NCBI RefSeq assembly: GCF_022376445.1
Contig: NW_025955079.1
Coordinates: 61,820-125,819 of the forward strand
Length of the DNA: 64,000 bases
Reading direction: 5' to 3'
Source: Fomitopsis serialis
Taxonomy: Eukaryota > Basidiomycota > Agaricomycetes > Polyporales > Fomitopsidaceae
Shown: one piece after another, positions 1 to 64,000 of the stretch
Numbering within the stretch: position 1 is the first letter of the stretch
Layout: every line of letters begins with the position of its first letter
The notes under the pieces: generated by a model
What the model was told of the DNA's origin: nothing
Database searches by the model: none
Seen by the model: only the letters and a program-made list of their open reading frames with translations
Program-made: the position numbers and the translations under genes

Positions 1-1330
1 CTGCGGCCCAGGACGGGCCTGTTCCCCCGCCCGCCGTGCATCTCGCGGCCCTCGAGGACGTTCCGGCGCCTGAGCCCGCCCTCTCCGTGGCTGGGCCGTT
101 CGGGTTCCCTTTCCCTGAGCCGGCTCCCTCCGCCCCCGGCCATTATGCCCGCGCGTCCTCGCTCGCGTTCACCGAGCGGGACCCTTCCGTCCCTCCTCCC
201 GTTACGCCCGCGCGTTCGCCGCCACCCTCCTCTTCGCCTCTGTTCACAGAGAGAGGCACGCCCGTCGCGCCCCTTCCTCTGTTCGCGCCATCGCCCTCAC
301 CTCCCATCGCGCCGTCCATACCATCTCCTCCCCCCGGGCCTCCGCGCGGCACCGCCCTGTCTCGCGCGCCACCGACTCCCCCTCCGATCGATACCATCGA
401 GGATGACGCCCTGGAGCGGTCCATGTCGCCTCGCGCGTTGGAAGAGGCGATTTTCGCCAGCAACATCGGGACCCGGCTCTACCGCCCAACCCAGCCGTCC
501 CCTCCTCCCGCTCCTCGCCCGTCTCGCCCGATGCCGCGTCGTGTCCTCCTCAAGCTTCCCGACCACGGAGGCGCTCCGCCTGCTCCCCCTTCGCCGACAA
601 TCCTCCTTCCGTCCCCCGCCCTCCCCGACAAGTTCCCTCCGGTGCCGCAGCGCACTTCCAATGCCGAGCGCCCGCGGTACGGGCCCTACGTGTACTCTCC
701 GACCACCCCTTGCCCTGAGTGCCGTCGAAATCGCTTCCGGTGCCGCATCGACGCCCTTCCGGGCCACGCATGCGCCGCGTGTAGTTCCCGGAAGAAGAGG
801 TGCGCGTTCAGTGCCTTTAGTGAGTCCCTTTTCCGCCTACCGTCCTTACTTACTCATCCCCTTGCTTTCCAGAGGAAGGGGCGCCAAGCTTCTTCTATAT
901 AGGCCACCATCCCGACCTCCCTCGGTCCGCCCTCGCCTCTTACGACTGGGTAACCACCCCAGGAGGCACCCTCGTCGGTCCCCGTCCTTCGGATATCCGA
1001 GCCGACTTCCCCTTCCGCGGTGCTCCAGCGCCGCCTACTCGACCTCCCGCTCCTTCTGCATCCCCCGAGCCGGTCGCTGGTCCCTCGCAGCCTCCACCCG
1101 CTCCCTTGGCCATGCCCGCCGCTCCTCCTCGCCTCCGAACCGTCCAAGATCGACTCGATTGGATGGCCAGCCGGTCTGGGGAAGTCCGGCAATTCTTCCG
1201 CCGCCCCGGTATGCTCGGCGCCCCCGAGATCCCCGACCCAGAAGATGAGCACGACGAGCTGGAGGAAGATGTCGAAATGGAAGGTCCCGGGAAGCCTGAG
1301 CGTGAGTTTGAGTCGGAGGAGGGCCAGTAG
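1..1330 (+). CDS. Zn2Cys6-cluster protein, antisense gene of Ty3 element (copy 1, 5' end outside window)
   Basis: Two exons are visible: up to 819 and 873-1330, with a GTGAGT...CCAG intron at 820-872. The joined frame is open throughout and stops at TAG 1328-1330. The first exon is rich in proline and serine, then shows six cysteines with spacing C-X2-C-X6-C-X9-C-X2-C-X6-C (around 711-813; CPEC, then CAAC, then RKKRC), which fits the fungal Zn(II)2Cys6 binuclear cluster consensus. The end is acidic. The gene lies in the opposite orientation to gag-pol of the surrounding Ty3 element. Its missing N-terminus can be seen in the second element copy at 55736. A DNA-binding or regulatory role is inferred from the cluster alone; no transcription-factor middle domain was seen. 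Confidence 0.6.
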
Positions 1331-1815
1331 GTAGTGTAGTAGTGATCCCGCAGTAGTCTCCTCCCTCCGATGTACCTCCCTCCGTCCCAAGTCCGCAATT
1401 GTACAATGTATCCCTGCTTACCCCCCCCGAGCCCCGCTGACCACGCCTTGTTCGTCCACCCGTGTGATAAGCTCCCCGAGGCCGCGCACTCGTTTCCTCA
1501 CTGGCCACCGGATGGGCTGCCCCTTGATTCCCAATCGCCTCGAGGCTTCCGCCCTGTACAATCACCTCGAGGCTTCCATCCTGTGCATCTAGCTCGTTGA
1601 TCACTTTGATTTCGAGTGGTGCCGACGCCTCGAGGCTACTGATCCTCCTCTTTCCCCTTCCACTGTCCGCTCCTCCCCATTATCGCCATCGATCTATGCT
1701 TGCCTCGGGTATGCGAGTCGTCCATCCATCCCATCTCCCACATCGTTCTTAACTCGTGCCCCGAGCAGCTATCCCACCCTGCACATCGCTTTCTCCCTGC
1801 CCCTCTTTCCTCCGC
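1331..1815. other. Spacer between antisense genes of the Ty3 element
   Basis: About 480 bp without a supported gene. It holds C-rich and CT-rich tracts, including an eight-C run near 1421, and short direct repeats of a CCTCGAGGCTTCC type near 1535-1635. The pyrimidine-rich sequence just before the ATG at 1816 is consistent with a fungal promoter. Confidence 0.4.
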
Positions 1816-2499
1816 ATGAGCGGCCTTCAGACTCGCGTCCCCTCCGCCGCTCGCCGCCTCCCCAGCGTCGAGCGTCGTCCCTTCTTCGATCCCGACGAGA
1901 TTCCCCTTCCGTTCCCCCCGTCGCCTATACCAGTTGATCCCTCCGCCCCGGTTCCACTCTCGGCCCTCCCCGTCGAGGAGCGCCTCGCTCGTCTAGAGGC
2001 CTCTTCCGCGTGGCAAACCCGCCAGCAGGAACGAATCTGGAACGAGTTTGTCGAGTTCCGCCGCACCGTCAACGCGATGCTCGAGGCCCATGCGCGGGAT
2101 ATCGATCGCGGAGACACCCGCATCGCGATCCAGGTCAACGGGCTCCTCGACCTGTTCCTAGAGCACCGCCGGAACTACGAGTACCATCTTAACACCCAGC
2201 GCCGCCTCGAAATTCGTGCCGGCTTCGATCGCGGGACCGTCGACCGTCGCCTCGATACTCTCGCCGAGAAGGTTCGTGCCCTGGAAGGCTTCCGCGGCTA
2301 CGTCCGTTCCCGCCTCGACGACATCCACAATGATTCCTCCGTTCAGGCCGCCCTCGACGTTATCGAGACGCAGCTTTCGTATGTCCTCGAGCACATACGC
2401 TCTACCCCCTCCAGCTCGTCCGTCCGCGCTTCTCCTCCCCTCCGCGGGTCACACACTCCTTCCGACGCGGCAGCCACTCCCTCCGCTCCGCCAGCCTGA
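1816..2499 (+). CDS. Coiled-coil protein, antisense gene of Ty3 element (copy 1)
   Basis: A 227-residue open frame starting at ATG 1816 (residues MSGLQTRVPS). The first 60 residues are proline-rich. From about residue 55 there is a long charged, heptad-like region (LARLEASSAWQ, FVEFRRTVNAML, LDTLAEKVRALEGF, ALDVIETQLSYVLEHI) that should form a coiled coil, followed by a Ser/Pro tail. The stop lies 20 bp from the stop of pol on the other strand, so the two are convergent. The same frame recurs in the second element copy (58215), so it belongs to the element, not to the host locus. I do not recognise a family. By position it may work with the adjacent Zn2Cys6 protein, but that is a guess. Confidence 0.55.
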   Translation: MSGLQTRVPSAARRLPSVERRPFFDPDEIPLPFPPSPIPVDPSAPVPLSALPVEERLARLEASSAWQTRQQERIWNEFVEFRRTVNAMLEAHARDIDRGDTRIAIQVNGLLDLFLEHRRNYEYHLNTQRRLEIRAGFDRGTVDRRLDTLAEKVRALEGFRGYVRSRLDDIHNDSSVQAALDVIETQLSYVLEHIRSTPSSSSVRASPPLRGSHTPSDAAATPSAPPA

Positions 2500-2519
2500 C
2501 TCCGCGCCTCCCTTCCTCG

Positions 2520-5500
2520 TCAATCCTCTTCTTCCGCGTCCGACTCTTCGTCCTTGTCGTCCGCGCCGAACCTTTCCTCCAGCTCTTCATTCTCGTCCGG
2601 TAAGTACTCATCCCACTCCTCAATATCCACTAGCTTAACTTGCGCCTTGTCCCTTCCGCGATACGGTATCACCCGGAACGCCGCATATCTGTGCCTCGAC
2701 ACGCTTCCGTCTAGTTCTGCGAGAATGTACGACCCTCCCTCCGTCCGCCGCACTACGATCATCGGCCCCAGATACCGCTGTTTCGCCTTCCGACTGTGTT
2801 CCGTTTCGATTTGCGAGTTTCGCACTAACACCAGGTCTCCAGGATTATGCTTGTAGTCTTTGATAGTGTGCTCGTTCCGCTTGATAAACTCCTTCACCGA
2901 TTTGTACCTAGCTTTAAGCACCTTCCGATGAATACCGTCAAGGTCCTCTCTTCGCTTCAGCAGCTGCCGTGCCCGATGCGCAATGAATTCCTCCTGAGAT
3001 AGCATCTCCTCCGGCGCCGGAACCAGGTACGTTGCTTCCGCTAGGTCAAATGGAAAGATTGGCTCAACTCCATGCATAATCCTGTACGGCGACATCCCAG
3101 TGCTCTTCTGTATCGAGACTCGTTCCGCCCAGAAAACCGCGTCGATCACCGATGGCCACTTCGATTCATTCCCTCCGCAGAGCTTCATCGTTGCCTCCCG
3201 CACGTCAAAGTGCCGTCGCTCGACGATCCCGTTTGCTCTCGAATTATACGGCGAGATCTTAATATGCCTGATCCCGTATTTCTTCGCGAGGTATTCCATC
3301 GCCGCGAGGAACGCAGGGCCGTTGTCTGTTACTATCTCCGCGACCGCCCCCCACCGACAGAGAATATCCTCGTAGATCCATGCCCCTAGTATTGGCCCAG
3401 TCTCCCTCCGCAGCTTCCGGAATTCCGGATACGATCCTAGGGAACATCTCCCTTGAACTATCATCTTGTATCCTCCCGCGGCAGGCATGTGCATTGTGTC
3501 CATGTACACCTTATGGAATAATCCCTGCGGTATCGCGACCGTCGGAGGGATCTTCAGCCGTTGCGTGCTCCTAAGTTGGCACGCATGGCACGTACTCACG
3601 TACCACCGTACGTCCTGGTCCAGGAACGGCCACCAGAAGCGCTCCAGCAGCCTCGTCCGCACCGTAAGTACTCCCTTATGTCCGAGGTCGTCGTGCGCCT
3701 GCCTCAATAGCTCTAACCTTCGCTCCCTCCGAATCACTCGCTTATGCTTTCCGTCTGGGTCCCGTCGCCAGAGTCTCCCTCCGCGTAAGAAGAACCGTCC
3801 TGCCTTTCGCACGAATTTCCTGAACGCCGCCTCGTCCGCCATTCCCTCCGGTCTCTCGGCGGTCCTCAGGAACTCCTCAATGCGTACCAGATCTTCTTCC
3901 GCCGCATCCGCCTTGTCATGCCGCGGAATCTCCACTTCTTCCGCGTCTGGGCCTGCGACCCCAATCACTAAGCAGAGGATCCGCGCCTCCTCCCGTGCTC
4001 GGAGCCCCTTCCGCCGGTAGCTCGGCTCGCTAGAGTTCCAGGTTTCAATCGTAAACGCGCATGCTTCGTCGATCCACTCTTCGGGATCTCCCTCCTCCTC
4101 CGGGTCTTCTTCCGCTCGTTCCCTCCGTGATAGCCCGTCCGCCCCGGAGTGAAGCACTCCGGGAATATGCACCAGCTTGAAGTCGAAGAGTAGGATCGCC
4201 GCTATCCACCGGTTCATTGCCGCATTCGGCTGAATGTCCGGGTTGTTGAGCATGCCCTTGATGTACTTCGCATCTACCTCGACTTCCAGCCTCCGCACGC
4301 CGATAATGTGTATCCTCGACGCTCGCAGCGCCCGGAAGAGCCCATATAGTTCTACCTTTGCTTGTGAGTAGCGCGACTCCCGTTCATTCCACGTTATTGA
4401 CCCAAACCTGCTCGGGCACTTCCTCCCCTTCACGTCCCGCTGCAGTAGGACAAACCCGACGCCGATGACCGAAGAGTCCACGGCCAGAATCACTACTCGG
4501 TCGGTAGTATAGTCGATTGGAAGGAGCGCAGGGCAGTTCACGAGTGCTTCTTTCAGTGTTTCCATCGCCAGCTCTTCTTCCGCCCCCCATCCGAAGTCAA
4601 CCCCCCTCCGCGTCAACCTAGTGAGTGGTCTCGCGATCTTTGAGAAGTCCTTGATGAAGATCCGAACCAGCCCCATCGTCCCAAGGAAGGCCCGCACGTC
4701 CGTCACCGTCTTGCACGCTGGCCAGTCGCGGATCTTCTGCACCCTAGCGTCGTCAGGCTCCCTTCCGCTGTATGTGCACTTATGTCCCAGGACTACCACG
4801 TCCGGTACGCACAGATGTGCCTTCTTTCCCGAGAACGTCCCTCCGACGGCACCCATCCTTTGGAGGATGCGGTTCATGTTCTCCAGGTGTTCCCACACGA
4901 ATCGCCTTATGCCTGGATTCCCTCCGATGGTCTCGTACCCTCCGCCGGGAAGCTCGTACCTAGTTTTCGGCCCTTTTGCGTTCACGTCATCAGCGAATGG
5001 TATCGTCACGTCTGGAATCTCGTCTTGCATGATGAACGTTACGTCCCCGTGTACGATCTGCATCGCGTTCGTATATCCCATCGGTACTGCCGTCAATCGC
5101 AGGGCCCCCAATGGTGACTGGAACGTTGTGAGGTCCCTCGACCGGATTGCCAGCCCCCGCTGATCGAATGCTACGAACAAATCCAGGGCCCCGTAACATG
5201 CCCTTCCGCCAAACGATTCCGCCAGCTGCTCGATGAACGGAGGGACCGCCGCATCCTTGATCGTAACAGCGTTTAGTGGCTGCAGGTCGTGTACCAGTCG
5301 GAGAGACTTTCCATCCTTCTTGACCACGCAGAACCATCGCGAGCGATACGACGAGCTTGATGGCTCGTACACCCCGGACGCGATTTTGTCCTTGATGATG
5401 CGGACGACCTCGTCGTAAATACCAGGAGGAATCGGTATGTTCTTCAGTACCCACGGAATGTGCTCGACCGTTGGGATTACCACAGGATCGAAATACTCTT

Positions 5501-6248
5501 CCCTCAGCCGCCCCTTCTCCGTCTCGTCCCACGCAAATACTTTGTCGTGCATCCCTACGAGCCAGTCCACCAGCTTCGCCTCCTCCGGCCATAGGAATCC
5601 GCTTCGTCCTACGTCTAGTGCGTCCCTCCGTTCCTGCGTGTACCTTCCGCGCGGAATGAACTCCGGCGCGACGATCGGCATAACGGGCATGCCCGCTAGC
5701 GGATCGGTCGGCGCCCTTCGCACCACCCTAAACTCCTCGGGGAGCGTTGCGGCCACTGGTCGTACCTTCCGAGCCACCTTCTTGTAGGCCAGCACCTCGA
5801 TTGCCATCCCCGTTTCTACTTTGAACACCTCCTCCTCCTCCCATCCGTCTTCCTCCTCCGCCCCATCTCCAGACTCATACTCTCCTTCCGTTGCGTTGCG
5901 ATCTCCCTCCGCCCGCTCGAAATCCTCCCCCGCCGATTCGTAGTCTTCTTCCGCCGGCTCGCAGTCCTCCTCCGCTGACTCATCGTATCGTTCTCCATCC
6001 CCACGCGCTCCTCCCGCCGGCTTGTCTCGACATCCTTCAGTCTCGTCGATAGTCTCTCTGCCTCCCACATCCCCATACTGAGCAACGGTCTCGTGTATTG
6101 CGTCGCTAAAATCCAAGGATTCATTACAACTCGGGAAATGGGTATCTGCAGAGTCCATCGACGATCCATAGTCGCTAAGCCTGTCGGTAGGCGCTCCCGT
6201 TCCTTCCGCACCCTCTCCGTCCCAGACATATACTGAATAGTGGCCCAT
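2520..6248 (-). CDS. pol: Ty3/Gypsy pol polyprotein: RT, RNase H, integrase (copy 1, intact)
   Basis: A 1242-residue intact frame. The N-terminal ~130 residues are acidic with ESAEED-like repeats. Reverse transcriptase has the catalytic FADD at residues 418-421 (the YxDD position). RNase H follows (ILAVDSSVIGVGF, then EVDAKYIKGML). Integrase has an HHCC zinc finger (HDDLGHKG ... CHACQLR) and the DDE triad at D917 (YMDTMHM), D975 (VTDNGPAF) and E1010 (GIVERRH). A GPY/F-like end follows (KQRYLGPMIVVRR). The first Met lies 39 bp after the gag stop in another frame, so expression by frameshift or re-initiation is likely. The domain order RT-RH-IN defines Ty3/Gypsy. All catalytic residues I looked for are present. 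Confidence 0.95.
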   Translation of the reverse strand: MGHYSVYVWDGEGAEGTGAPTDRLSDYGSSMDSADTHFPSCNESLDFSDAIHETVAQYGDVGGRETIDETEGCRDKPAGGARGDGERYDESAEEDCEPAEEDYESAGEDFERAEGDRNATEGEYESGDGAEEEDGWEEEEVFKVETGMAIEVLAYKKVARKVRPVAATLPEEFRVVRRAPTDPLAGMPVMPIVAPEFIPRGRYTQERRDALDVGRSGFLWPEEAKLVDWLVGMHDKVFAWDETEKGRLREEYFDPVVIPTVEHIPWVLKNIPIPPGIYDEVVRIIKDKIASGVYEPSSSSYRSRWFCVVKKDGKSLRLVHDLQPLNAVTIKDAAVPPFIEQLAESFGGRACYGALDLFVAFDQRGLAIRSRDLTTFQSPLGALRLTAVPMGYTNAMQIVHGDVTFIMQDEIPDVTIPFADDVNAKGPKTRYELPGGGYETIGGNPGIRRFVWEHLENMNRILQRMGAVGGTFSGKKAHLCVPDVVVLGHKCTYSGREPDDARVQKIRDWPACKTVTDVRAFLGTMGLVRIFIKDFSKIARPLTRLTRRGVDFGWGAEEELAMETLKEALVNCPALLPIDYTTDRVVILAVDSSVIGVGFVLLQRDVKGRKCPSRFGSITWNERESRYSQAKVELYGLFRALRASRIHIIGVRRLEVEVDAKYIKGMLNNPDIQPNAAMNRWIAAILLFDFKLVHIPGVLHSGADGLSRRERAEEDPEEEGDPEEWIDEACAFTIETWNSSEPSYRRKGLRAREEARILCLVIGVAGPDAEEVEIPRHDKADAAEEDLVRIEEFLRTAERPEGMADEAAFRKFVRKAGRFFLRGGRLWRRDPDGKHKRVIRRERRLELLRQAHDDLGHKGVLTVRTRLLERFWWPFLDQDVRWYVSTCHACQLRSTQRLKIPPTVAIPQGLFHKVYMDTMHMPAAGGYKMIVQGRCSLGSYPEFRKLRRETGPILGAWIYEDILCRWGAVAEIVTDNGPAFLAAMEYLAKKYGIRHIKISPYNSRANGIVERRHFDVREATMKLCGGNESKWPSVIDAVFWAERVSIQKSTGMSPYRIMHGVEPIFPFDLAEATYLVPAPEEMLSQEEFIAHRARQLLKRREDLDGIHRKVLKARYKSVKEFIKRNEHTIKDYKHNPGDLVLVRNSQIETEHSRKAKQRYLGPMIVVRRTEGGSYILAELDGSVSRHRYAAFRVIPYRGRDKAQVKLVDIEEWDEYLPDENEELEERFGADDKDEESDAEEED

Positions 6249-6286
6249 AAGATCGTCTCCGCTCGCGTTGCTTGCATCATCGACTT

Positions 6287-8866
6287 CTAAAAATCCTCCG
6301 CGGGAGGATCTTCGGCCGGGCGTCCCTCACTCTTCTTCTTCGACCCCGCGCAGCGCTCGAAGGACGGTACCATCACGCGGCGGTTGCTCTGCGGATCGGT
6401 AAGGACGACCGTCTGGCTTCCGTCCTTGAAGTCCCGGGTCTCGCAACAGCTCGCGGCGAAGAAGGGCCGGCCCAGGAGCACCTCGAAAGGAGCGTCCCTT
6501 ACCACCTGGACATTCATGACGATCTTTACCTCGTCGTCGAACACGAACTCCATCCCGATGGCCTTCCCTATCGTCCGAGTGGTCGTCTTGTTCGCGCTTT
6601 CCATTACGCATCCTTCGTCGGGGCGAAGACTCCCTCCGACGCGCTCCCAGATATCCTTCCGCATCAGGACCATCTGTGCCCCTGAGTCCAGGATGCACGC
6701 CGCCCTTCCGACGCCATTGATCAGCGGCCGCAGCTCCCGCAGCGTCAAGGAGTCCCAGTACCCGCTGTCGAATACGTTCCCTCCGCTAGACAGCTCGGTG
6801 GTCCCCACGTTCCACACCGCTTCCTCCGCCATGCCGGCGACCTGCACACGTTGCGTCTTGATCTGCTCGTCAACTACCTTCCGAAACTCCTGGCTGATCT
6901 CGAGAATCTCGCCCCAGCTCGCCTTCTGATCGCTCTCGTACATCATCCGCCGTGCCAGATCTTCGGCCTTCGCTCGAGGGTCCTTTCCCTCGTTGATCTT
7001 CGCCTGGAACCGATACTGTGGTTCGGCCGTCCGCCCTTTCCCCTGATCCCTCGCCACCGGGCCTCCTCCGCTCGTTCCGGCTGATACCCCCTTTGCTGGG
7101 ATGCCCGGCGGCTTCCCAACCGCCCCGCGCACAGTTCCTCCGCTGGGCTTGCTTCCGCGCGCATCCTCTTCCGCTGGAGGATCCCTAAAAGATACCTTCT
7201 TCCCTCCTCCGCGCACTCGAGCCGCCTCCGCCGCTAAGACACGTGCACGTTCCTCTAAGTCCTCGGCGCGCCTGAGTGAGTCCTCTTCCTCGGTCGTCTC
7301 CTCGACCGTATATCCTTCGACGATCTCTACAATGTTCGCTCCTAGATGCGGCGGCCCATCCCGAATCTGCCCGTCGTTCCCTCCGACGTTCCCTTGCTGC
7401 TGCGGCTGCCCTCCGTTCCCTCCGCCGGCCAAGTTAGCCATCCTGGCCTCGATAGCGTCGATCAGGAATCCGCCTCCATACCGCGACACAAAACCCCCAT
7501 CGGGGAAGCGTATCTTCTGTTCGTCATCGAGCCTGATCTTCCCCGCACGGAGGTATTCCCCGACTTTCCTACACTCGCGCAGGAAGTGTCCTATCTCCCC
7601 GCAGAAGTTGCATGTCCTGGTCCCGAACCCTCCACCTCCGCTGTACCCTCCGCCTCCGCCGCCATACCCTCCGCGCCCAGGTCCTTGAGGCTGGTATCCG
7701 AAGACCGGTCCTCCCCGACCCGTTCCTCCGCCGTACCCCCCGCTATTGTAGTTCGCGCTCGTGTAGGCTCCTCCGCCATAGTTCCCCGCTCCGTACCCTC
7801 CTCCGCCGTAGTTTCCGGCAGTGTACCCTCCTCCGCGGCCTCCTCCGCTTCCATGCGTCTGCTGGAGTGCCCCTAGCGCCGCCACGAAGGCTCGGCTCAG
7901 GGCTTCCTCCGTCATCGGTTCCTGCTTAACGCCAGATGACCCCCCTCCTCCGCCGGCTCCCGCACCGGTACCCCCACCTTGAGTGTTGCCTCCGCCGCCG
8001 TAGCTGACCGCGCTGAGACACTGCTGCGCTGCCCCATGCAGCTGCTCAAGGCTGTATCCTTTCGCGGGGTCGACCGTAGAGTTGACAATCTCGACCCTCC
8101 GACGGATCGCGTCCGCCGACTTCGTGTCGAATCCGGAGAGGTACTTCTGGTGCACCTGCGACTTAGACACCAGCCCTTCCGTCATTAGGTAGCGGGCCAC
8201 CGGAAGGAACTTTCGATAGAACTCTGCCTCCCCACTGCGCGTGTCCGTCCCGGCACTCAGCCCGGCCGCCGCAATTGCGTCCAGATCGGTTTCTAGATAT
8301 TTGGATGCTCCGTCCGACCCAGGGTACAGCTTCACGATCCCCTCCTTATACTGCTCGAACGTCGGGTTGTCGGGGACGGTTACAGTGCCCCACAGCTCAT
8401 ACTGATCGGGGTTCAGGTACCTCTGAGCGTACCGAATCTTCTCCTCGTCGACGGTGATGTTCGCGAGCCCCAGAAGATCGGAGACGTCCTCGAAGTAACG
8501 CGCGAGCGACCGGGGCTGATCATCGAATTTCGGAGCAATGCGATCCCTGCGGACGGGCATACTGCGTGGCTGGATAGCGGCCATTTTATTTTCTGGTTGG
8601 GCGGAAGGAGTGCGGAGGAAAGGGGAACGAGCTCGAGACTCGTCGGAGGGAGTAACAGATGAGACGGAGGAAATTGTCTCCGATATGTCGGAGGGAATTG
8701 CGAGATACGGGTTTAAAGGGACTACGAACAGGGGTATGGTTTCGTCGACAGGCGACGATGGCAGTGATGCGTATATTGAGACGGGTGATTCTGGAAGTGG
8801 AACATTGATGGGATATGGTGAGGGAGGAAGCGGAACCGAGGCCGGCACCGATACGGGGCTGCCCAC
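6287..8866 (-). CDS. gag: Ty3/Gypsy gag with zinc knuckle and retropepsin (copy 1, intact)
   Basis: An 859-residue frame. An N-terminal capsid-like region (residues ~100-280, including LARYFEDVSDLL and MTEGLVSKSQVHQKYL) is followed by a glycine-rich GGYGGG low-complexity stretch. A CCHC zinc knuckle sits at residues 419-432 (CNFCGEIGHFLREC), then a charged linker. A C-terminal aspartic protease has ILDSGAQ with D727 as catalytic residue and a matching LLGRPFF segment. Fusion of protease to Gag is usual in fungal Ty3 elements. The protein would form the virus-like particle and process the polyproteins. It is transcribed from the LTR at 9288-10863. Confidence 0.93.
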   Translation of the reverse strand: MGSPVSVPASVPLPPSPYPINVPLPESPVSIYASLPSSPVDETIPLFVVPLNPYLAIPSDISETISSVSSVTPSDESRARSPFLRTPSAQPENKMAAIQPRSMPVRRDRIAPKFDDQPRSLARYFEDVSDLLGLANITVDEEKIRYAQRYLNPDQYELWGTVTVPDNPTFEQYKEGIVKLYPGSDGASKYLETDLDAIAAAGLSAGTDTRSGEAEFYRKFLPVARYLMTEGLVSKSQVHQKYLSGFDTKSADAIRRRVEIVNSTVDPAKGYSLEQLHGAAQQCLSAVSYGGGGNTQGGGTGAGAGGGGGSSGVKQEPMTEEALSRAFVAALGALQQTHGSGGGRGGGYTAGNYGGGGYGAGNYGGGAYTSANYNSGGYGGGTGRGGPVFGYQPQGPGRGGYGGGGGGYSGGGGFGTRTCNFCGEIGHFLRECRKVGEYLRAGKIRLDDEQKIRFPDGGFVSRYGGGFLIDAIEARMANLAGGGNGGQPQQQGNVGGNDGQIRDGPPHLGANIVEIVEGYTVEETTEEEDSLRRAEDLEERARVLAAEAARVRGGGKKVSFRDPPAEEDARGSKPSGGTVRGAVGKPPGIPAKGVSAGTSGGGPVARDQGKGRTAEPQYRFQAKINEGKDPRAKAEDLARRMMYESDQKASWGEILEISQEFRKVVDEQIKTQRVQVAGMAEEAVWNVGTTELSSGGNVFDSGYWDSLTLRELRPLINGVGRAACILDSGAQMVLMRKDIWERVGGSLRPDEGCVMESANKTTTRTIGKAIGMEFVFDDEVKIVMNVQVVRDAPFEVLLGRPFFAASCCETRDFKDGSQTVVLTDPQSNRRVMVPSFERCAGSKKKSEGRPAEDPPAEDF

Positions 8867-9267
8867 TGACTTGGTCGAGGAGGAGAGCGCGGACGGGGTA
8901 GAGTATGCTCGCCGCCGAGGTACGTTTGCTAATGGGATCGACTCGCTCGACGCTGAGCTTCGAGTTGGTGATGATGCAGGTGCGGAGGTGAGGGTGCTGT
9001 CAGCCGGATCGAGGAACGGGTTCTCTCCGTCACTGTCGTCAGCGTGCGGAAGGGGAATGCCGTCTAGTGCGGGTACCCTGAGCGATGGGTCGTACGGCGA
9101 GTCCGGGGAGTGATGTACGATAGCGAGCTCCTCGAGTAGACTTCTCGTAGGGGTGCGAGGCTCTGAACGATTAGGGACGGTAGCGAGAGTTTTCGCTCGG
9201 GACCGTGTGATAGGCAGGATGACGTGGCACCCGGGGTTGGGTCAACAAGATTTTACCAACGAAATCC

Positions 9268-9287
9268 CCCTCGCGGTGGGCTCCAGT
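9268..9287 (-). promoter_or_regulatory. Candidate tRNA primer-binding site
   Basis: Read on the minus strand, two bases after the 5' LTR end comes TGGAGCCCACCGCGAGGG. TGG next to the LTR is the complement of a tRNA 3' CCA, the usual start of a primer-binding site. The specific tRNA was not identified. Confidence 0.5.
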
Positions 9288-10863
9288 TGTGGTGATTGCG
9301 AGTCCCCGGTGCGTGGACGACGCGGAAGGGAATTCTTGGTATCGGTGAAAACGATGGGCGGGGGTCGTTGGTACCAGTTGACGGTTGGCGGAGGAAGCGA
9401 GCGAGGTCCGTGGTACCTCGCGGAGGGAAAAGGGGGAATGGGGAGGTGTGCCGCACGCTTCGTCCGCGCTGTCCTTTAGTGAAGACTGCCTTTCCTGAGC
9501 CTGGTATACTCGATAGCCTTCCCTCCGACGTTCCTAACCTGAGTTCTCCTCGATCCTGAGCCTGAGCCTAACTTATGCGACCTTCCTTAGCCTGAGCGCG
9601 AGCCTGAGACGAGACCTGAAGCCTGAGATTGCCCGGCGCAACCTAGATACTGAGTCCTGAGAGGTAGTGGTAGGTGACTAACTCCTCCCTCCCTCTCCCC
9701 CCTAAGTCTCCTCCCGCCGCCGTTTTCCCACGTCCTACCCTCGCTGGCACCCGTTCCTCTCCTCTCCCGTTCCTTCCGCACCCGCCGCGTCTCCTTCCGA
9801 CCCCTCGCCGTGCCCTTCTCCAGCTCCTTCCGCCCCCTCCGCCTCCTCCCGACGCCTCGCCATACCCTTCTCCAGCTCCTTCCGCTCCCTCCCCCTGGCT
9901 CTCAGTGTTTCCCCACCGTCTGCAATGCCCGCCGATGCTCCCCCGAACCCGTCCACCATCGTCTTCACCACCCGGTTCTACCGCCTCATCGATCTTCTCC
10001 GTGACGAACGCGTAGTCGAGCCTCGTCTGAACCCCGATAGCGACCACGAGTGGCTTGCCTGGGCCCACGGAGCTCGGTGGTTAATCGTGCGTCTTTCCCT
10101 TCATCCTGATTCCTGATCCCCCTCTAAGCCGTCCTCCCCGCAGCGAATGCTCTTCGACTCTCGTTCCCGTGCAGTGGCCCACGGCGATGCTTCCCTTCCG
10201 CTCGTCCGCCGCTATCCCGACGTGCAGGAGCTGATCGAGTACCTCGACCAAGTCTTCCTCACTCTTCCGTCGCAGCATAGCTACGTGGGCGAACCCTTCC
10301 CTTTGATTGCCTGGGCCCCGAATCGGGTCACCGCCGAGCAGGCTGACGCAGAGATTGGTCGTCCCCTCCTTCCGGTTCGCTACTTGGAGCGTCCCTTACA
10401 GCTCTCGTCCTACCGCGCTTCGTCCGACAGCCTCGACAGCCTCCTTACTCGGTTCCAGGGCCTCCTAGACGAGTGCCGCACCGCTAACCGCGACGCTCGT
10501 TCCGAAGCTGTTCGTATCGCCCGAGGCCTGAATACGGTGGAGGGCGGTGTTCGCGACTTGCACGCCCGCCTGTCGGAGGGAGTCTACGTCCCGGACGGCT
10601 ACTCTGGGGTACCTCGCCGCCTGCGGTTCGCGCCGGTTAGGGATGTCGATGATCTGGAGGAAGGAGAGGTTGAGGACGCCATGGGGGAGGAGCCCGTTGT
10701 CCATGTACTGTAGCCGTCTTCCTCCCGCGTGTTCTTATATTGGTTGTCCTTCCGCCGAGTCGTCCTTCCGCCAATGGATGTCGCTTCGCTCCGCATTGCC
10801 TGGGCCTGAGTGCGTGTGTCGTTCCGGGCTCGTACCGCTGTTCCCATGTGGGCCTGCCCCACA
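9288..10863 (-). repeat. Ty3 element 5' LTR (copy 1), 1576 bp
   Basis: The limits come from comparison with 53863-55437. Identity begins exactly at TGTGG and ends at CCACA, so the repeat has the expected TG...CA ends. The two LTRs, which belong to two different element copies, differ by one substitution (ATCGGTG versus ATCAGTG near 9340/53915) and one base in a G run near 9433 in the parts I compared. That points to recent activity. Direct repeats of GAGCCTGAG type lie at about 9540-9640. At 1.6 kb it is long for an LTR because it contains a spliced gene on the other strand. Confidence 0.9.
9925..10713 (+). CDS. Spliced antisense gene inside the LTR (copy 1)
   Basis: Exons 9925-10086 and 10144-10713 join in frame across a 57-bp GTGCGT...CGCAG intron to give 243 residues. 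The protein begins MPADAPPNPSTIVFTTRFYR, has an aromatic-rich N-terminal part (LAWAHGARWLI), a central stretch of mixed composition (DVQELIEYLDQVFLTL) and an acidic C-terminus (DVDDLEEGEVEDAMGEEP). The same gene, with the same exon limits, is in the other LTR (54499-55287). Orientation is opposite to gag-pol. A CT-rich tract upstream (9680-9900) looks like a promoter. No family was recognised. Because it is in the LTR, a complete element would carry it twice. Confidence 0.6.
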
Positions 10864-11947
10864 CCGTGGCAGGGTGTCCGAGTTCATCGGTGTTGGCGAA
10901 GAACGTGATCGTGAAGGTGTCCGTAGCATGGACAACGTGGTCGTTCACGGTCCCGGGGGCGCCCGCTTTGGTGAGTATGCGGTCGACATGCTTCCGGAAG
11001 TCGTCGTGGGACCAGAGCGTGGTCTTGATCCGTTTGAGGATCGCGTCCTCGTTGTCCTGATCCACGCAGTCACCTGCAAAATTGCAGATGACCCAGGAAG
11101 GCGGTGTCGCCTCGATTTTGGTGACGCTGAACGCGAGCTTCTCGCTGATAGCGAACGTCTGCTGGTAGAGGAGGAACTCGCGGAGCCTCGGCGACCCCCC
11201 TGTGAGGAACATCGCCCAGGGCTTGCTGTAGCGGTCTCTCGCGTTGCCCGGTCCATTCTTGATGGGCATGACGACTTTCAGCCCCTTGGTGTCGGGGTTC
11301 TTGTCGTCTTGGGCACGTAGTGCCGCCTCTACTTGCTCAGGGGTCCCCGTCTCGATGATGGCGGCGAGGGTCTCGTCATCCATGTCCGCGTCCGGAGCCT
11401 CGTCCTCGAAACGTAGGGTCTTCATGAAGGAGAGGACGTCGCGGTTGATTCGGGGTTGTTCCCTGAAGAGGCTGGCGCCCCCTCCATAGAGCAGGACAGC
11501 GAGGAACTCGTCCGGGGCCTCCTTGATCACCTTCGCTTGCTCGTCGCAGACGTTGGCGATCAGCTTGTCGAGTGGGATGTAGAGCCGGTCATACACGGCG
11601 TCCGTGTATGCGACGCGGGTGGTGGGGGTGGCCGTCGAGGGCTCGACGTCTCTTGTGCGTTTGCGGTGGGGGTCCTCGTCTACGCCCTTCGGTGGGGCTA
11701 GCGGGTTTGGCCACGGGTACGATTGCTTCTCGTTCGCGGCTACGGTGAGGGTGCGCTTCGGGAGGCCTCGAAGTGCGCGTGGGTTCATTACGGAGTCGCT
11801 TTCTAGTGTCGTGGAGTCATGCTCACGATCGGGTTCGGCAGTCGTCTGCGCTGGGGATCCTCCCTTCTCGTTCCTGCTCCGCTTCACCGTTCTCTCCGTC
11901 TCGCTCGTGCCCGTCTTGGGCGTAGGGTCGTCCGGCGACGGGGTCAT
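10637..11947 (-). pseudogene. Host or older-element gene truncated by Ty3 LTR insertion
   Basis: An open frame starts at 11947 (MTPSPDDPTPKTG) and runs about 360 residues before it crosses into the LTR at 10863; the last 75 codons to 10637 are LTR sequence and not part of the original protein. The N-terminus is charged and disordered (RTVKRSRNEKGGS). The rest looks globular (SWVICNFAGDCVDQDNED, ILKRIKTTLWSHDDFRKHV, ATDTFTITFFANTDELGH). I recall similar uncharacterised proteins in Agaricomycetes, possibly ORF1-like proteins of non-LTR elements, but cannot show that here. The true C-terminus would lie beyond the missing left LTR, outside this window. Confidence 0.55.
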
Positions 11948-12390
11948 GTCGGGTCAAGGGAGGAGCGCGTTGTCTCGGGAGCGTATGGCTTGGGGGAGCT
12001 GCTCGAGGGGGAGGTGTTTCGGTTCGCCTCAGGATATCAGCGGACGTTTTCAACCGCCGTTTTGCGCCATTTCTGTGGGCGCTGTCATGGCGGCGGTTGT
12101 GCTTTGTCGTCCGGGCGAAACGTGCGCCGTGGTCGTTGTGTTTCGTGGTAGCGTTTCGTAGTCTCCGTAGCTGACCAAAAAGAGATACTCTCGTTTTTGG
12201 TCTGCAGCGAGACGCGCCGTCCATATAGGGCCTGCGGTTTAGACTTATAAGGCAACTAGTGACTTCACCTCGCGCGCAGATCAGACAGGCGTCAACTCAT
12301 GCTCGTGGCCCAAAAATGAGGCGAACTAGCACGATTTATCATCCGTACGAGTGTACATATAGTCTACAGAATGAATGATGTATTTGAGAG
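11948..12390. other. Divergent intergenic region with a small palindrome
   Basis: This gap lies between the start of the truncated minus-strand gene and the plus-strand DUF6589 gene, so it should hold both promoters. At 12173-12202 there is an inverted repeat with arms GACCAAAAA and TTTTTGGTC around a GAGA/CTC centre. No RNA gene was seen. Confidence 0.35.
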
Positions 12391-14640
12391 ATGTCTACCA
12401 ACAGTACTGCCATCAACTTCGTGTTCAGAGATGGACATCGCACATCTAGTACTCAGTCTGCCTCGGCAGCCGAACCCTCAGGCTGCTGTCTTTGCGGACA
12501 ATCATTCCAAGCAGCTCGTCAGCCACGACGCACAGACAAGGAGAAGCTCAATATCATGTTGAGGGTCCTCAGCCAGCTGAGCTGGACACTCGGTGAATTC
12601 TTGTACAACTTGTTCAGGTCGAAGGATGACAATGGCGAGAAGATCCAACGCGACGAACCACACCGGACAATGATCGCCCGCTTCCTCAGTGGAAACACGA
12701 AACATACATTTGTGGAGATGGTCCAAGCAATCATGGAAGACACCGCAGGACTCCCCAAGCAATCGGATGACGAGAGTACATACATGTACTCACAGAACCA
12801 TCCATCCCTCGAGATCAAACATGCGCGACCTGCGCTTACAACGATGGCCGTCGAGCTTGTGACCAAGGAGATGGTGCGGGAGATGAACACAACTGTAAAG
12901 AGTGTGAATGGGCTGCACGGATCTGCAGTGCCGTTGAGGCGAGGAGGCAGGATGCATCTCAGGTGGCAAGACATCAGCACTTCGACAGTGGAGACAACGA
13001 AGACCATACTCAGTACACACAGCCCCCTCGCCTTTCATTTCCTGCTTCGGCTCGCGACCCCTCCAGCACGGACTGCCACAGACACACAGTCTCCCGAAGG
13101 TGTAGTCATCGCAACTCGCAGAATCCGTCCACCCAAATTGGTGCGTGTACTGTGTCCACTGTGTTGGTATCAGCAGTGCTTACAAATGATGTGGGCATTA
13201 GACAGTTACCGAGGTTCTGAGCGATGTCGCATACTGCAGGACGTACAGTGCCCGCTTGCTACCCGTCGCGCGAGGAATTCTGTACTTCGCATGTGGCGCG
13301 CAGCTGTCACTGTTCAACTACAACAGCCGGACAGGTCACACACCGAGTTGGAGTACCGTGATTGCGACGTTGAAGCGTCTTGCCGACAGTGCACGGGAGG
13401 AGCTGCGGGAGATGGGAAAGAGTGAGACGCAGGCCCTGGTGATGCGGATGGATAATGTCCAGAAGTATCGTAAACAACGCGAGCAGAGGATCGGTCGGAG
13501 GAACGAGATGGATGTTGGTCTTGCGGCCACAGTTGCGGAAGCCAAGGACTTCACGGCGGATGCTCTAGACCTGGGTGATAAACTCCGTCGCATTGCCGAG
13601 AACGAACGTTCGACACTCACTGTTCCCAAGCTGTTGAACATGATTGATCTCGATCACTACGAGACTGTCAGCGCACTACAATGGCTGCAGACCCTCGTGT
13701 ACTCCATTCCACAGCTCAACTGCCACAAATCAGCCCTCGAGAAACTCAACAAGACGGAAGGGGCAAAGCTGCGCGTACCTAAACAAAAAACGGCCCTGCA
13801 TCCCCTCGCCACAACACGCAAAAACGAGAACGTCATGACGGAGTTGCGTGATGCACTGGTCGACTTCATGGAGCAGGTGGGACAGGAGGAAGAAGATTAT
13901 CAGCAGCGGCTTCTGTTCATTGGAGGCGATGGACTCACCTTCGAGAGGCTACAGCAGATCAAGCAATATCTAGACGACCAGACGACTGCCTACCGCCGTT
14001 TCGATATCATCATGCCATTCCTGGAAATCTGGCATACTATCTGGACACATCTCAGTTCAGTATTCGAGACTCACTGGGGCAATGAACTCACGAAAGACCC
14101 CTCGAAGCTTGGCCACAGTGCTCATAAGATCGGGCAGAAGACGCCATCAAATCTAAAGAAGGTCGATTATTACGCTGCGTCGCACCTGTTGTATCTTGTG
14201 CTCGACACACGGATACTCATTGCTGGAGGTGAGCATGTCAGATTGTTCAGCTGACTTGCACGAGAGACTCACCAATTGATTCACCAGAATTCTCCTCGGT
14301 GCCGAAGACATCTTCGAGCATTTTGCTCAGATGGACTCGGACACAGTGCCCTCGCTTGATAGGCTTTTCACACAGGCCCGAGTTCTGCATCGGCGCTATT
14401 CGAGTCGCGAAGCATACCACCGTGCGCGTCATGGCCAGAAGGCGCGAGACAGCGACACCACAATACCTGTGGGTCGCCCATGGAGTGCACCTAGTGAAAG
14501 TTCGTCAGCAAACATCGACAACAGGGGTAATAATGCCACCCGACCACCACAGGATAGCGCAGACTCGGACTCACGAGATGCATTCCAAGGCGATGAATGC
14601 CTTGCCGACTCATGCATGTTGATACACGATGGGCTCTTGT
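12391..14640 (+). pseudogene. DUF6589 protein gene, 5' part (split by the 24-kb transposon)
   Basis: The frame starts at ATG 12391 (MSTNSTAINFVFRDGHR). An N-terminal exon runs to about 13140; at least one intron precedes the second long exon (about 13200-14230). That exon carries the DUF6589 signature segments LDHYETVSALQWLQTLVYSI, MPFLEIWHTIWTHLSSVFET and LGHSAHKIG followed by NLKKVDYYAASHLLYLVLD. An intron (about 14229-14287) is followed by an exon with LLGAEDIFEHFAQMDSD. The frame ends at a TGA formed exactly at the junction with the transposon. The continuation is at 38881. DUF6589 is an uncharacterised Agaricomycete family often present in many copies. The exact splice sites near 13141-13200 are not certain. 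Confidence 0.8.
14633..14640. repeat. Target-site duplication, left copy (GCTCTTGT)
   Basis: The 8-bp sequence GCTCTTGT occurs immediately before the transposon and again immediately after it at 38881-38888. Removing the element and one copy restores the DUF6589 reading frame (HDGLL then SRIVTQS), which fixes the boundary. As I recall, an 8-bp duplication fits Zisupton/KDZ and hAT-type transposition. Confidence 0.85.
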
Positions 14641-14660
14641 GAGCCCATCTAGCTAAACAC

Positions 14661-14764
14661 CCTGTTGTTACCCGGCCAACCGACGTGAGATTCACTTATC
14701 GTTACCCGGTCACCCGACGTCGGCCGACGGTTTGACTCCGCCGTTAGTGCCCGGGTCGGCCGAT
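14661..14764 (+). repeat. Left terminal inverted repeat of KDZ element
   Basis: The sequence begins near TGTTACCCGGCCAACCGACG and matches the reverse complement of 38756-38860 over about 100 bp with scattered mismatches. It contains two direct copies of a TTACCCGG(C/T)CA(A/C)CCGACGT unit, which could be paired transposase-binding sites. About 20 bp between this repeat and the target-site duplication are much less well matched to the other end. Confidence 0.85.
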
Positions 14765-15500
14765 GCTCAGACTTTCCGGCCGGCTGCGTGTCGGCCGACG
14801 CGTCAAACTGAATGAGCACCTCCGGGTCGGCCGCCCACCACAGGTTGTTAGCTCCTTACATTGGCTGCTGACATCCCTCGCCGGTCGGCCGAGAATGAGA
14901 TTCCTATCTCCAGCCTCAGCGGCCGACGGTCAGAAATCCCTTGTCCACCCGGGCGGCCGGCGGTACGACCGGGCGGTCTATACCTGGTCGGCCGACCAGC
15001 GGGTGGCGTATTCGTCCCGCGGCGGCCGCGCGTTGGATAAACCATGGTAGTTTTCCCGGCCGCCCTGCTGAGGATCTACAGTCATTCTCAACCCAATCAG
15101 TGTCGCCTGGTGGGCCGATACCTTCCCTTGGCAATCATGCCGTAACAATACATCGGGGCGGTGGCACGTCGGCCGGAGAGTTCTCCAACAATAAGAGACT
15201 CACCATTATGTCCCGGTCGGCCGAGTCTGCTAAGAATGGCTTTCATGGTGCAGCAGCCGATGCACACAAGGCGATGCCGCTCTCCTTACTTTGTTGCCTC
15301 GGCCGGCATGAGGTATGTTGGATGCTGTCAGTTCGGCCGGGATGTGAGATTCCGGATCCCTATCGAGTCGGCTGAGACTCGAGCTGATCCGGAATCTCAC
15401 ATCCCTTTTCCTGTGGCTAGGGCGGTCAGTGGTTTCTCAGACCGCCGGGAAGCTAGGGGGGCGGGGCACTAGCATTGCTTTCCGACCGGCTGACATGATA
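14700..15500. repeat. Left subterminal array of GGTCGGCCGAC-type motifs; no gene
   Basis: About 800 bp with many scattered copies of the palindromic core CGGCCG, often as GTCGGCCGAC or GGTCGGCCG, in both orientations (for example near 14729, 14756, 14791, 14827, 14884, 14989, 15216). Short ORFs here follow the repeats and have no coding character. A matching array lies at the other end of the element. Such subterminal motif clusters usually bind transposase. Confidence 0.7.
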
Positions 15501-15602
15501 CACTGCAGCCATACCGAGTCGATCCCCACTGTCTCAAGCATCATCAGCGAGCCGGTTAAGGCTGCAAGCAATATATAATACACAACGGTTATCTAATTTC
15601 CA

Positions 15603-17803
15603 CTACTTTTTATCTGCGCCGCAGCGCTCCTTCAGCCTCAGCAGCATTTCCCCGCCTTGCCTGTTTGCCTTCCTCATTTCTCGCAGTGCCTCCAATCGCG
15701 CCTTCACGACATTGCTCTCCTGCATCTGCCGTCGCAGCATCGTCGGAAGGGGGCCTTCGTATGTGGGACCCCGGACGATCCCGTGGGCAACTGTGGCACA
15801 TATGAGAGACAACGGAATGCTCCATATGGAATCGGCCTACCTTGGAATTCCTCCTCCTCCGGCGATACTGCGGTGCGCCACGGCCCGGGCCACTCGCTGG
15901 GGGACTGCGATCGCCCGGCTGCAGAGGAATTCCCCCGGAATGGAGAACTGCTACCTGGAATATGAATCAACTTTGTGAGAAAGCCGCCACACCAGCGGAT
16001 CGACCACCCCGCCCGCCACCGGACGCCCGCCCCCGGACGCCCGCCCCCGGACGCCCGCCCCCGGACGCCCGCCCCCGGACGCCCGCCACCGGACGCCAGA
16101 AGTAGACTGGCTGTTCAAACGACTCACCTTCACCAGTGTTCGAACCCGACGGACCAGCAACATGTTCAGACCCGGCGGAGTCATGGGCCGGGCTACTGCT
16201 CAACGCACGTACACCCGAGCACTCTTCCACGAGGGGGATAGCCTGCAGTACCCAACTCGTCATCAGTTTGAATGTACCCACCATTTCGATGGCTTACCCT
16301 CGATAACGTAGCTTCAAACCGCGGTTCTTGTCCATCCGGGATGCTACCCAGCAAGACCTGTTCAATTCGCATCCCGGCAGGCATCCTAGCTTCATCCCTT
16401 GGGCCAGTTGCCCCAAGCCCGAATATGTTTCCGAATCGGGCAGGAACCCGCGGTGGCCCACGACCGGCGGTCATCGTTGTGGGTCCCAGGGAAGGGGAGA
16501 ACTGCGGACGGCTGGAGGAACGTGCCGGGTGCGGAGCGGCGACAGGCGTAGCCATTCTCGCCGGCCTGGGCGGGATGACTAGCGGTTGCTCGATGCCTCT
16601 CGACTCCATTTCCTCGTCACCCGATGACAAATCCAATGGCGTTGCAGCACGGGCAGGGGAGATTTTCGGATATGCAACGGCATGACCAGCCTGGGAAGCT
16701 GCGACCGGTGTAGCCTGCGGAGTCGCGACCGGCGTAGCCACTCTTGCCGGCCTGTTCGGGATGAGGAACGGTTGCCCGTCCGCCCCCGAATCAGATTCAT
16801 CGCCGCTTGATAGGTCGATCGCCGTAGAGAGGACGGAGCCGGTACGACTCGTCTTTGACCCGTGCGTTGATGAACCCGGGCGTGCTTGCCTGCTGGGGAT
16901 AACAAAAGGGCCCACGGGTCCCCCTACATCCGACTCGCCGTCCGAGTCACCGTCGGACAAATCGAGTGTTCCCGCACGCCCGCTCGATGCCGAGGTGGCA
17001 ACGGTGCTTGCAGATCTCGACGGCATAGCCAGGGGCTTGTCCAGGGTGTCCAGATCGGAGTCAGTGTCCGACAATACCAGAGCATTCGTCACTCTACTGG
17101 CAATGCCAGTGGTTCCGGGCCTGGTCAGGCCAACTGACGGTCTTACCGGCGTATTGCTTTCGGGGTCTGAGTCAGGGCAAATAACTACGGGAGCACCCGG
17201 AGGCCTTCGCCGCGGGAGAGGGACAGGCATGACAAACCGACGGCGGGGTGGTGACGCCTGTTTGGTTTCCCCGTCGGAGACGAGCATGGCATCAGCACCG
17301 GCACCATTATCTACACCGCCTGACGACGGGCCACCGTCCGGACTTGTGTCCTGCACCCGAGTCAATTGTATTCCGGGTTTCCCGATGACTGTGCTCACCA
17401 TGGCATCCGGTTCGGTGGGCGGAAGTGTACCGGGTCTCGGTGGGATGATCAGTGGTGCTGACACAGTAAGCCCGAGTCAATGTGGCATCCAGACTACAAG
17501 CCATTGCGACCCGACATACCTTGGTCATCCTCGACATCACTGGCATCCTGGGCGGCGTCACCGGGTGAGCGCACCATCCTATGTGAAACAATAAGTATCG
17601 ACGCACCGACAACGAACCGAGCAAGTCACGCAGCTCCTGCGACCGTGTCTCCTCTGGATTCGCCTGTCCGGACGAAATACCGGCTGGCCCGGATGTAGCG
17701 GGTGATCCTGAATATGGCGCTGTTAGGAATGCTTCCAATACGAGTATAAAAGTCACACTTACCATCTTTACGCTTCATAATCGCAACAACTGATTTCGAC
17801 ATG
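15603..17803 (-). CDS. Protein with a tandem array of SUMO-interacting-motif-like segments
   Basis: A multi-exon minus-strand gene, probably starting at ATG 17803 (MSKSVVAIMKRKDG). The main exon (17464 to about 16305) encodes roughly 390 residues in which hydrophobic-acidic segments recur: MLVSDGE, VVICPDSD, ALVLSDTDSD, TLDLSDGDSD, AIDLSSGDESD and PLDLSSGDEE (about residues 60, 93, 129, 167, 216 and 277 of that exon's frame). They match the core [VIL]-rich plus Ser/Asp pattern of SUMO-interacting motifs. Each is followed by a P(L/F)(V/L)IP-x-RPAR block. Later exons (about 16233-16131, then 15961 onward) end in a charged helix (LRRQMQESNVVKARLEALRE) and stop at 15603. The last large intron contains the 14-bp minisatellite. 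Divergent from the next gene. Function is inferred only. Confidence 0.6.
16011..16097 (+). repeat. 14-bp minisatellite, array 1
   Basis: About six tandem units of GGACGCCCGCC(A/C)CC, period 14 bp. It lies in what I read as the last large intron of the SIM-array gene, near its 3' end. Confidence 0.9.
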
Positions 17804-18017
17804 GTTGTAGGGAGCAAGAGGTTGGTTCAGATCTCATCAGTGAGATCGATCGGATGTCCCGCGGCGCGGCTCAGCCACACAGGTCACGTGTCTGTGGCTG
17901 CGTTCCCACAGTTCGTCGCTGCCGCTCAATCGTCTCTACCTGAATTCCGTCACCAACGTCCACTTCATTGCCGCCTGTAATCCGCCTGCTTCGCCCATCC
18001 CTCGGCTTTCGTTTACA
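17804..18017. promoter_or_regulatory. Bidirectional promoter gap between SIM-array gene and Cys6-A gene
   Basis: 214 bp between two start codons on opposite strands. No minisatellite and no CGGCCG array is present. It must hold the promoters of both genes if the starts are right. No sharp TATA box was identified. Confidence 0.45.
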
Positions 18018-21000
18018 ATGTCGTCGACAAACAACCCCGGTCCGGACGAAGACGGCCCTAAGGTAGTGACGATGGAGCAAGTCATGGGATTGTTGGTCCA
18101 ATGCGAGTCGAAACTCGAAGATTTTGTCAAGGCGGAGAAGATGCCCGAAGCCCAGGATGCGAAAGTAATGCAAAAGATCGTAAGTGTCTTTCTTTATATG
18201 CACGGGACATACTGAACATGAGTGTGCGGACCAGTGGAACAAGGTCAAAAAATGGGGGGTGCGTGCATCCGCTGTAGCTGTCCTTGCAGCATTAACTAAA
18301 ATGTTTGCCAGATCGATGCTGCCAAGGCTCTGTCATCCGCGGCTGCAAACGAGTGGCCGGTGTACGTGCCACCGTTGGTGATCTCCGCGATGGAAGAACT
18401 CGCGGCTCAACCGCCATACCCTGACCATCATGGGCGCGTCGCCCGTATCACGCGGGACGACCCGAGAATCCTCCAGAATCCGTGGTATACCCCGCGTGGC
18501 CCTCCCATTGTGGCCTCGGGCAAGCCGTCACATGTTGTGGCCTCACCACATCCCCTTCCCTCGAATTCCCGCCCCCAACATGCGGTCGCATTTGATCTCC
18601 CTGAAAACCACGAGGACGACATGGCCGTCGACGATTCCGGCGAGCCGGAAGTTAGTCCGAGGCCCACCAACCCCCCATTCCGCCGCCAAGTCACGCCCGT
18701 CAGGCCGGCGGCGAGACCGCCCACCCCGCCCACCAAGAAGTCCAACAAGCAGCGGTCAGGTGACGCCGAGCAAGGGGGACAGCGCCCCAAGCCCGGGCCG
18801 AAGAAACTGACCAGCACCGCGTCCGCTAAAGCAAAGGGAAAACAACGGGCGCGGAGCGTCGACTTTGCCGAGGACGCGGACGAGGAGCGAGAGCAGGTCA
18901 CGCGGAAAACAAAGGCGACCCCGGGGACCAAGGCGAAAGGCAAGAAGCAAGCGGACAGCGTCCGCCCTGTGAACGAGGACGAGGATGTGGACAATGTCCT
19001 CGTTGTGGACGAGGACGAGGAAGCGGAGCCCGTGGTGCCTAGGAAGAGCAAGACATCGAGCAGCAAAGCCCGCGGAAAGACACGGGAGGCAAGCGTCATG
19101 TCTTTGGACGATGACGAGGAGATGGGTAAAGGTGAGGAGCATATCCGTGGTGCCTAGCAGTCTCCCTGACGCCGCGCGCAGACCGTGAGGAATCGCCCAC
19201 CGACCTCGAGAACGCAGCTGCGGAGGCAAAAGCGTACTGGGATGTGGACATCACACCGGGTGAGGCCTTGGACCAACGCATTAGCAGGGCAATCAAGACA
19301 AAGGACATCAAGTATCTTGCGGATGTCGTTGCAGCCGAGCGCTCACAGGAGGGGCTGCCGCACTTCGACTGGGAGCACCCGGATATCATGAAGAAACGGC
19401 GCCAGAGATGGCTCAGAGTGCGCGTAAGTCATCCTGTTGCATTTCCCTCCGCACCGCTGACGCCTTTTGAAGCCCACGACTTGCATCAAATGCCGCTCCA
19501 TGCATTGCTGGATCTCGAGCGACCCCGCGCGGAACGCGAAGACCTGCGACGAGTGCTTCCGGGGCCACAATCCCTGTGTTGACTACGACACATCGGGAAC
19601 CCATGAAATCAAGCGCGGGCGGTCCCGCACACGCTCCCGCACACCGACTGGGCGGAAAGCAAATCCGCGAAAACGGTCGCGATCTCAGTCAGCGACGTCA
19701 GAGGCGACACCGCCTCCAGACTCTGAGTTCGACGGGGCAGCAGAATCGGACGCCGGATCAGTGGCCACTACGTCTTCTCGACGAAGCACCCGGACAGCTC
19801 GCCGTCCCGCGAAACGGCCGCGGATCGTGTCGGAACCAGTACAGAAAAAGAAGCGCGCCGGTAGCAGATCTGCCACGAAGACACCGGAGTTGTCAGCAGA
19901 GCCAGAAGACGCAAGTACTCCAGAACCGGGGTCCCCGGGTCGCGTCGCCGGCCCTTCGCAAAATGCCCGTCAAATTGAGCGACCGCGCGTTGTCCCGGCT
20001 TACATCGGAGAGACCCTGCATCGTGAGTTACTTCGTGGTGACCATGATGTGTTTCGCTCATATTAACCAGAAATAGCGCCGCTACCTTCCGGGCAAGAGC
20101 CGCGGGGGGTTGTGATGCTCCAGTCAGCAAGCGTAATTTCGCAGGAGCTACACAAGTTGCGACAGGAGAATGTGGAGCTGCGGCAGATGTACCAGCAGCT
20201 CAGGCAGGAATTCGACGCTTTCCGTGCGCTCGTCCTTGGCCGTGGTGAGTCATATCGGATGGATCCGTCGTAACAACACTGACGACTGCATTTCAGAGGG
20301 CCGCCTCCCTTCCGGCGAAACGGATACAGCATCGGGGCCGCCCGAGGCTTCGGGTTCCGGTACCCTTCAAGATCCCGAGGTCTTGCCGTCGACTTCGGAC
20401 CCTGAGCCATCGGCAAGCGAGCTTCAAGACGCGCCCGTCTTGGAGAACGACATCGATATGGATGAAGAGCAGGTTGCTCCCGGCGCCGCCATCACACTCT
20501 CGTTCGCAACGGACGTCCAGGGAGCCGACATCGAGATGGATTGGTCGGCGGAGAACAACATTGGATGGGAAAAGGCGGAGAGCCCGACACGAGCGGCGGG
20601 CCCTGTCCGCATGACCCCGCCTCCGACACTGAGCATGGCAGCGAGCCCCACACAGTCTGTTCCGGCCGAAATTCCACCCGCCGTGGTGGTCGAGGGCTCT
20701 GGCAGTGACGGGGCGCATCTCGGGCAAGACGACGCAGCGGCAGAGGCTGTGTCCCAGGACCTCGGTCCTGCGGTGCACGATGCCTCGCAGGTTGTTACCA
20801 GGCGGTCCCGAGGGCCATACCAGACTCCCCCGCCTCTCCCCCCCAGCCTTCCCAGACTCCCCCGCCTCTCCCCCCCAGACTCCCCCGCCTCTCCCCCCAC
20901 CGCCATGCCAAAGCCCTTCGGGTCTCGCGGTCGAAAACCACGATGTCAGAGAGAGTGGCGTGTCCGGCGACAAAGCGGAGGATGGGGGTGCCTGTGGCCA

Positions 21001-21489
21001 CTGCGACCCCCGCCCCCCAACTCGCACGATACGGTTCCAGATTCACAGCCGCCGGTCACCCCTTCGCAGGAAGTCCTTCCCGGTACGACTCCGGCCGAGC
21101 AGCAGTCGTCAAATGAGGCCCAGGAGAAGGTCGTGGAGACCCCAGGTAACGAGCCGGATAACGAGCCGGGTATTGTGCCACAAGGCACGTCCGCAGAGCC
21201 GGTAAGCAGCACGGTGCTCGATGCAGCGATGCATGCTCACAGCGTCGTGCAGACAGGCCAAACCCACGATGGGGAACACCCCGTATCACCGAGTGTTACG
21301 CCGAACGCGCCCGGACTTCATGGGGACTCGGACGTGACAGCGCAGCGGACCGAGCCGCCGGATGACAATGATGTTGTGATGACATCCGGGGAACACGAAC
21401 CCGGACCCAGCAATGATCAAGGCGGGGTTGCAACTCCACCGATGGTCCCCTCTTGGACGACGTTACAGGACTATGGCGGGGATTTGTAA
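18018..21489 (+). CDS. Cys6 zinc-cluster-like and coiled-coil protein A (paralogue of next gene)
   Basis: Seven exons join in frame: 18018-18179, 18235-18258, 18312-19131, 19182-19423, 19473-20022, 20071-20244 and 20297-21489, giving 1054 residues. Features in order: a short N-terminal helix; a VYVPPLVISAMEELA segment; a Lys/Arg/Asp-rich region; a conserved TKDIKYLADVVAAERSQE helix; a cysteine motif C-X2-C-X4-CWISSDP-X-C-X2-C-X6-C (exon 5); basic nuclear-localisation-like runs (KRPRIVSEPVQKKKR); a leucine-rich coiled coil (ELHKLRQENVELRQMYQQLR); and a long acidic, Pro/Ser-rich C-terminal region with an SPPSLPRLP-like repeat. The Cys spacing resembles a variant Zn2Cys6 cluster and the leucine helix resembles a dimerisation zipper, so a sequence-specific DNA-binding protein is a reasonable inference. 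Family not recognised by name. Confidence 0.75.
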
Positions 21490-21985
21490 TTTGGTAGTGT
21501 AACGCACAATGTACTAGTAGATTCTGTATATATTGTTGGAACCTCTTTTGCTGGAACAAAACAATACATGAACATGAAATTGAACTTGGACAATCTATCA
21601 TCCCTTGCACGCTTGCCCCGCCGCCGCACGCACGTCGCCGGCGCCCGCCCTCGGACGCACGCCGCCGGACGCCCGCCACCGGACGCCCGCCCCCGGGCGT
21701 CAGACATCAACATCCTCGTATGGACCGCCGGCCAATGTAGAGATTACCCGGCCGGCTGTGCCGGTGGCTTGGGTGCCATGACGGCATTATGGTAAGGATA
21801 TGTTGATATGTACTTATTTCGACCAATAGGATTTACTGCGGCCCCTTGGCCACATTTGGCCACGTGATCGTGGTTCGATTGCCACGCACGCCTGATCAAA
21901 TGCCACCTGGTTCCCTCCCTGCACTTCGTTGATCTCCCCGACATAATCCGCTCACTTCTGTACTGCTCTCTGTCGCCTTTCATTC
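21490..21985. other. Intergenic region holding minisatellite array 2
   Basis: Between two tandem paralogous genes. It contains the AT-richer 3' flank of the first gene (21490-21600), a minisatellite array at 21636-21699, and about 280 bp of upstream sequence for the next gene with CACGTGA at 21871. Confidence 0.6.
21636..21699 (+). repeat. 14-bp minisatellite, array 2
   Basis: About four degenerate units of the GGACGCCCGCCACC type, same orientation as array 1, about 150 bp downstream of the stop of the Cys6-A gene. Confidence 0.8.
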
Positions 21986-24431
21986 ATGGCTTCGACCTCC
22001 GCTTCGTCATCCCACCATGCTCTGCCGGGGGCAGCCGCTGACCCACTTAAGGGGTACGACGATCCCTTGGACGCCAACTTGGTCCTCGCTGCATATGGCC
22101 GCAACATCGAAACCCGCTTGAGGCAGGCCGAAAATCCCCGTCTTCAAAATCGGACAACAATTGCGCGGCTCGTGAGTTACTCCCATTCATTGTTTCACAG
22201 GCAGTAACACCGGGATTCCCAATGACAGTGGAATGGCATAGAAAATTCAGTGGTCAGTCGTAGCTCAGATTGGCACTGGTTTCAACGCCTTACATGGACC
22301 TTAGTTCAAAATAGGCGCGATATTGGAATCGGCTTCAGCGAGAGAGTGGGTAGTATACGTACCCCCGCTCGCTATTTCTGCGATGGAGGAAGTCGCCGGC
22401 AACGTGAGCGGAGACTATTCCACCCGCATGGCGCGCATCAAATCGGATGACCCGAGAGTCTTCACGAATGCCTGGTACTCCGCAAGTCCCCCGCCCGGTG
22501 GCCACCCGCTGCCCAGCTTTACCGGCATGGTGACCTCCGCTGCCCCCGGGAACCCACACGTCCCGACCGCGCCCGAAAAGACATCTCCGGCTGGTGCATC
22601 TCGGCCTACGACGTCCCACACAGCGCATGCAGTCCGGTTCCAGCTCCCACACGCCAGCACTGATCCCACGCACTGCAGTGAGACGCAGGAGGCGGAGCGT
22701 ACTCCGGGCCCTGCGCTGCCGGGCGGACAGGTGAAGCGTTCAACAGTGGGATGGAATTACATGGAGATATCGGAGGACAAGGCGGAACATTCTGTGACGA
22801 ATGTGATGGTGGCTGCACCGGTAACGTTAACCGGGCACCGGCACGGGGACAGCAATGATACCAGCGACGAGGAAGACGAGTTGCAGGAGGCCGTAGTGAC
22901 GAAGTACAAGAGATCAGGGGCCGGGAAAGCGAAGGGAAAGCGTCCGGCAAGCGAGATCGACTTTAGTGACGAAGAAGATCAATTGCAGGAGTCCGAGACG
23001 CCCACCAAGACAGTGAACCAGCGTGGGCAAGCCAAAAGGAAACGGCGGGGAGACAGTGTCGTGGTTGAGGTGCACAAAGACAAGAGACATGATCGTGAGT
23101 GACTCAGTATTGTATTGATTCATCCCGCCGCTTAAGATGTTGTTAGCGGTCCCGCACCTTCGTTCAGCACTGAAGAACCCGCTGCCCGTCGGCCCGTCAG
23201 CGGGCGACGTCAATGACGGCCCGGCGTACAGATACAAGGTCGACCAGGCCCTCAAAACCCACGACATCAATGCCCTCATCGATATCGTACAGGGGGAGCG
23301 GGCTGTCAAGCGCCTGCCCAAGTTCAACTGGGACGCCGGGAAGCTTCGGGGACGGCGCAAAGCTATCTGGCTGAGGACCATGGTGAGCTTGAATCGTTCT
23401 TTTTATCGCCGGGCACTCATTAGCCGTTGCAGGAGCCTCCATGCACGCGGTGCTCCGGCATTCACTGCTGGATCTCCAGCGATCCCAACGCCAAGCGTCC
23501 TGCTACGAAGTGTGACGAGTGCGCCCGACTGGGCAAAAAGTGCTTTACCAGCGAGGCCCGCAATCCGTCCCCGGCTGACGAGGTCAGGGCGGGTCGATCC
23601 AGCACACCAACCCCGCCCAACGCAAACACCCAACACCGAGCCCGATCTCCGTCTGCTCTGCCCGATGCAAGTGGCCCTCCGGAATCCACCGCGGAGGCGC
23701 CCGCGGAGCAGGACAATGCTTCAACCACCGCCACCACCACTCGAGGAAGCGGGGAAGAATCATGCGCTGACGGGCAGTGCACATTGGATGCGGACAAACC
23801 GCGCACCTTCGTCCGCGCATACATTGGGGCACTCCCGCCAAGTGAGTGTTTCATCCATTCCGCTGTGATCATTATTTACGTGTGATAAATGTACAGGATT
23901 GGCTCATCGGAAGCCGGACCCAAGTGCGGAGGGCATTGAGCTCCTGGAAACAACGGCGGACGTCTCATACAAAGTCCGAGAACTGCGACAGGAGAATGCC
24001 GAAATCCGCACCATGTGCGATGAGCTCCGGCAGGACTTCGCGACACTCCGTGAACACCTGAGAGCACGTAGTAAGTGAGACATGAAGTCCCTGGGCCATA
24101 CTGCACTGAAATCAAATTGGCAGACAGTATCCGTGCTTTCACGCACTTTGAACACCAGCCCGGAGCAGCGGCAGCTCCGGAGACGCTGGTTGATCATGGG
24201 GCGCAGACGAACGTTCCTGCCTCCCCGGATCCATCGTCGCTGAGCAGGCATGCCATCCCGGCACCCAACTTGGCAAGCCACGACGTACACGAGGTTCCCG
24301 ACGACACTGTTATCGCTTCCGCCACACTTCGGCATGCTTCCGCGTTGTGCACACAGGATGGCAGCGACATGGCCAGTACGGATGATGGTAGTGATTTGGA
24401 CATGTCAAGCGATGATCCCGACGCAGTGTGA
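21986..24431 (+). CDS. Cys6 zinc-cluster-like and coiled-coil protein B
   Basis: Tandem paralogue of the preceding gene with the same exon order. Exons: 21986-22171, a micro-exon near 22228-22251, about 22317-23094, 23147-23382, 23433-23841, 23897-24070 and 24124-24431. It shares VYVPPLAISAMEEVA, the KTHDINALIDIVQGERA helix, the cysteine motif C-X2-C-X4-CWISSDP-X-C-X2-C-X6-C, a basic region and the coiled coil (VRELRQENAEIRTMCDELRQ). Its C-terminal tail is much shorter than in the paralogue. The splice phase between the micro-exon and the third exon does not resolve with GT-AG sites as read, so either a one-base gap or a missed site is present. Role as for the paralogue: a putative dimeric DNA-binding protein, by inference. 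Confidence 0.7.
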
Positions 24432-24572
24432 CACTCGCTTGGGCCAATAATAATAACACTATATACGTGTAACGTATGATGATGAAATTTGATTGCATCT
24501 ACAACTTTATGGATTCGAACATAGAAGTTTCCAGCTTTGCTTAGTGAATGCTCATGCTTCAGTGGAGCACGA

Positions 24573-24701
24573 GCGGACGCCCGCCACCGGACGACCACCA
24601 CCGGACGCCCGCCACCGGACGCCCGCCACCGGACGCCCGCCACCGGACGCCCGCCACCGGACGCCCGCCACCGGACGCCCGCCACCGGGCGCCCGCCATG
24701 C
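24573..24701 (+). repeat. 14-bp minisatellite, array 3
   Basis: About nine tandem units of GGACGCCCGCCACC, the most regular array in the window. It lies between the convergent ends of the Cys6-B gene (stop 24431) and the next minus-strand gene (stop 24908). Confidence 0.92.
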
Positions 24702-24907
24702 CAGATGGTGGCAGCTGCAGCCGTTGCAAAAGTCATAGGTGTACTGCGTTCGTGGATGGTATCTCGCTGTCAACGCTTCCATCAAGGTCGACACATACTC
24801 AGCATTGTGAAGGTCGACATACACTACGGACTTTCGCTGGGAACATTGTACAACGTATATTACACATACAAATAGATTCGGAAACCTTTTCCGACATGTC
24901 ACTTTCA

Positions 24908-25998
24908 TTACTCCTCCTGCATGTCTTCTAACCCACGAAACTCGGTAAATCCGCGGGCAAAATAGTCTGAATCCTCCATCACCGGGTGCGGGGCAACCCG
25001 CGCATACCAGTCACTCTGTTCCCGCTCACTGCCCTCCAAAACTGATTCCCAGAAGCCTATTTCGGCCGAAATATAGTCCTCCATGATCCCGTATTGCGTC
25101 ATCAGGGCATCGATGATGTCGTCTAAATACTGGACCTTTTCCGCCGGATCCAACACCTTCGTGAGCTCGCCATTTGCAAGTTGTCTGTACTGCCCGGGTG
25201 GACTGGCCGGAATTGGCATGACCATGGGCGGCAGTAGGCGTAGGTTCAGCTTATTGATGTAATGTGCGATTCCCTAGGGGTCGCGATGTGAGTCCGAGCG
25301 CAAGTGAATGCAGCGCCGATACATACGTCCTGTTGCTCTCCGATGTGCCTGCGTTCGAGTGACATACGCCTTTCGTCCTCCCTGGTGATCTCCGCATCGA
25401 GCAAGGCCTCGACGGCCTCCACTCGAGTGGCCTCGGCGTCGAACGCGTCCCTCATTTCCATGCGAAATGCAGAAAGGGAAACGTTGTCAGGCGGGATGAG
25501 CACGTTCCCTTCTTCACCAGTTAGGGTGGGTCGGTGAAATGCACAAGCCAGCGGGACATACCATCATCCAATCCATGCTTCCGGGTCATCGGAGGCACTC
25601 CCCGTGTGCCTTGACTTCCCTCTGGCTCCATCGATACATCCTTCAGGACCACCGCGTCCTTCAAGCGCTCTAGTGCTGCAGCCCCAGATTGTTCCGGGGC
25701 ATCGAGGACCTCCCAAAACCGGGCCATGGCGTCCGTAATGCCTAACACCATCAGCGTGTCTCCATTGGACAGCCGCTGGAACCCTGTGATCATCGCTGCC
25801 ATACACTGCCAAAACACAGTGTCAGTGCGTTACAGCAAATGGAAACAAAGGTGAATACAATACCATTGATTTGAGGAGCACGCGATCCTCTGCGGTAGTG
25901 CTCCCGTGGGCCCCGGTTGACCGAGCCGCTGCTTGCGCCGCAGCGACCGCATTGTCATGAAACACGGCCTCAAATTCTTGGGCGGTTGGGAAGGTCAT
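24908..25998 (-). CDS. Unknown helical protein, 309 residues, four exons
   Basis: Exons (complement) 25998-25864, 25805-25562, 25511-25327 and 25273-24908 join in frame with GT-AG introns. The protein begins MTFPTAQEFEAVFHDN and is mostly charged and helical. A probable coiled coil (AFDAEATRVEAVEALLDAEI) is followed by a Pro-rich linker and a helical C-terminus with many acidic residues (LDDIIDALMTQYGIMEDYIS) ending GLEDMQEE. No catalytic motif or membrane segment was seen. The clean splicing over four exons shows it is a maintained gene. It is tail-to-tail with the Cys6-B gene. Confidence 0.7.
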
Positions 25999-26297
25999 CG
26001 TGTAGAGGGTAGGAAGGACGGAGAAGCCGAGTTGCTCGCGAGATCAAAGTAGAGAGCAAGGAGCACTACTGATCCACGACGTCTGATTAGCACTCTCCGG
26101 TTTGGGTCTTCTTTCCCACGGAGCCACTGGTGTGAGATGACAGGCGTCAAAATGATGCGCGTTTATCAATATGGGCAATGTGTGATGCCCGGTGGCGGTG
26201 CTCATCCAACTACAGGGGGAAGGGCTGCAATGTAGCGGCGACGATGTTTGACGACGTCTCATGGCTGTGGCTTACCACGCGTCCGTCCCCCAACACC

Positions 26298-26365
26298 CAC
26301 CGACGGACACCCGCCACCGGACGCCCGCCGCCGGACGCCCGCTGTCGGACACCGGACGCCGGACA
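26298..26365 (+). repeat. 14-bp minisatellite, array 4
   Basis: Four to five degenerate GGACGCCCGCC(A/G)CC units, about 130 bp downstream of the stop of the nuclease-like gene (minus strand, stop 26498). Confidence 0.8.
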
Positions 26366-26497
26366 GATGGAAATCTTGGTGGACTTTCTGCATACCCTCA
26401 TGACCTGGCATCGGTTGCACGCTGAAGCGGTGGTACAACTGCTGAAGCGGTTCTGCGTAAACATCCATTCGTTAACTTGAAATGATACATTGACTGT

Positions 26498-27576
26498 CTA
26501 CGCTGGGAGGATGACTTCCGGCGGCGCGTTCTGGAGGTTATCGAGCTTCTCCCGGTACGCACGGGCGTAGGCAATGGAGTCGAGACGGCACTTGTCCGCC
26601 CGCTCATCGATATACTTTCGGAATTCGAGCCCGTAGATGCTCGTCCAGTATCCGCGACCGGAGTGAAAGCCGCCAATGTACTCCCATGCGCATTGGGTGT
26701 TGCGGCGGCTAGGGCGCAACCACGCTGCGTAAGTCCCGATGATCGCTAGCCCCCACGGCAGCTCATGCTTCCTGAGGTCCACATGAGCGACGACTCGCGC
26801 CATGTACGATTGCAGCTGTTTCAATATAGCGATCCGGTCGTCGATTGTGGGAATCACCTCGTCGGGACGCAGCGACCCGACTTCAACAACGAGGCGTGGC
26901 ACCTCCCGCTCCAGCTCCTGACCCCCTGGCTCTTTGAGGCCGTAGTACGAACTGATGAGGAAGTCGGGGTACTTCGTGCCGGACTTCGTACGCGAGTACA
27001 CAATCCCTCCTGTCAATAATCAGTTGAGGTTGCGTCCGGAAGCCCTGCAGAAATCGTACATACCGTCCCAGTCGACACTAGTCGGGGGCCGCCCAGCCAG
27101 CGCTTGACCGGCGGCCGCTCGCTCTTCATTTCCACGCCCGCCCGGCACCGCGTCAAGGATATGCTGTCCGGGGACAGACGGGCGGAGCGGCTCTTGTGGC
27201 TTGATCAAGGTACGGGGGAATCGCAAGGTAAAGTACCTTGTCCACGCGCCATACTGGGAAAATTGGGTCGACGCCGGCTTCAAATGCCAGTGGTGGACCA
27301 TTTCGCGGAGTTGGTCGTCCACGTCGGGGTGACCTTCGAAAGAAAACTAGACGTAGTAAGTGTCCTTCGAGTGCAAGATCGAAGCGGCCCGGCGTACCAT
27401 GTTTCCAATGTTAGCCTGTCCGACCACAGCGGTGAGACTTGCGCTGCTGAGATCCGTGGCGGCGCTGTGCGCCCTTTTATACACCAAGCACATCACACGT
27501 CGGAATGCCTCGCTTGCTAATGTGCCGCTGTTGAGTGCGGTCACAAGGGCCACATCGGAGGCATGCCTGCTGCCCA
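26498..27576 (-). CDS. Unknown protein, possible PD-(D/E)XK nuclease fold
   Basis: At least three exons on the minus strand. One ends at about 27409 (LTAVVGQANIGNM), one spans about 27344-27062 (from SFEGHPDVDDQL to SVDWDG) and the last covers 27010-26498. The last exon has KYPDFLIS, about 25 residues, then PRLVVEVGSL, followed by a helix KQLQSYM. A PD...(I/V)-x-E-x-(K/G) arrangement of this kind occurs in restriction-endonuclease-like folds such as Uma2-type proteins, but the Lys of E-x-K is Gly here, so activity is doubtful. An upstream first exon near 27976 (ATGGTACATGTGCCG followed by GTGAGT) is possible, with hydrophobic sequence between. The fold assignment is a guess from motifs. Confidence 0.45.
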
Positions 27577-28130
27577 ATCAAGGGGCGTGCATTGTGTCGT
27601 GGAACACAACCCGACGTCGCATGCTTATCCACTGTCCACAGAAGCCCGGATATGTCTTCCGTAGAAGAGTACTGGGTGATACACAGCTGATGCCCCGTCC
27701 GGACTGCATTGAGATAGCAATTTGCGCTGCACCCCACATGTGCAGCGCACTCATGGGACCCGCAATACATGCCGCGATAGTGGCAGCTACAATCAAGGCA
27801 ATGACACCGGCCTTCCCGGGGTGCTTTCCAGCCACGGAGCTAGTGCGGACAACGATATACAGAACGTGTGTAAATATATTTGGGTATGTTCCGTCCGCGA
27901 CATGGGACCACTTTGTTCTCACACCCTAAGTTTGTTTGACATCCGGCAGGAAACACTCACCGGCACATGTACCATGATAGCGGCACACGGGAGAAGTCCA
28001 TATCGTGGGTATTATTCACGTGACTGACTTAGTAACACAACCATCATGACATAGCACTGGAGTCCATAGGATCTACAATCCACGCCCCAACAAGCTGCAG
28101 CCACAAAGTACGAGGTGAGTGTAAGTGCCT

Positions 28131-28804
28131 GTGACATGTACTACAGTTGTCTGATGCACCTCCACAGCATGGTTGGCGTCATCTCTGGCTACATACTGCC
28201 GGCGGAGAGCCTGCACTGGTTCTGCGAGTGCCGGGTCGGTCCCTTTGTGCCCGAGGAAATTCCGGAGGTCGAGGGGCCTCGCGAATTCAACGCATTCGTG
28301 AACGACATACTGTGCATGATCGACTGGATTCGGGGTCTGGAGAGGAGCAAGCTCGTGCCTCCTGTGAGCTGTGAGTACCATCCCCAAGCACACGGGCTCC
28401 ATTACTGAGCCCCCCTCGAAACAGGGCTTCTCCCGGACCGGGGTGAAACTGCCGTCATCGTCACGGGGTACGAGGATCAGAAGAAGGGTGTCTCCCGGAT
28501 TCCGGAAGACGACAGGCAGGTTCGCGCGCGCGACCGGTTTGTCAAACACGCGAATCTGGCGGCCGGGAAAAACGTCTTTGTGAGCTCGACCTTGCAATAT
28601 TTTTGCACCGCGGAAGAGAACCTGGAGCTTCCCCTCGCACTGTGAGTGAGCGATGTGACCGCTTGGTCCGCGAGCTGATCAAGAATGCACAGGTGCTTCG
28701 ATCCGCCGCCGCAGAAAGGCAAGGAGAAGGCCGCTGAACCGGTACAGCCCCGGTACAATTTTCGACCTCGCAACCCGTCCCGAGAGCCAACTCCCCTCTC
28801 TTGA
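28131..28804 (+). CDS. Small unknown protein, three exons
   Basis: Exons about 28137-28371, 28424-28638 and 28692-28804 join in frame with GT-AG introns. The start is not fixed; candidates are the ATG codons at about 28154 and 28169 or an upstream exon. Visible segments include LHWFCECRVGPFVPEEIPE, DILCMIDWIRGLERSK, ETAVIVTGYEDQKKGVSR, FVSSTLQYFCTAEENLELPL and a basic end YNFRPRNPSREPTPLS. Three exons in one frame make it a credible gene. Function unknown. It is divergent from the nuclease-like gene and convergent with the following minus-strand gene. Confidence 0.55.
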
Positions 28805-28975
28805 TCTGTAGTTAGTCGTCTGAACATGTGCCTATTTTACGCGGTGTACGATATCATATGTAGGGGTTGGAATTGCATGTTTGTCTCTTGATAAGGACTG
28901 GTCTGATTGCGCCAGCGGGAGCACATGCAGCGGGCGGATGTGTGTTGTCACCTTCAGCTAAAGCCCGGCCGGTGG

Positions 28976-29033
28976 CACTCATCCGGCGGCGGGCGTCCGG
29001 AGGCGGGCGTCCGGCGGCGGGCGTCCGGCCCCA
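28976..29033 (-). repeat. 14-bp minisatellite, array 5 (inverted relative to arrays 1-4)
   Basis: About four units that read GGCGGGCGTCCGGC on the plus strand, the reverse complement of the unit in arrays 1-4. It is located between the convergent stops at 28804 and 29159. Confidence 0.85.
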
Positions 29034-29158
29034 ACAATCTGTATCCCACACACACTACACAGACAAGGCAATACATGCATTATTCTCATTCTTCGCCGTC
29101 GGAAACAAGCCATGCAGTGCAATAACGCTCCCACCACCATTTCTACCGAACCGTCCCA

Positions 29159-32100
29159 CTAGTGCCGGGGCTTCTTGGCGGCACGTTGCCCCTTCGTCGG
29201 AGACACGGGCTCGCCCTTGCGGCCGCGCTTCCGGATCCTCGTGCCAATGGCAGATGCATCCGACCCGGTACCTGGAGGATTCATGAGGCGCTTCGACCGC
29301 TTTGGAACTTCCTCCCACTCTTTCGCCAGTGACTTGCAAGCATACAGCAGGCGATCCTTGACGAACGCGTGATCATGCAGAGTGTTAAGTACGTGATCCG
29401 GTAAGTTATACTTATCACGGTTGCTCGACAATGACTTTTCTAAGTCATGCAGCAGCATTCCGATCGTCAGAGCGAGGGTTTGAGCTTCAACCATGCTGAT
29501 TGTCGTTCCCTTCATGCTCGTCGTTATCTTGCTCAGCCATGATTTGAAAGATCGAATTTCGGCAGCGTTGTTGTGGGCAGCGGGCGGGCAATGACTCTTC
29601 CGGTAAGACCACATGCCCCATTCCCAAGTCTTTGATGTACGCCATGACCCGGCTTGTGACTAACAGGACGCTCCCAGTCAGCAGGTACTATCCATCCACA
29701 TGACGAGCGGCCTTACCAAAGCGGGAATTCCATCCAGCAACACACAATAGTGTTTGTTTCTGGACAGTTCTCGGAGGAACTGCATGCGATCAGAAACTTC
29801 ATCCCTCATTTTTGCAGGTGCTCCGTCTTCTACAGCCTCTTCGTCCGAGACCCCATCCGAGCCCGTTGATGATGCTGGCGGTGTGGGTCCCTGGCAGTTT
29901 GACCGGCAACATCCACCGGGGCCACCAAAGACATTGCGGGAGCACCAGCCGTACCTGAAGGTCCCACCGAGGCCGTCCGTGCAGTACGGGACGACCAATT
30001 CCGGGGCAAGTCCTTCCCGAGCGGCCTACGTTTCCTGGGCGCGATCGTAAAGCTGAACCACTCTCCCGCTCCGGGATAACATAATAGGTTGCAACGCCTG
30101 GGATGGGCCGGCAGTGTTCCCATCCCGCCGACGGGGCCGGGGCACGACCCGTGGGGGTGGACATGGCGATTCTGACAACCGCTCCGGGTTACCCTGCACG
30201 GCTGTACTGCTCATGCGCTCAATTACAAGCCCCGACGTCAACCTCAACAGAGGATTTCGTGCCTTTGCATTGGAACGTGCGGCCGGACGTTGAGATGGCA
30301 TTGGACTAAAAAGGTCGGAGGCAGGAGGCACCTCGGCTCGTCCCTTGCCTTTACGATCCACCACGAGCATCGGCGGTTCGGGCGTCGACGACGAGGAGCG
30401 AAACGGCAGCCCCGCGTCTGAACCGGGGAGGATGTCCGAATGCGGACTTTGCTTTACCAGCGCGGTGTTGACCTCCCGGCTGTGTTGAACATCGTTTATG
30501 GAAGACGGTGGGCGTTCCGGCGAAGGCAGGGCGAAAGGGTTACCTTGTCGTGACGAGGAGGGGCGGGGTAGCGGGATCGCTGCCGGTGGAGGAACTGGAA
30601 GATGAGGACGATGAAGAAGACACGAGTTCTCGTCCGCTAGATCGCGTTGGACAGCGGAGTCTACGTCACTGCCCTCTGCATTTGACTGCAGTTCAGGTTC
30701 GTGCCTGTTGTCGCGCTCGTCGTCTCCATCGGATGCGTCACTGTCTTTTCCGGAGTGACGCTCGCACGCTTCGAGCCACTTGGATGTGGGCGGCGACCCT
30801 TCGGATGGGGGGACGATTGACGCCGCGGGCGGGCACTCCGGGCAGCGCGGCGGGAAGCAGTCCTCGGCTCCTCATGCTCCAGAGACACGATTTCGCTTTG
30901 ATGATTTCGGTAGGCAATGAAACGCATCACAAAGGCAAGCCTGAGGAATTAGCCCTTGTCCGCCAGTGTGCGATAAGAGAGTCAACCTCCGCCTGTTTCA
31001 GATGCGACGGTTCTTGGAGGGTGACACCATTTGGAAGGGACCCGGCCTCGAGAGCTTCTCCGGTGTCGCCTGGAGAGCGACCCAGGGGACTTTCAACTTC
31101 GGCATTTTTGTATACGCCACTGTTGCGTCGCTGTCAGTACCCAGTGATATCACGCGGATCAGATGCATACCGTAATGGAGCCGGAGAATTCTGAAATGAA
31201 CGCCTTCTTATTCCGTAGATTCTTGAAGCACTCGTCGCTGTGGTGCGGCATACCGGGGGTGTCGTCATCGTACATCTCCCAGTCAATCTTCGGCACACCC
31301 CGCTTATTCGCCCTGACATCCGCATCACTGTCTTCAGATACATCGTCGCCCGCTGAAAGCGTGAAATCGTCGATGAGCCAACCGGACAAGCCAGGAAGTG
31401 GTGGAGGTCATTCACTTACCGAACAGTTTGTGCCCGTAGTCCTTGAACAGATCTCGGAACCCGTCTGCACGTTTGTAGTCGGGGTACATGTCCTTGAATT
31501 TGACGCGACCGGCCGCGCGCTCGGCATTGGGGTCGACAAGGTCATTGCAATCAAAGCTGGTCAGAGCGCCATAATGAGCTCCAGGGACCCAATTACAAGG
31601 AAGGTATGATACGCACTCGATTACACTGGGTTTGCCTTCCAGGGATTTATAGACCCGTGCACGAACACGCGCATCCCGAAGTGCCTCCAAACGTATTTAG
31701 AAAAATCCAACATGACCGCCTCGCTCTTCCGGACGATGTTCCGGTCCTGCAATTCATGAGGTTGCCCTTCCGAATTCCACCGGACAGCCTCCTGCTTGTA
31801 TTCCCGCTGTTTCGCCCGGGGAGACTGTTGGCCAGATTTCGCAGCTCCTTTTGATACGTAGCGAGAAAGTCCTTGTCTCCGTGAGCGACCCCGGTCGCAG
31901 CTATCTTCTCGTCCAGTTCCCCGGGCATGTGCCAAGCCACACACGGTGCCAGTTCAGGCGTCGGCCGAATGCGGAGGGACGATCTTTCTTTTTCTTATTC
32001 TTCACAGGTGCGGCATTGTAAAACCACGCCCGGACAGCCTGATTATACATTATGCAATGTATCTGCGCAGCATGACAGTCAACGTACCTTTTTTCCTTCC

Positions 32101-32250
32101 TTCTTCATAGCCCTTCCCCGGTGGGCCTCCAACTTCTCGACAGCACGCGACCGGACATCTTTACGGTCATTCGAGTCACCCGCCTTCCACTCCGAGAGGA
32201 AGCTGCGCAGGATGAGGAGTTCTCCAGGTGTATAAGACGTAGCTGGCATG
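29159..32250 (-). CDS. Agaricomycete repeat-associated protein of unknown function, with frame breaks
   Basis: Starts at ATG 32250 (MPATSYTPGELLILRSFLSE). Exon 1 ends about 32089 and the next begins AVRAWFYN. Segments VAHGDKDFLATYQKELRNLA and then MLDFSKYVWRHFGMRVFV resemble a widespread uncharacterised Agaricomycete family (WFYN ... YQ.EL..L ... MWR.FGMRV) that I remember from repeat-rich loci. A long Pro/Ser-rich exon (about 30870-30030) and a final exon ending KRGRKGEPVSPTKGQRAAKK (29614-29159) follow. Two one-base frame breaks lie in the conserved part, one in or beside an AAG/A run near 31985 and one in a CCCC run near 31825, so this copy is either decayed or has sequence errors. Function unknown. 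Confidence 0.55.
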
Positions 32251-32605
32251 TTGGGTGTACAGAGCTAAGGTGACAGCTCATACGGTGCCAGCTGTACGCT
32301 GCGTCTCCCATGCGTTTGCCTCATGGAACTAGGCGCCCGGTAGCTTCTCGTCGGCTACGATGTTGCAATATCTGTGAATGGTGGCCCATGTCGAGTGTCG
32401 GATATTAGACAAACTGCCCAAACGCAGCAATTTGCATGCAGCTTTCCACAGACACCAATCACAGCATATCTCGCCGCCCGGGGGCCATGTCCGAGCAAAT
32501 CGGAGGCAGCTAGCCGAGGGTGCGGTATCCTCAAGGTGAACACGTTTCCGCACAGTCATTCCCCAAGTCTGTCGAGCGACCTTGTCCACTACCCACCTGC
32601 TGCAC
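32251..32605. promoter_or_regulatory. Divergent promoter gap before the transposase gene
   Basis: 355 bp between the start of the minus-strand gene at 32250 and the probable transposase start at 32606. It is moderately AT-richer than the genes and contains no minisatellite. Alternative upstream starts for the transposase cannot be excluded. Confidence 0.4.
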
Positions 32606-35600
32606 GATGGCGAAGCCCAGGGTAAAGCGACGATGCAGCTCACCCAAAGTTCAAGAAGTCGAGATACAACGCAAACAGACCTCAAGAGGGCTCAGGACAC
32701 GACTCGTAGTCTTACCGGACGAAGGCCCATCCACCCAAAGTCTTCATCGACACCGTCGGCACCGACCGCACGTCAATCGAAGGGCTCTGAACCGTCGCAC
32801 CGACAGCACGTCGTTCGAAGGGCCTGTGGACACCGCAGTCAACCGTCGACCCGCCCGATCGCCCTGTCGAGCCTTCCACTCCACCGCCTCTTCCGTCGGG
32901 CCCCCAGCAACCACAGCGCCGTGCCCGGGCCCCAAAGGTGCGATGAATGCACATCCGCATATCGGGAATGCGGCTAATATTTGAGTAGACCCAACCGACA
33001 TGATGACGGCTTGGCTTCCATACCGGAATGAGTACTTGGAGCACATGTACGCAGCTCACGCCTCACCAACATCCGACAATACCGGCACCGCGACATGCAC
33101 AAAATGCTTGGCTGGCTCCGCTGAGTGGAAGTGCCTCTCCTGCTTCGGCGGGCCAGTGTTCTGCGAATCCTGCTGCCTGGGGAACACGCCCGACTACCAT
33201 TCCACCGTCTGGAGCGCTGGGCGCAGACATTCTGGGCCCCTTCCTGGCTTCGCACCTTAGGCCTTCGGATTCACCTAGGTCACGAAGGCGCTCCCTGTCC
33301 GTGCGTTGACGAGCCCGACAATGAGAGTGACTGGTCGGACGACGATTCTTGCAATGAATCTGACAGTGGTGAAGAGGATGAGGAAACTCTGGGGATCCCC
33401 TTCGTGATGCGGCGGGGGTTGAGCGGGCTCCGGAAATGCATATGACGATCGTCGACACGTCCGGGTGCATTTCATTCCGTTGATGCTGCCGTTGCCCTGA
33501 GGCGGAGTCAGTTCGTGGTCAGCTCCTCCAGGCGGGCTTTACCCAGCAGCCAGCTAATGTCAAAACGTGTTTACCTTCGACGTACTGGATGACTTCCTCT
33601 CGACAATCTCGAATGCAAGACTCCGCGATGAACTATTATCGCCGACTTCGCCGGAAGACCAATCCGGCATTCCCGCATCGTGTGCCGGTAAGTCCAGCCA
33701 CCCGTGCGGACGTTCGCCTTGCTCATCACCACACTGCAGGATCGCTATGCGAATTCATGCGTGCCACCAGACAGTGGACGCTGCTCCGGGCTATGATGCA
33801 GTTCGGATTTGGTCCGAAATGGCGGGGGGAACCGGGGACGGGCGATCTTGCACTATTCTGTGCTGCCTGCCCACAGCCGGAGTGAACATTCCAGACGACT
33901 GGGACAGTGACCCGAATGCGTGAGTGACCGGGCCGTAAGCCGTGAGCAGCAATTGAACGTATGGACAGGTACATTTAGCTCGAGGCTATGTCATGGATGG
34001 TAACTTCTCGCTGAGCATATGAAGATGCGGAAGCCGGGCAACGATGTTCCGCTTATGCCCGGAAGGCGTTCATGGTGACGGATGAAGAATTGGCCCTCAT
34101 TTGAAGTCATCCACTGATATAAAAATGGTGGGTGGGTGAAGTTGTGTTGAGGGTTGTGCTGATTCAGTACAAGAAACCGACATGCAATGACCACCAAGCT
34201 ATCGCTCGGGCCAATGCTCACCGCCACAAATTACAGTCTACCGGATTGGGGCCACGGCTTGCTCACGCCACGGATGCTTCTTTCCACATGCGGTTGTCAA
34301 CTTCCAGGCCGGTGAGCGGCAGAAAAACATGGATTACACGCTGTCGGAAGCTATGAGCTACCGGTCGGACGGCATCAAGAACGCCATTGTGCTGTACGAC
34401 GTGATGTGTCAGTATGGTGTGCACCTCCCAAAACGCTTCAAGGACGGACCGCGGCTCCGGATGCCGCGGGGCCTTACACTTTACCTGGGCATCGGCTTGT
34501 TCCATGTACATGGCCACCAGTCGAAGTGCCTGCTCGAGTACGCCCCGACGTTCATGCGCGGCGCCGGACAAGTGGATGGGGAGATCGTCGAAACGATGTG
34601 GTCTCCATTGGGCAAGGTGTTCGGAAGTACTCGGACGATGGCGACGTCGCATCGGCAAGAAACTCTCGACCGTCATATGAACGACTGGAATTGGCGCAAA
34701 ATGGTGTCATTAGGTGCGGGAAGCAGATCAACTGTCCGGTGTTGCAGGTTCTCACCCCCTTCCAGTCCCAGCATTGAAGAAACGCATTGCCGCAAACCGG
34801 GTACTCCTTGAGAGCTTCCGAGAGGCGCTGGAGGATCAGGAAGCCGGGATCGAAGCCGACATCCTGGCTCAATGGATGTCAGCGGTCGCAGAAGCCCACA
34901 AAAAACGTGTGAAGGATGTGACAGTGATGGACGCATTTGAGGTTCAGGGCCAGCATGGTGAGTGGCGGGTGGCGGATATTACACCACTGATCGCTGACAT
35001 GTAGAGTAGCTCCGTCAAGGGCGGAAATACAAATCGGTCTGACCGAAAAGGAAGGGATAACAACATCATCGTCGGAGCAGCGGAGTGGATGGTTGAGGGA
35101 ATGAGGATTGAGGATGCACAGTGCGTAATTACAATCCGGCCGTCCGACATTCAATGCTCACAATCCGACAGAATTGCGCTGCAGCGGGTAGTAAGGGCCT
35201 ATGGGACCAAGACAACGGCAGAGCAGCGTTTGAACATCGCGAAACAGAGAAAACGGCTCGAACTCCGGATCGAGCGCTTCCTAAGGAAGGGGGAGGAGAT
35301 TGTGGGTACGAACGAATGGGACGACGGTCGGCAGCATACCGAGGTTATCGACGACAACGGTGACCTATCCGACTGGGAAGACATGCAGAACAACGGCCAA
35401 GCAGCCGCCGGGCCCAACGTAACAGGCAATGTCCCGGCTTCTACTCCGAAATCAAGAAAGCGAGATGGGAGGGCAGCGGAGTGGCGGCTGTTGTCACTTC
35501 CATCGTCCTACTCTGTCGACACGATCAAGACTGCGGACGTGCAGCCATATGCAAAAGCGGAACTGGAGCTACGAATCGGGCAAGCGAACGACATCTTGCA

Positions 35601-36297
35601 CCAATTGCGGATATTGCTCAGCCAAAAGTCATTTGTAATGCGTGCGAAGGTGCGCGATGCCAAGTCTCAGTCGCGGAAGACACGGGCGTGGGCGGATGTG
35701 CATGCTGTTCAGAAAGGAGTGGAACACCAGGCCCGTATGTACAGGAAGGTGCGGCATGCGATGACAGTGCTCGGAGCAACAACGTCAACACTTCGAAAGT
35801 ACCAGAAATTGGTGCCTGACGACTTGAAGGTCAGCACAGCAATCGTAGAACCGAACCAGAGGGGGCAGCGACATACCCGGCTACCCTGGATATGGACGAC
35901 GGATGTTCAAGGCGATATGAACGCAAATGAGACAATGACGGAATGTAAGCAGGTCACCGGTCGCGGTACATCTACAGAATCATGATTTTTTACAGTACAC
36001 CGTGTGCATTGGTTCCGAGCACGGTCACAGTTCGAGCGAGCCGAAGAAGAGGACAATATCCTCCGCCGGGAGCTGGATTCTGTCCGGAGATATTTTGAGT
36101 ACGAGACGAAACGGTGGGCAGATCATGCCGCCAACCGGAAGAGCGGAAAGTATCCTGGGTATGCGGAGGTGTGCCGTCACAGGCAACATATGTACAAGTG
36201 CTACAAAAGGATGCTGACACTGCCTATGGTATCATGTACCTGGGGAGATAATACAAACTGTTTCCTTATACCGTTATCGCCATCCCAATTTCCCTAA
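32606..36297 (+). pseudogene. CxC2-domain KDZ transposase, with multiple frame breaks
   Basis: All regions of a KDZ transposase can be read in order. A basic, Arg-rich N-terminus (MAKPRVKRRCSSPK) is followed by the CxC2 zinc domain (CTKCLAGSAEWKCLSC, FCESCC, then FHRLERW and LGLRIHLGHEG). Next come CRCPEAESVRGQLLQAGF and FDVLDDF, then NYYRRLRR and QWTLLRAMMQFGFG. The catalytic core has D in MDGNF (about 33997), D in LYDVMCQYGVHLP (about 34399) and E in the GEIVETMW segment (about 34591). The C-terminal region has EQRLNIAKQRKRLELRIERF, RIGQANDILHQLR and KTRAWADVHAVQ. Several one-base gaps break the frame (near 33179, 33485, 33577, 33748, 33885, 34250), mostly in short homopolymers. The last exon ends at 36297. 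Either the copy is dead or these are sequence errors. Confidence 0.85.
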
Positions 36298-36314
36298 CTC
36301 AACATGCGTCCGCC

Positions 36315-36413
36315 GCCTGATGTCCGGTGGCGGGTGTCCGGTGGCGGGTGTCCGGTGGCGGGTGTCCGGTGGCGGGTGTCCGGTGGCGGGGTCCGGTGGC
36401 GGGTGTCCGGCGG
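36315..36413 (-). repeat. 14-bp minisatellite, array 6 (inverted)
   Basis: About seven units reading TCCGGTGGCGGGTG on the plus strand, one of them shortened by a base. The array lies exactly between the convergent ends of the transposase gene (36297) and the TET/JBP gene (36519). Confidence 0.92.
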
Positions 36414-36518
36414 AGGACGCGTCCCCTTTTAATGCTGTGATGGTGCACTACCGTGGCAGAACCAAGCAGTTAACAATGTTTCGGGTCATGAAATACAGGC
36501 AAAATTGCTGATAGCTAG

Positions 36519-38125
36519 CTAGAAGTCGACCGTTAGCCAACTGGTCTTCCTAACGTTGGCCCATGTATGCACTTGGGGCCTCATGTAGTATACTACGCAT
36601 AGCCTCTCCCTATTAGAACGTGACACGGAATGAGGGAGCAGGGAACCAGAGAACAAAGCCGCGCACCGCCGGCGTACTGCAATTTGAGGCCGAGGGTCGG
36701 GAGCTCTAACACCGTGTTGTCGTCCCCCCCAATCGTTATAAGGAGATCGTACAAGTCCTTTGCCGAGATTCTGTCGACGTGGAGTGGCGTTCGGCGGTTG
36801 GTTATAACGGACATCGCGTTGAATGGATTACCCCACAAGGGGAGAACGTCCGCGATGTCGGGACAAATCCGAGTTGAGGCGAGGGCCGCATAGCCCATAG
36901 CATGCAACTCCGGATGAATTATCCGGAGCATGCCTGCAATGAGGGCGTGCTGCTCTGTCATTGCCCGCAACCAATCCCGGCCGGGAGATTGTTGATCTGA
37001 CAACGTCGAGGACACCTGTGGCGGATACGTAGTACCCTGGAGAGACAATGTTGGTCCAGCACTGCTGCTGCTCAATGCTGCGTACCTGGTGACCTTGCTG
37101 GTACCAACCCGGAGAGAAAGATATGCAGCCGGGGTCCAAGCTTTCCCATTGTCCGGTTGCCGCGAAGTTGTCCGGATGCTTCCGCCATGTTTGCGAAGGC
37201 TGCGGACGACACTTCTCGAGCATGGGATTGAGTAGGAAAGTATTTTCCCATATCTTAATCTGAGGGGTTTGTGAGTTAGCATCAATGGATACCCCGGGAA
37301 GGTACAAGGCTTGCCTTCTGCGCGGCCGTTAGGATACCAGGCAGGTACCAAAGCAGTATATGTCCCGCTGCATCGATGGCGGTGGCGGGCTGTGTGAAGA
37401 TACCGTCGCCAAGTTCAAGGGGCGGGAATTCCTTCATGGCGCGATGAAGGCGGGGCATTGTCCGGTCAGAGATTTCCGCCGGGATAGCCTCCGCATAATC
37501 CTCTGCATTCCAATCCACGAAAACTTGGCTATGCAGTGAGCTTAGGCGTGTTGCCAAGGCGTAGACCATGCTCACATCGACGAGAAAAGGCTTCAGCAAT
37601 GATGTCGACCATTTGGTGTGCCTGGCCGATCATTTCCGGACTAAAGTCGGGGTCCGGCGCGGGTGACACATTCTGCCCGGCAGTCCCAGCCGAACAAGCC
37701 AGTCTGTAATCGTACAACGTAACCATATAAGTGGATACACGCATGTCGAGATTTTCGTGCGGCATGGCGGGAGGAGACTGTGTTGATCAGGTCGGCAAGG
37801 TTCGATGAGATCTTCGGTGGGTCTGTATAGTTTGTACAACAGTCGCATGCAAAAGCTGTGGCTGGTAAATGTCTAGTAATGGTCTTACATTCCCGGAAGA
37901 TCGGGCAGATCTCCTTGTGATCAGTTCATTATGGGATCTCGGGCCGGACTCTCCGGGGGGGGGTGCATCGTTATCATGATTACGCAGTGATTGAAGTGCT
38001 GCATTAGGGCGCATCCGGGCTGCATCCGCAATGCTGAGGGTGTGCACTGGTGGTGTGTGGGATAGGAAAATGTGATTTACCAGCGGCACGAAGGAAAGGA
38101 ACACACAGACAACCGGCCGACACAT
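36519..38125 (-). CDS. TET/JBP-family 2-oxoglutarate/Fe(II) dioxygenase (5-methylcytosine oxidase type)
   Basis: Multi-exon minus-strand gene. Exons visible include about 38016-37900 (ADAARMRPNAAL), 37765-37576 (MPHENLDMRVSTYM), 37524-37313 (TAIDAAGHILLWYLPGIL), 37260-37091 (SPGWYQQGHQ) and 37020 to the end. The double-stranded beta-helix core is present: MSVITNRRTPLHVD with the iron-binding H-x-D, LYDLLITIGG, LELPTLGLKLQYAGG, a second iron ligand in SGSLLPHSVS, and RERLCVVYYMR. This is the basidiomycete TET/JBP pattern. Enzymes of this family oxidise 5-methylcytosine in DNA. One missing base near 36652-36659 separates the HxD and the distal His in the sequence as given; the frame resumes and ends at TAG 36519. 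The first exon is uncertain (possibly ATG 38125). Confidence 0.8.
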
Positions 38126-38755
38126 ATTTCCCGGAAGGAGATACCTTCCACTTGGGTCCGGCCGAGAATTGAATGGACAGCACATTTGTTATCAATTATC
38201 ACGACCGGCCGCTCGGATATCAGCGGGTTCACAAGGGGTCGGCCGGCCGGTCACAACAATGCGTCCGGACGGCGGCCCACCAGGCATAATTACAGTAGTG
38301 CAGTGTCGGCCGACCGGGTGGAGATGCATGCATTGTAGAAAACACGTCGCTGCGGCCGCAATGGGACCGTTGAAACGAGGTGTCGGCCGACCGGGCAATA
38401 GTGGTTCCCCTGAAAAGCAATCCCAATGGTGTCGATCCGCGGTCCCTCGGCCGGCCAGAATGCCATGGTTTGCCTAATGGCCGGCCGCCATGGGACCAAC
38501 GTCCTGTCCGACCGCCGGCCGACGGGGTACAGATGCATCCGGAGCACGCTCGGCCGTCAGGGTGTATATGGTGAGTTTTGACCGTCGGCCGACCTGTGAG
38601 CCCCCCAACATCTCACCGTCGGCCGACCCGCGGGGGATGACGGCACACAATGCCAATCCCAGCACACACCCTGCGAGCTCTGGTGGGCGGCCGCGACGGG
38701 AACACCATCGCGGTTCGACCCGTCGGCCCATCCGCGCGCGCCCGGATATTTTGAC
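38110..38755. repeat. Right subterminal array of GTCGGCCGAC-type motifs
   Basis: Dense scattered copies of CGGCCG/GTCGGCCGAC (for example near 38114, 38158, 38238, 38306, 38384, 38449, 38512, 38586, 38620). It mirrors the left array. Apart from the possible first exon of the TET/JBP gene no coding region was supported here. Confidence 0.7.
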
Positions 38756-38860
38756 CGTCGGCCGACCCGGACAACAACGGCGGAGTCACACCGTCGGCCG
38801 ACGTCGGGTGGCCGGGCAACTATAGGCGAATCTCACGTCGGGTGGCCGGGTAACAAACCA
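38756..38860 (-). repeat. Right terminal inverted repeat of KDZ element
   Basis: Reverse complement of the left repeat at 14661-14764, including the duplicated CCCGGCCACCCGACGT unit and the GACTCCGCCGTT segment. Mismatches are scattered, mostly single bases. Confidence 0.85.
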
Positions 38861-38880
38861 GTAGTTTGACCCCATTATGT

Positions 38881-38888
38881 GCTCTTGT
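38881..38888. repeat. Target-site duplication, right copy (GCTCTTGT)
   Basis: Second copy of the 8-bp direct repeat that flanks the transposon. The following codons continue the interrupted DUF6589 exon. Confidence 0.85.
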
Positions 38889-39885
38889 CCCGCATTGTCA
38901 CACAATCGGTTGCCGAAGGAGAGATCGGGCGCGTCTGGGAAGGGCTCAAGGTGAGTTTCATATTGATCACACCAGACTCGTCACAGTTGCAGGCTTACTG
39001 ATTCGACAACTTCAGCGAATGCTGTTCAGTTTTGCAGGTTCGTCACACCATAAATACGCAACATATCTCTTGGAGATGGTCTGCAACTTGGAGCTCGAGT
39101 CAAGCCCTGCACTCCGTGAATTCTTTCTGCGCAACTGGCTTGTCAACCCGTCTGGAAAGCAGGGCCATTACCAGGCGGGAGACCTGCTACAAGAGCATTA
39201 CAACCGTGAGCTCGAGTCGTTCATAGGACGTAACGACATACCGTGGGATTCCGACTTCATGCGCAAAGTCGTTTCACCGAATGTCATTCACTTCCTTGAC
39301 CTCAAAAATCAATGGCGAGAAGGGGTCGGGCTCAAGCCACGACGCAGCAATCATCCGGAACCACATAGCAACCCTGAGGTGAAGATCCTGCTGCAGTCGT
39401 ACAAGGACACTGATTCTGGCGCCGACCTACATCGCTTCCGTCCTGGGCGGCGCTATGGTATGCAAGCGAAGGAAACGGACACGTTCGGGCATGGCGTGGC
39501 CCAGATGCTTAATGGGAAGCTCGCAGAATTTGTTACGAAAACAACACATACTCGCTGTACTAGTAGCACATTGGCCCATGACCAAGGTGCTACTGGTACT
39601 ACTAGCCAACACGGTGGACTCGGAGAGCCTACGGACTCTGAGGCAGTCACAGGCAATGATGACGCACACGAAGGGGAGCAGTCAGAGATACCGGATGTGG
39701 CGCATGAAGCTGAAGACGAGGTATATGATGGCGAAGGTGAGGATGGTATGACAGATGGGCGAGTGGACGTCAGCGATGGAATGCATGTCATTCTCGCCGA
39801 CGAGCATATTACTATTGCAGACCTAGAGGAAGAGTATGATGATGAGGAACAAAGCGGTGATGAATACGGATACAGTAGTACCTAG
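38881..39885 (+). pseudogene. DUF6589 protein gene, 3' part
   Basis: The interrupted exon resumes as SRIVTQSVAEGEIGRVWEGLK and ends at 38950. A GTGAGT...TTCAG intron (38951-39015) follows, and the last exon (39016-39885) carries the conserved end of the family: RMLFSFAGSSHHKYATYLLE, QAGDLLQEHYNRELE and HRFRPGRRYG, then an acidic tail (EEYDDEEQSGDEYGY). The exon junctions fit the 5' half at 12391-14640 exactly, so the gene was intact before insertion. It stops 9 bp from the stop of the RecQ-like gene on the other strand. Confidence 0.85.
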
Positions 39886-39894
39886 ACCACTTAC

Positions 39895-42485
39895 CTATTT
39901 TCCTGTCTTTCTCCGAGTATTACGCTGAACCAATGACCCGCCTGCACTTCCCCCGCGCTTCCGCTTTGCACTCGTTGACGCACGTGGATTGGCTTCATGA
40001 GAAGACCCTTGGAAATCGATCTGACCGTAGAATTGGCCAGGAAGAATCTCCTCAAGTAGCCTGTATCCAATAAGCCCGCTATGCAATGAGCTCGCACTCT
40101 GGATGACTCGCTCACCTTTCATGCCGCAGTCCTGCACGGAAGACATCGTTGGCCACGAATGTCTCTAACTGCGCATTGTTGAGTGGTCCCGGAGAAACTG
40201 ACTGAGATCGCTGTACTGCTTCGAGTGACGCTCGCGGTACCGCCTCGGGTGACGCTCGCTGTACCACCTCGGGCGACGCTCGCTGTACCACCTCGGGCGA
40301 CGCTCGCTGTACCGCCTTGGGCACCGACACGAGTTGCCGTACCACCTCGGGCGACGCTCGCTGTTCCTGCATCCTAAACATAACAGGTACGTGAGCACTC
40401 GTGATGAGAGTATGTTGCTCGATTGTACAGACAATGTTTCGCATCCGACTCCCCGGGCCAGCGAGTTCATGGCCCAACCTTGATCCCCACGGGAAGTGTT
40501 CTCGATTGCATTCAAAATCGGCCTTTCAGGACGTGGACGGAGCTCCTGTGACATCTCAGTCTCATTCTCGGAATTGATCTTGTCTCCATCAGCATCAGGC
40601 TCCTCACCCACTCGCTCGTCGTCAATGAGCAAGTTGTGTATCGCGCGTTCGCGATCTTCGTCCTTCGCCATTGTCTCAAAGACACTGCGTAGCTCGACAA
40701 TGACCTCCCAGATCTTGTTGCATTGTCGCTCGACATACGGGTTGCCGGCGATCAGATGGGCGAGATCTTGTTGTGTATGGAGGGTCTTGAACGACTCGAG
40801 TATGCTGGTAATGACAGGGTCTGGGAGGTACAGGACGGCAGGAAAGAGGGACGCCTCTAGAGCAGGCGCAGCAGTGTACAGATTCTCGCGCAGGGCACAG
40901 AGACGCGCCTTGCCCACAAGGACCATCGACTTGCTGAGCTTCGTGCCTTTCGGAGCAGGGGCTCGCTTCTTCATACGGGTGGGCTGTAGCTGACCGTCTT
41001 CAGGGACGCACCCACTGCACTTGCACGCTAGCGGGGTTGGCGGGCGGGGGCGGCGTGAGCAAGTCTCGCAGGAGCAAGATGGGTCAGATGGGGGATTGTC
41101 GTAGAGCCGATTTTGCTCCGCTGCCTTGCAAGGCGCAAGGATCATCCTTGCCATATCCAGGCCCATCTTCGCAGGGACACGCTTCCCGTTCTCCGTCACC
41201 TTCTTGCCTTCTATCACCGCATGCGCGTGCTTGACTTCCGTTTTAGTCACGTACACGATGCCTCGCGCGTCCTTGATGGTCCCATCGCGGTTCAAACGCC
41301 CGAGCTTTTGACACTGCTCATCAACGCTCTCGGGCAGGACTAGTGTCACAACGTCTTCAACTCGCGGGAGATTCACACCAACCATGAGGGTGTCGGTGGA
41401 GATGACTATCGAGCATCTGCTGGGTCCCGTGCTCTCCGAGAAGAGTCGAAGCGTCTCCGCATTGTATTCTGGCCAGTTGAGCGAGTTGTACCTACGGACG
41501 AAGGCGCGTGTGTTGGTTGTTGGTGGGAGTAAGCGGTGAAGATACTTGATGACTCGAGAGCCGAGATTGATGGTCGGGCAGTATATGAGTGTTTTCCGCC
41601 CGCTCTTGACAGTCCACGCAAGGTCCGGGAAGACGGATCCACCAAGACCCGCTGTGAGAGTGCGGAAGATGATGCGGATGTTGGGGCGAAGATTTGAACG
41701 ACGAAGGAAGTGGAATGCACCATGCTTGAGCCCGAAAAACCGGCAAATCTCGGCTGTATCCGTGCCTGCCGCCAGCGACGCAGTGCAGAGGATGAGCGCA
41801 GTACGACTTGGCAGCCGTGCGAGAACGTAGCCCAGCTGTTGGAAGCAAGGGCGGAACTGTGCACCCCAAGACTTGAGTAAGTGGACTTCGTCGACACCAA
41901 AGCCGCAGATTCTCCGTGAGAAAGCGGAGCTCTCGACGAGCGACTGGAAACCTTTCGTCGATAGCATCTCCGGTGAGAGCAACAAGACAGCATAGCCGCT
42001 GTATGCTGATGTCCAGATGTTCCCGCCGTGCTTATGTGCATCCGTGGACGTTCGACTATTGATTACTAGGGCAGATATGCCCAAATTACTGAAAGTTGTA
42101 CTCTAATACAAACATTAGCCAGACGAACAATATAATCGCGAGAGCTTACCATTTCTTCTTCGAGGCTGATAGTCGGGAAACACATTATAAGGCAAGGATC
42201 GTCAGGAATATTCTTCTTAGGAGGGGTGCAGAGGTGAGGGTTCTTGATTAGAGCCTGAAGAGCTAGAATGTACATAGTAAAGAAAGCAGTCTTTCCCGAA
42301 CCAGTAGCCAGTACTGCAAGCAAGTCGATGCCGTCCAGCGACTTCGCGACACCCTCGAGCTGATAGTCATGCGGATCAAAAGGAAGGAGAGGGCGGAGGA
42401 TGCCACGTAGGTTGCGCAGACCCTCGGGGGTGCTGAAACGATAGGGGCTCGCGTCTCTCGACGTGTCCGATGGAGGCGTCAGCAT
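39895..42485 (-). CDS. RecQ-like DExH helicase
   Basis: Starts at ATG 42485 (MLTPPSDTSRDAS). Exon 1 (to 42150) has the Q-motif-like PHDYQLEGVAKSLDG and Walker A LATGSGKT. A 47-bp intron follows, and exon 2 starts at 42102 (STTFSNLGISALVIN). It has the Walker B box GVDEVHLLKSWG (DEVH instead of the DEAH usual in RecQ), CTASLAAGTDTAEI, FLRRSNLRPNI, a helicase C domain (KTLIYCPTINLGSRVIKYL, ISTDTLMVGVNLPRV) and the arginine-finger region (QKLGRLNRDG). A Cys-rich segment (CSCETCSRR, CKCSGC) follows. Near the C-terminus an eight-residue QRASPEVV repeat occurs, and the protein ends basic (AKRKRGG ... NTRRKTGK). It probably unwinds DNA. Such helicases are often repeated or subtelomeric in fungi. Confidence 0.8.
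40195..40370 (-). repeat. 24-bp tandem repeat in the RecQ-like gene
   Basis: Five to six imperfect 24-bp units encode QRASPEVV-like blocks in the helicase C-terminal exon. It is an in-frame coding repeat, variable at the ends. Confidence 0.7.
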
Positions 42486-44841
42486 GCAGTCTGCACTCTG
42501 TCTCGCGCGAACTCGCACTCAACGCGGCGCGTAGCGCGTTATTTGCCTCTATTATGACGCGCACATGACTCGGTCTTCTCCGAAAACCGCAGGCCCGCCA
42601 GATCGTTGCAAGTCGTACAAGACTAAGCGTTTCGCGCTACGCGCGTTGTCCTATTTCGGTCTCGAGATCGCGTTGCTCTGGCCACGTCGCCTGCACGTGG
42701 CCCGGGTGGCGGGGAGCCTGTTAAGCGCTCATACATGGCCGGGCGTCGTCGTCGTCGTTGTGCCCGACAGGATCGTGCGTGTTGGGGGGGGGCGCAATGG
42801 GCCCTCGTATCATATTCCTCAGAGCTGTCTCTGGGCTTACTGGGTTCGTTGGGTGACAGAGTTGGGGCTTCTGCTCGTTTGGGCTCTTGAGGTCGCCCGA
42901 ATCGCAGTGGTAGCAGTAGTAGCAGGGTCGCCGCCCGCCGTGGCGGGCGGTGTCGACGGAGAGGTGGTTCGTCCTCAGTGGGCACGTTGTGTACTTCATA
43001 GGTACGATGTCATGTACAGACATGAAGGTCCGGGGTGTTTCCCGGCATCGCATTGTGCGATGGTGGCCGCGCACTGCGTGCCACTTTGTCGAGGTCGTTG
43101 TGCTCGACAGTGTCGCACTGACACTATTCCCCCCGAATTACTCGGGACGTGGACGGCTTGTTAGCTTCCCCGCTTGCGCGGGTACTAGTCTCCTTGGGCC
43201 ACGAAGAGGCCAGCCGCCGGACACACCATGGTGGTGGTCCTAGTCCAAGGAGAATTTGGTGTTGACTTACAGTTCAGTTTTGCAGGAACTACATAGCCGC
43301 ATCAAGAATGCCCAGTAAACGCCTCCGCGCGCTGAACCATTTCCGCATGCCTAAACTCGGAAGTCATAGGATTCGAACAATAGTCAGTCAAGTACATATG
43401 TAGTCATGTTCATAAACTCACCGTACAGAAGGGGGAGAACAACAATGCCGCCCACGCAGGCTCGATGAGTTTATCTGGACATGGAGGAAGTGGGCCGTCG
43501 ATCGTCTTCAGTGACTCTCTCCAGTAGCATGCGGAGCTCTTCACGAATGCAGGGCTTTCGACGTTCGTGAGAGACTGATCAGATCACGCGGGTCCAGACT
43601 GAGCAGAAGTATCTGTGCAGGACATTTGTAAGCATAGAGTCAATGATTATCGAAAAGGAGGGAACTATTCAGGCCTTCAAGCTACCTCATGCATGATATC
43701 CACCGGCATGTTCAGCAAGTCTGCCTCATGGTACGCGTCGATAGTTGCAAGTGTACTCGCTGCGACAACGGGAGTAGAGCTCTTCGAGTACTTTACTCTC
43801 TTCGGGGCCATGTTTGACTGACGAGAGTGAATGATTAATGAGCAACCGCCCGAGACAGAGGCGCGTTCAAGGGCCAGTCACGGTGACCCGGCCAGCTACT
43901 TACTACGCGCGACGCGCGACCGTGGGAGGACAGATTCAAGCCACGGTCATGCGATAAGCACGTGAATCGGTCAACGCGCCTGTGGCGGGCGCCGGGCAAG
44001 CCGTGCTTTTGAGCCGCCGCACAGTTGGGGTCAAAGATCTCCAGCGAACGCTGCCTCTATTCAGTTCCTGGAGATTGACCGTGGATAACATCGATCTGTG
44101 ACACAGAGGGGCTCGCTACAAAGCAAGGGCGACACAGGCTGCTTGCGTGGGGTTGAGATATGTTACAGATCGGTGAAGCTGGATATGTAGTACATCGCTT
44201 GCACTGGCACCATTTCATGTTAATCCCACTGTGGTTGAAGTCGGCGAGCAAGAGTGGGACAGTGGGTGGTCAGTTAAACTTATATAGCAGCACTCATTGT
44301 GAGCTTGTTCATTGGACAATGGCCTCACAGCCACAGCAGCAAATGGCTGCGAAAAGGCTTTGCCAGTGGTCTGGGGCCACGGCGCGACGTCAGAAATTGG
44401 TGTGGCCGCGGCGGGAGTTCGGGCGCCTAAGTCCAACTTCGCTCGAATGGACGTTGTCAGAGCCGTAAACCTGTATCAACCACGCTCATATGGACATCAA
44501 AGTGGATCTTCCGAAAGAATGGCCCATCGCGCAAATTTGAGTGATTTTCAATCGGATTTGTAGGGATTTGTGAACGAGCAGAAGCACATTCTATACAGCA
44601 GAGGGCGGGAATAATCGTTTGTGAATCGACAATTTGTACTTGTTTGTTGCCTGAGTTCGGGACTGGCCGAGCCTGCGAGGGTGGTCCCGGCGTCCGCCCG
44701 AGCGCAGCCAAAAATTTGCTCGCTCGAGCGTCTAAGCTCGGGCCCGCCCTTTCGTCTCGTCCACCACCTCGTCTCGTCGCAGCCGTCTCTGCGTCGAGCA
44801 TACCTTAGCTCTTTTTTAGTACCTACCTTATTCCTGTCCTT
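42486..44841. other. Region without a supported gene
   Basis: About 2.3 kb between the helicase start and the DIRS gag. Open frames here are short and lack recognisable protein features. A short GTCGTC run (about 42745-42762) and a GGGGGGGG run (near 42785) are present. The last 200 bp may be the 5' untranslated or terminal-repeat part of the DIRS element, but no repeat limits were found. Confidence 0.4.
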
Positions 44842-46198
44842 ATGTCCGGTGGTGGACAACCGGGGGCTCCCCCGGCTCACCTTGGCATCCAGCTGCCTGG
44901 CCAGCAGGCGGTTCCCGCTGCTCAACAACAGCCTGCGCAACCCGCCCCTGCTCAACAGCAGCCGCCTGCTCAACAGCAGCCGCCTGCCCAGCAGCCTCCC
45001 GCTGCCCAGCCGCAGCCTGCTCAGCCGCAGCCCGCGCAGCAGCAACCAGCACACGCTCCAGCCCCGGCGCCTCCGCGGACGAACCTGTTTGCGGACCCGG
45101 TCGACGTGCAGCGTGCAGCGGCCGCCGCCCGACTCACTAGCCGTAAGGTCGTATCCTTACCGCCGGTGCAGGTCGGCCTCAAAGGCGACCCGCTTTCATC
45201 TCGTGAGTACTCCCTCCTTTTGTCTGGCCCTTGCGTGCCGCGAGTCTGGAGGGCCCTTCGTGCCTTTGGTATGGGGGGTCCTTCGTACCCAGCGGTCTCA
45301 GAGCCTGTCGTGCTCGGGGTCTGGCGCCCTTCGTGCCTTGCCCGTCGGGCTTCTGTCATTGTTGTGGGGACGCCGTTCTCACGCGTTCTGCATAGCCATG
45401 CCGGCCAAAATCGACGAGCTCATCGGGCTCTACAAGTACGTCCCGTACTCGGCCTTGACGCCGGCGGCTCGATTGAAGGCTGCGCAGTCGGACGAAGCTT
45501 TCGTGGTTGACGCGGATGGGAGCCTCAAACTCCGTGCGCCGGACAGGAAGTCCGAGCGATCCATCTCGCTGGTGGATTGGCTCGACGCTGCGAAGATGGT
45601 GGTGACGGCGACCCGCAAGTACCACGGCGAGGACCGTGCGAGGCGCCTGCAGGCACACCACAGCTGGGTGGAGCATATAGCGCAGAGGTTCGGGTGGGAG
45701 GTCGCGATCGAGTACGACATCCACGAGCGCGAGGCGGCTGCCGCCGAGACACGCCACGACCTCGCCGTCTACAATGAAAAGCGGCTGCTTACCCTGGTCG
45801 CCCAGTCGACGCAGGCGCAGCTGCGCGCGCTCACCAGTGCGCAGCTCATGGCGGGTAGTTCGTCTCAAACCTCTGTGAAGCGAGCGCGAGACAGCGCTGA
45901 TGGGGGGAGTGCTCCGCGGAAGAAGACATCTATCGCCACGTCGTGCTTTCGCTGCGGACACGCCGGTCACCTCCCCGCTCGCTGCACAGCTTCCTCGACA
46001 ACTGCTGGCCGGCCCGTCGCACAGCTCGCCCCTAATTCCCGAAGTGGCAATGCCCTCCTTGCAGCAGACGGGAAGCAGTTCTGCTTCAATTTCGCCAAGA
46101 TGTCACTCTGCCGAGTGTCGGAGTGCTCCAACACCCACGCCTGCAGCATCTGCGCCAGCACCGATCACGGTGCAGGCGGGTGCGCGCACTGCAAGTGA
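44842..46198 (+). CDS. gag: DIRS-type retrotransposon gag
   Basis: Exons 44842-45202 and 45396-46198 join in frame (387 residues), with a GTGAGT...CATAG intron. The N-terminus is Pro/Gln-rich (repeated PAQQQPPAQQ). A helical middle part (MPAKIDELIGLYKYVPYS, LVDWLDAAKMVVTATRKYHG) is followed by a CCHC zinc knuckle (CFRCGHAGHLPARC) and a second cysteine/histidine group (CFNFAKMSLCRVSECSNTHAC, with further Cys). This fits nucleocapsid-type Gag of basidiomycete DIRS elements. It overlaps the RT frame that follows. Confidence 0.8.
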
Positions 46199-47834
46199 CC
46201 CGCGACGGGTCGCTACCCCGCTCGATGCCAATAAAATTGAAGCGGTTCTGGTGTCCGCTGGTATCCTCGACCAATGGGCACATGTTGTCGATGGCATCCG
46301 ACACGGCTTCGATATGGGGGCCTCCGGGAGCATTCCGCGCTCACTCGTCTTTAAAAATCACTCTTCCGTAGAGTTAGCCCCTCATTTCATCTCCGAATAT
46401 ATTGCAGCTGAGCAGGCAGCTGGCCGATACTCGCGCGCGTTTACACCGTCTGAGCTAGAAAGCATCATTGGCCCTTTTCGTACTTCCCCGCTCGGGCTGG
46501 TTCCCAAGCCTCGTTCTGACAAATTCCGCATGATCCAGGATCTATCGTTCCCTCGCGACGACCCGCAGGTCCCATCCGTGAATGCTGGGATCGATTCCGA
46601 CGCCTTCCCGACAGCATGGGGAACCTTCAGCGAGACCGTCGAACTCGTGCTCTCACTCCCGCCTGGCTGTGTGGCGGCGACCTTCGACATCTCGGCGGCT
46701 TATCGCGTCACACCGGTGCGGCCAGACCAGCAGCGCTATTTCTGTGTATCATGGCTCGGGCAGGTCTACGTCGACTTTGCTGTGGCTTTCGGGTGCTCCT
46801 CAAGTGCAGGCGTGTTTGGTTCGGTCGCCGACCTCCTCGTGGCCATCTACTTAGCCTTCGGCTACGGACCCATCAAGAAGTGGGTCGACGATTTCTTCGC
46901 AATTCGGTTGCCCGGGATGTCCTGTACCGAGGACGACTTCATCGAGCTCACTGCTCGCCTTGGCGTACCATGGAGTTTGACGAAGCTCCGTCGCTTCGCC
47001 TCCACGCAGAGGTACATTGGTTTCGACTGGGATCTCGATGCCAAGGCTGTCATTTTCCCAGCAGACAAGCTCGCAGCTACAAGCGAGCTCGTGCGCTCAT
47101 GGCAGGTGCCCAGGGCGGTATTCACGGCCTCAGAGGCGGCAAGCCTGCATGGCAAGCTCGTGCACGCGTCATCAATATTCCCGCTCATCCGCCCATTCCT
47201 GCGATCAGCGGCTTCCTTCGCACTCTCCTTCCTGTCACCTCGGGCCCATCGACACCCTCCATCAGCGCTTGTGAAGGACCTAGCCTGGGTCAGCGAGCTG
47301 CTGACGTCGCTCCCGCCTTCTATGCCCCTTCAGGCATACACGCCCCGCGACATAGGTTGGTGGGGCGATGCGAGTACCTCGTTCGGCGTGGGAGTGGTAG
47401 TCGGCGAGTGGTGGGCTGCCTGGTCCTGGGCGGAAGGTTTCCGCGTCGGCCCGGGTCGAGAGTTCGACATCGGTTGGGCCGAGGCGGTGGCCGTGGAGCT
47501 AGGCCTGCACATGGCACTAATGTGCAGGGCAGAGCTTGGTCTCAGCAGCGCGCAGTGCCTACTCGTACGTTCCGACAACGAGGGCGTAGTGAATGTCGTC
47601 AACAAGGGACGGTCGCGCAGCCGGAACACCAATGCAGTGTTGAAAGAAATCTACGCACTGCTGGCCTCAAACGCATTATCTCTACGTGCAGAACACGTAC
47701 CCGGGAGCTCCAATGTCTCCGACGCCCTATCGCGGGGCGACGTGGACGGTTTCCTGGCCGCTTTCCCTGCTGCAAGGCACAAACTCGATGTTCCTTTGCC
47801 TTTGCATTTGCGCCCCCGCCTCCGCTCTGTGTAA
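45900..47834 (+). CDS. DIRS-type reverse transcriptase and RNase H
   Basis: A 644-codon open frame overlapping the end of gag; the first useful Met is near 46050. RT motifs: LVPKPRSDKFRMIQDLSFP, ATFDISAAYRVTPV, FAVAFGCSSSAGVFG and the catalytic KKWVDDFF (VDD at the YxDD site). RNase H-like motifs: WWGDASTSFGVGVVVG, DIGWAEAVAVELGLHMAL, VRSDNEGVVNVV and HVPGSSNVSDALSRGD. This arrangement without integrase, followed downstream by a tyrosine recombinase, is typical of DIRS elements. The frame is intact. Confidence 0.88.
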   Translation: MGGVLRGRRHLSPRRAFAADTPVTSPLAAQLPRQLLAGPSHSSPLIPEVAMPSLQQTGSSSASISPRCHSAECRSAPTPTPAASAPAPITVQAGARTASDPRRVATPLDANKIEAVLVSAGILDQWAHVVDGIRHGFDMGASGSIPRSLVFKNHSSVELAPHFISEYIAAEQAAGRYSRAFTPSELESIIGPFRTSPLGLVPKPRSDKFRMIQDLSFPRDDPQVPSVNAGIDSDAFPTAWGTFSETVELVLSLPPGCVAATFDISAAYRVTPVRPDQQRYFCVSWLGQVYVDFAVAFGCSSSAGVFGSVADLLVAIYLAFGYGPIKKWVDDFFAIRLPGMSCTEDDFIELTARLGVPWSLTKLRRFASTQRYIGFDWDLDAKAVIFPADKLAATSELVRSWQVPRAVFTASEAASLHGKLVHASSIFPLIRPFLRSAASFALSFLSPRAHRHPPSALVKDLAWVSELLTSLPPSMPLQAYTPRDIGWWGDASTSFGVGVVVGEWWAAWSWAEGFRVGPGREFDIGWAEAVAVELGLHMALMCRAELGLSSAQCLLVRSDNEGVVNVVNKGRSRSRNTNAVLKEIYALLASNALSLRAEHVPGSSNVSDALSRGDVDGFLAAFPAARHKLDVPLPLHLRPRLRSV

Positions 47835-48130
47835 TGCCCGCTCAGGCTCGCCGTCTCGTGCCGGCGGACACGGGTGGAAGCGATGCTAGCCCCTCGGTTG
47901 AGATTCTAGCTCCCCTGGTGCTTCAGCCATCAGTGTTACGACCACCGTGCCGGAGCCCATTCAGCCGTCTCACCGAAGGGTATTGGACAGCCGACATGTC
48001 GTCTCACAAACATGATGGGGTGGGCCGACGTGGGCCGACCAAAATTGTCTCACCGAAGAGGATGGGGTCGGCCGAGGCCAAGGCAGAGGCAGTCAAGACG
48101 GGCAAGACGGCCTTGCAAGGCGGTGTTTAG
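47835..48130. other. 3' flank of DIRS RT
   Basis: About 300 bp after the RT stop with GTGGGCCGACGTGGGCCGACC-like direct repeats near 48021-48040. No gene was seen. Confidence 0.35.
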
Positions 48131-48199
48131 TAGATATCATAGTTCATACTGACTGGTACTACAATAAAATTGAATGGCATAATAACACCAATGTTAGTG

Positions 48200-48860
48200 C
48201 AATTGTGACCTTCTTGGCTCACCCAAGACATTCCACTGCCCGACCATCGGCTGGGCCACTGTTCCCAACCGATTCTCGCCTTGACCCAGCCGACCTTCTT
48301 AGAACCTTCTTGACTTACCCAAGCCAATCCACTGACCGACCATCAGCTGGGCTACTGTTCCCAACCGATTCTCGTCTTGACCCAGCCGACCATTTTGACT
48401 CACCCAATACATTGCATGAGCTGAGCGTCGGCTGAGGGGATTTTCCCAGCCAATGTCCGTCTTGACTCAGCCGACCTTCTTAGAACCTTCTTGACTTACC
48501 CAAGCCAATCCACTGACCAACCATCGGCTGGGCTACTGTTCCCAACCGATTCTCGTCTTGACCCAGCCGACCTTCTTAGAACCTTCTTGACTCACCCAAG
48601 CCCACCCATTAACCAACCATCGGCTGGGCCACTGTTTCCAACCGATTCTCGTCTTGACCCAGCCGACCATGTTGTCTCACCCAATACAATGCATGAGCCG
48701 AGCATTGGCTGAGGTACCTTTCCCAGCCGATGTCCGTCTTGACTCAGCCGACCTTCTTGGACCTTCTTGACTCACCCAAGCCAATCCACTAACCAACCAT
48801 CGGCTGGACCACCTACCCTGGCCGATGGCCGTCTTGACCCAGCCGACCATTTTGTGCATG
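48200..48860. repeat. Tandem repeat of ~80-100-bp units
   Basis: Six to seven imperfect units containing CGACCTTCTTAGAACC, TTGACT(T/C)ACCCAAGCC, ACCGACCATCGGCTGGGC and CCAACCGATTCTCGTC. Longer units of about 95 bp alternate with shorter variants containing CACCCAATACATTGCATGAG. The ORFs in it are only translations of the repeat. Confidence 0.85.
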
Positions 48861-49129
48861 TTGATTGGCATTGCCTATTAGCCATTGTAAGTTGGCTTGC
48901 TAAGGTAACTAATGGTTAGCTCATGCTTGTCAATACAGATGTGCCAAGGAGCAAGGAGATGTCAACGAGGAAACTGATGAGCCTGAGATGGAAGGTCTCA
49001 AGACAGACAGTGTGAGGGGATGCCAAGACGGGCTAGTTCATAGCAGAGTGTATACTAGTCTGAGCTCTTGTCAAGGCGAAGAATATTGTGTTCTCAAGAC
49101 GGAGCATTCTCAAGGCGGAATGGATGTTG

Positions 49130-49300
49130 CCTCCTTAAGACACACTTGTCAAGGCGGAGTGCTCAAGACGGAGTGCTCAAGACGGAGTGCTCAAGACGGA
49201 GTGCTCAAGACGGAGTATTCAAGATGAAATGTTCAAGGCAGTGTGTTCAAGGCGGTGTGTTCAAGGCGGTTCAAGGCGGTGTGTTCAAGGTGGAACATTT
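49130..49300. repeat. 14-bp tandem repeat GTGCTCAAGACGGA
   Basis: Four near-perfect units at 49159-49214 followed by degenerate GTGTTCAAGGCG units to about 49300. Related CAAGACGG words recur over the next 3 kb. Confidence 0.85.
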
Positions 49301-50400
49301 GCATGTTGTTCAGAGCTTATGGTCTCAGTGAGTACGTGTATTGATGTATGCTCTTTCTTTTACATTCATTGCTTTCAGATTCAATGGCATGGATGTAGTA
49401 CTACTCTGAGTTCAAACATGTCCTATATGTTCTATATGTGTTTACAGAGCTACATGTACATTAGGCCTTGTTAGGCCAACCACTTACATAGACCACTGAA
49501 CTCATTGTCCTATATGTAAAGAGTACTTTGGCATTGTGTAATCTTGGCTTTTACAGAATTAGGATCTCAGGACAGATCTCAAAATGATATGTTGTTTGGA
49601 GATACTGGGAGGCATATAGATTAGTTCGCAGCTTCTGCAAGACAATTGTCACAATTGAGTGCATACAGAAGTTTTATTCATGCTGTGTCCATGGTATATG
49701 TTGCTGCTAACAATACTCCAACGCAATCTGGCAATGTTGAAGCTTGAGATAGCCAAGAAGGTTATACATGCAGAGCACGTCTTAGACAAACACATCCCAC
49801 GGTTCAATTCTCACACAAATTTATATAGGCCATGTACTATATATAGATATGCTTGGTACAAAGTTTCATAGCATATGGTGGCACGGGGGTGAAGTTATAA
49901 TGAAAAGAACATCATCCCAGTGGCTCGGGGATATGGCCGAGGCAATGCCCGAGGGCAAATCACTGGAGAGTGTTTGCGTATTTAGTGACCGTGCTCCTAC
50001 TACTCACACCAACTTCATGTACATATCATCTGGTTGTCCACATCATTGTACTTCTATGTCATTGAATACTAATAGAGGTTGTACTGGACATATGATCACA
50101 GTATTCTGAAGTGTATATTCACTAGTGGAATCACTACCAGTACAGTACAATTACGAAAAATGTACATGCATATTGGATCAAATGACGATGAGTTCATTGC
50201 TCGGAGTGAACCATCATATCCATACAGTGACAGACAATGATCTCAATACCCATCCTAGTATGCAAGCAAGGCTGGTATATTGAGCATACCTCATTGCAAC
50301 ATATGACACCTGTGAGGTAGTAGCCTCACTCATGCTCTGTCTCGTCCAAAACTGCCCACAACTATTCCAGGAAACAAGTCTAGTTTAAGTAATTTCGTGT
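49301..50400. other. AT-richer region without a supported gene
   Basis: About 1.1 kb of clearly lower GC content than its neighbours, with only short open frames. No RNA gene or repeat limit was recognised. It may be remnant sequence inserted between the DIRS RT and recombinase. Confidence 0.4.
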
Positions 50401-52440
50401 GAGACAGTGAAATGGCAGGTGTGCAAGACAGTGCATGGGTCGGGACACCTGTCAGGTGAGACAGTAGGCAGCGAGATGGCACACGAGCGGGACAGTAAGT
50501 GTGCAAGACAGTCAGTGAGCAAGACGGTCAGCAGGCAAGACGGTCAGTAGTACTTCCATTTGTAGTATCCTTGTAGCACTGGGGTCTGCCCATGGAAGAC
50601 AGGAGACGAGAGTCCAGTACAGCCCAATGGCTACCATGACATTTCATTGCACGGTCACGACTCACTACACGCAGTCATCACGAACTCAACCAGCCTGGTC
50701 ACACGCATCATGACGGTCATACCAGCTGTTTGGCGGTGATCCTCATGTCGAACCCATTCCAAATCTCGCTTAGTATCTACGCCGATGTCGGTCTTCCGCG
50801 CAGACTACAAAGCCCACGGCGTGTCTGTACTAAGTATTGCAGCACCGGCTTGCGGGTCAGGCGTCCGTCTCGAGGTACGTGCCGACTCTACCACTGGCAG
50901 GCAAGACGGTTGGCGAGCAAGACGATGATCAGTGGGGCAAGACGGTCCAAAGCAGGCAAGACGGGGGCGCACCAGGATCGTGCGGCACCTCGACGAGACT
51001 TACCCCGTCATGCTCGTGCTCCTCTCCACTGACACGCGTGCGCTCCAGGCCGGCTTCGTGCAGGTGTTCACCACCAAGCTGCACCAGAATTTCATGCTGC
51101 TGATGCTGCATGCCATCGCGACGGCGCTGAGCTTGCAGAGTGCGGAGTACTTCTTCGAGACGCGCGAGACACCGCTCGAGTGCAAGTTGGAGGAGCTCAG
51201 CCCGCCCGGATTGGAGAAGGGTGCAGAGCAGTCACGGGTGATCGCGGAGAAGGTGTTCGGCATCGTGGTGTCGTGATTCGAGGCGGGTGGTGATGGAAGG
51301 CTGTTGCTGAGCAGTGGGAGCCCTGACTCGGACGGCGACGGCGGCAAGGTAACCCATGCCGACACGTATGTCGCCGGAGTGCTGATCTGGTAAGTCCCTG
51401 TGAAGTGAGCCAAGCAATCGTCGTGTGGCGATGATCGTGCCAAAGCGTTGAGCGGATAGTGTGTGCGAGCAAGACAACATGCAACTCACAAGCGAGACAG
51501 CATGCAACCGGGACGGTGCACTACCAAGGTAGTGCGCAAGCAAGACGGCGGGCAACCAGGACGGCGCGTAAGCAAGACGATAGATGTGCAAGACGGCGCT
51601 CGCGAGCAAGACGGCGATACATGAGCAAGACGGGACACGAGAAAGCAACTCAAATGCTCACCCTCTTTTCTGCCCACCCTCTCGCTCGCTCGCCCTTCCA
51701 CCCTCTCACCTGCGTGCCATCCTCAGACGCACTTGCCGGCCCTTTCACTCGCTCGCTTGCCCGTGCGCCCGCCTGCTCTTCCACTTACCTTCTCGGCTGC
51801 TTTCCCGTCCTCTCGCTCGCTGGCCCGTCCTCTCACTCGCTCACCCGACCTCTCGCTCGCTGGCCCGACCTTTCACTCACACGCCTGCCCTCTCGTTCGC
51901 TCGCTCACTCACCCTCCCACTCACCCGCAGCGACGAGTTACTCGTCCAGAGACTCGCCACCTATGGACTCACGGTGAGCAATTTGCTTCCATGACGACAA
52001 CGACCTGCACATACCTGCACGTCCTCTGTACCCGCCACAGCGAGTTCAAAGTTGAAGCGTCCAGAGTTCGGACGCCTGAAGGTAGACCCGGGCTCGGGCG
52101 GCGGTGGTGGTCACGAGTAGGACGGTTCGCGCGAACAGTACGGTGTGTAACGAGTACAGCGCGCAGCTAAGACAGCCCGGGTATGCGAGCAGCACGGTGT
52201 GAGCAGGATGGTGCGCCGAGTCAAGACGGTGCGCAGGCAAGACGGTGTGCACGAGCAGGACAGCGCGCGAGTAAGACAGCACCCGAGAAGGAAATTGGGT
52301 CGCCAAGACAGTATGCCAACAGAACGTTAGACGAACAGGACGGCGGGCAAACAAGACGACGCGAGGGCAGGACGGTGGCACACGAGCAAGGCGGATGCAT
52401 TCCCAGTGAGCCGACGCCTTGATTGAGCCAGCCGACGCTT
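50400..52440. repeat. Dispersed (G)CAAGACGG repeats and CT-rich tract
   Basis: Many copies of GCAAGACGG and variants (GAGCAAGACGG, CAAGACAG) occur at irregular spacing between 50400-50560, 50890-50970, 51460-51640 and 52190-52400. A pyrimidine-rich CTCGCTCGC tract lies at 51660-51930. The short ORFs in these parts are low-complexity. Confidence 0.6.
50947..51276 (+). CDS. Possible small gene fragment, unknown
   Basis: Unlike its surroundings this stretch reads as an ordinary protein: YPVMLVLLSTDTRALQAGF, then TKLHQNFMLLMLHAIATALS and a charged end with EYFFETRETPLECKLEEL, stopping at 51276. It could be an exon of an older gene captured in the repeat region. No start or partner exon was found. 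Confidence 0.3.
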   Translation, partial: PKQARRGRTRIVRHLDETYPVMLVLLSTDTRALQAGFVQVFTTKLHQNFMLLMLHAIATALSLQSAEYFFETRETPLECKLEELSPPGLEKGAEQSRVIAEKVFGIVVS

Positions 52441-52593
52441 CGAACTCACAAACAAGCCCGGCTGGTCGATTCACACTATCAATTGGGATCACGAATCCCG
52501 ATTACATTGCACCCAGGTAAGTACATTATGTCTACGTCGGCTGCACCATCCTCATCGTACAAGCCGACGCGTCGGCCGGCGTAGGCTACTCCC

Positions 52594-53759
52594 ATGACAT
52601 TCCGCGAGACGGCACGTCGGCTACAGGATAGGCTTCGGGTGAAAAGGGCTGCATGGTGTGCGTGCCGGGCGGACGAGCACCTTTTCTTATGGAAGGGTGT
52701 ACGCTCTCCGCCACCGTCGACGATAGCGGACCCTACTATCAAGCATCTGCAGGACTTGTCGGTTCGTGAGTCACTTCGCGACACGAAAGGATATGGTTCC
52801 GCCCTCCGCAAGTTTCACATCTTCTGCGATATTTTCTCAGTTGCGGAGGAAGACCGCCTGCCTGCGTCATTTGCAGTGCTCAACTCATTCGCATTATGGG
52901 CCCTAGCCGACCCTCAGCCGGGTGATGTCGGCCTGATTGGAGGCCCCGCGTTCGAGCCAGTAAGTCGGGATGTTGTCAGGAAGTACCTGGCTGGTGTGCG
53001 TGCCTGGCATTTGATTCAAGGCTGGCCAGCACCACTGTCCTCGGACGACCATGCGAGGATCGATTTCCACCTCCGCGGTCTTGAACGGCACGTCGGTGCA
53101 CGCAGGAAAGCCCCACGCCCGCCTGTCACGGTGCCGATGCTTGGCGCCTTACGGGCGGCACTCGACCTGTCAAGTTCGTTCGACGCCTGTGTGTGGGCGG
53201 CCGCGACCTGCGCTTTCTGGGGGCTCATGCGCTTAGGAGAAGTCACCGTACCAAGCCGTGCTTCGTTCCGCGCAAACAAGCATCTCACACGCAAGGACGG
53301 ACTGATCTCGCAGGACGTCAATGGCAAGGTCTATGCACAGCTCGACCTGCCCTCAGCGAAGACAGCACGCGAGGGCGAAACCCAAGCTGTCTACCTCGTT
53401 AAGCAGGGCGAGACAGTATGTCCCATCACCGCATTGCAGAATCTAATTGCAGTGGTGCCTGCAGGCCCCGATGACCCTTTGTTTTCGTGGCGAGACAGCA
53501 CGGGCGCTGTACGGCCCCTAACTCGGGCAGCCGTCCTTCGGCGTGTCAACAGCATCTTCACCGCCCAAGGCTGGGGCACCTCGTTCGGGCACTCGTTTCG
53601 CATCGGCGGTGCCATGTTCTTTCTCGCGCAAGGTGTCAGCCCGAGATAGTGCGCATACAGGGCCGCTGGAAATCTGTGGCATATCAGCTCTATGTGCGCG
53701 CCTTCGAGCAGGTTGCCTCGCAGCACCTTGCTCTCCGCTCGAGTGCTCATGGTCTGTAG
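52594..53759 (+). pseudogene. DIRS-type tyrosine recombinase with one frame break
   Basis: Starts at ATG 52594 (MTFRETARRLQDRLRV). An N-terminal core-binding region (LRDTKGYGSALRKFHIFCDI) is followed by a catalytic domain with the first Arg in LMRLGEV, the H-x-x-R motif in GHSFRIGGA and the nucleophile Tyr in YQLYVRAFEQ. The frame is broken at 53640-53649, where a TAG appears after VSPR. The continuing sequence, including the Tyr, is in another frame up to 53759, so one base seems to be missing in a CCC run. It would integrate DIRS DNA circles. It lies 4.7 kb after the RT frame on the same strand. Confidence 0.8.
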
Positions 53760-53862
53760 AGTGTCGGCTCTTTTGGGTTGGGCTGGCGGCGAGTTCGCCG
53801 CGGGTCGCCTCGCTCTTGGTTGGGTAAGCGGCTCTCTCTCCGCGTCCGTTCCCGGCTAACGC

Positions 53863-55437
53863 TGTGGTGATTGCGAGTCCCCGGTGCGTGGACGACGCGG
53901 AAGGGAATTCTTGGTATCAGTGAAAACGATGGGCGGGGGTCGTTGGTACCAGTTGACGGTTGGCGGAGGAAGCGAGCGAGGTCCGTGGTACCTCGCGGAG
54001 GGAAAAGGGGAATGGGGAGGTGTGCCGCACGCTTCGTCCGCGCTGTCCTTTAGTGAAGACTGCCTTTCCTGAGCCTGGTATACTCGATAGCCTTCCCTCC
54101 GACGTTCCTAACCTGAGTTCTCCTCGATCCTGAGCCTGAGCCTAACTTATGCGACCTTCCTTAGCCTGAGCGCGAGCCTGAGACGAGACCTGAAGCCTGA
54201 GATTGCCCGGCGCAACCTAGATACTGAGTCCTGAGAGGTAGTGGTAGGTGACTAACTCCTCCCTCCCTCTCCCCCCTAAGTCTCCTCCCGCCGCCGTTTT
54301 CCCACGTCCTACCCTCGCTGGCACCCGTTCCTCTCCTCTCCCGTTCCTTCCGCACCCGCCGCGTCTCCTTCCGACCCCTCGCCGTGCCCTTCTCCAGCTC
54401 CTTCCGCCCCCTCCGCCTCCTCCCGACGCCTCGCCATACCCTTCTCCAGCTCCTTCCGCTCCCTCCCCCTGGCTCTCAGTGTTTCCCCACCGTCTGCAAT
54501 GCCCGCCGATGCTCCCCCGAACCCGTCCACCATCGTCTTCACCACCCGGTTCTACCGCCTCATCGATCTTCTCCGTGACGAACGCGTAGTCGAGCCTCGT
54601 CTGAACCCCGATAGCGACCACGAGTGGCTTGCCTGGGCCCACGGAGCTCGGTGGTTAATCGTGCGTCTTTCCCTTCATCCTGATTCCTGATCCCCCTCTA
54701 AGCCGTCCTCCCCGCAGCGAATGCTCTTCGACTCTCGTTCCCGTGCAGTGGCCCACGGCGATGCTTCCCTTCCGCTCGTCCGCCGCTATCCCGACGTGCA
54801 GGAGCTGATCGAGTACCTCGACCAAGTCTTCCTCACTCTTCCGTCGCAGCATAGCTACGTGGGCGAACCCTTCCCTTTGATTGCCTGGGCCCCGAATCGG
54901 GTCACCGCCGAGCAGGCTGACGCAGAGATTGGTCGTCCCCTCCTTCCGGTTCGCTACTTGGAGCGTCCCTTACAGCTCTCGTCCTACCGCGCTTCGTCCG
55001 ACAGCCTCGACAGCCTCCTTACTCGGTTCCAGGGCCTCCTAGACGAGTGCCGCACCGCTAACCGCGACGCTCGTTCCGAAGCTGTTCGTATCGCCCGAGG
55101 CCTGAATACGGTGGAGGGCGGTGTTCGCGACTTGCACGCCCGCCTGTCGGAGGGAGTCTACGTCCCGGACGGCTACTCTGGGGTACCTCGCCGCCTGCGG
55201 TTCGCGCCGGTTAGGGATGTCGATGATCTGGAGGAAGGAGAGGTTGAGGACGCCATGGGGGAGGAGCCCGTTGTCCATGTACTGTAGCCGTCTTCCTCCC
55301 GCGTGTTCTTATATTGGTTGTCCTTCCGCCGAGTCGTCCTTCCGCCAATGGATGTCGCTTCGCTCCGCATTGCCTGGGCCTGAGTGCGTGTGTCGTTCCG
55401 GGCTCGTACCGCTGTTCCCATGTGGGCCTGCCCCACA
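53863..55437 (-). repeat. Ty3 element LTR (copy 2), 1575 bp
   Basis: Nearly identical to 9288-10863, with the same TGTGG...CCACA ends. In the sense (minus) direction of this element it is the 3' LTR. It sits about 100 bp after the DIRS recombinase, so the Ty3 element inserted next to or into the DIRS element. Confidence 0.9.
54499..55287 (+). CDS. Spliced antisense gene inside the LTR (copy 2)
   Basis: Exons 54499-54660 and 54718-55287 match the LTR gene of copy 1 with the same 57-bp intron and a 243-residue product. It is intact in this copy although the internal region of the same element has many frame breaks. Confidence 0.6.
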
Positions 55438-55453
55438 TCTACCCCCACCTTGA
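55438..55453 (-). promoter_or_regulatory. Candidate polypurine tract
   Basis: On the minus strand AAGGTGGGGGTAGA directly precedes the LTR, as expected for the plus-strand primer of a Ty3 element. It also confirms that the element's sense strand is minus. Confidence 0.6.
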
Positions 55454-55735
55454 AATTCTGACCGTCCCCGGTCAGACTCTCATTCTTCCCGATATGGTAC
55501 TCCTACGCCGCCTTCAGGATCGTCCCAAGTCTTGAGCGATCGGTGATCGATCACGGCCTTCTGCTCGCCTTGCTTCTCTAGCGCTTCGTCCGACGCGTTG
55601 ATTGGCCGGGATAGTCTCTTGATCGGGGAATCTTCTTCCGATCAGTGTGGCTGGGCCTCGTCTCCCCGCGTATAAGGCTCGCCGCACTCCTGCTCCTTCG
55701 TGCTCCTTCCTCCTCCCTCCCATCTCCTGTCACCC
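55454..55735. other. Internal spacer upstream of antisense Zn2Cys6 gene
   Basis: About 280 bp between the 3' LTR and the antisense gene start. Pyrimidine-rich sequence (CTCCTTCCTCCTCCCTCCC) just before the ATG looks like a fungal promoter tract. Confidence 0.4.
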
Positions 55736-57734
55736 ATGTCTCGTCCTTCCCCGTCTCCTTCTGCCACTCTGGACTTCACCGCCGGTCTCCCCGACGAGGA
55801 CTATCCAGTCCGCCTTGCCGCCTCCGCCGAACTGGTCTCCCTTGAGGCGCGAATCAGCATCGTCGCCGCTCGAGAGCCGACCATGGGCCGCCATCCATCG
55901 CACGCGCAAGCGGGCGCGTGGTTGATCTGGGGCCGCCAGCTATGTTACGCCTGGGTGAGCACCTCCGATACCTATCTCCCTGTCCTCCATGCTCACGGGT
56001 CCTCCAGGCTGTGTACGACGTGCACCTCGACTACGTCCTCACCAACGGGCTGTTTGAGACGCGTTTGCGTCCCGAAACCGAGGCCGCCTTGGACGCCTTC
56101 TGGGAGCGGCTGGACGGCTTCGCCAGCCAGCCCTCCCGGTACCAGGGTTCCCTCCAGACCCTCCGGCAGGAGGCCCAACTGCGTGGCCGCCGGTACGGCT
56201 CGACCGGCTACTGGGCCGGCACCACCTTCGAGCTCTCCCCGGCCGTCCTCGCCACGTCCCGTCGTCCCGCCTCTCGCGCTCCGTCCCATCGCCCGTGCCT
56301 CATCCGTCCCCTCTCCCGCCACCGCCGCGCATCTGTCTCCCGTCTCCGAGCCTCTCCGGTCGCCGCCCACGAACCTCGACCTCCGTCCCCTCTCGAGTAC
56401 GACGAGCCAATGCCTGAGCCTGCGGCCCAGGACGGGCCTGTTCCCCCGCCGCCGTGCATCTCGCGGCCCTCGAGGACGTTCCGGCGCCTGAGCCCGCCCT
56501 CTCCGTGGCTGGGCCGTTCGGGTTCCCTTTCCCTGAGCCGGCTCCCTCCGCCCCCGGCCATTATGCCCGCGCGTCCTCGCTCGCGTTCACCGAGCGGGAC
56601 CCTTCCGTCCCTCCTCCCGTTACGCCCGCGCGTTCGCCGCCACCCTCCTCTTCGCCTCTGTTCACAGAGAGAGGCACGCCCGTCGCGCCCCTTCCTCTGT
56701 TCGCGCCATCGCCCTCACCTCCCATCGCGCCGTCCATACCATCTCCTCCCCCGGGCCTCCGCGCGGCACCGCCCTGTCCGCGCGCCACCGACTCCCCCTC
56801 CGATCGATACCATCGAGGATGACGCCCTGGAGCGGTCCATGTCGCCTCGCGCGTTGGAAGAGGCGATTTTCGCCAGCAACATCGGGACCCGGCTCTACCG
56901 CCCAACCCAGCCGTCCCCTCCTCCCGCTCCTCGCCCGTCTCGCCCGATGCCGCGTCGTGTCCTCCTCAAGCTTCCGACCACGGAGGCGCTCCGCCTGCTC
57001 CCCTTCGCCGACAATCCTCCTTCCGTCCCCCGCCCTCCCCGACAAGTTCCCTCCGGTGCCGCAGCGCACTTCCAATGCCGAGCGCCCGCGGTACGGGCCC
57101 TACGTGTACTCTCCGACCACCCCTTGCCCTGAGTGCCGTCGAAATCGCTTCCGGTGCCGCATCGACGCCCTTCCGGGCCACGCATGCGCCGCGTGTAGTT
57201 CCCGGAAGAAGAGGTGCGCGTTCAGTGCCTTTAGTGAGTCCCTTTTCCGCCTACCGTCCTTACTTACTCATCCCTTGCTTTCCAGAGGAAGGGGCGCCAA
57301 GCTTCTTCTATATAGCCACCATCCCGACCTCCTCGGTCCGCCCTCGCCTCTTACGACTGGGTAACCACCCCAGGAGGCACCCTCGTCGGTCCCCGTCCTT
57401 CGGATATCCGAGCCGACTTCCCCTTCCGCGTGCTCCAGCGCCGCCTACTCGACCTCCCGCTCCTTCTGCATCCCCCGAGCCGGTCGCTGGTCCCGCAGCC
57501 TCCACCCGCTCCCTTGGCCATGCCCGCCGCTCCTCCTCGCCTCCGAACCGTCCAAGATCGACTCGATTGGATGGCCAGCCGTCTGGGGAAGTCCGGCAAT
57601 TCTTCCGCCGCCCGGTATGCTCGGCGCCCCCGAGATCCCCGACCCGAAGATGAGCACGACGAGCTGGAGGAAGATGTCGAAATGGAAGGTCCCGGAAGCC
57701 TGAGCGTGAGTTTGAGTCGGAGGAGGGCCAGTAG
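55736..57734 (+). pseudogene. Antisense Zn2Cys6-cluster gene (copy 2, complete 5' end, frame-broken)
   Basis: Start at ATG 55736 (MSRPSPSPSATLDFTAG); exon 1 ends at 55954, a 53-bp GTGAGC...CTCCAG intron follows, and exon 2 starts at 56008 (AVYDVHLDYVLTNGLFE). This supplies the N-terminus absent from copy 1: a helical region (LRPETEAALDAFWERLDGF, SLQTLRQEAQLRG). From 56400 on it aligns to bases 1-1330, but single-base gaps (for example near 56450, 56750, 56778, 56974, 57003) break the frame several times. The Cys6 cluster is still readable near 57126-57228. Confidence 0.55.
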
Positions 57735-58214
57735 GTATGTAGTAGTGATCCCGCAGTAGTCCCTCCCTCCGATGTACCTCCCTCCGTCCAAGTCCGCAAT
57801 TGTACAATGTATCCCTGCTTACCCCCCCCCGAGCCCCGCTGACCACGCCTTGTTCGTCCACCCGTGTGATAAGCTCCCCGAGGCCGCGCACTCGTTTCCT
57901 CACTGGCCACCGGATGGCTGCCCCTTGATTCCCAATCGCCTCGAGGCTTCCGCCCTGTACAATCACCTCGAGGCTTCCATCCTGTGCATCTAGCTCGTTG
58001 ATCACTTTGATTTCGAGTGGTGCCGACGCCTCGAGGCTACTGATCCTCCTCTTCCCCTTCCACTGTCCGCTCCTCCCCATTATCGCCATCGATCTATGCT
58101 TGCCTCGGGTATGCGAGTCGTCCATCCATCCCATCTCCCACATCGTTCTTAACTCGTGCCCCGAGCAGCTATCCACCCTGCACATCGCTTTCTCCCTGCC
58201 CCTCTTTCCTCCGC

Positions 58215-58891
58215 ATGAGCGGCCTTCAGACTCGCGTCCCCTCCGCCGCTCGCCGCCTCCCCAGCGTCGAGCGTCGTCCCTTCTTCGATCCGACGATTCC
58301 CCTTCCGTTCCCCCCGTCGCCTATACCAGTTGATCCCTCCGCCCGGTCCACTCTCGGCCTCCCCGTCGAGGAGCGCCTCGCTCGTCTAGAGGCCTCTTCC
58401 GCGTGGCAAACCCGCCAGCAGGAACGAATCTGGAACGAGTTTGTCGAGTTCCGCCGCACCGTCAACGCGATGCTCGAGGCCCATGCGCGGGATATCGATC
58501 GCGGAGACACCCGCATCGCGATCCAGGTCAACGGGCTCCTCGACCTGTTCCTAGAGCACCGCCGGAACTACGAGTACCATCTTAACACCCAGCGCCGCCT
58601 CGAAATTCGTGCCGGCTTCGATCGCGGGACCGTCGACCGTCGCCTCGATACTCTCGCCGAGAAGGTTCGTGCCCTGGAAGGCTTCCGCGGCTACGTCCGT
58701 TCCCGCCTCGACGACATCCACAATGATTCCTCCGTTCAGGCCGCCCTCGACGTTATCGAGACGCAGCTTTCGTATGTCCTCGAGCACATACGCTCTACCC
58801 CTCCAGCTCGTCCGTCCGCGCTTCTCCTCCCCTCCGCGGGTCACACACTCCTTCCGACGCGGCAGCCACTCCCTCCGCTCCGCCAGCCTGA
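58215..58891 (+). pseudogene. Antisense coiled-coil gene (copy 2, frame altered)
   Basis: Counterpart of 1816-2499. Small deletions near 58290 and 58345 keep the frame partly, and the loss of one C near 58800 shifts the last ~30 codons so that the frame runs on past the normal stop. The coiled-coil middle is unchanged. Confidence 0.5.
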
Positions 58892-58911
58892 CTCCGCGCC
58901 TCCCTTCCTCG

Positions 58912-61900
58912 TCAATCCTCTTCTTCCGCGTCCGACTCTTCGTCCTTGTCGTCCGCGCCGAACCTTTCCTCCAGCTCTTCATTCTCGTCCGGTAAGTACT
59001 CATCCCACTCCTCAATATCCACTAGCTTAACTTGCGCCTTGTCCCTTCCGCGATACGGTATCACCCGGAACGCCGCATATCTGTGCCTCGACACGCTTCC
59101 GTCTAGTTCTGCGAGAATGTACGACCCTCCCTCCGTCCGCCGCACTACGATCATCGGCCCCAGATACCGCTGTTTCGCCTTCCGACTGTGTTCCGTTTCG
59201 ATTTGCGAGTTTCGCACTAACACCAGGTCTCCAGGATTATGCTTGTAGTCTTTGATAGTGTGCTCGTTCCGCTTGATAAACTCCTTCACCGATTTGTACC
59301 TAGCTTTAAGCACCTTCCGATGAATACCGTCAAGGTCCTCTCTTCGCTTCAGCAGCTGCCGTGCCCGATGCGCAATGAATTCCTCCTGAGATAGCATCTC
59401 CTCCGGCGCCGGAACCAGGTACGTTGCTTCCGCTAGGTCAAATGGAAAGATTGGCTCAACTCCATGCATAATCCTGTACGGCGACATCCCAGTGCTCTTC
59501 TGTATCGAGACTCGTTCCGCCCAGAAAACCGCGTCGATCACCGATGGCCACTTCGATTCATTCCCTCCGCAGAGCTTCATCGTTGCCTCCCGCACGTCAA
59601 AGTGCCGTCGCTCGACGATCCCGTTTGCTCTCGAATTATACGGCGAGATCTTAATATGCCTGATCCCGTATTTCTTCGCGAGGTATTCCATCGCCGCGAG
59701 GAACGCAGGGCCGTTGTCTGTTACTATCTCCGCGACCCCCCCACCGACAGAGAATATCCTCGTAGATCCATGCCCCTAGTATTGGCCCAGTCTCCCTCCG
59801 CAGCTTCCGGAATTCCGGTACGATCCTAGGAACATCTCCCTTGAACATCATCTTGTATCCTCCCGCGGCAGGCATGTGCATTGTGTCCATGTACACCTTA
59901 TGGAATAATCCCTGCGGTATCGCGACCGTCGGAGGGATCTTCAGCCGTTGCGTGCTCCTAAGTTGGCACGCATGGCGTACTCACGTACCACCGTACGTCC
60001 TGGTCCAGGAACGGCCACCAGAAGCGCTCCAGCAGCCTCGTCCGCACCGTAAGTACTCCCTTATGTCCGAGGTCGTCGTGCGCCTGCCTCAATAGCTCTA
60101 ACCTTCGCTCCCTCCGAATCACTCGCTTATGCTTTCCGTCTGGGTCCCGTCGCCAGAGTCTCCCTCCGCGTAAGAAGAACCGTCCTGCCTTTCGCACGAA
60201 TTTCCTGAACGCCGCCTCGTCCGCCATTCCCTCCGGTCTCTCGGCGGTCCTCAGGAACTCCTCAATGCGTACCAGATCTTCTTCCGCCGCATCCGCCTTG
60301 TCATGCCGCGGAATCTCCACTTCTTCCGCGTCTGGCCTGCGACCCCAATCACTAAGCAGAGGATCCGCGCCTCCTCCCGTGCTCGGAGCCCCTTCCGCCG
60401 GTAGCTCGGCTCGCTAGAGTTCCAGGTTTCAATCGTAAACGCGCATGCTTCGTCGATCCACTCTTCGGGATCTCCCTCCTCCTCCGGGTCTTCTTCCGCT
60501 CGTTCCCTCCGTAGCCCGTCCGCCCCGGAGTGAAGCACTCCGGGAATATGCACCAGCTTGAAGTCGAAGAGTAGGATCGCCGCTATCCACCGGTTCATGC
60601 CGCATTCGGCTGAATGTCCGGGTTGTTGAGCATGCCCTTGATGTACTTCGCATCTACCTCGACTTCCAGCCTCCGCACGCCGATAATGTGTATCCTCGAC
60701 GCTCGCAGCGCCCGGAAGAGCCCATATAGTTCTACCTTTGCTTGTGAGTAGCGCGACTCCCGTTCATTCCACGTTATTGACCCAAACCTGCTCGGGCACT
60801 TCCTCCCCTTCACGTCCCGCTGCAGTAGGACAAACCCGACGCCGATGACCGAAGAGTCCACGGCCAGAATCACTACTCGGTCGGTAGTATAGTCGATCGG
60901 AAGGAGCGCAGGGCAGTTCACGAGTGCTTCTTTCAGTGTTTCCATCGCCAGCTCTTCTTCCGCCCCCCATCCGAAGTCAACCCCCTCCGCGTCAACCTAG
61001 TGAGTGGTCTCGCGATCTTTGAGAAGTCCTTGATGAAGATCCGAACCAGCCCCATCGTCCCAAGGAAGGCCCGCACGTCCGTCACCGTCTTGCACGCTGG
61101 CCAGTCGCGGATCTTCTGCACCCTAGCGTCGTCAGGCTCCCTTCCGCTGTATGTGCACTTATGTCCCAGGACTACCACGTCCGGTACGCACAGATGTGCC
61201 TTCTTTCCCGAGAACGTCCCTCCGACGGCACCCATCCTTTGGAGGATGCGGTTCATGTTCTCCAGGTGTTCCCACACGAATCGCCTTATGCCTGGATTCC
61301 CTCCGATGGTCTCGTACCCTCCGCCGGGAAGCTCGTACCTAGTTTTCGGCCCTTTTGCGTTCACGTCATCAGCGAATGGTATCGTCACGTCTGGAATCTC
61401 GTCTTGCATGATGAACGTTACGTCCCCGTGTACGATCTGCATCGCGTTCGTATATCCCATCGGTACTGCCGTCAATCGCAGGGCCCCCATGGTGACTGGA
61501 ACGTTGTGAGGTCCCTCGACCGGATCGCCAGCCCCCGCTGATCGAATGCTACGAACAAATCCAGGGCCCCGTAACATGCCCTTCCGCCAAACGATTCCGC
61601 CAGCTGCTCGATGAACGGAGGGACCGCCGCATCCTTGATCGTAACAGCGTTTAGTGGCTGCAGGTCGTGTACCAGTCGGAGAGACTTTCCATCCTTCTTG
61701 ACCACGCAGAACCATCGCGAGCGATACGACGAGCTTGATGGCTCGTACACCCGGACGCGATTTTGTCCTTGATGATGCGGACGACCTCGTCGTAAATACC
61801 AGGAGGAATCGGTATGTTCTTCAGTACCCACGGAATGTGCTCGACCGTTGGGATTACCACAGGATCGAAATACTCTTCCCTCAGCCGCCCCTTCTCCGTC

Positions 61901-62623
61901 TCGTCCCACGCAAATACTTTGTCGTGCATCCCTACGAGCCAGTCCACCAGCTTCGCCTCCTCCGGCCATAGGAATCCGCTTCGTCCTACGTCTAGTGCGT
62001 CCCTCCGTTCCTGCGTGTACCTTCCGCGCGGAATGAACTCCGGCGCGACGATCGGCATAACGGGCATGCCCGCTAGCGGATCGGTCGGCGCCCTTCGCAC
62101 CACCCTAAACTCCTCGGGGAGCGTTGCGGCCACTGGTCGTACCTTCCGAGCCACCTTCTTGTAGGCCAGCACCTCGATTGCCATCCCCGTTTCTACTTTG
62201 AACACCTCCTCCTCCTCCCATCCGTCTTCCTCCTCCGCCCCATCTCCAGACTCATACTCTCCTTCCGTTGCGTTGCGATCTCCCTCCGCCCGCTCGAAAT
62301 CCTCCCCGCCGATTCGTAGTCTTCTTCCGCCGGCTCGCAGTCCTCCTCCGCTGACTCATCGTATCGTTCTCCATCCCACGCGCTCCTCCCGCCGGCTTGT
62401 CTCGACATCCTTCAGTCTCGTCGATAGTCTCTCTGCCTCCCACATCCCCATACTGAGCAACGGTCTCGTGTATTGCGTCGCTAAAATCCAAGGATTCATT
62501 ACAACTCGGGAAATGGGTATCTGCAGAGTCCATCGACGATCCATAGTCGCTAAGCCTGTCGGTAGGCGCTCCCGTTCCTTCCGCACCCTCTCCGTCCCAG
62601 ACATATACTGAATAGTGGCCCAT
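58912..62623 (-). pseudogene. pol: Ty3 pol (copy 2), frame-broken
   Basis: Counterpart of 2520-6248 with nearly the same sequence. Single- or few-base gaps (for example near 59737, 59817, 59977, 60333, 60512, 60597, 60981, 61488, 61752, 62307) split it into several frames. RT, RNase H and integrase motifs are all still present in pieces. Very few substitutions were noticed relative to copy 1. Confidence 0.85.
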
Positions 62624-62661
62624 AAGATCGTCTCCGCTCGCGTTGCTTGCATCATCGACTT

Positions 62662-64000
62662 CTAAAATCCTCGCGGGAGGATCTTCGGCCGGGCGTCCCT
62701 CACTCTTCTTCTTCGACCCCGCGCAGCGCTCGAAGGACGGTACCATCACGCGGCGGTTGCTCTGCGGATCGGTAAGGACGACCGTCTGGCTTCCGTCCTT
62801 GAAGTCCCGGGTCTCGCAACAGCTCGCGGCGAAGAAGGGCCGGCCCAGGAGCACCTCGAAAGGAGCGTCCCTTACCACCTGGACATTCATGACGATCTTT
62901 ACCTCGTCGTCGAACACGAACTCCATCCGATGGCCTTCCCTATCGTCCGAGTGGTCGTCTTGTTCGCGCTTTCCATTACGCATCCTTCGTCGGGGCGAAG
63001 ACTCCCTCCGACGCGCTCCCAGATATCCTTCCGCATCAGGACCATCTGTGCCCCTGAGTCCAGGATGCACGCCGCCCTTCCGACGCCATTGATCAGCGGC
63101 CGCAGCTCCCGCAGCGTCAAGGAGTCCCAGTACCGCTGTCGAATACGTTCCCTCCGCTAGACAGCTCGGTGGTCCCCACGTTCCACACCGCTTCCTCCGC
63201 CATGCCGGCGACCTGCACACGTTGCGTCTTGATCTGCTCGTCAACTACCTTCCGAAACTCCTGGCTGATCTCGAGAATCTCGCCCCAGCTCGCCTTCTGA
63301 TCGCTCTCGTACATCATCCGCCGTGCCAGATCTTCGGCCTTCGCTCGAGGGTCCTTTCCCTCGTTGATCTTCGCCTGGAACCGATACTGTGGTTCGGCCG
63401 TCCGCCCTTTCCCCTGATCCCTCGCCACCGGGCCTCCTCCGCTCGTTCCGGCTGATACCCCCTTTGCTGGGATGCCCGGCGGCTTCCCAACGCCCCGCGC
63501 ACAGTTCCTCCGCTGGGCTTGCTTCCGCGCGCATCCTCTTCCGCTGGAGGATCCCTAAAAGATACCTTTTCCCTCCTCCGCGCACTCGAGCCGCCTCCGC
63601 CGCTAAGACACGTGCACGTTCCTCTAAGTCCTCGGCGCGCCTGAGTGAGTCCTCTTCCTCGGTCGTCTCCTCGACCGTATATCCTTCGACGATCTCTACA
63701 ATGTTCGCTCCTAGATGCGGCGGCCCATCCCGAATCTGCCCGTCGTTCCCTCCGACGTTCCCTTGCTGCTGCGGCTGCCCTCCGTTCCCTCCGCCGGCCA
63801 AGTTAGCCATCCTGGCCTCGATAGCGTCGATCAGGATCCGCCTCCATACCGCGACAAAACCCCATCGGGGAAGCGTATCTTCTGTTCGTCATCGAGCCTG
63901 ATCTTCCCCGCACGGAGGTATTCCCCGACTTTCCTACACTCGCGCAGGAAGTGTCCTATCTCCCCGCAGAAGTGCATGTCCTGGTCCCGAACCTCACCTC
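62662..64000 (-). pseudogene. gag: Ty3 gag (copy 2), partial and frame-broken
   Basis: Counterpart of the C-terminal half of gag in copy 1 (protease LDSGAQ, linker). Its N-terminal half and the 5' LTR lie beyond the window end. One-base gaps near 62928, 63133, 63490, 63567 and 63835 break the frame. Confidence 0.8.

Follow-up and report, generated by a model that had tools for sequence, protein, structure and literature searches.

Large gene-carrying elements are known from filamentous ascomycetes as Starships, which have a tyrosine-recombinase captain and variable cargo. Among KDZ transposons, the TET-carrying Kyakuja kind was described in December 2025 (PMC12730594); TET+ Kyakuja occur in Agaricomycetes, including Polyporales, and leave 7-bp target duplications (Kojima 2025, PMC12730594). 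In the same source the target duplication of Zisupton is given as 8 bp, against 7 bp in Kyakuja, and Kyakuja-1_LB and Kyakuja-2_LB as having CA..TG termini and no terminal inverted repeats (PMC12730594). Mobile KDZ elements with long inverted repeats (139-241 bp) have been reported from the basidiomycete Cryptococcus neoformans; these, KDZ1-3, are about 9-11 kb long, carry CxC1 and have duplications of 4-8 bp (PMC12810828). In Arabidopsis, binding and demethylation by VANC21, of the VANDAL21 transposon, have been measured (PMC5735166).

The window analysed here is a stretch of 64,000 nucleotides of Fomitopsis serialis (C23:61820-125819); the genome searched for related sequences comprises 66.2 Mb in 806 contigs. 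It very likely contains a copy of a recently active, two-module, Kyakuja-type KDZ family of cut-and-paste elements, as judged from sequence. A 7-bp duplication, a KDZ/CxC2 protein and an AG-type TET/JBP gene together point to a TET-carrying Kyakuja-type KDZ transposon. The element shares with TET+ Kyakuja (PMC12730594) the KDZ transposase, the AG-type TET/JBP gene, the 7-bp duplications and CA at one end. Its other end, however, is TC (GAGCCC reading inward) where the published one is TG, and it has long subterminal inverted repeats, unlike the first two Kyakuja families. A block of about six genes, 14-bp arrays and fold-back copies further distinguish it from Kyakuja as described in the main text of PMC12730594, from which the words "cargo" and "zinc" are absent. 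Among the papers searched, which included few subscription papers and were judged by titles and the beginnings of abstracts, none was recognised as describing a KDZ element with a block, arrays or fold-backs of this kind; in print, nothing was found on the block of about six genes added beside the KDZ-TET core. The element resembles KDZ1-3 as a mobile basidiomycete KDZ element with long inverted repeats, and differs from them in its length (24 kb), cysteine cluster (CxC2) and duplication (7 bp). Like Starships it is a large gene-carrying fungal mobile element; unlike them it has a KDZ transposase and a single gene order, constant in three elements.

The element and its ends are laid out as follows.

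14641..38881, plus strand: whole element, 24,241 bp, with an uninterrupted paralog of its site on C157
14634..14640, no strand: left copy of the 7-bp target duplication CTCTTGT
14641..14664, plus strand: asymmetric left terminus, GAGCCCATCTAGCTAAAC..., shared by 15 left ends genome-wide with no more than 3 substitutions
14665..15440, plus strand: left inverted repeat and subterminal CGGCCG-rich region
38082..38856, minus strand: right subterminal CGGCCG-rich region and inverted repeat
38857..38881, minus strand: asymmetric right terminus, CACATAATGGGGTCAAA... reading inward, with an outer C at 13 of the 13 right ends found
38882..38888, no strand: right copy of the 7-bp target duplication

Each end probe matched 29 places genome-wide; at a tolerance of 3 substitutions, the retrieved ends contained 15 left and 13 right termini. 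Since the base adjoining ACATAATGG is C in every one of the 13 right termini, that base is part of the element; the base adjoining the 15 left termini is variable. Nine convergent pairs of ends lie on a single contig. By hand count, eight of these (C23, the small copy on C72, C144, C185, C265, C423, C64 and C75) have an identical 7-mer beside both ends, the duplication size of Kyakuja; the eighth base is identical in just two of the eight, the window copy being one of them, and the 8-bp duplication of Zisupton/Dileera is thus not found. Given this variation and the constant right-end C, the target duplication is 7 bp, CTCTTGT in the window, and the eighth matching base is due to chance. The original prediction had placed an 8-bp direct repeat around an element ending at 38880: the repeat has to be shortened and the right edge moved by one base, the precise boundaries being otherwise confirmed. 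Further copies with the same ends and with duplications are present elsewhere in the genome, so the prediction stands in this respect. The ninth pair (C72, 20731 and 66312) has no 7-mer in common, and the C72 right flank matches the left flank of C447, making C72 probably a chimeric join. The right flank of C100 matches the left flank of C102.

The long inverted repeats previously proposed are real (identity at 190 of 234 aligned positions; the alignment scores 192, where the best of 200 Markov-shuffled pairs reached 33) but they are not strictly terminal. They begin 24-25 bp inside the element, the outermost 24 bp on the left and 25 bp on the right being mutually dissimilar, each recurring among copies. 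The mirrored subterminal arrays were also recovered, as CGGCCG motifs dense at both ends: 15 and 17 occur in the outer 800 bp of the two ends, whereas none of 1000 first-order Markov sequences simulated for each end had more than 5, and the whole interior of 22,641 bp has 15. The pattern GCTCTTGT, found at 1259 places per strand of the genome, was uninformative.

The element lies in a DUF6589 gene. PF20231 was matched on either side of it and, upon removal of the element and one repeat copy, the reading frame is open across the junction, as originally predicted. Besides its own locus, the left flank matched two places in the genome: C49, with its first half, and C157, at 95% and ending at the junction. 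The C157 sequence aligns unbroken over the left flank, one CTCTTGT and the right flank (87% over 1500 bp). This uninterrupted site belongs to a DUF6589 paralog; among the flank matches in the genome no allelic empty site was found, only the paralogous one.

Genes were modelled with an intron-aware codon model and compared across the window copy (W) and two further complete elements, on C144 (27.2 kb) and C75 (23.2 kb). The models are approximate; those of C75 and C144 fused some neighbouring genes, which were separated by homology. In W they are:

15606..15836, minus strand: small conserved frame, either the 3'-most exon of G or a separate small gene, the tenth; 45% identity over 65 residues to C144
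16193..17802, minus strand: gene G, acidic low-complexity protein; extent approximate, 427-aa open frame, equivalents in C144 and C75
18018..21489, plus strand: gene F, modelled with 1052 aa in 7 exons; six-cysteine cluster, coiled coil
22383..24431, plus strand: gene E, paralog of F; start uncertain
24908..25998, minus strand: gene C, present in all three complete elements
26498..27493, minus strand: gene B; P0001 is 99% identical over 89% of B
27967..28804, plus strand: gene D
29159..32249, minus strand: gene A, relative of P0004, core gene; window frame not modelled whole
32607..36248, plus strand: KDZ transposase gene, frame-disrupted in W; PF18758 on 34191-34808
36519..37765, minus strand: TET/JBP dioxygenase gene (PF12851), AG type, frame-disrupted near its 3' end in W

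About nine genes were therefore found, as had been claimed, and annotation of C144 and C75 gave the same order in all three complete elements: G(-) F(+) E(+) C(-) B(-) D(+) A(-) KDZ(+) TET(-). The PF18758 match in the window (E 1.1e-36) bears out the claim that this is a large basidiomycete KDZ transposon with many genes. The C144 transposase is intact, with PF18758 (E 7.3e-48) and the CxC2 cluster PF18803 (E 2.9e-26) both above the Pfam cut-offs, that is, with the KDZ domain and associated cysteine cluster of a KDZ transposon. CA stands at one end of the element only and a long inverted repeat lies 24-25 bp inside, none being present at the very ends; CA..TG termini and a lack of terminal inverted repeats may not define all Kyakuja. 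The window Tet_JBP match (PF12851, E 1.9e-7) reaches 30.9 bits, below the 34.9-bit cut-off, and that of C144 likewise falls just below the Pfam cut-off. The C144 TET protein matches the CcTET structures 8jkk and 7vpn at about 5e-20. Compared by eye with the AG-type residue list of PMC12730594, it has HxD, and Gly/Ser and Asp at CcTET 331 and 337; the second His of AG-type TET lies within the C144 open frame. In the assembly, both the KDZ and the TET frame of the window copy are disrupted. The KDZ gene shows frame changes and stops outside the C144 intron positions, and the frame change near the 3' end of TET is found in both W and C75. The disruptions in W may be assembly errors; copies that are open at the corresponding KDZ and TET positions exist in the family.

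Those block genes that were scanned against Pfam gave no family above cut-off. F and E share a CX2CX4C...CX2CX6C cluster and, judged by eye, a coiled coil. They resemble Zn(2)Cys(6) proteins only marginally: of three proteins one matched PF00172, at E 1.2, and this reading was not adopted. A nuclease-like look of gene B (PDF...VEVGS) is an impression by eye, Pfam support being absent, and the predicted structure of B, from three near-identical sequences, has a mean pLDDT of 35.3. In protein databases at least three matches were found for B, at least one for A and at least one for the F/E profile, from F. serialis where the species was named. These searches relied on shared 5-residue words and similar length, and in two of the three the candidates were so many that only the best were scored; remote homologs may therefore have escaped them.

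The elements are built of two modules, A/KDZ/TET on the right and G/F/E/C/B/D on the left. Distant relatives of gene A, with 24-38% identity to it, number 19 in the genome. Of these, 16 lie, by hand count, at most 10 kb from a KDZ match and divergent to it (exceptions on C484, C179 and C264); a TET match is present on 14 of the 17 contigs of those relatives. This clustering makes A-KDZ-TET look like a core common to other KDZ loci of the genome. Gene B occurs at 12 loci, all of the element family, and gene D was found on each of their 12 contigs. At 11 of the 12 the two genes are neighbours in divergent orientation, the exception being C72, where they are 22 kb apart, and an end match was found on 11 of the contigs (exception C399). 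Neither gene had a further genome match at E 0.001, the restriction to the family having been traced for B and D only. The organised cargo of the original prediction is thus upheld in part: the left-hand genes (G, F, E, C, B and D) are extra, whereas A, KDZ and TET appear to belong to the core.

Substitution rates were estimated by the Nei-Gojobori method with 200 codon bootstraps for the pairs among W, C75 and C144. Between C75 and C144, dN/dS was 0.31 for F, 0.32 for B, 0.29 for D, 0.22 for A, 0.10 for KDZ, 0.20 for TET, 0.48 for E and 0.86 for G. Over the pairs it ranged from 0.31 to 0.32 for F, 0.21 to 0.32 for B and 0.29 to 0.36 for D; at least these three genes are under purifying selection. 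Gene E (0.41-0.48, with a poor alignment) gives no sign of strong constraint, and gene G (0.77-0.86) shows weak or no constraint. Gene C gave 0.16 (176 codons) in a run that used overlapping frames for some genes; values of 0.79-1.31 (116 codons) were set aside, as the exon phase looked wrong.

The same pairs yielded dS values between C75 and C144 of 0.40 for F, 0.65 for B and 0.32 for D, and values of 1.28-2.50 for these genes between W and either C75 or C144. Gene A is intermediate (0.62, 0.75, 0.86) and gene E less clear (1.11, 1.39, 1.90). For KDZ, dS is 0.31 (0.25-0.37) between C75 and W, 0.48 (0.41-0.56) between C75 and C144 and 0.63 (0.54-0.72) between C144 and W; TET ranks the pairs in the same way (0.34, 0.46, 0.59), with overlapping intervals. 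W is therefore the outgroup in the left block, yet closest to C75 in KDZ, which does not fit one shared history. The simplest account is that modules were exchanged between element lineages and that the elements are mosaic.

The element is real, and near-identical copies show that its family has moved recently. Over 1.67 kb the right end of W is 99.2% identical to that of C369; over 3.7 kb the KDZ region of C100 and its counterpart in C144 reach 99.8%. In both cases the two copies are flanked by different 7-mers. Five copies of only 3.8-4.5 kb (C265, C423, C185, C72 and C64) each combine a single left and a single right terminus with a matching 7-mer and long inverted arms. The arms are 99.6% identical over 1277 bp in the completed C72 copy and 99.75% over 1601 bp in C185, and less alike in C265 (92.4% over 1496 bp). 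Among the matches listed, those of the fold-backs to W and C144 fall in ends and arrays. In the C72 copy, the only one translated, no genes were recognised by eye. These five copies of about 4 kb look like fold-back, non-autonomous derivatives.

In W, C144 and C75 alike, 14-bp arrays with CGGACGCCCGNNNN as their basis occupy corresponding intervals, C75 having one additional weak array near G. In W these are:

16010..16097, plus strand: array 1, inside G if the small left frame belongs to that gene as its final exon
21617..21696, plus strand: array 2, between F and E
24574..24698, plus strand: array 3, between convergent E and C
26293..26365, plus strand: array 4, between C and B
28982..29029, minus strand: array 5, between convergent D and A
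36321..36410, minus strand: array 6, between convergent KDZ and TET

With the small left frame taken as a tenth gene, arrays occupy, by hand count, all six internal intervals that contain a gene 3' end and none of the three divergent ones (G/F, B/D and A/KDZ); picking six of nine intervals at random gives this pattern 1 time in 84. With units registered by their core, which favours apparent core conservation, spacer positions 12-13 are least conserved in C144, conservation in C75 is lowest across the spacer, and in W the spacer is almost constant but for position 13. A two-unit pattern with at most one mismatch was found at 134 + 142 places in the genome, and its reversed control at 0 + 0. The matches listed, 100 of the 276, lie on C21, C23, C26, C64, C72, C75, C86, C100 and C102, all contigs that hold the element family; within these matches, then, a short motif has accumulated as tandem arrays in the non-coding sequence of a single transposon family, as is expected of a VANC-like target. 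The pattern CGG-N4-CCG-N4-CGG-N4-CCG occurs 18 times in W, 25 in C144, 21 in C75 and 27 in the 4046-bp C72 fold-back, as against 0 in the 39.6 kb of the window outside the element.

These features could be combined as follows. The KDZ transposase would act on the asymmetric ends, the inverted repeats and the CGGCCG-rich flanks, presumably by binding them, and transposition would leave the 7-bp duplications observed at the ends. The cysteine-cluster/coiled-coil proteins F and E might bind the CGG-N4-CCG arrays and/or the CGGCCG motifs of the element and bring the TET enzyme to the arrays, where cytosine methylation would be removed locally. Fold-back copies without recognised genes, having kept their ends, would be moved in trans. 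That F and E bind the arrays and/or CGGCCG and recruit TET demethylation, as VANC does for plant VANDAL, is a tentative proposal, drawn by analogy. The locus differs from VANDAL21 (PMC5735166) in that a TET gene is present and that F and E are unrelated to VANC as far as seen. More doubtful still is the wider scheme, a self-recognition system in which cysteine-cluster proteins mark arrays at gene 3' ends and bring TET, arrays and binders co-diverge by lineage, and fold-backs exploit the system. VANC-like self-recognition against silencing is nonetheless the reading that we infer and prefer.

Accessory proteins that bind transposon motifs have a model in TnpA of En/Spm. The arrays and CGGCCG motifs may accordingly serve transposition only, as sites for the transposase or for F and E as accessory proteins, or be minisatellites growing where the sequence is otherwise free of constraint, without any aimed anti-silencing; we give this just under an even chance. 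It would explain why CGGCCG is concentrated at both ends and why the C72 fold-back, with ends, arrays and a matching duplication, has what suffices in cis. The arrays are moreover absent exactly from the divergent intervals, which bear promoters and are perhaps intolerant of insertions. It accounts less well for arrays deep inside the element, at corresponding places in three elements with the same core and different spacers, and for a TET gene carried by the element itself. Against the preferred account as a whole stand the TC end and the inverted repeats, the marginal Zn(2)Cys(6) similarity of F and E, the absence of a sign of strong constraint on G and E, and the orientation of the arrays, which is not conserved.

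The left-hand genes could instead be host genes captured as cargo that benefits the fungus, and they are indeed missing from the other A-KDZ-TET clusters seen in the genome. B and D, however, have no other genome match, the database matches (at least three for B and at least one for the F/E profile) come from F. serialis where named, and gene order is constant in three diverged elements, unlike a varying cargo; captured host genes are hence improbable. Misassembly, or the nesting of several unrelated elements in one another, would find precedents in C72, which seems chimeric, with mismatched outer flanks and B and D far apart, and in C144, which contains a nested hAT element (PF05699, E 5.1e-19). 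Three elements on separate contigs nevertheless share ends, matched 7-mers and gene order, and the C157 site is uninterrupted, so that we consider such an origin of the 24-kb structure extremely unlikely.

At 24 kb the element is a KDZ transposon about twice the 9-11 kb reported for the Cryptococcus KDZ elements (PMC12810828), and its family shows, on the simplest account, KDZ transposons in which a conserved core and a gene block that diverges faster have undergone exchange. Transposon-borne TET is thought to undo silencing. The preferred reading, self-recognition, would have TET aimed at the element's own copies, and the family offers candidates for such self-aiming: element-encoded cysteine-cluster proteins, family-specific arrays at fixed positions, and fold-backs that keep both ends and arrays.

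Very long inverted arms, bounded by the ends of the Kyakuja-type family, were found in five fold-back copies, each on a separate contig:

C72:11670-15714, fold-back copy
C265:6523-10617, fold-back copy
C423:31312-35134, fold-back copy
C185:37503-42011, fold-back copy
C64:60944-64804, fold-back copy

The last of these has a match to the TET/JBP dioxygenase gene (TET) on either side (two matches within C64:60708-65173), suggesting that it inserted into a TET relative of another KDZ locus. A second end pair on C72 (20731-66312) has mismatched flanks, and its right 7-mer is identical to the left 7-mer of the copy on contig C447. C72 seems to be a junction of two element copies. Most of the extra length of the complete copy on contig C144 is due to a hAT transposase gene (PF05699) lying inside it, about 0.9-5.9 kb from the left end.

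The surroundings of the element in the window comprise the following features:

2520-9241, minus strand, retroelement polyprotein with integrase and RNase H domains
12388-39885, interrupted DUF6589 gene
40165-42102, helicase gene (PF00271), adjoining the DUF6589 gene
44615-53649, plus strand, frames with a DIRS-like look

A full-text literature search found no mention of DUF6589. The plus-strand frames look by eye like a reverse transcriptase and a tyrosine recombinase in a DIRS-like arrangement; the domain scan returned no supporting Pfam match for either.

Many more KDZ loci, accompanied by distant relatives of TET and of gene A, another apparent core gene of the element, occur on C28, C58, C163, C545, C634 and other contigs. 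These loci argue that the F. serialis genome harbors several other Kyakuja-like families.
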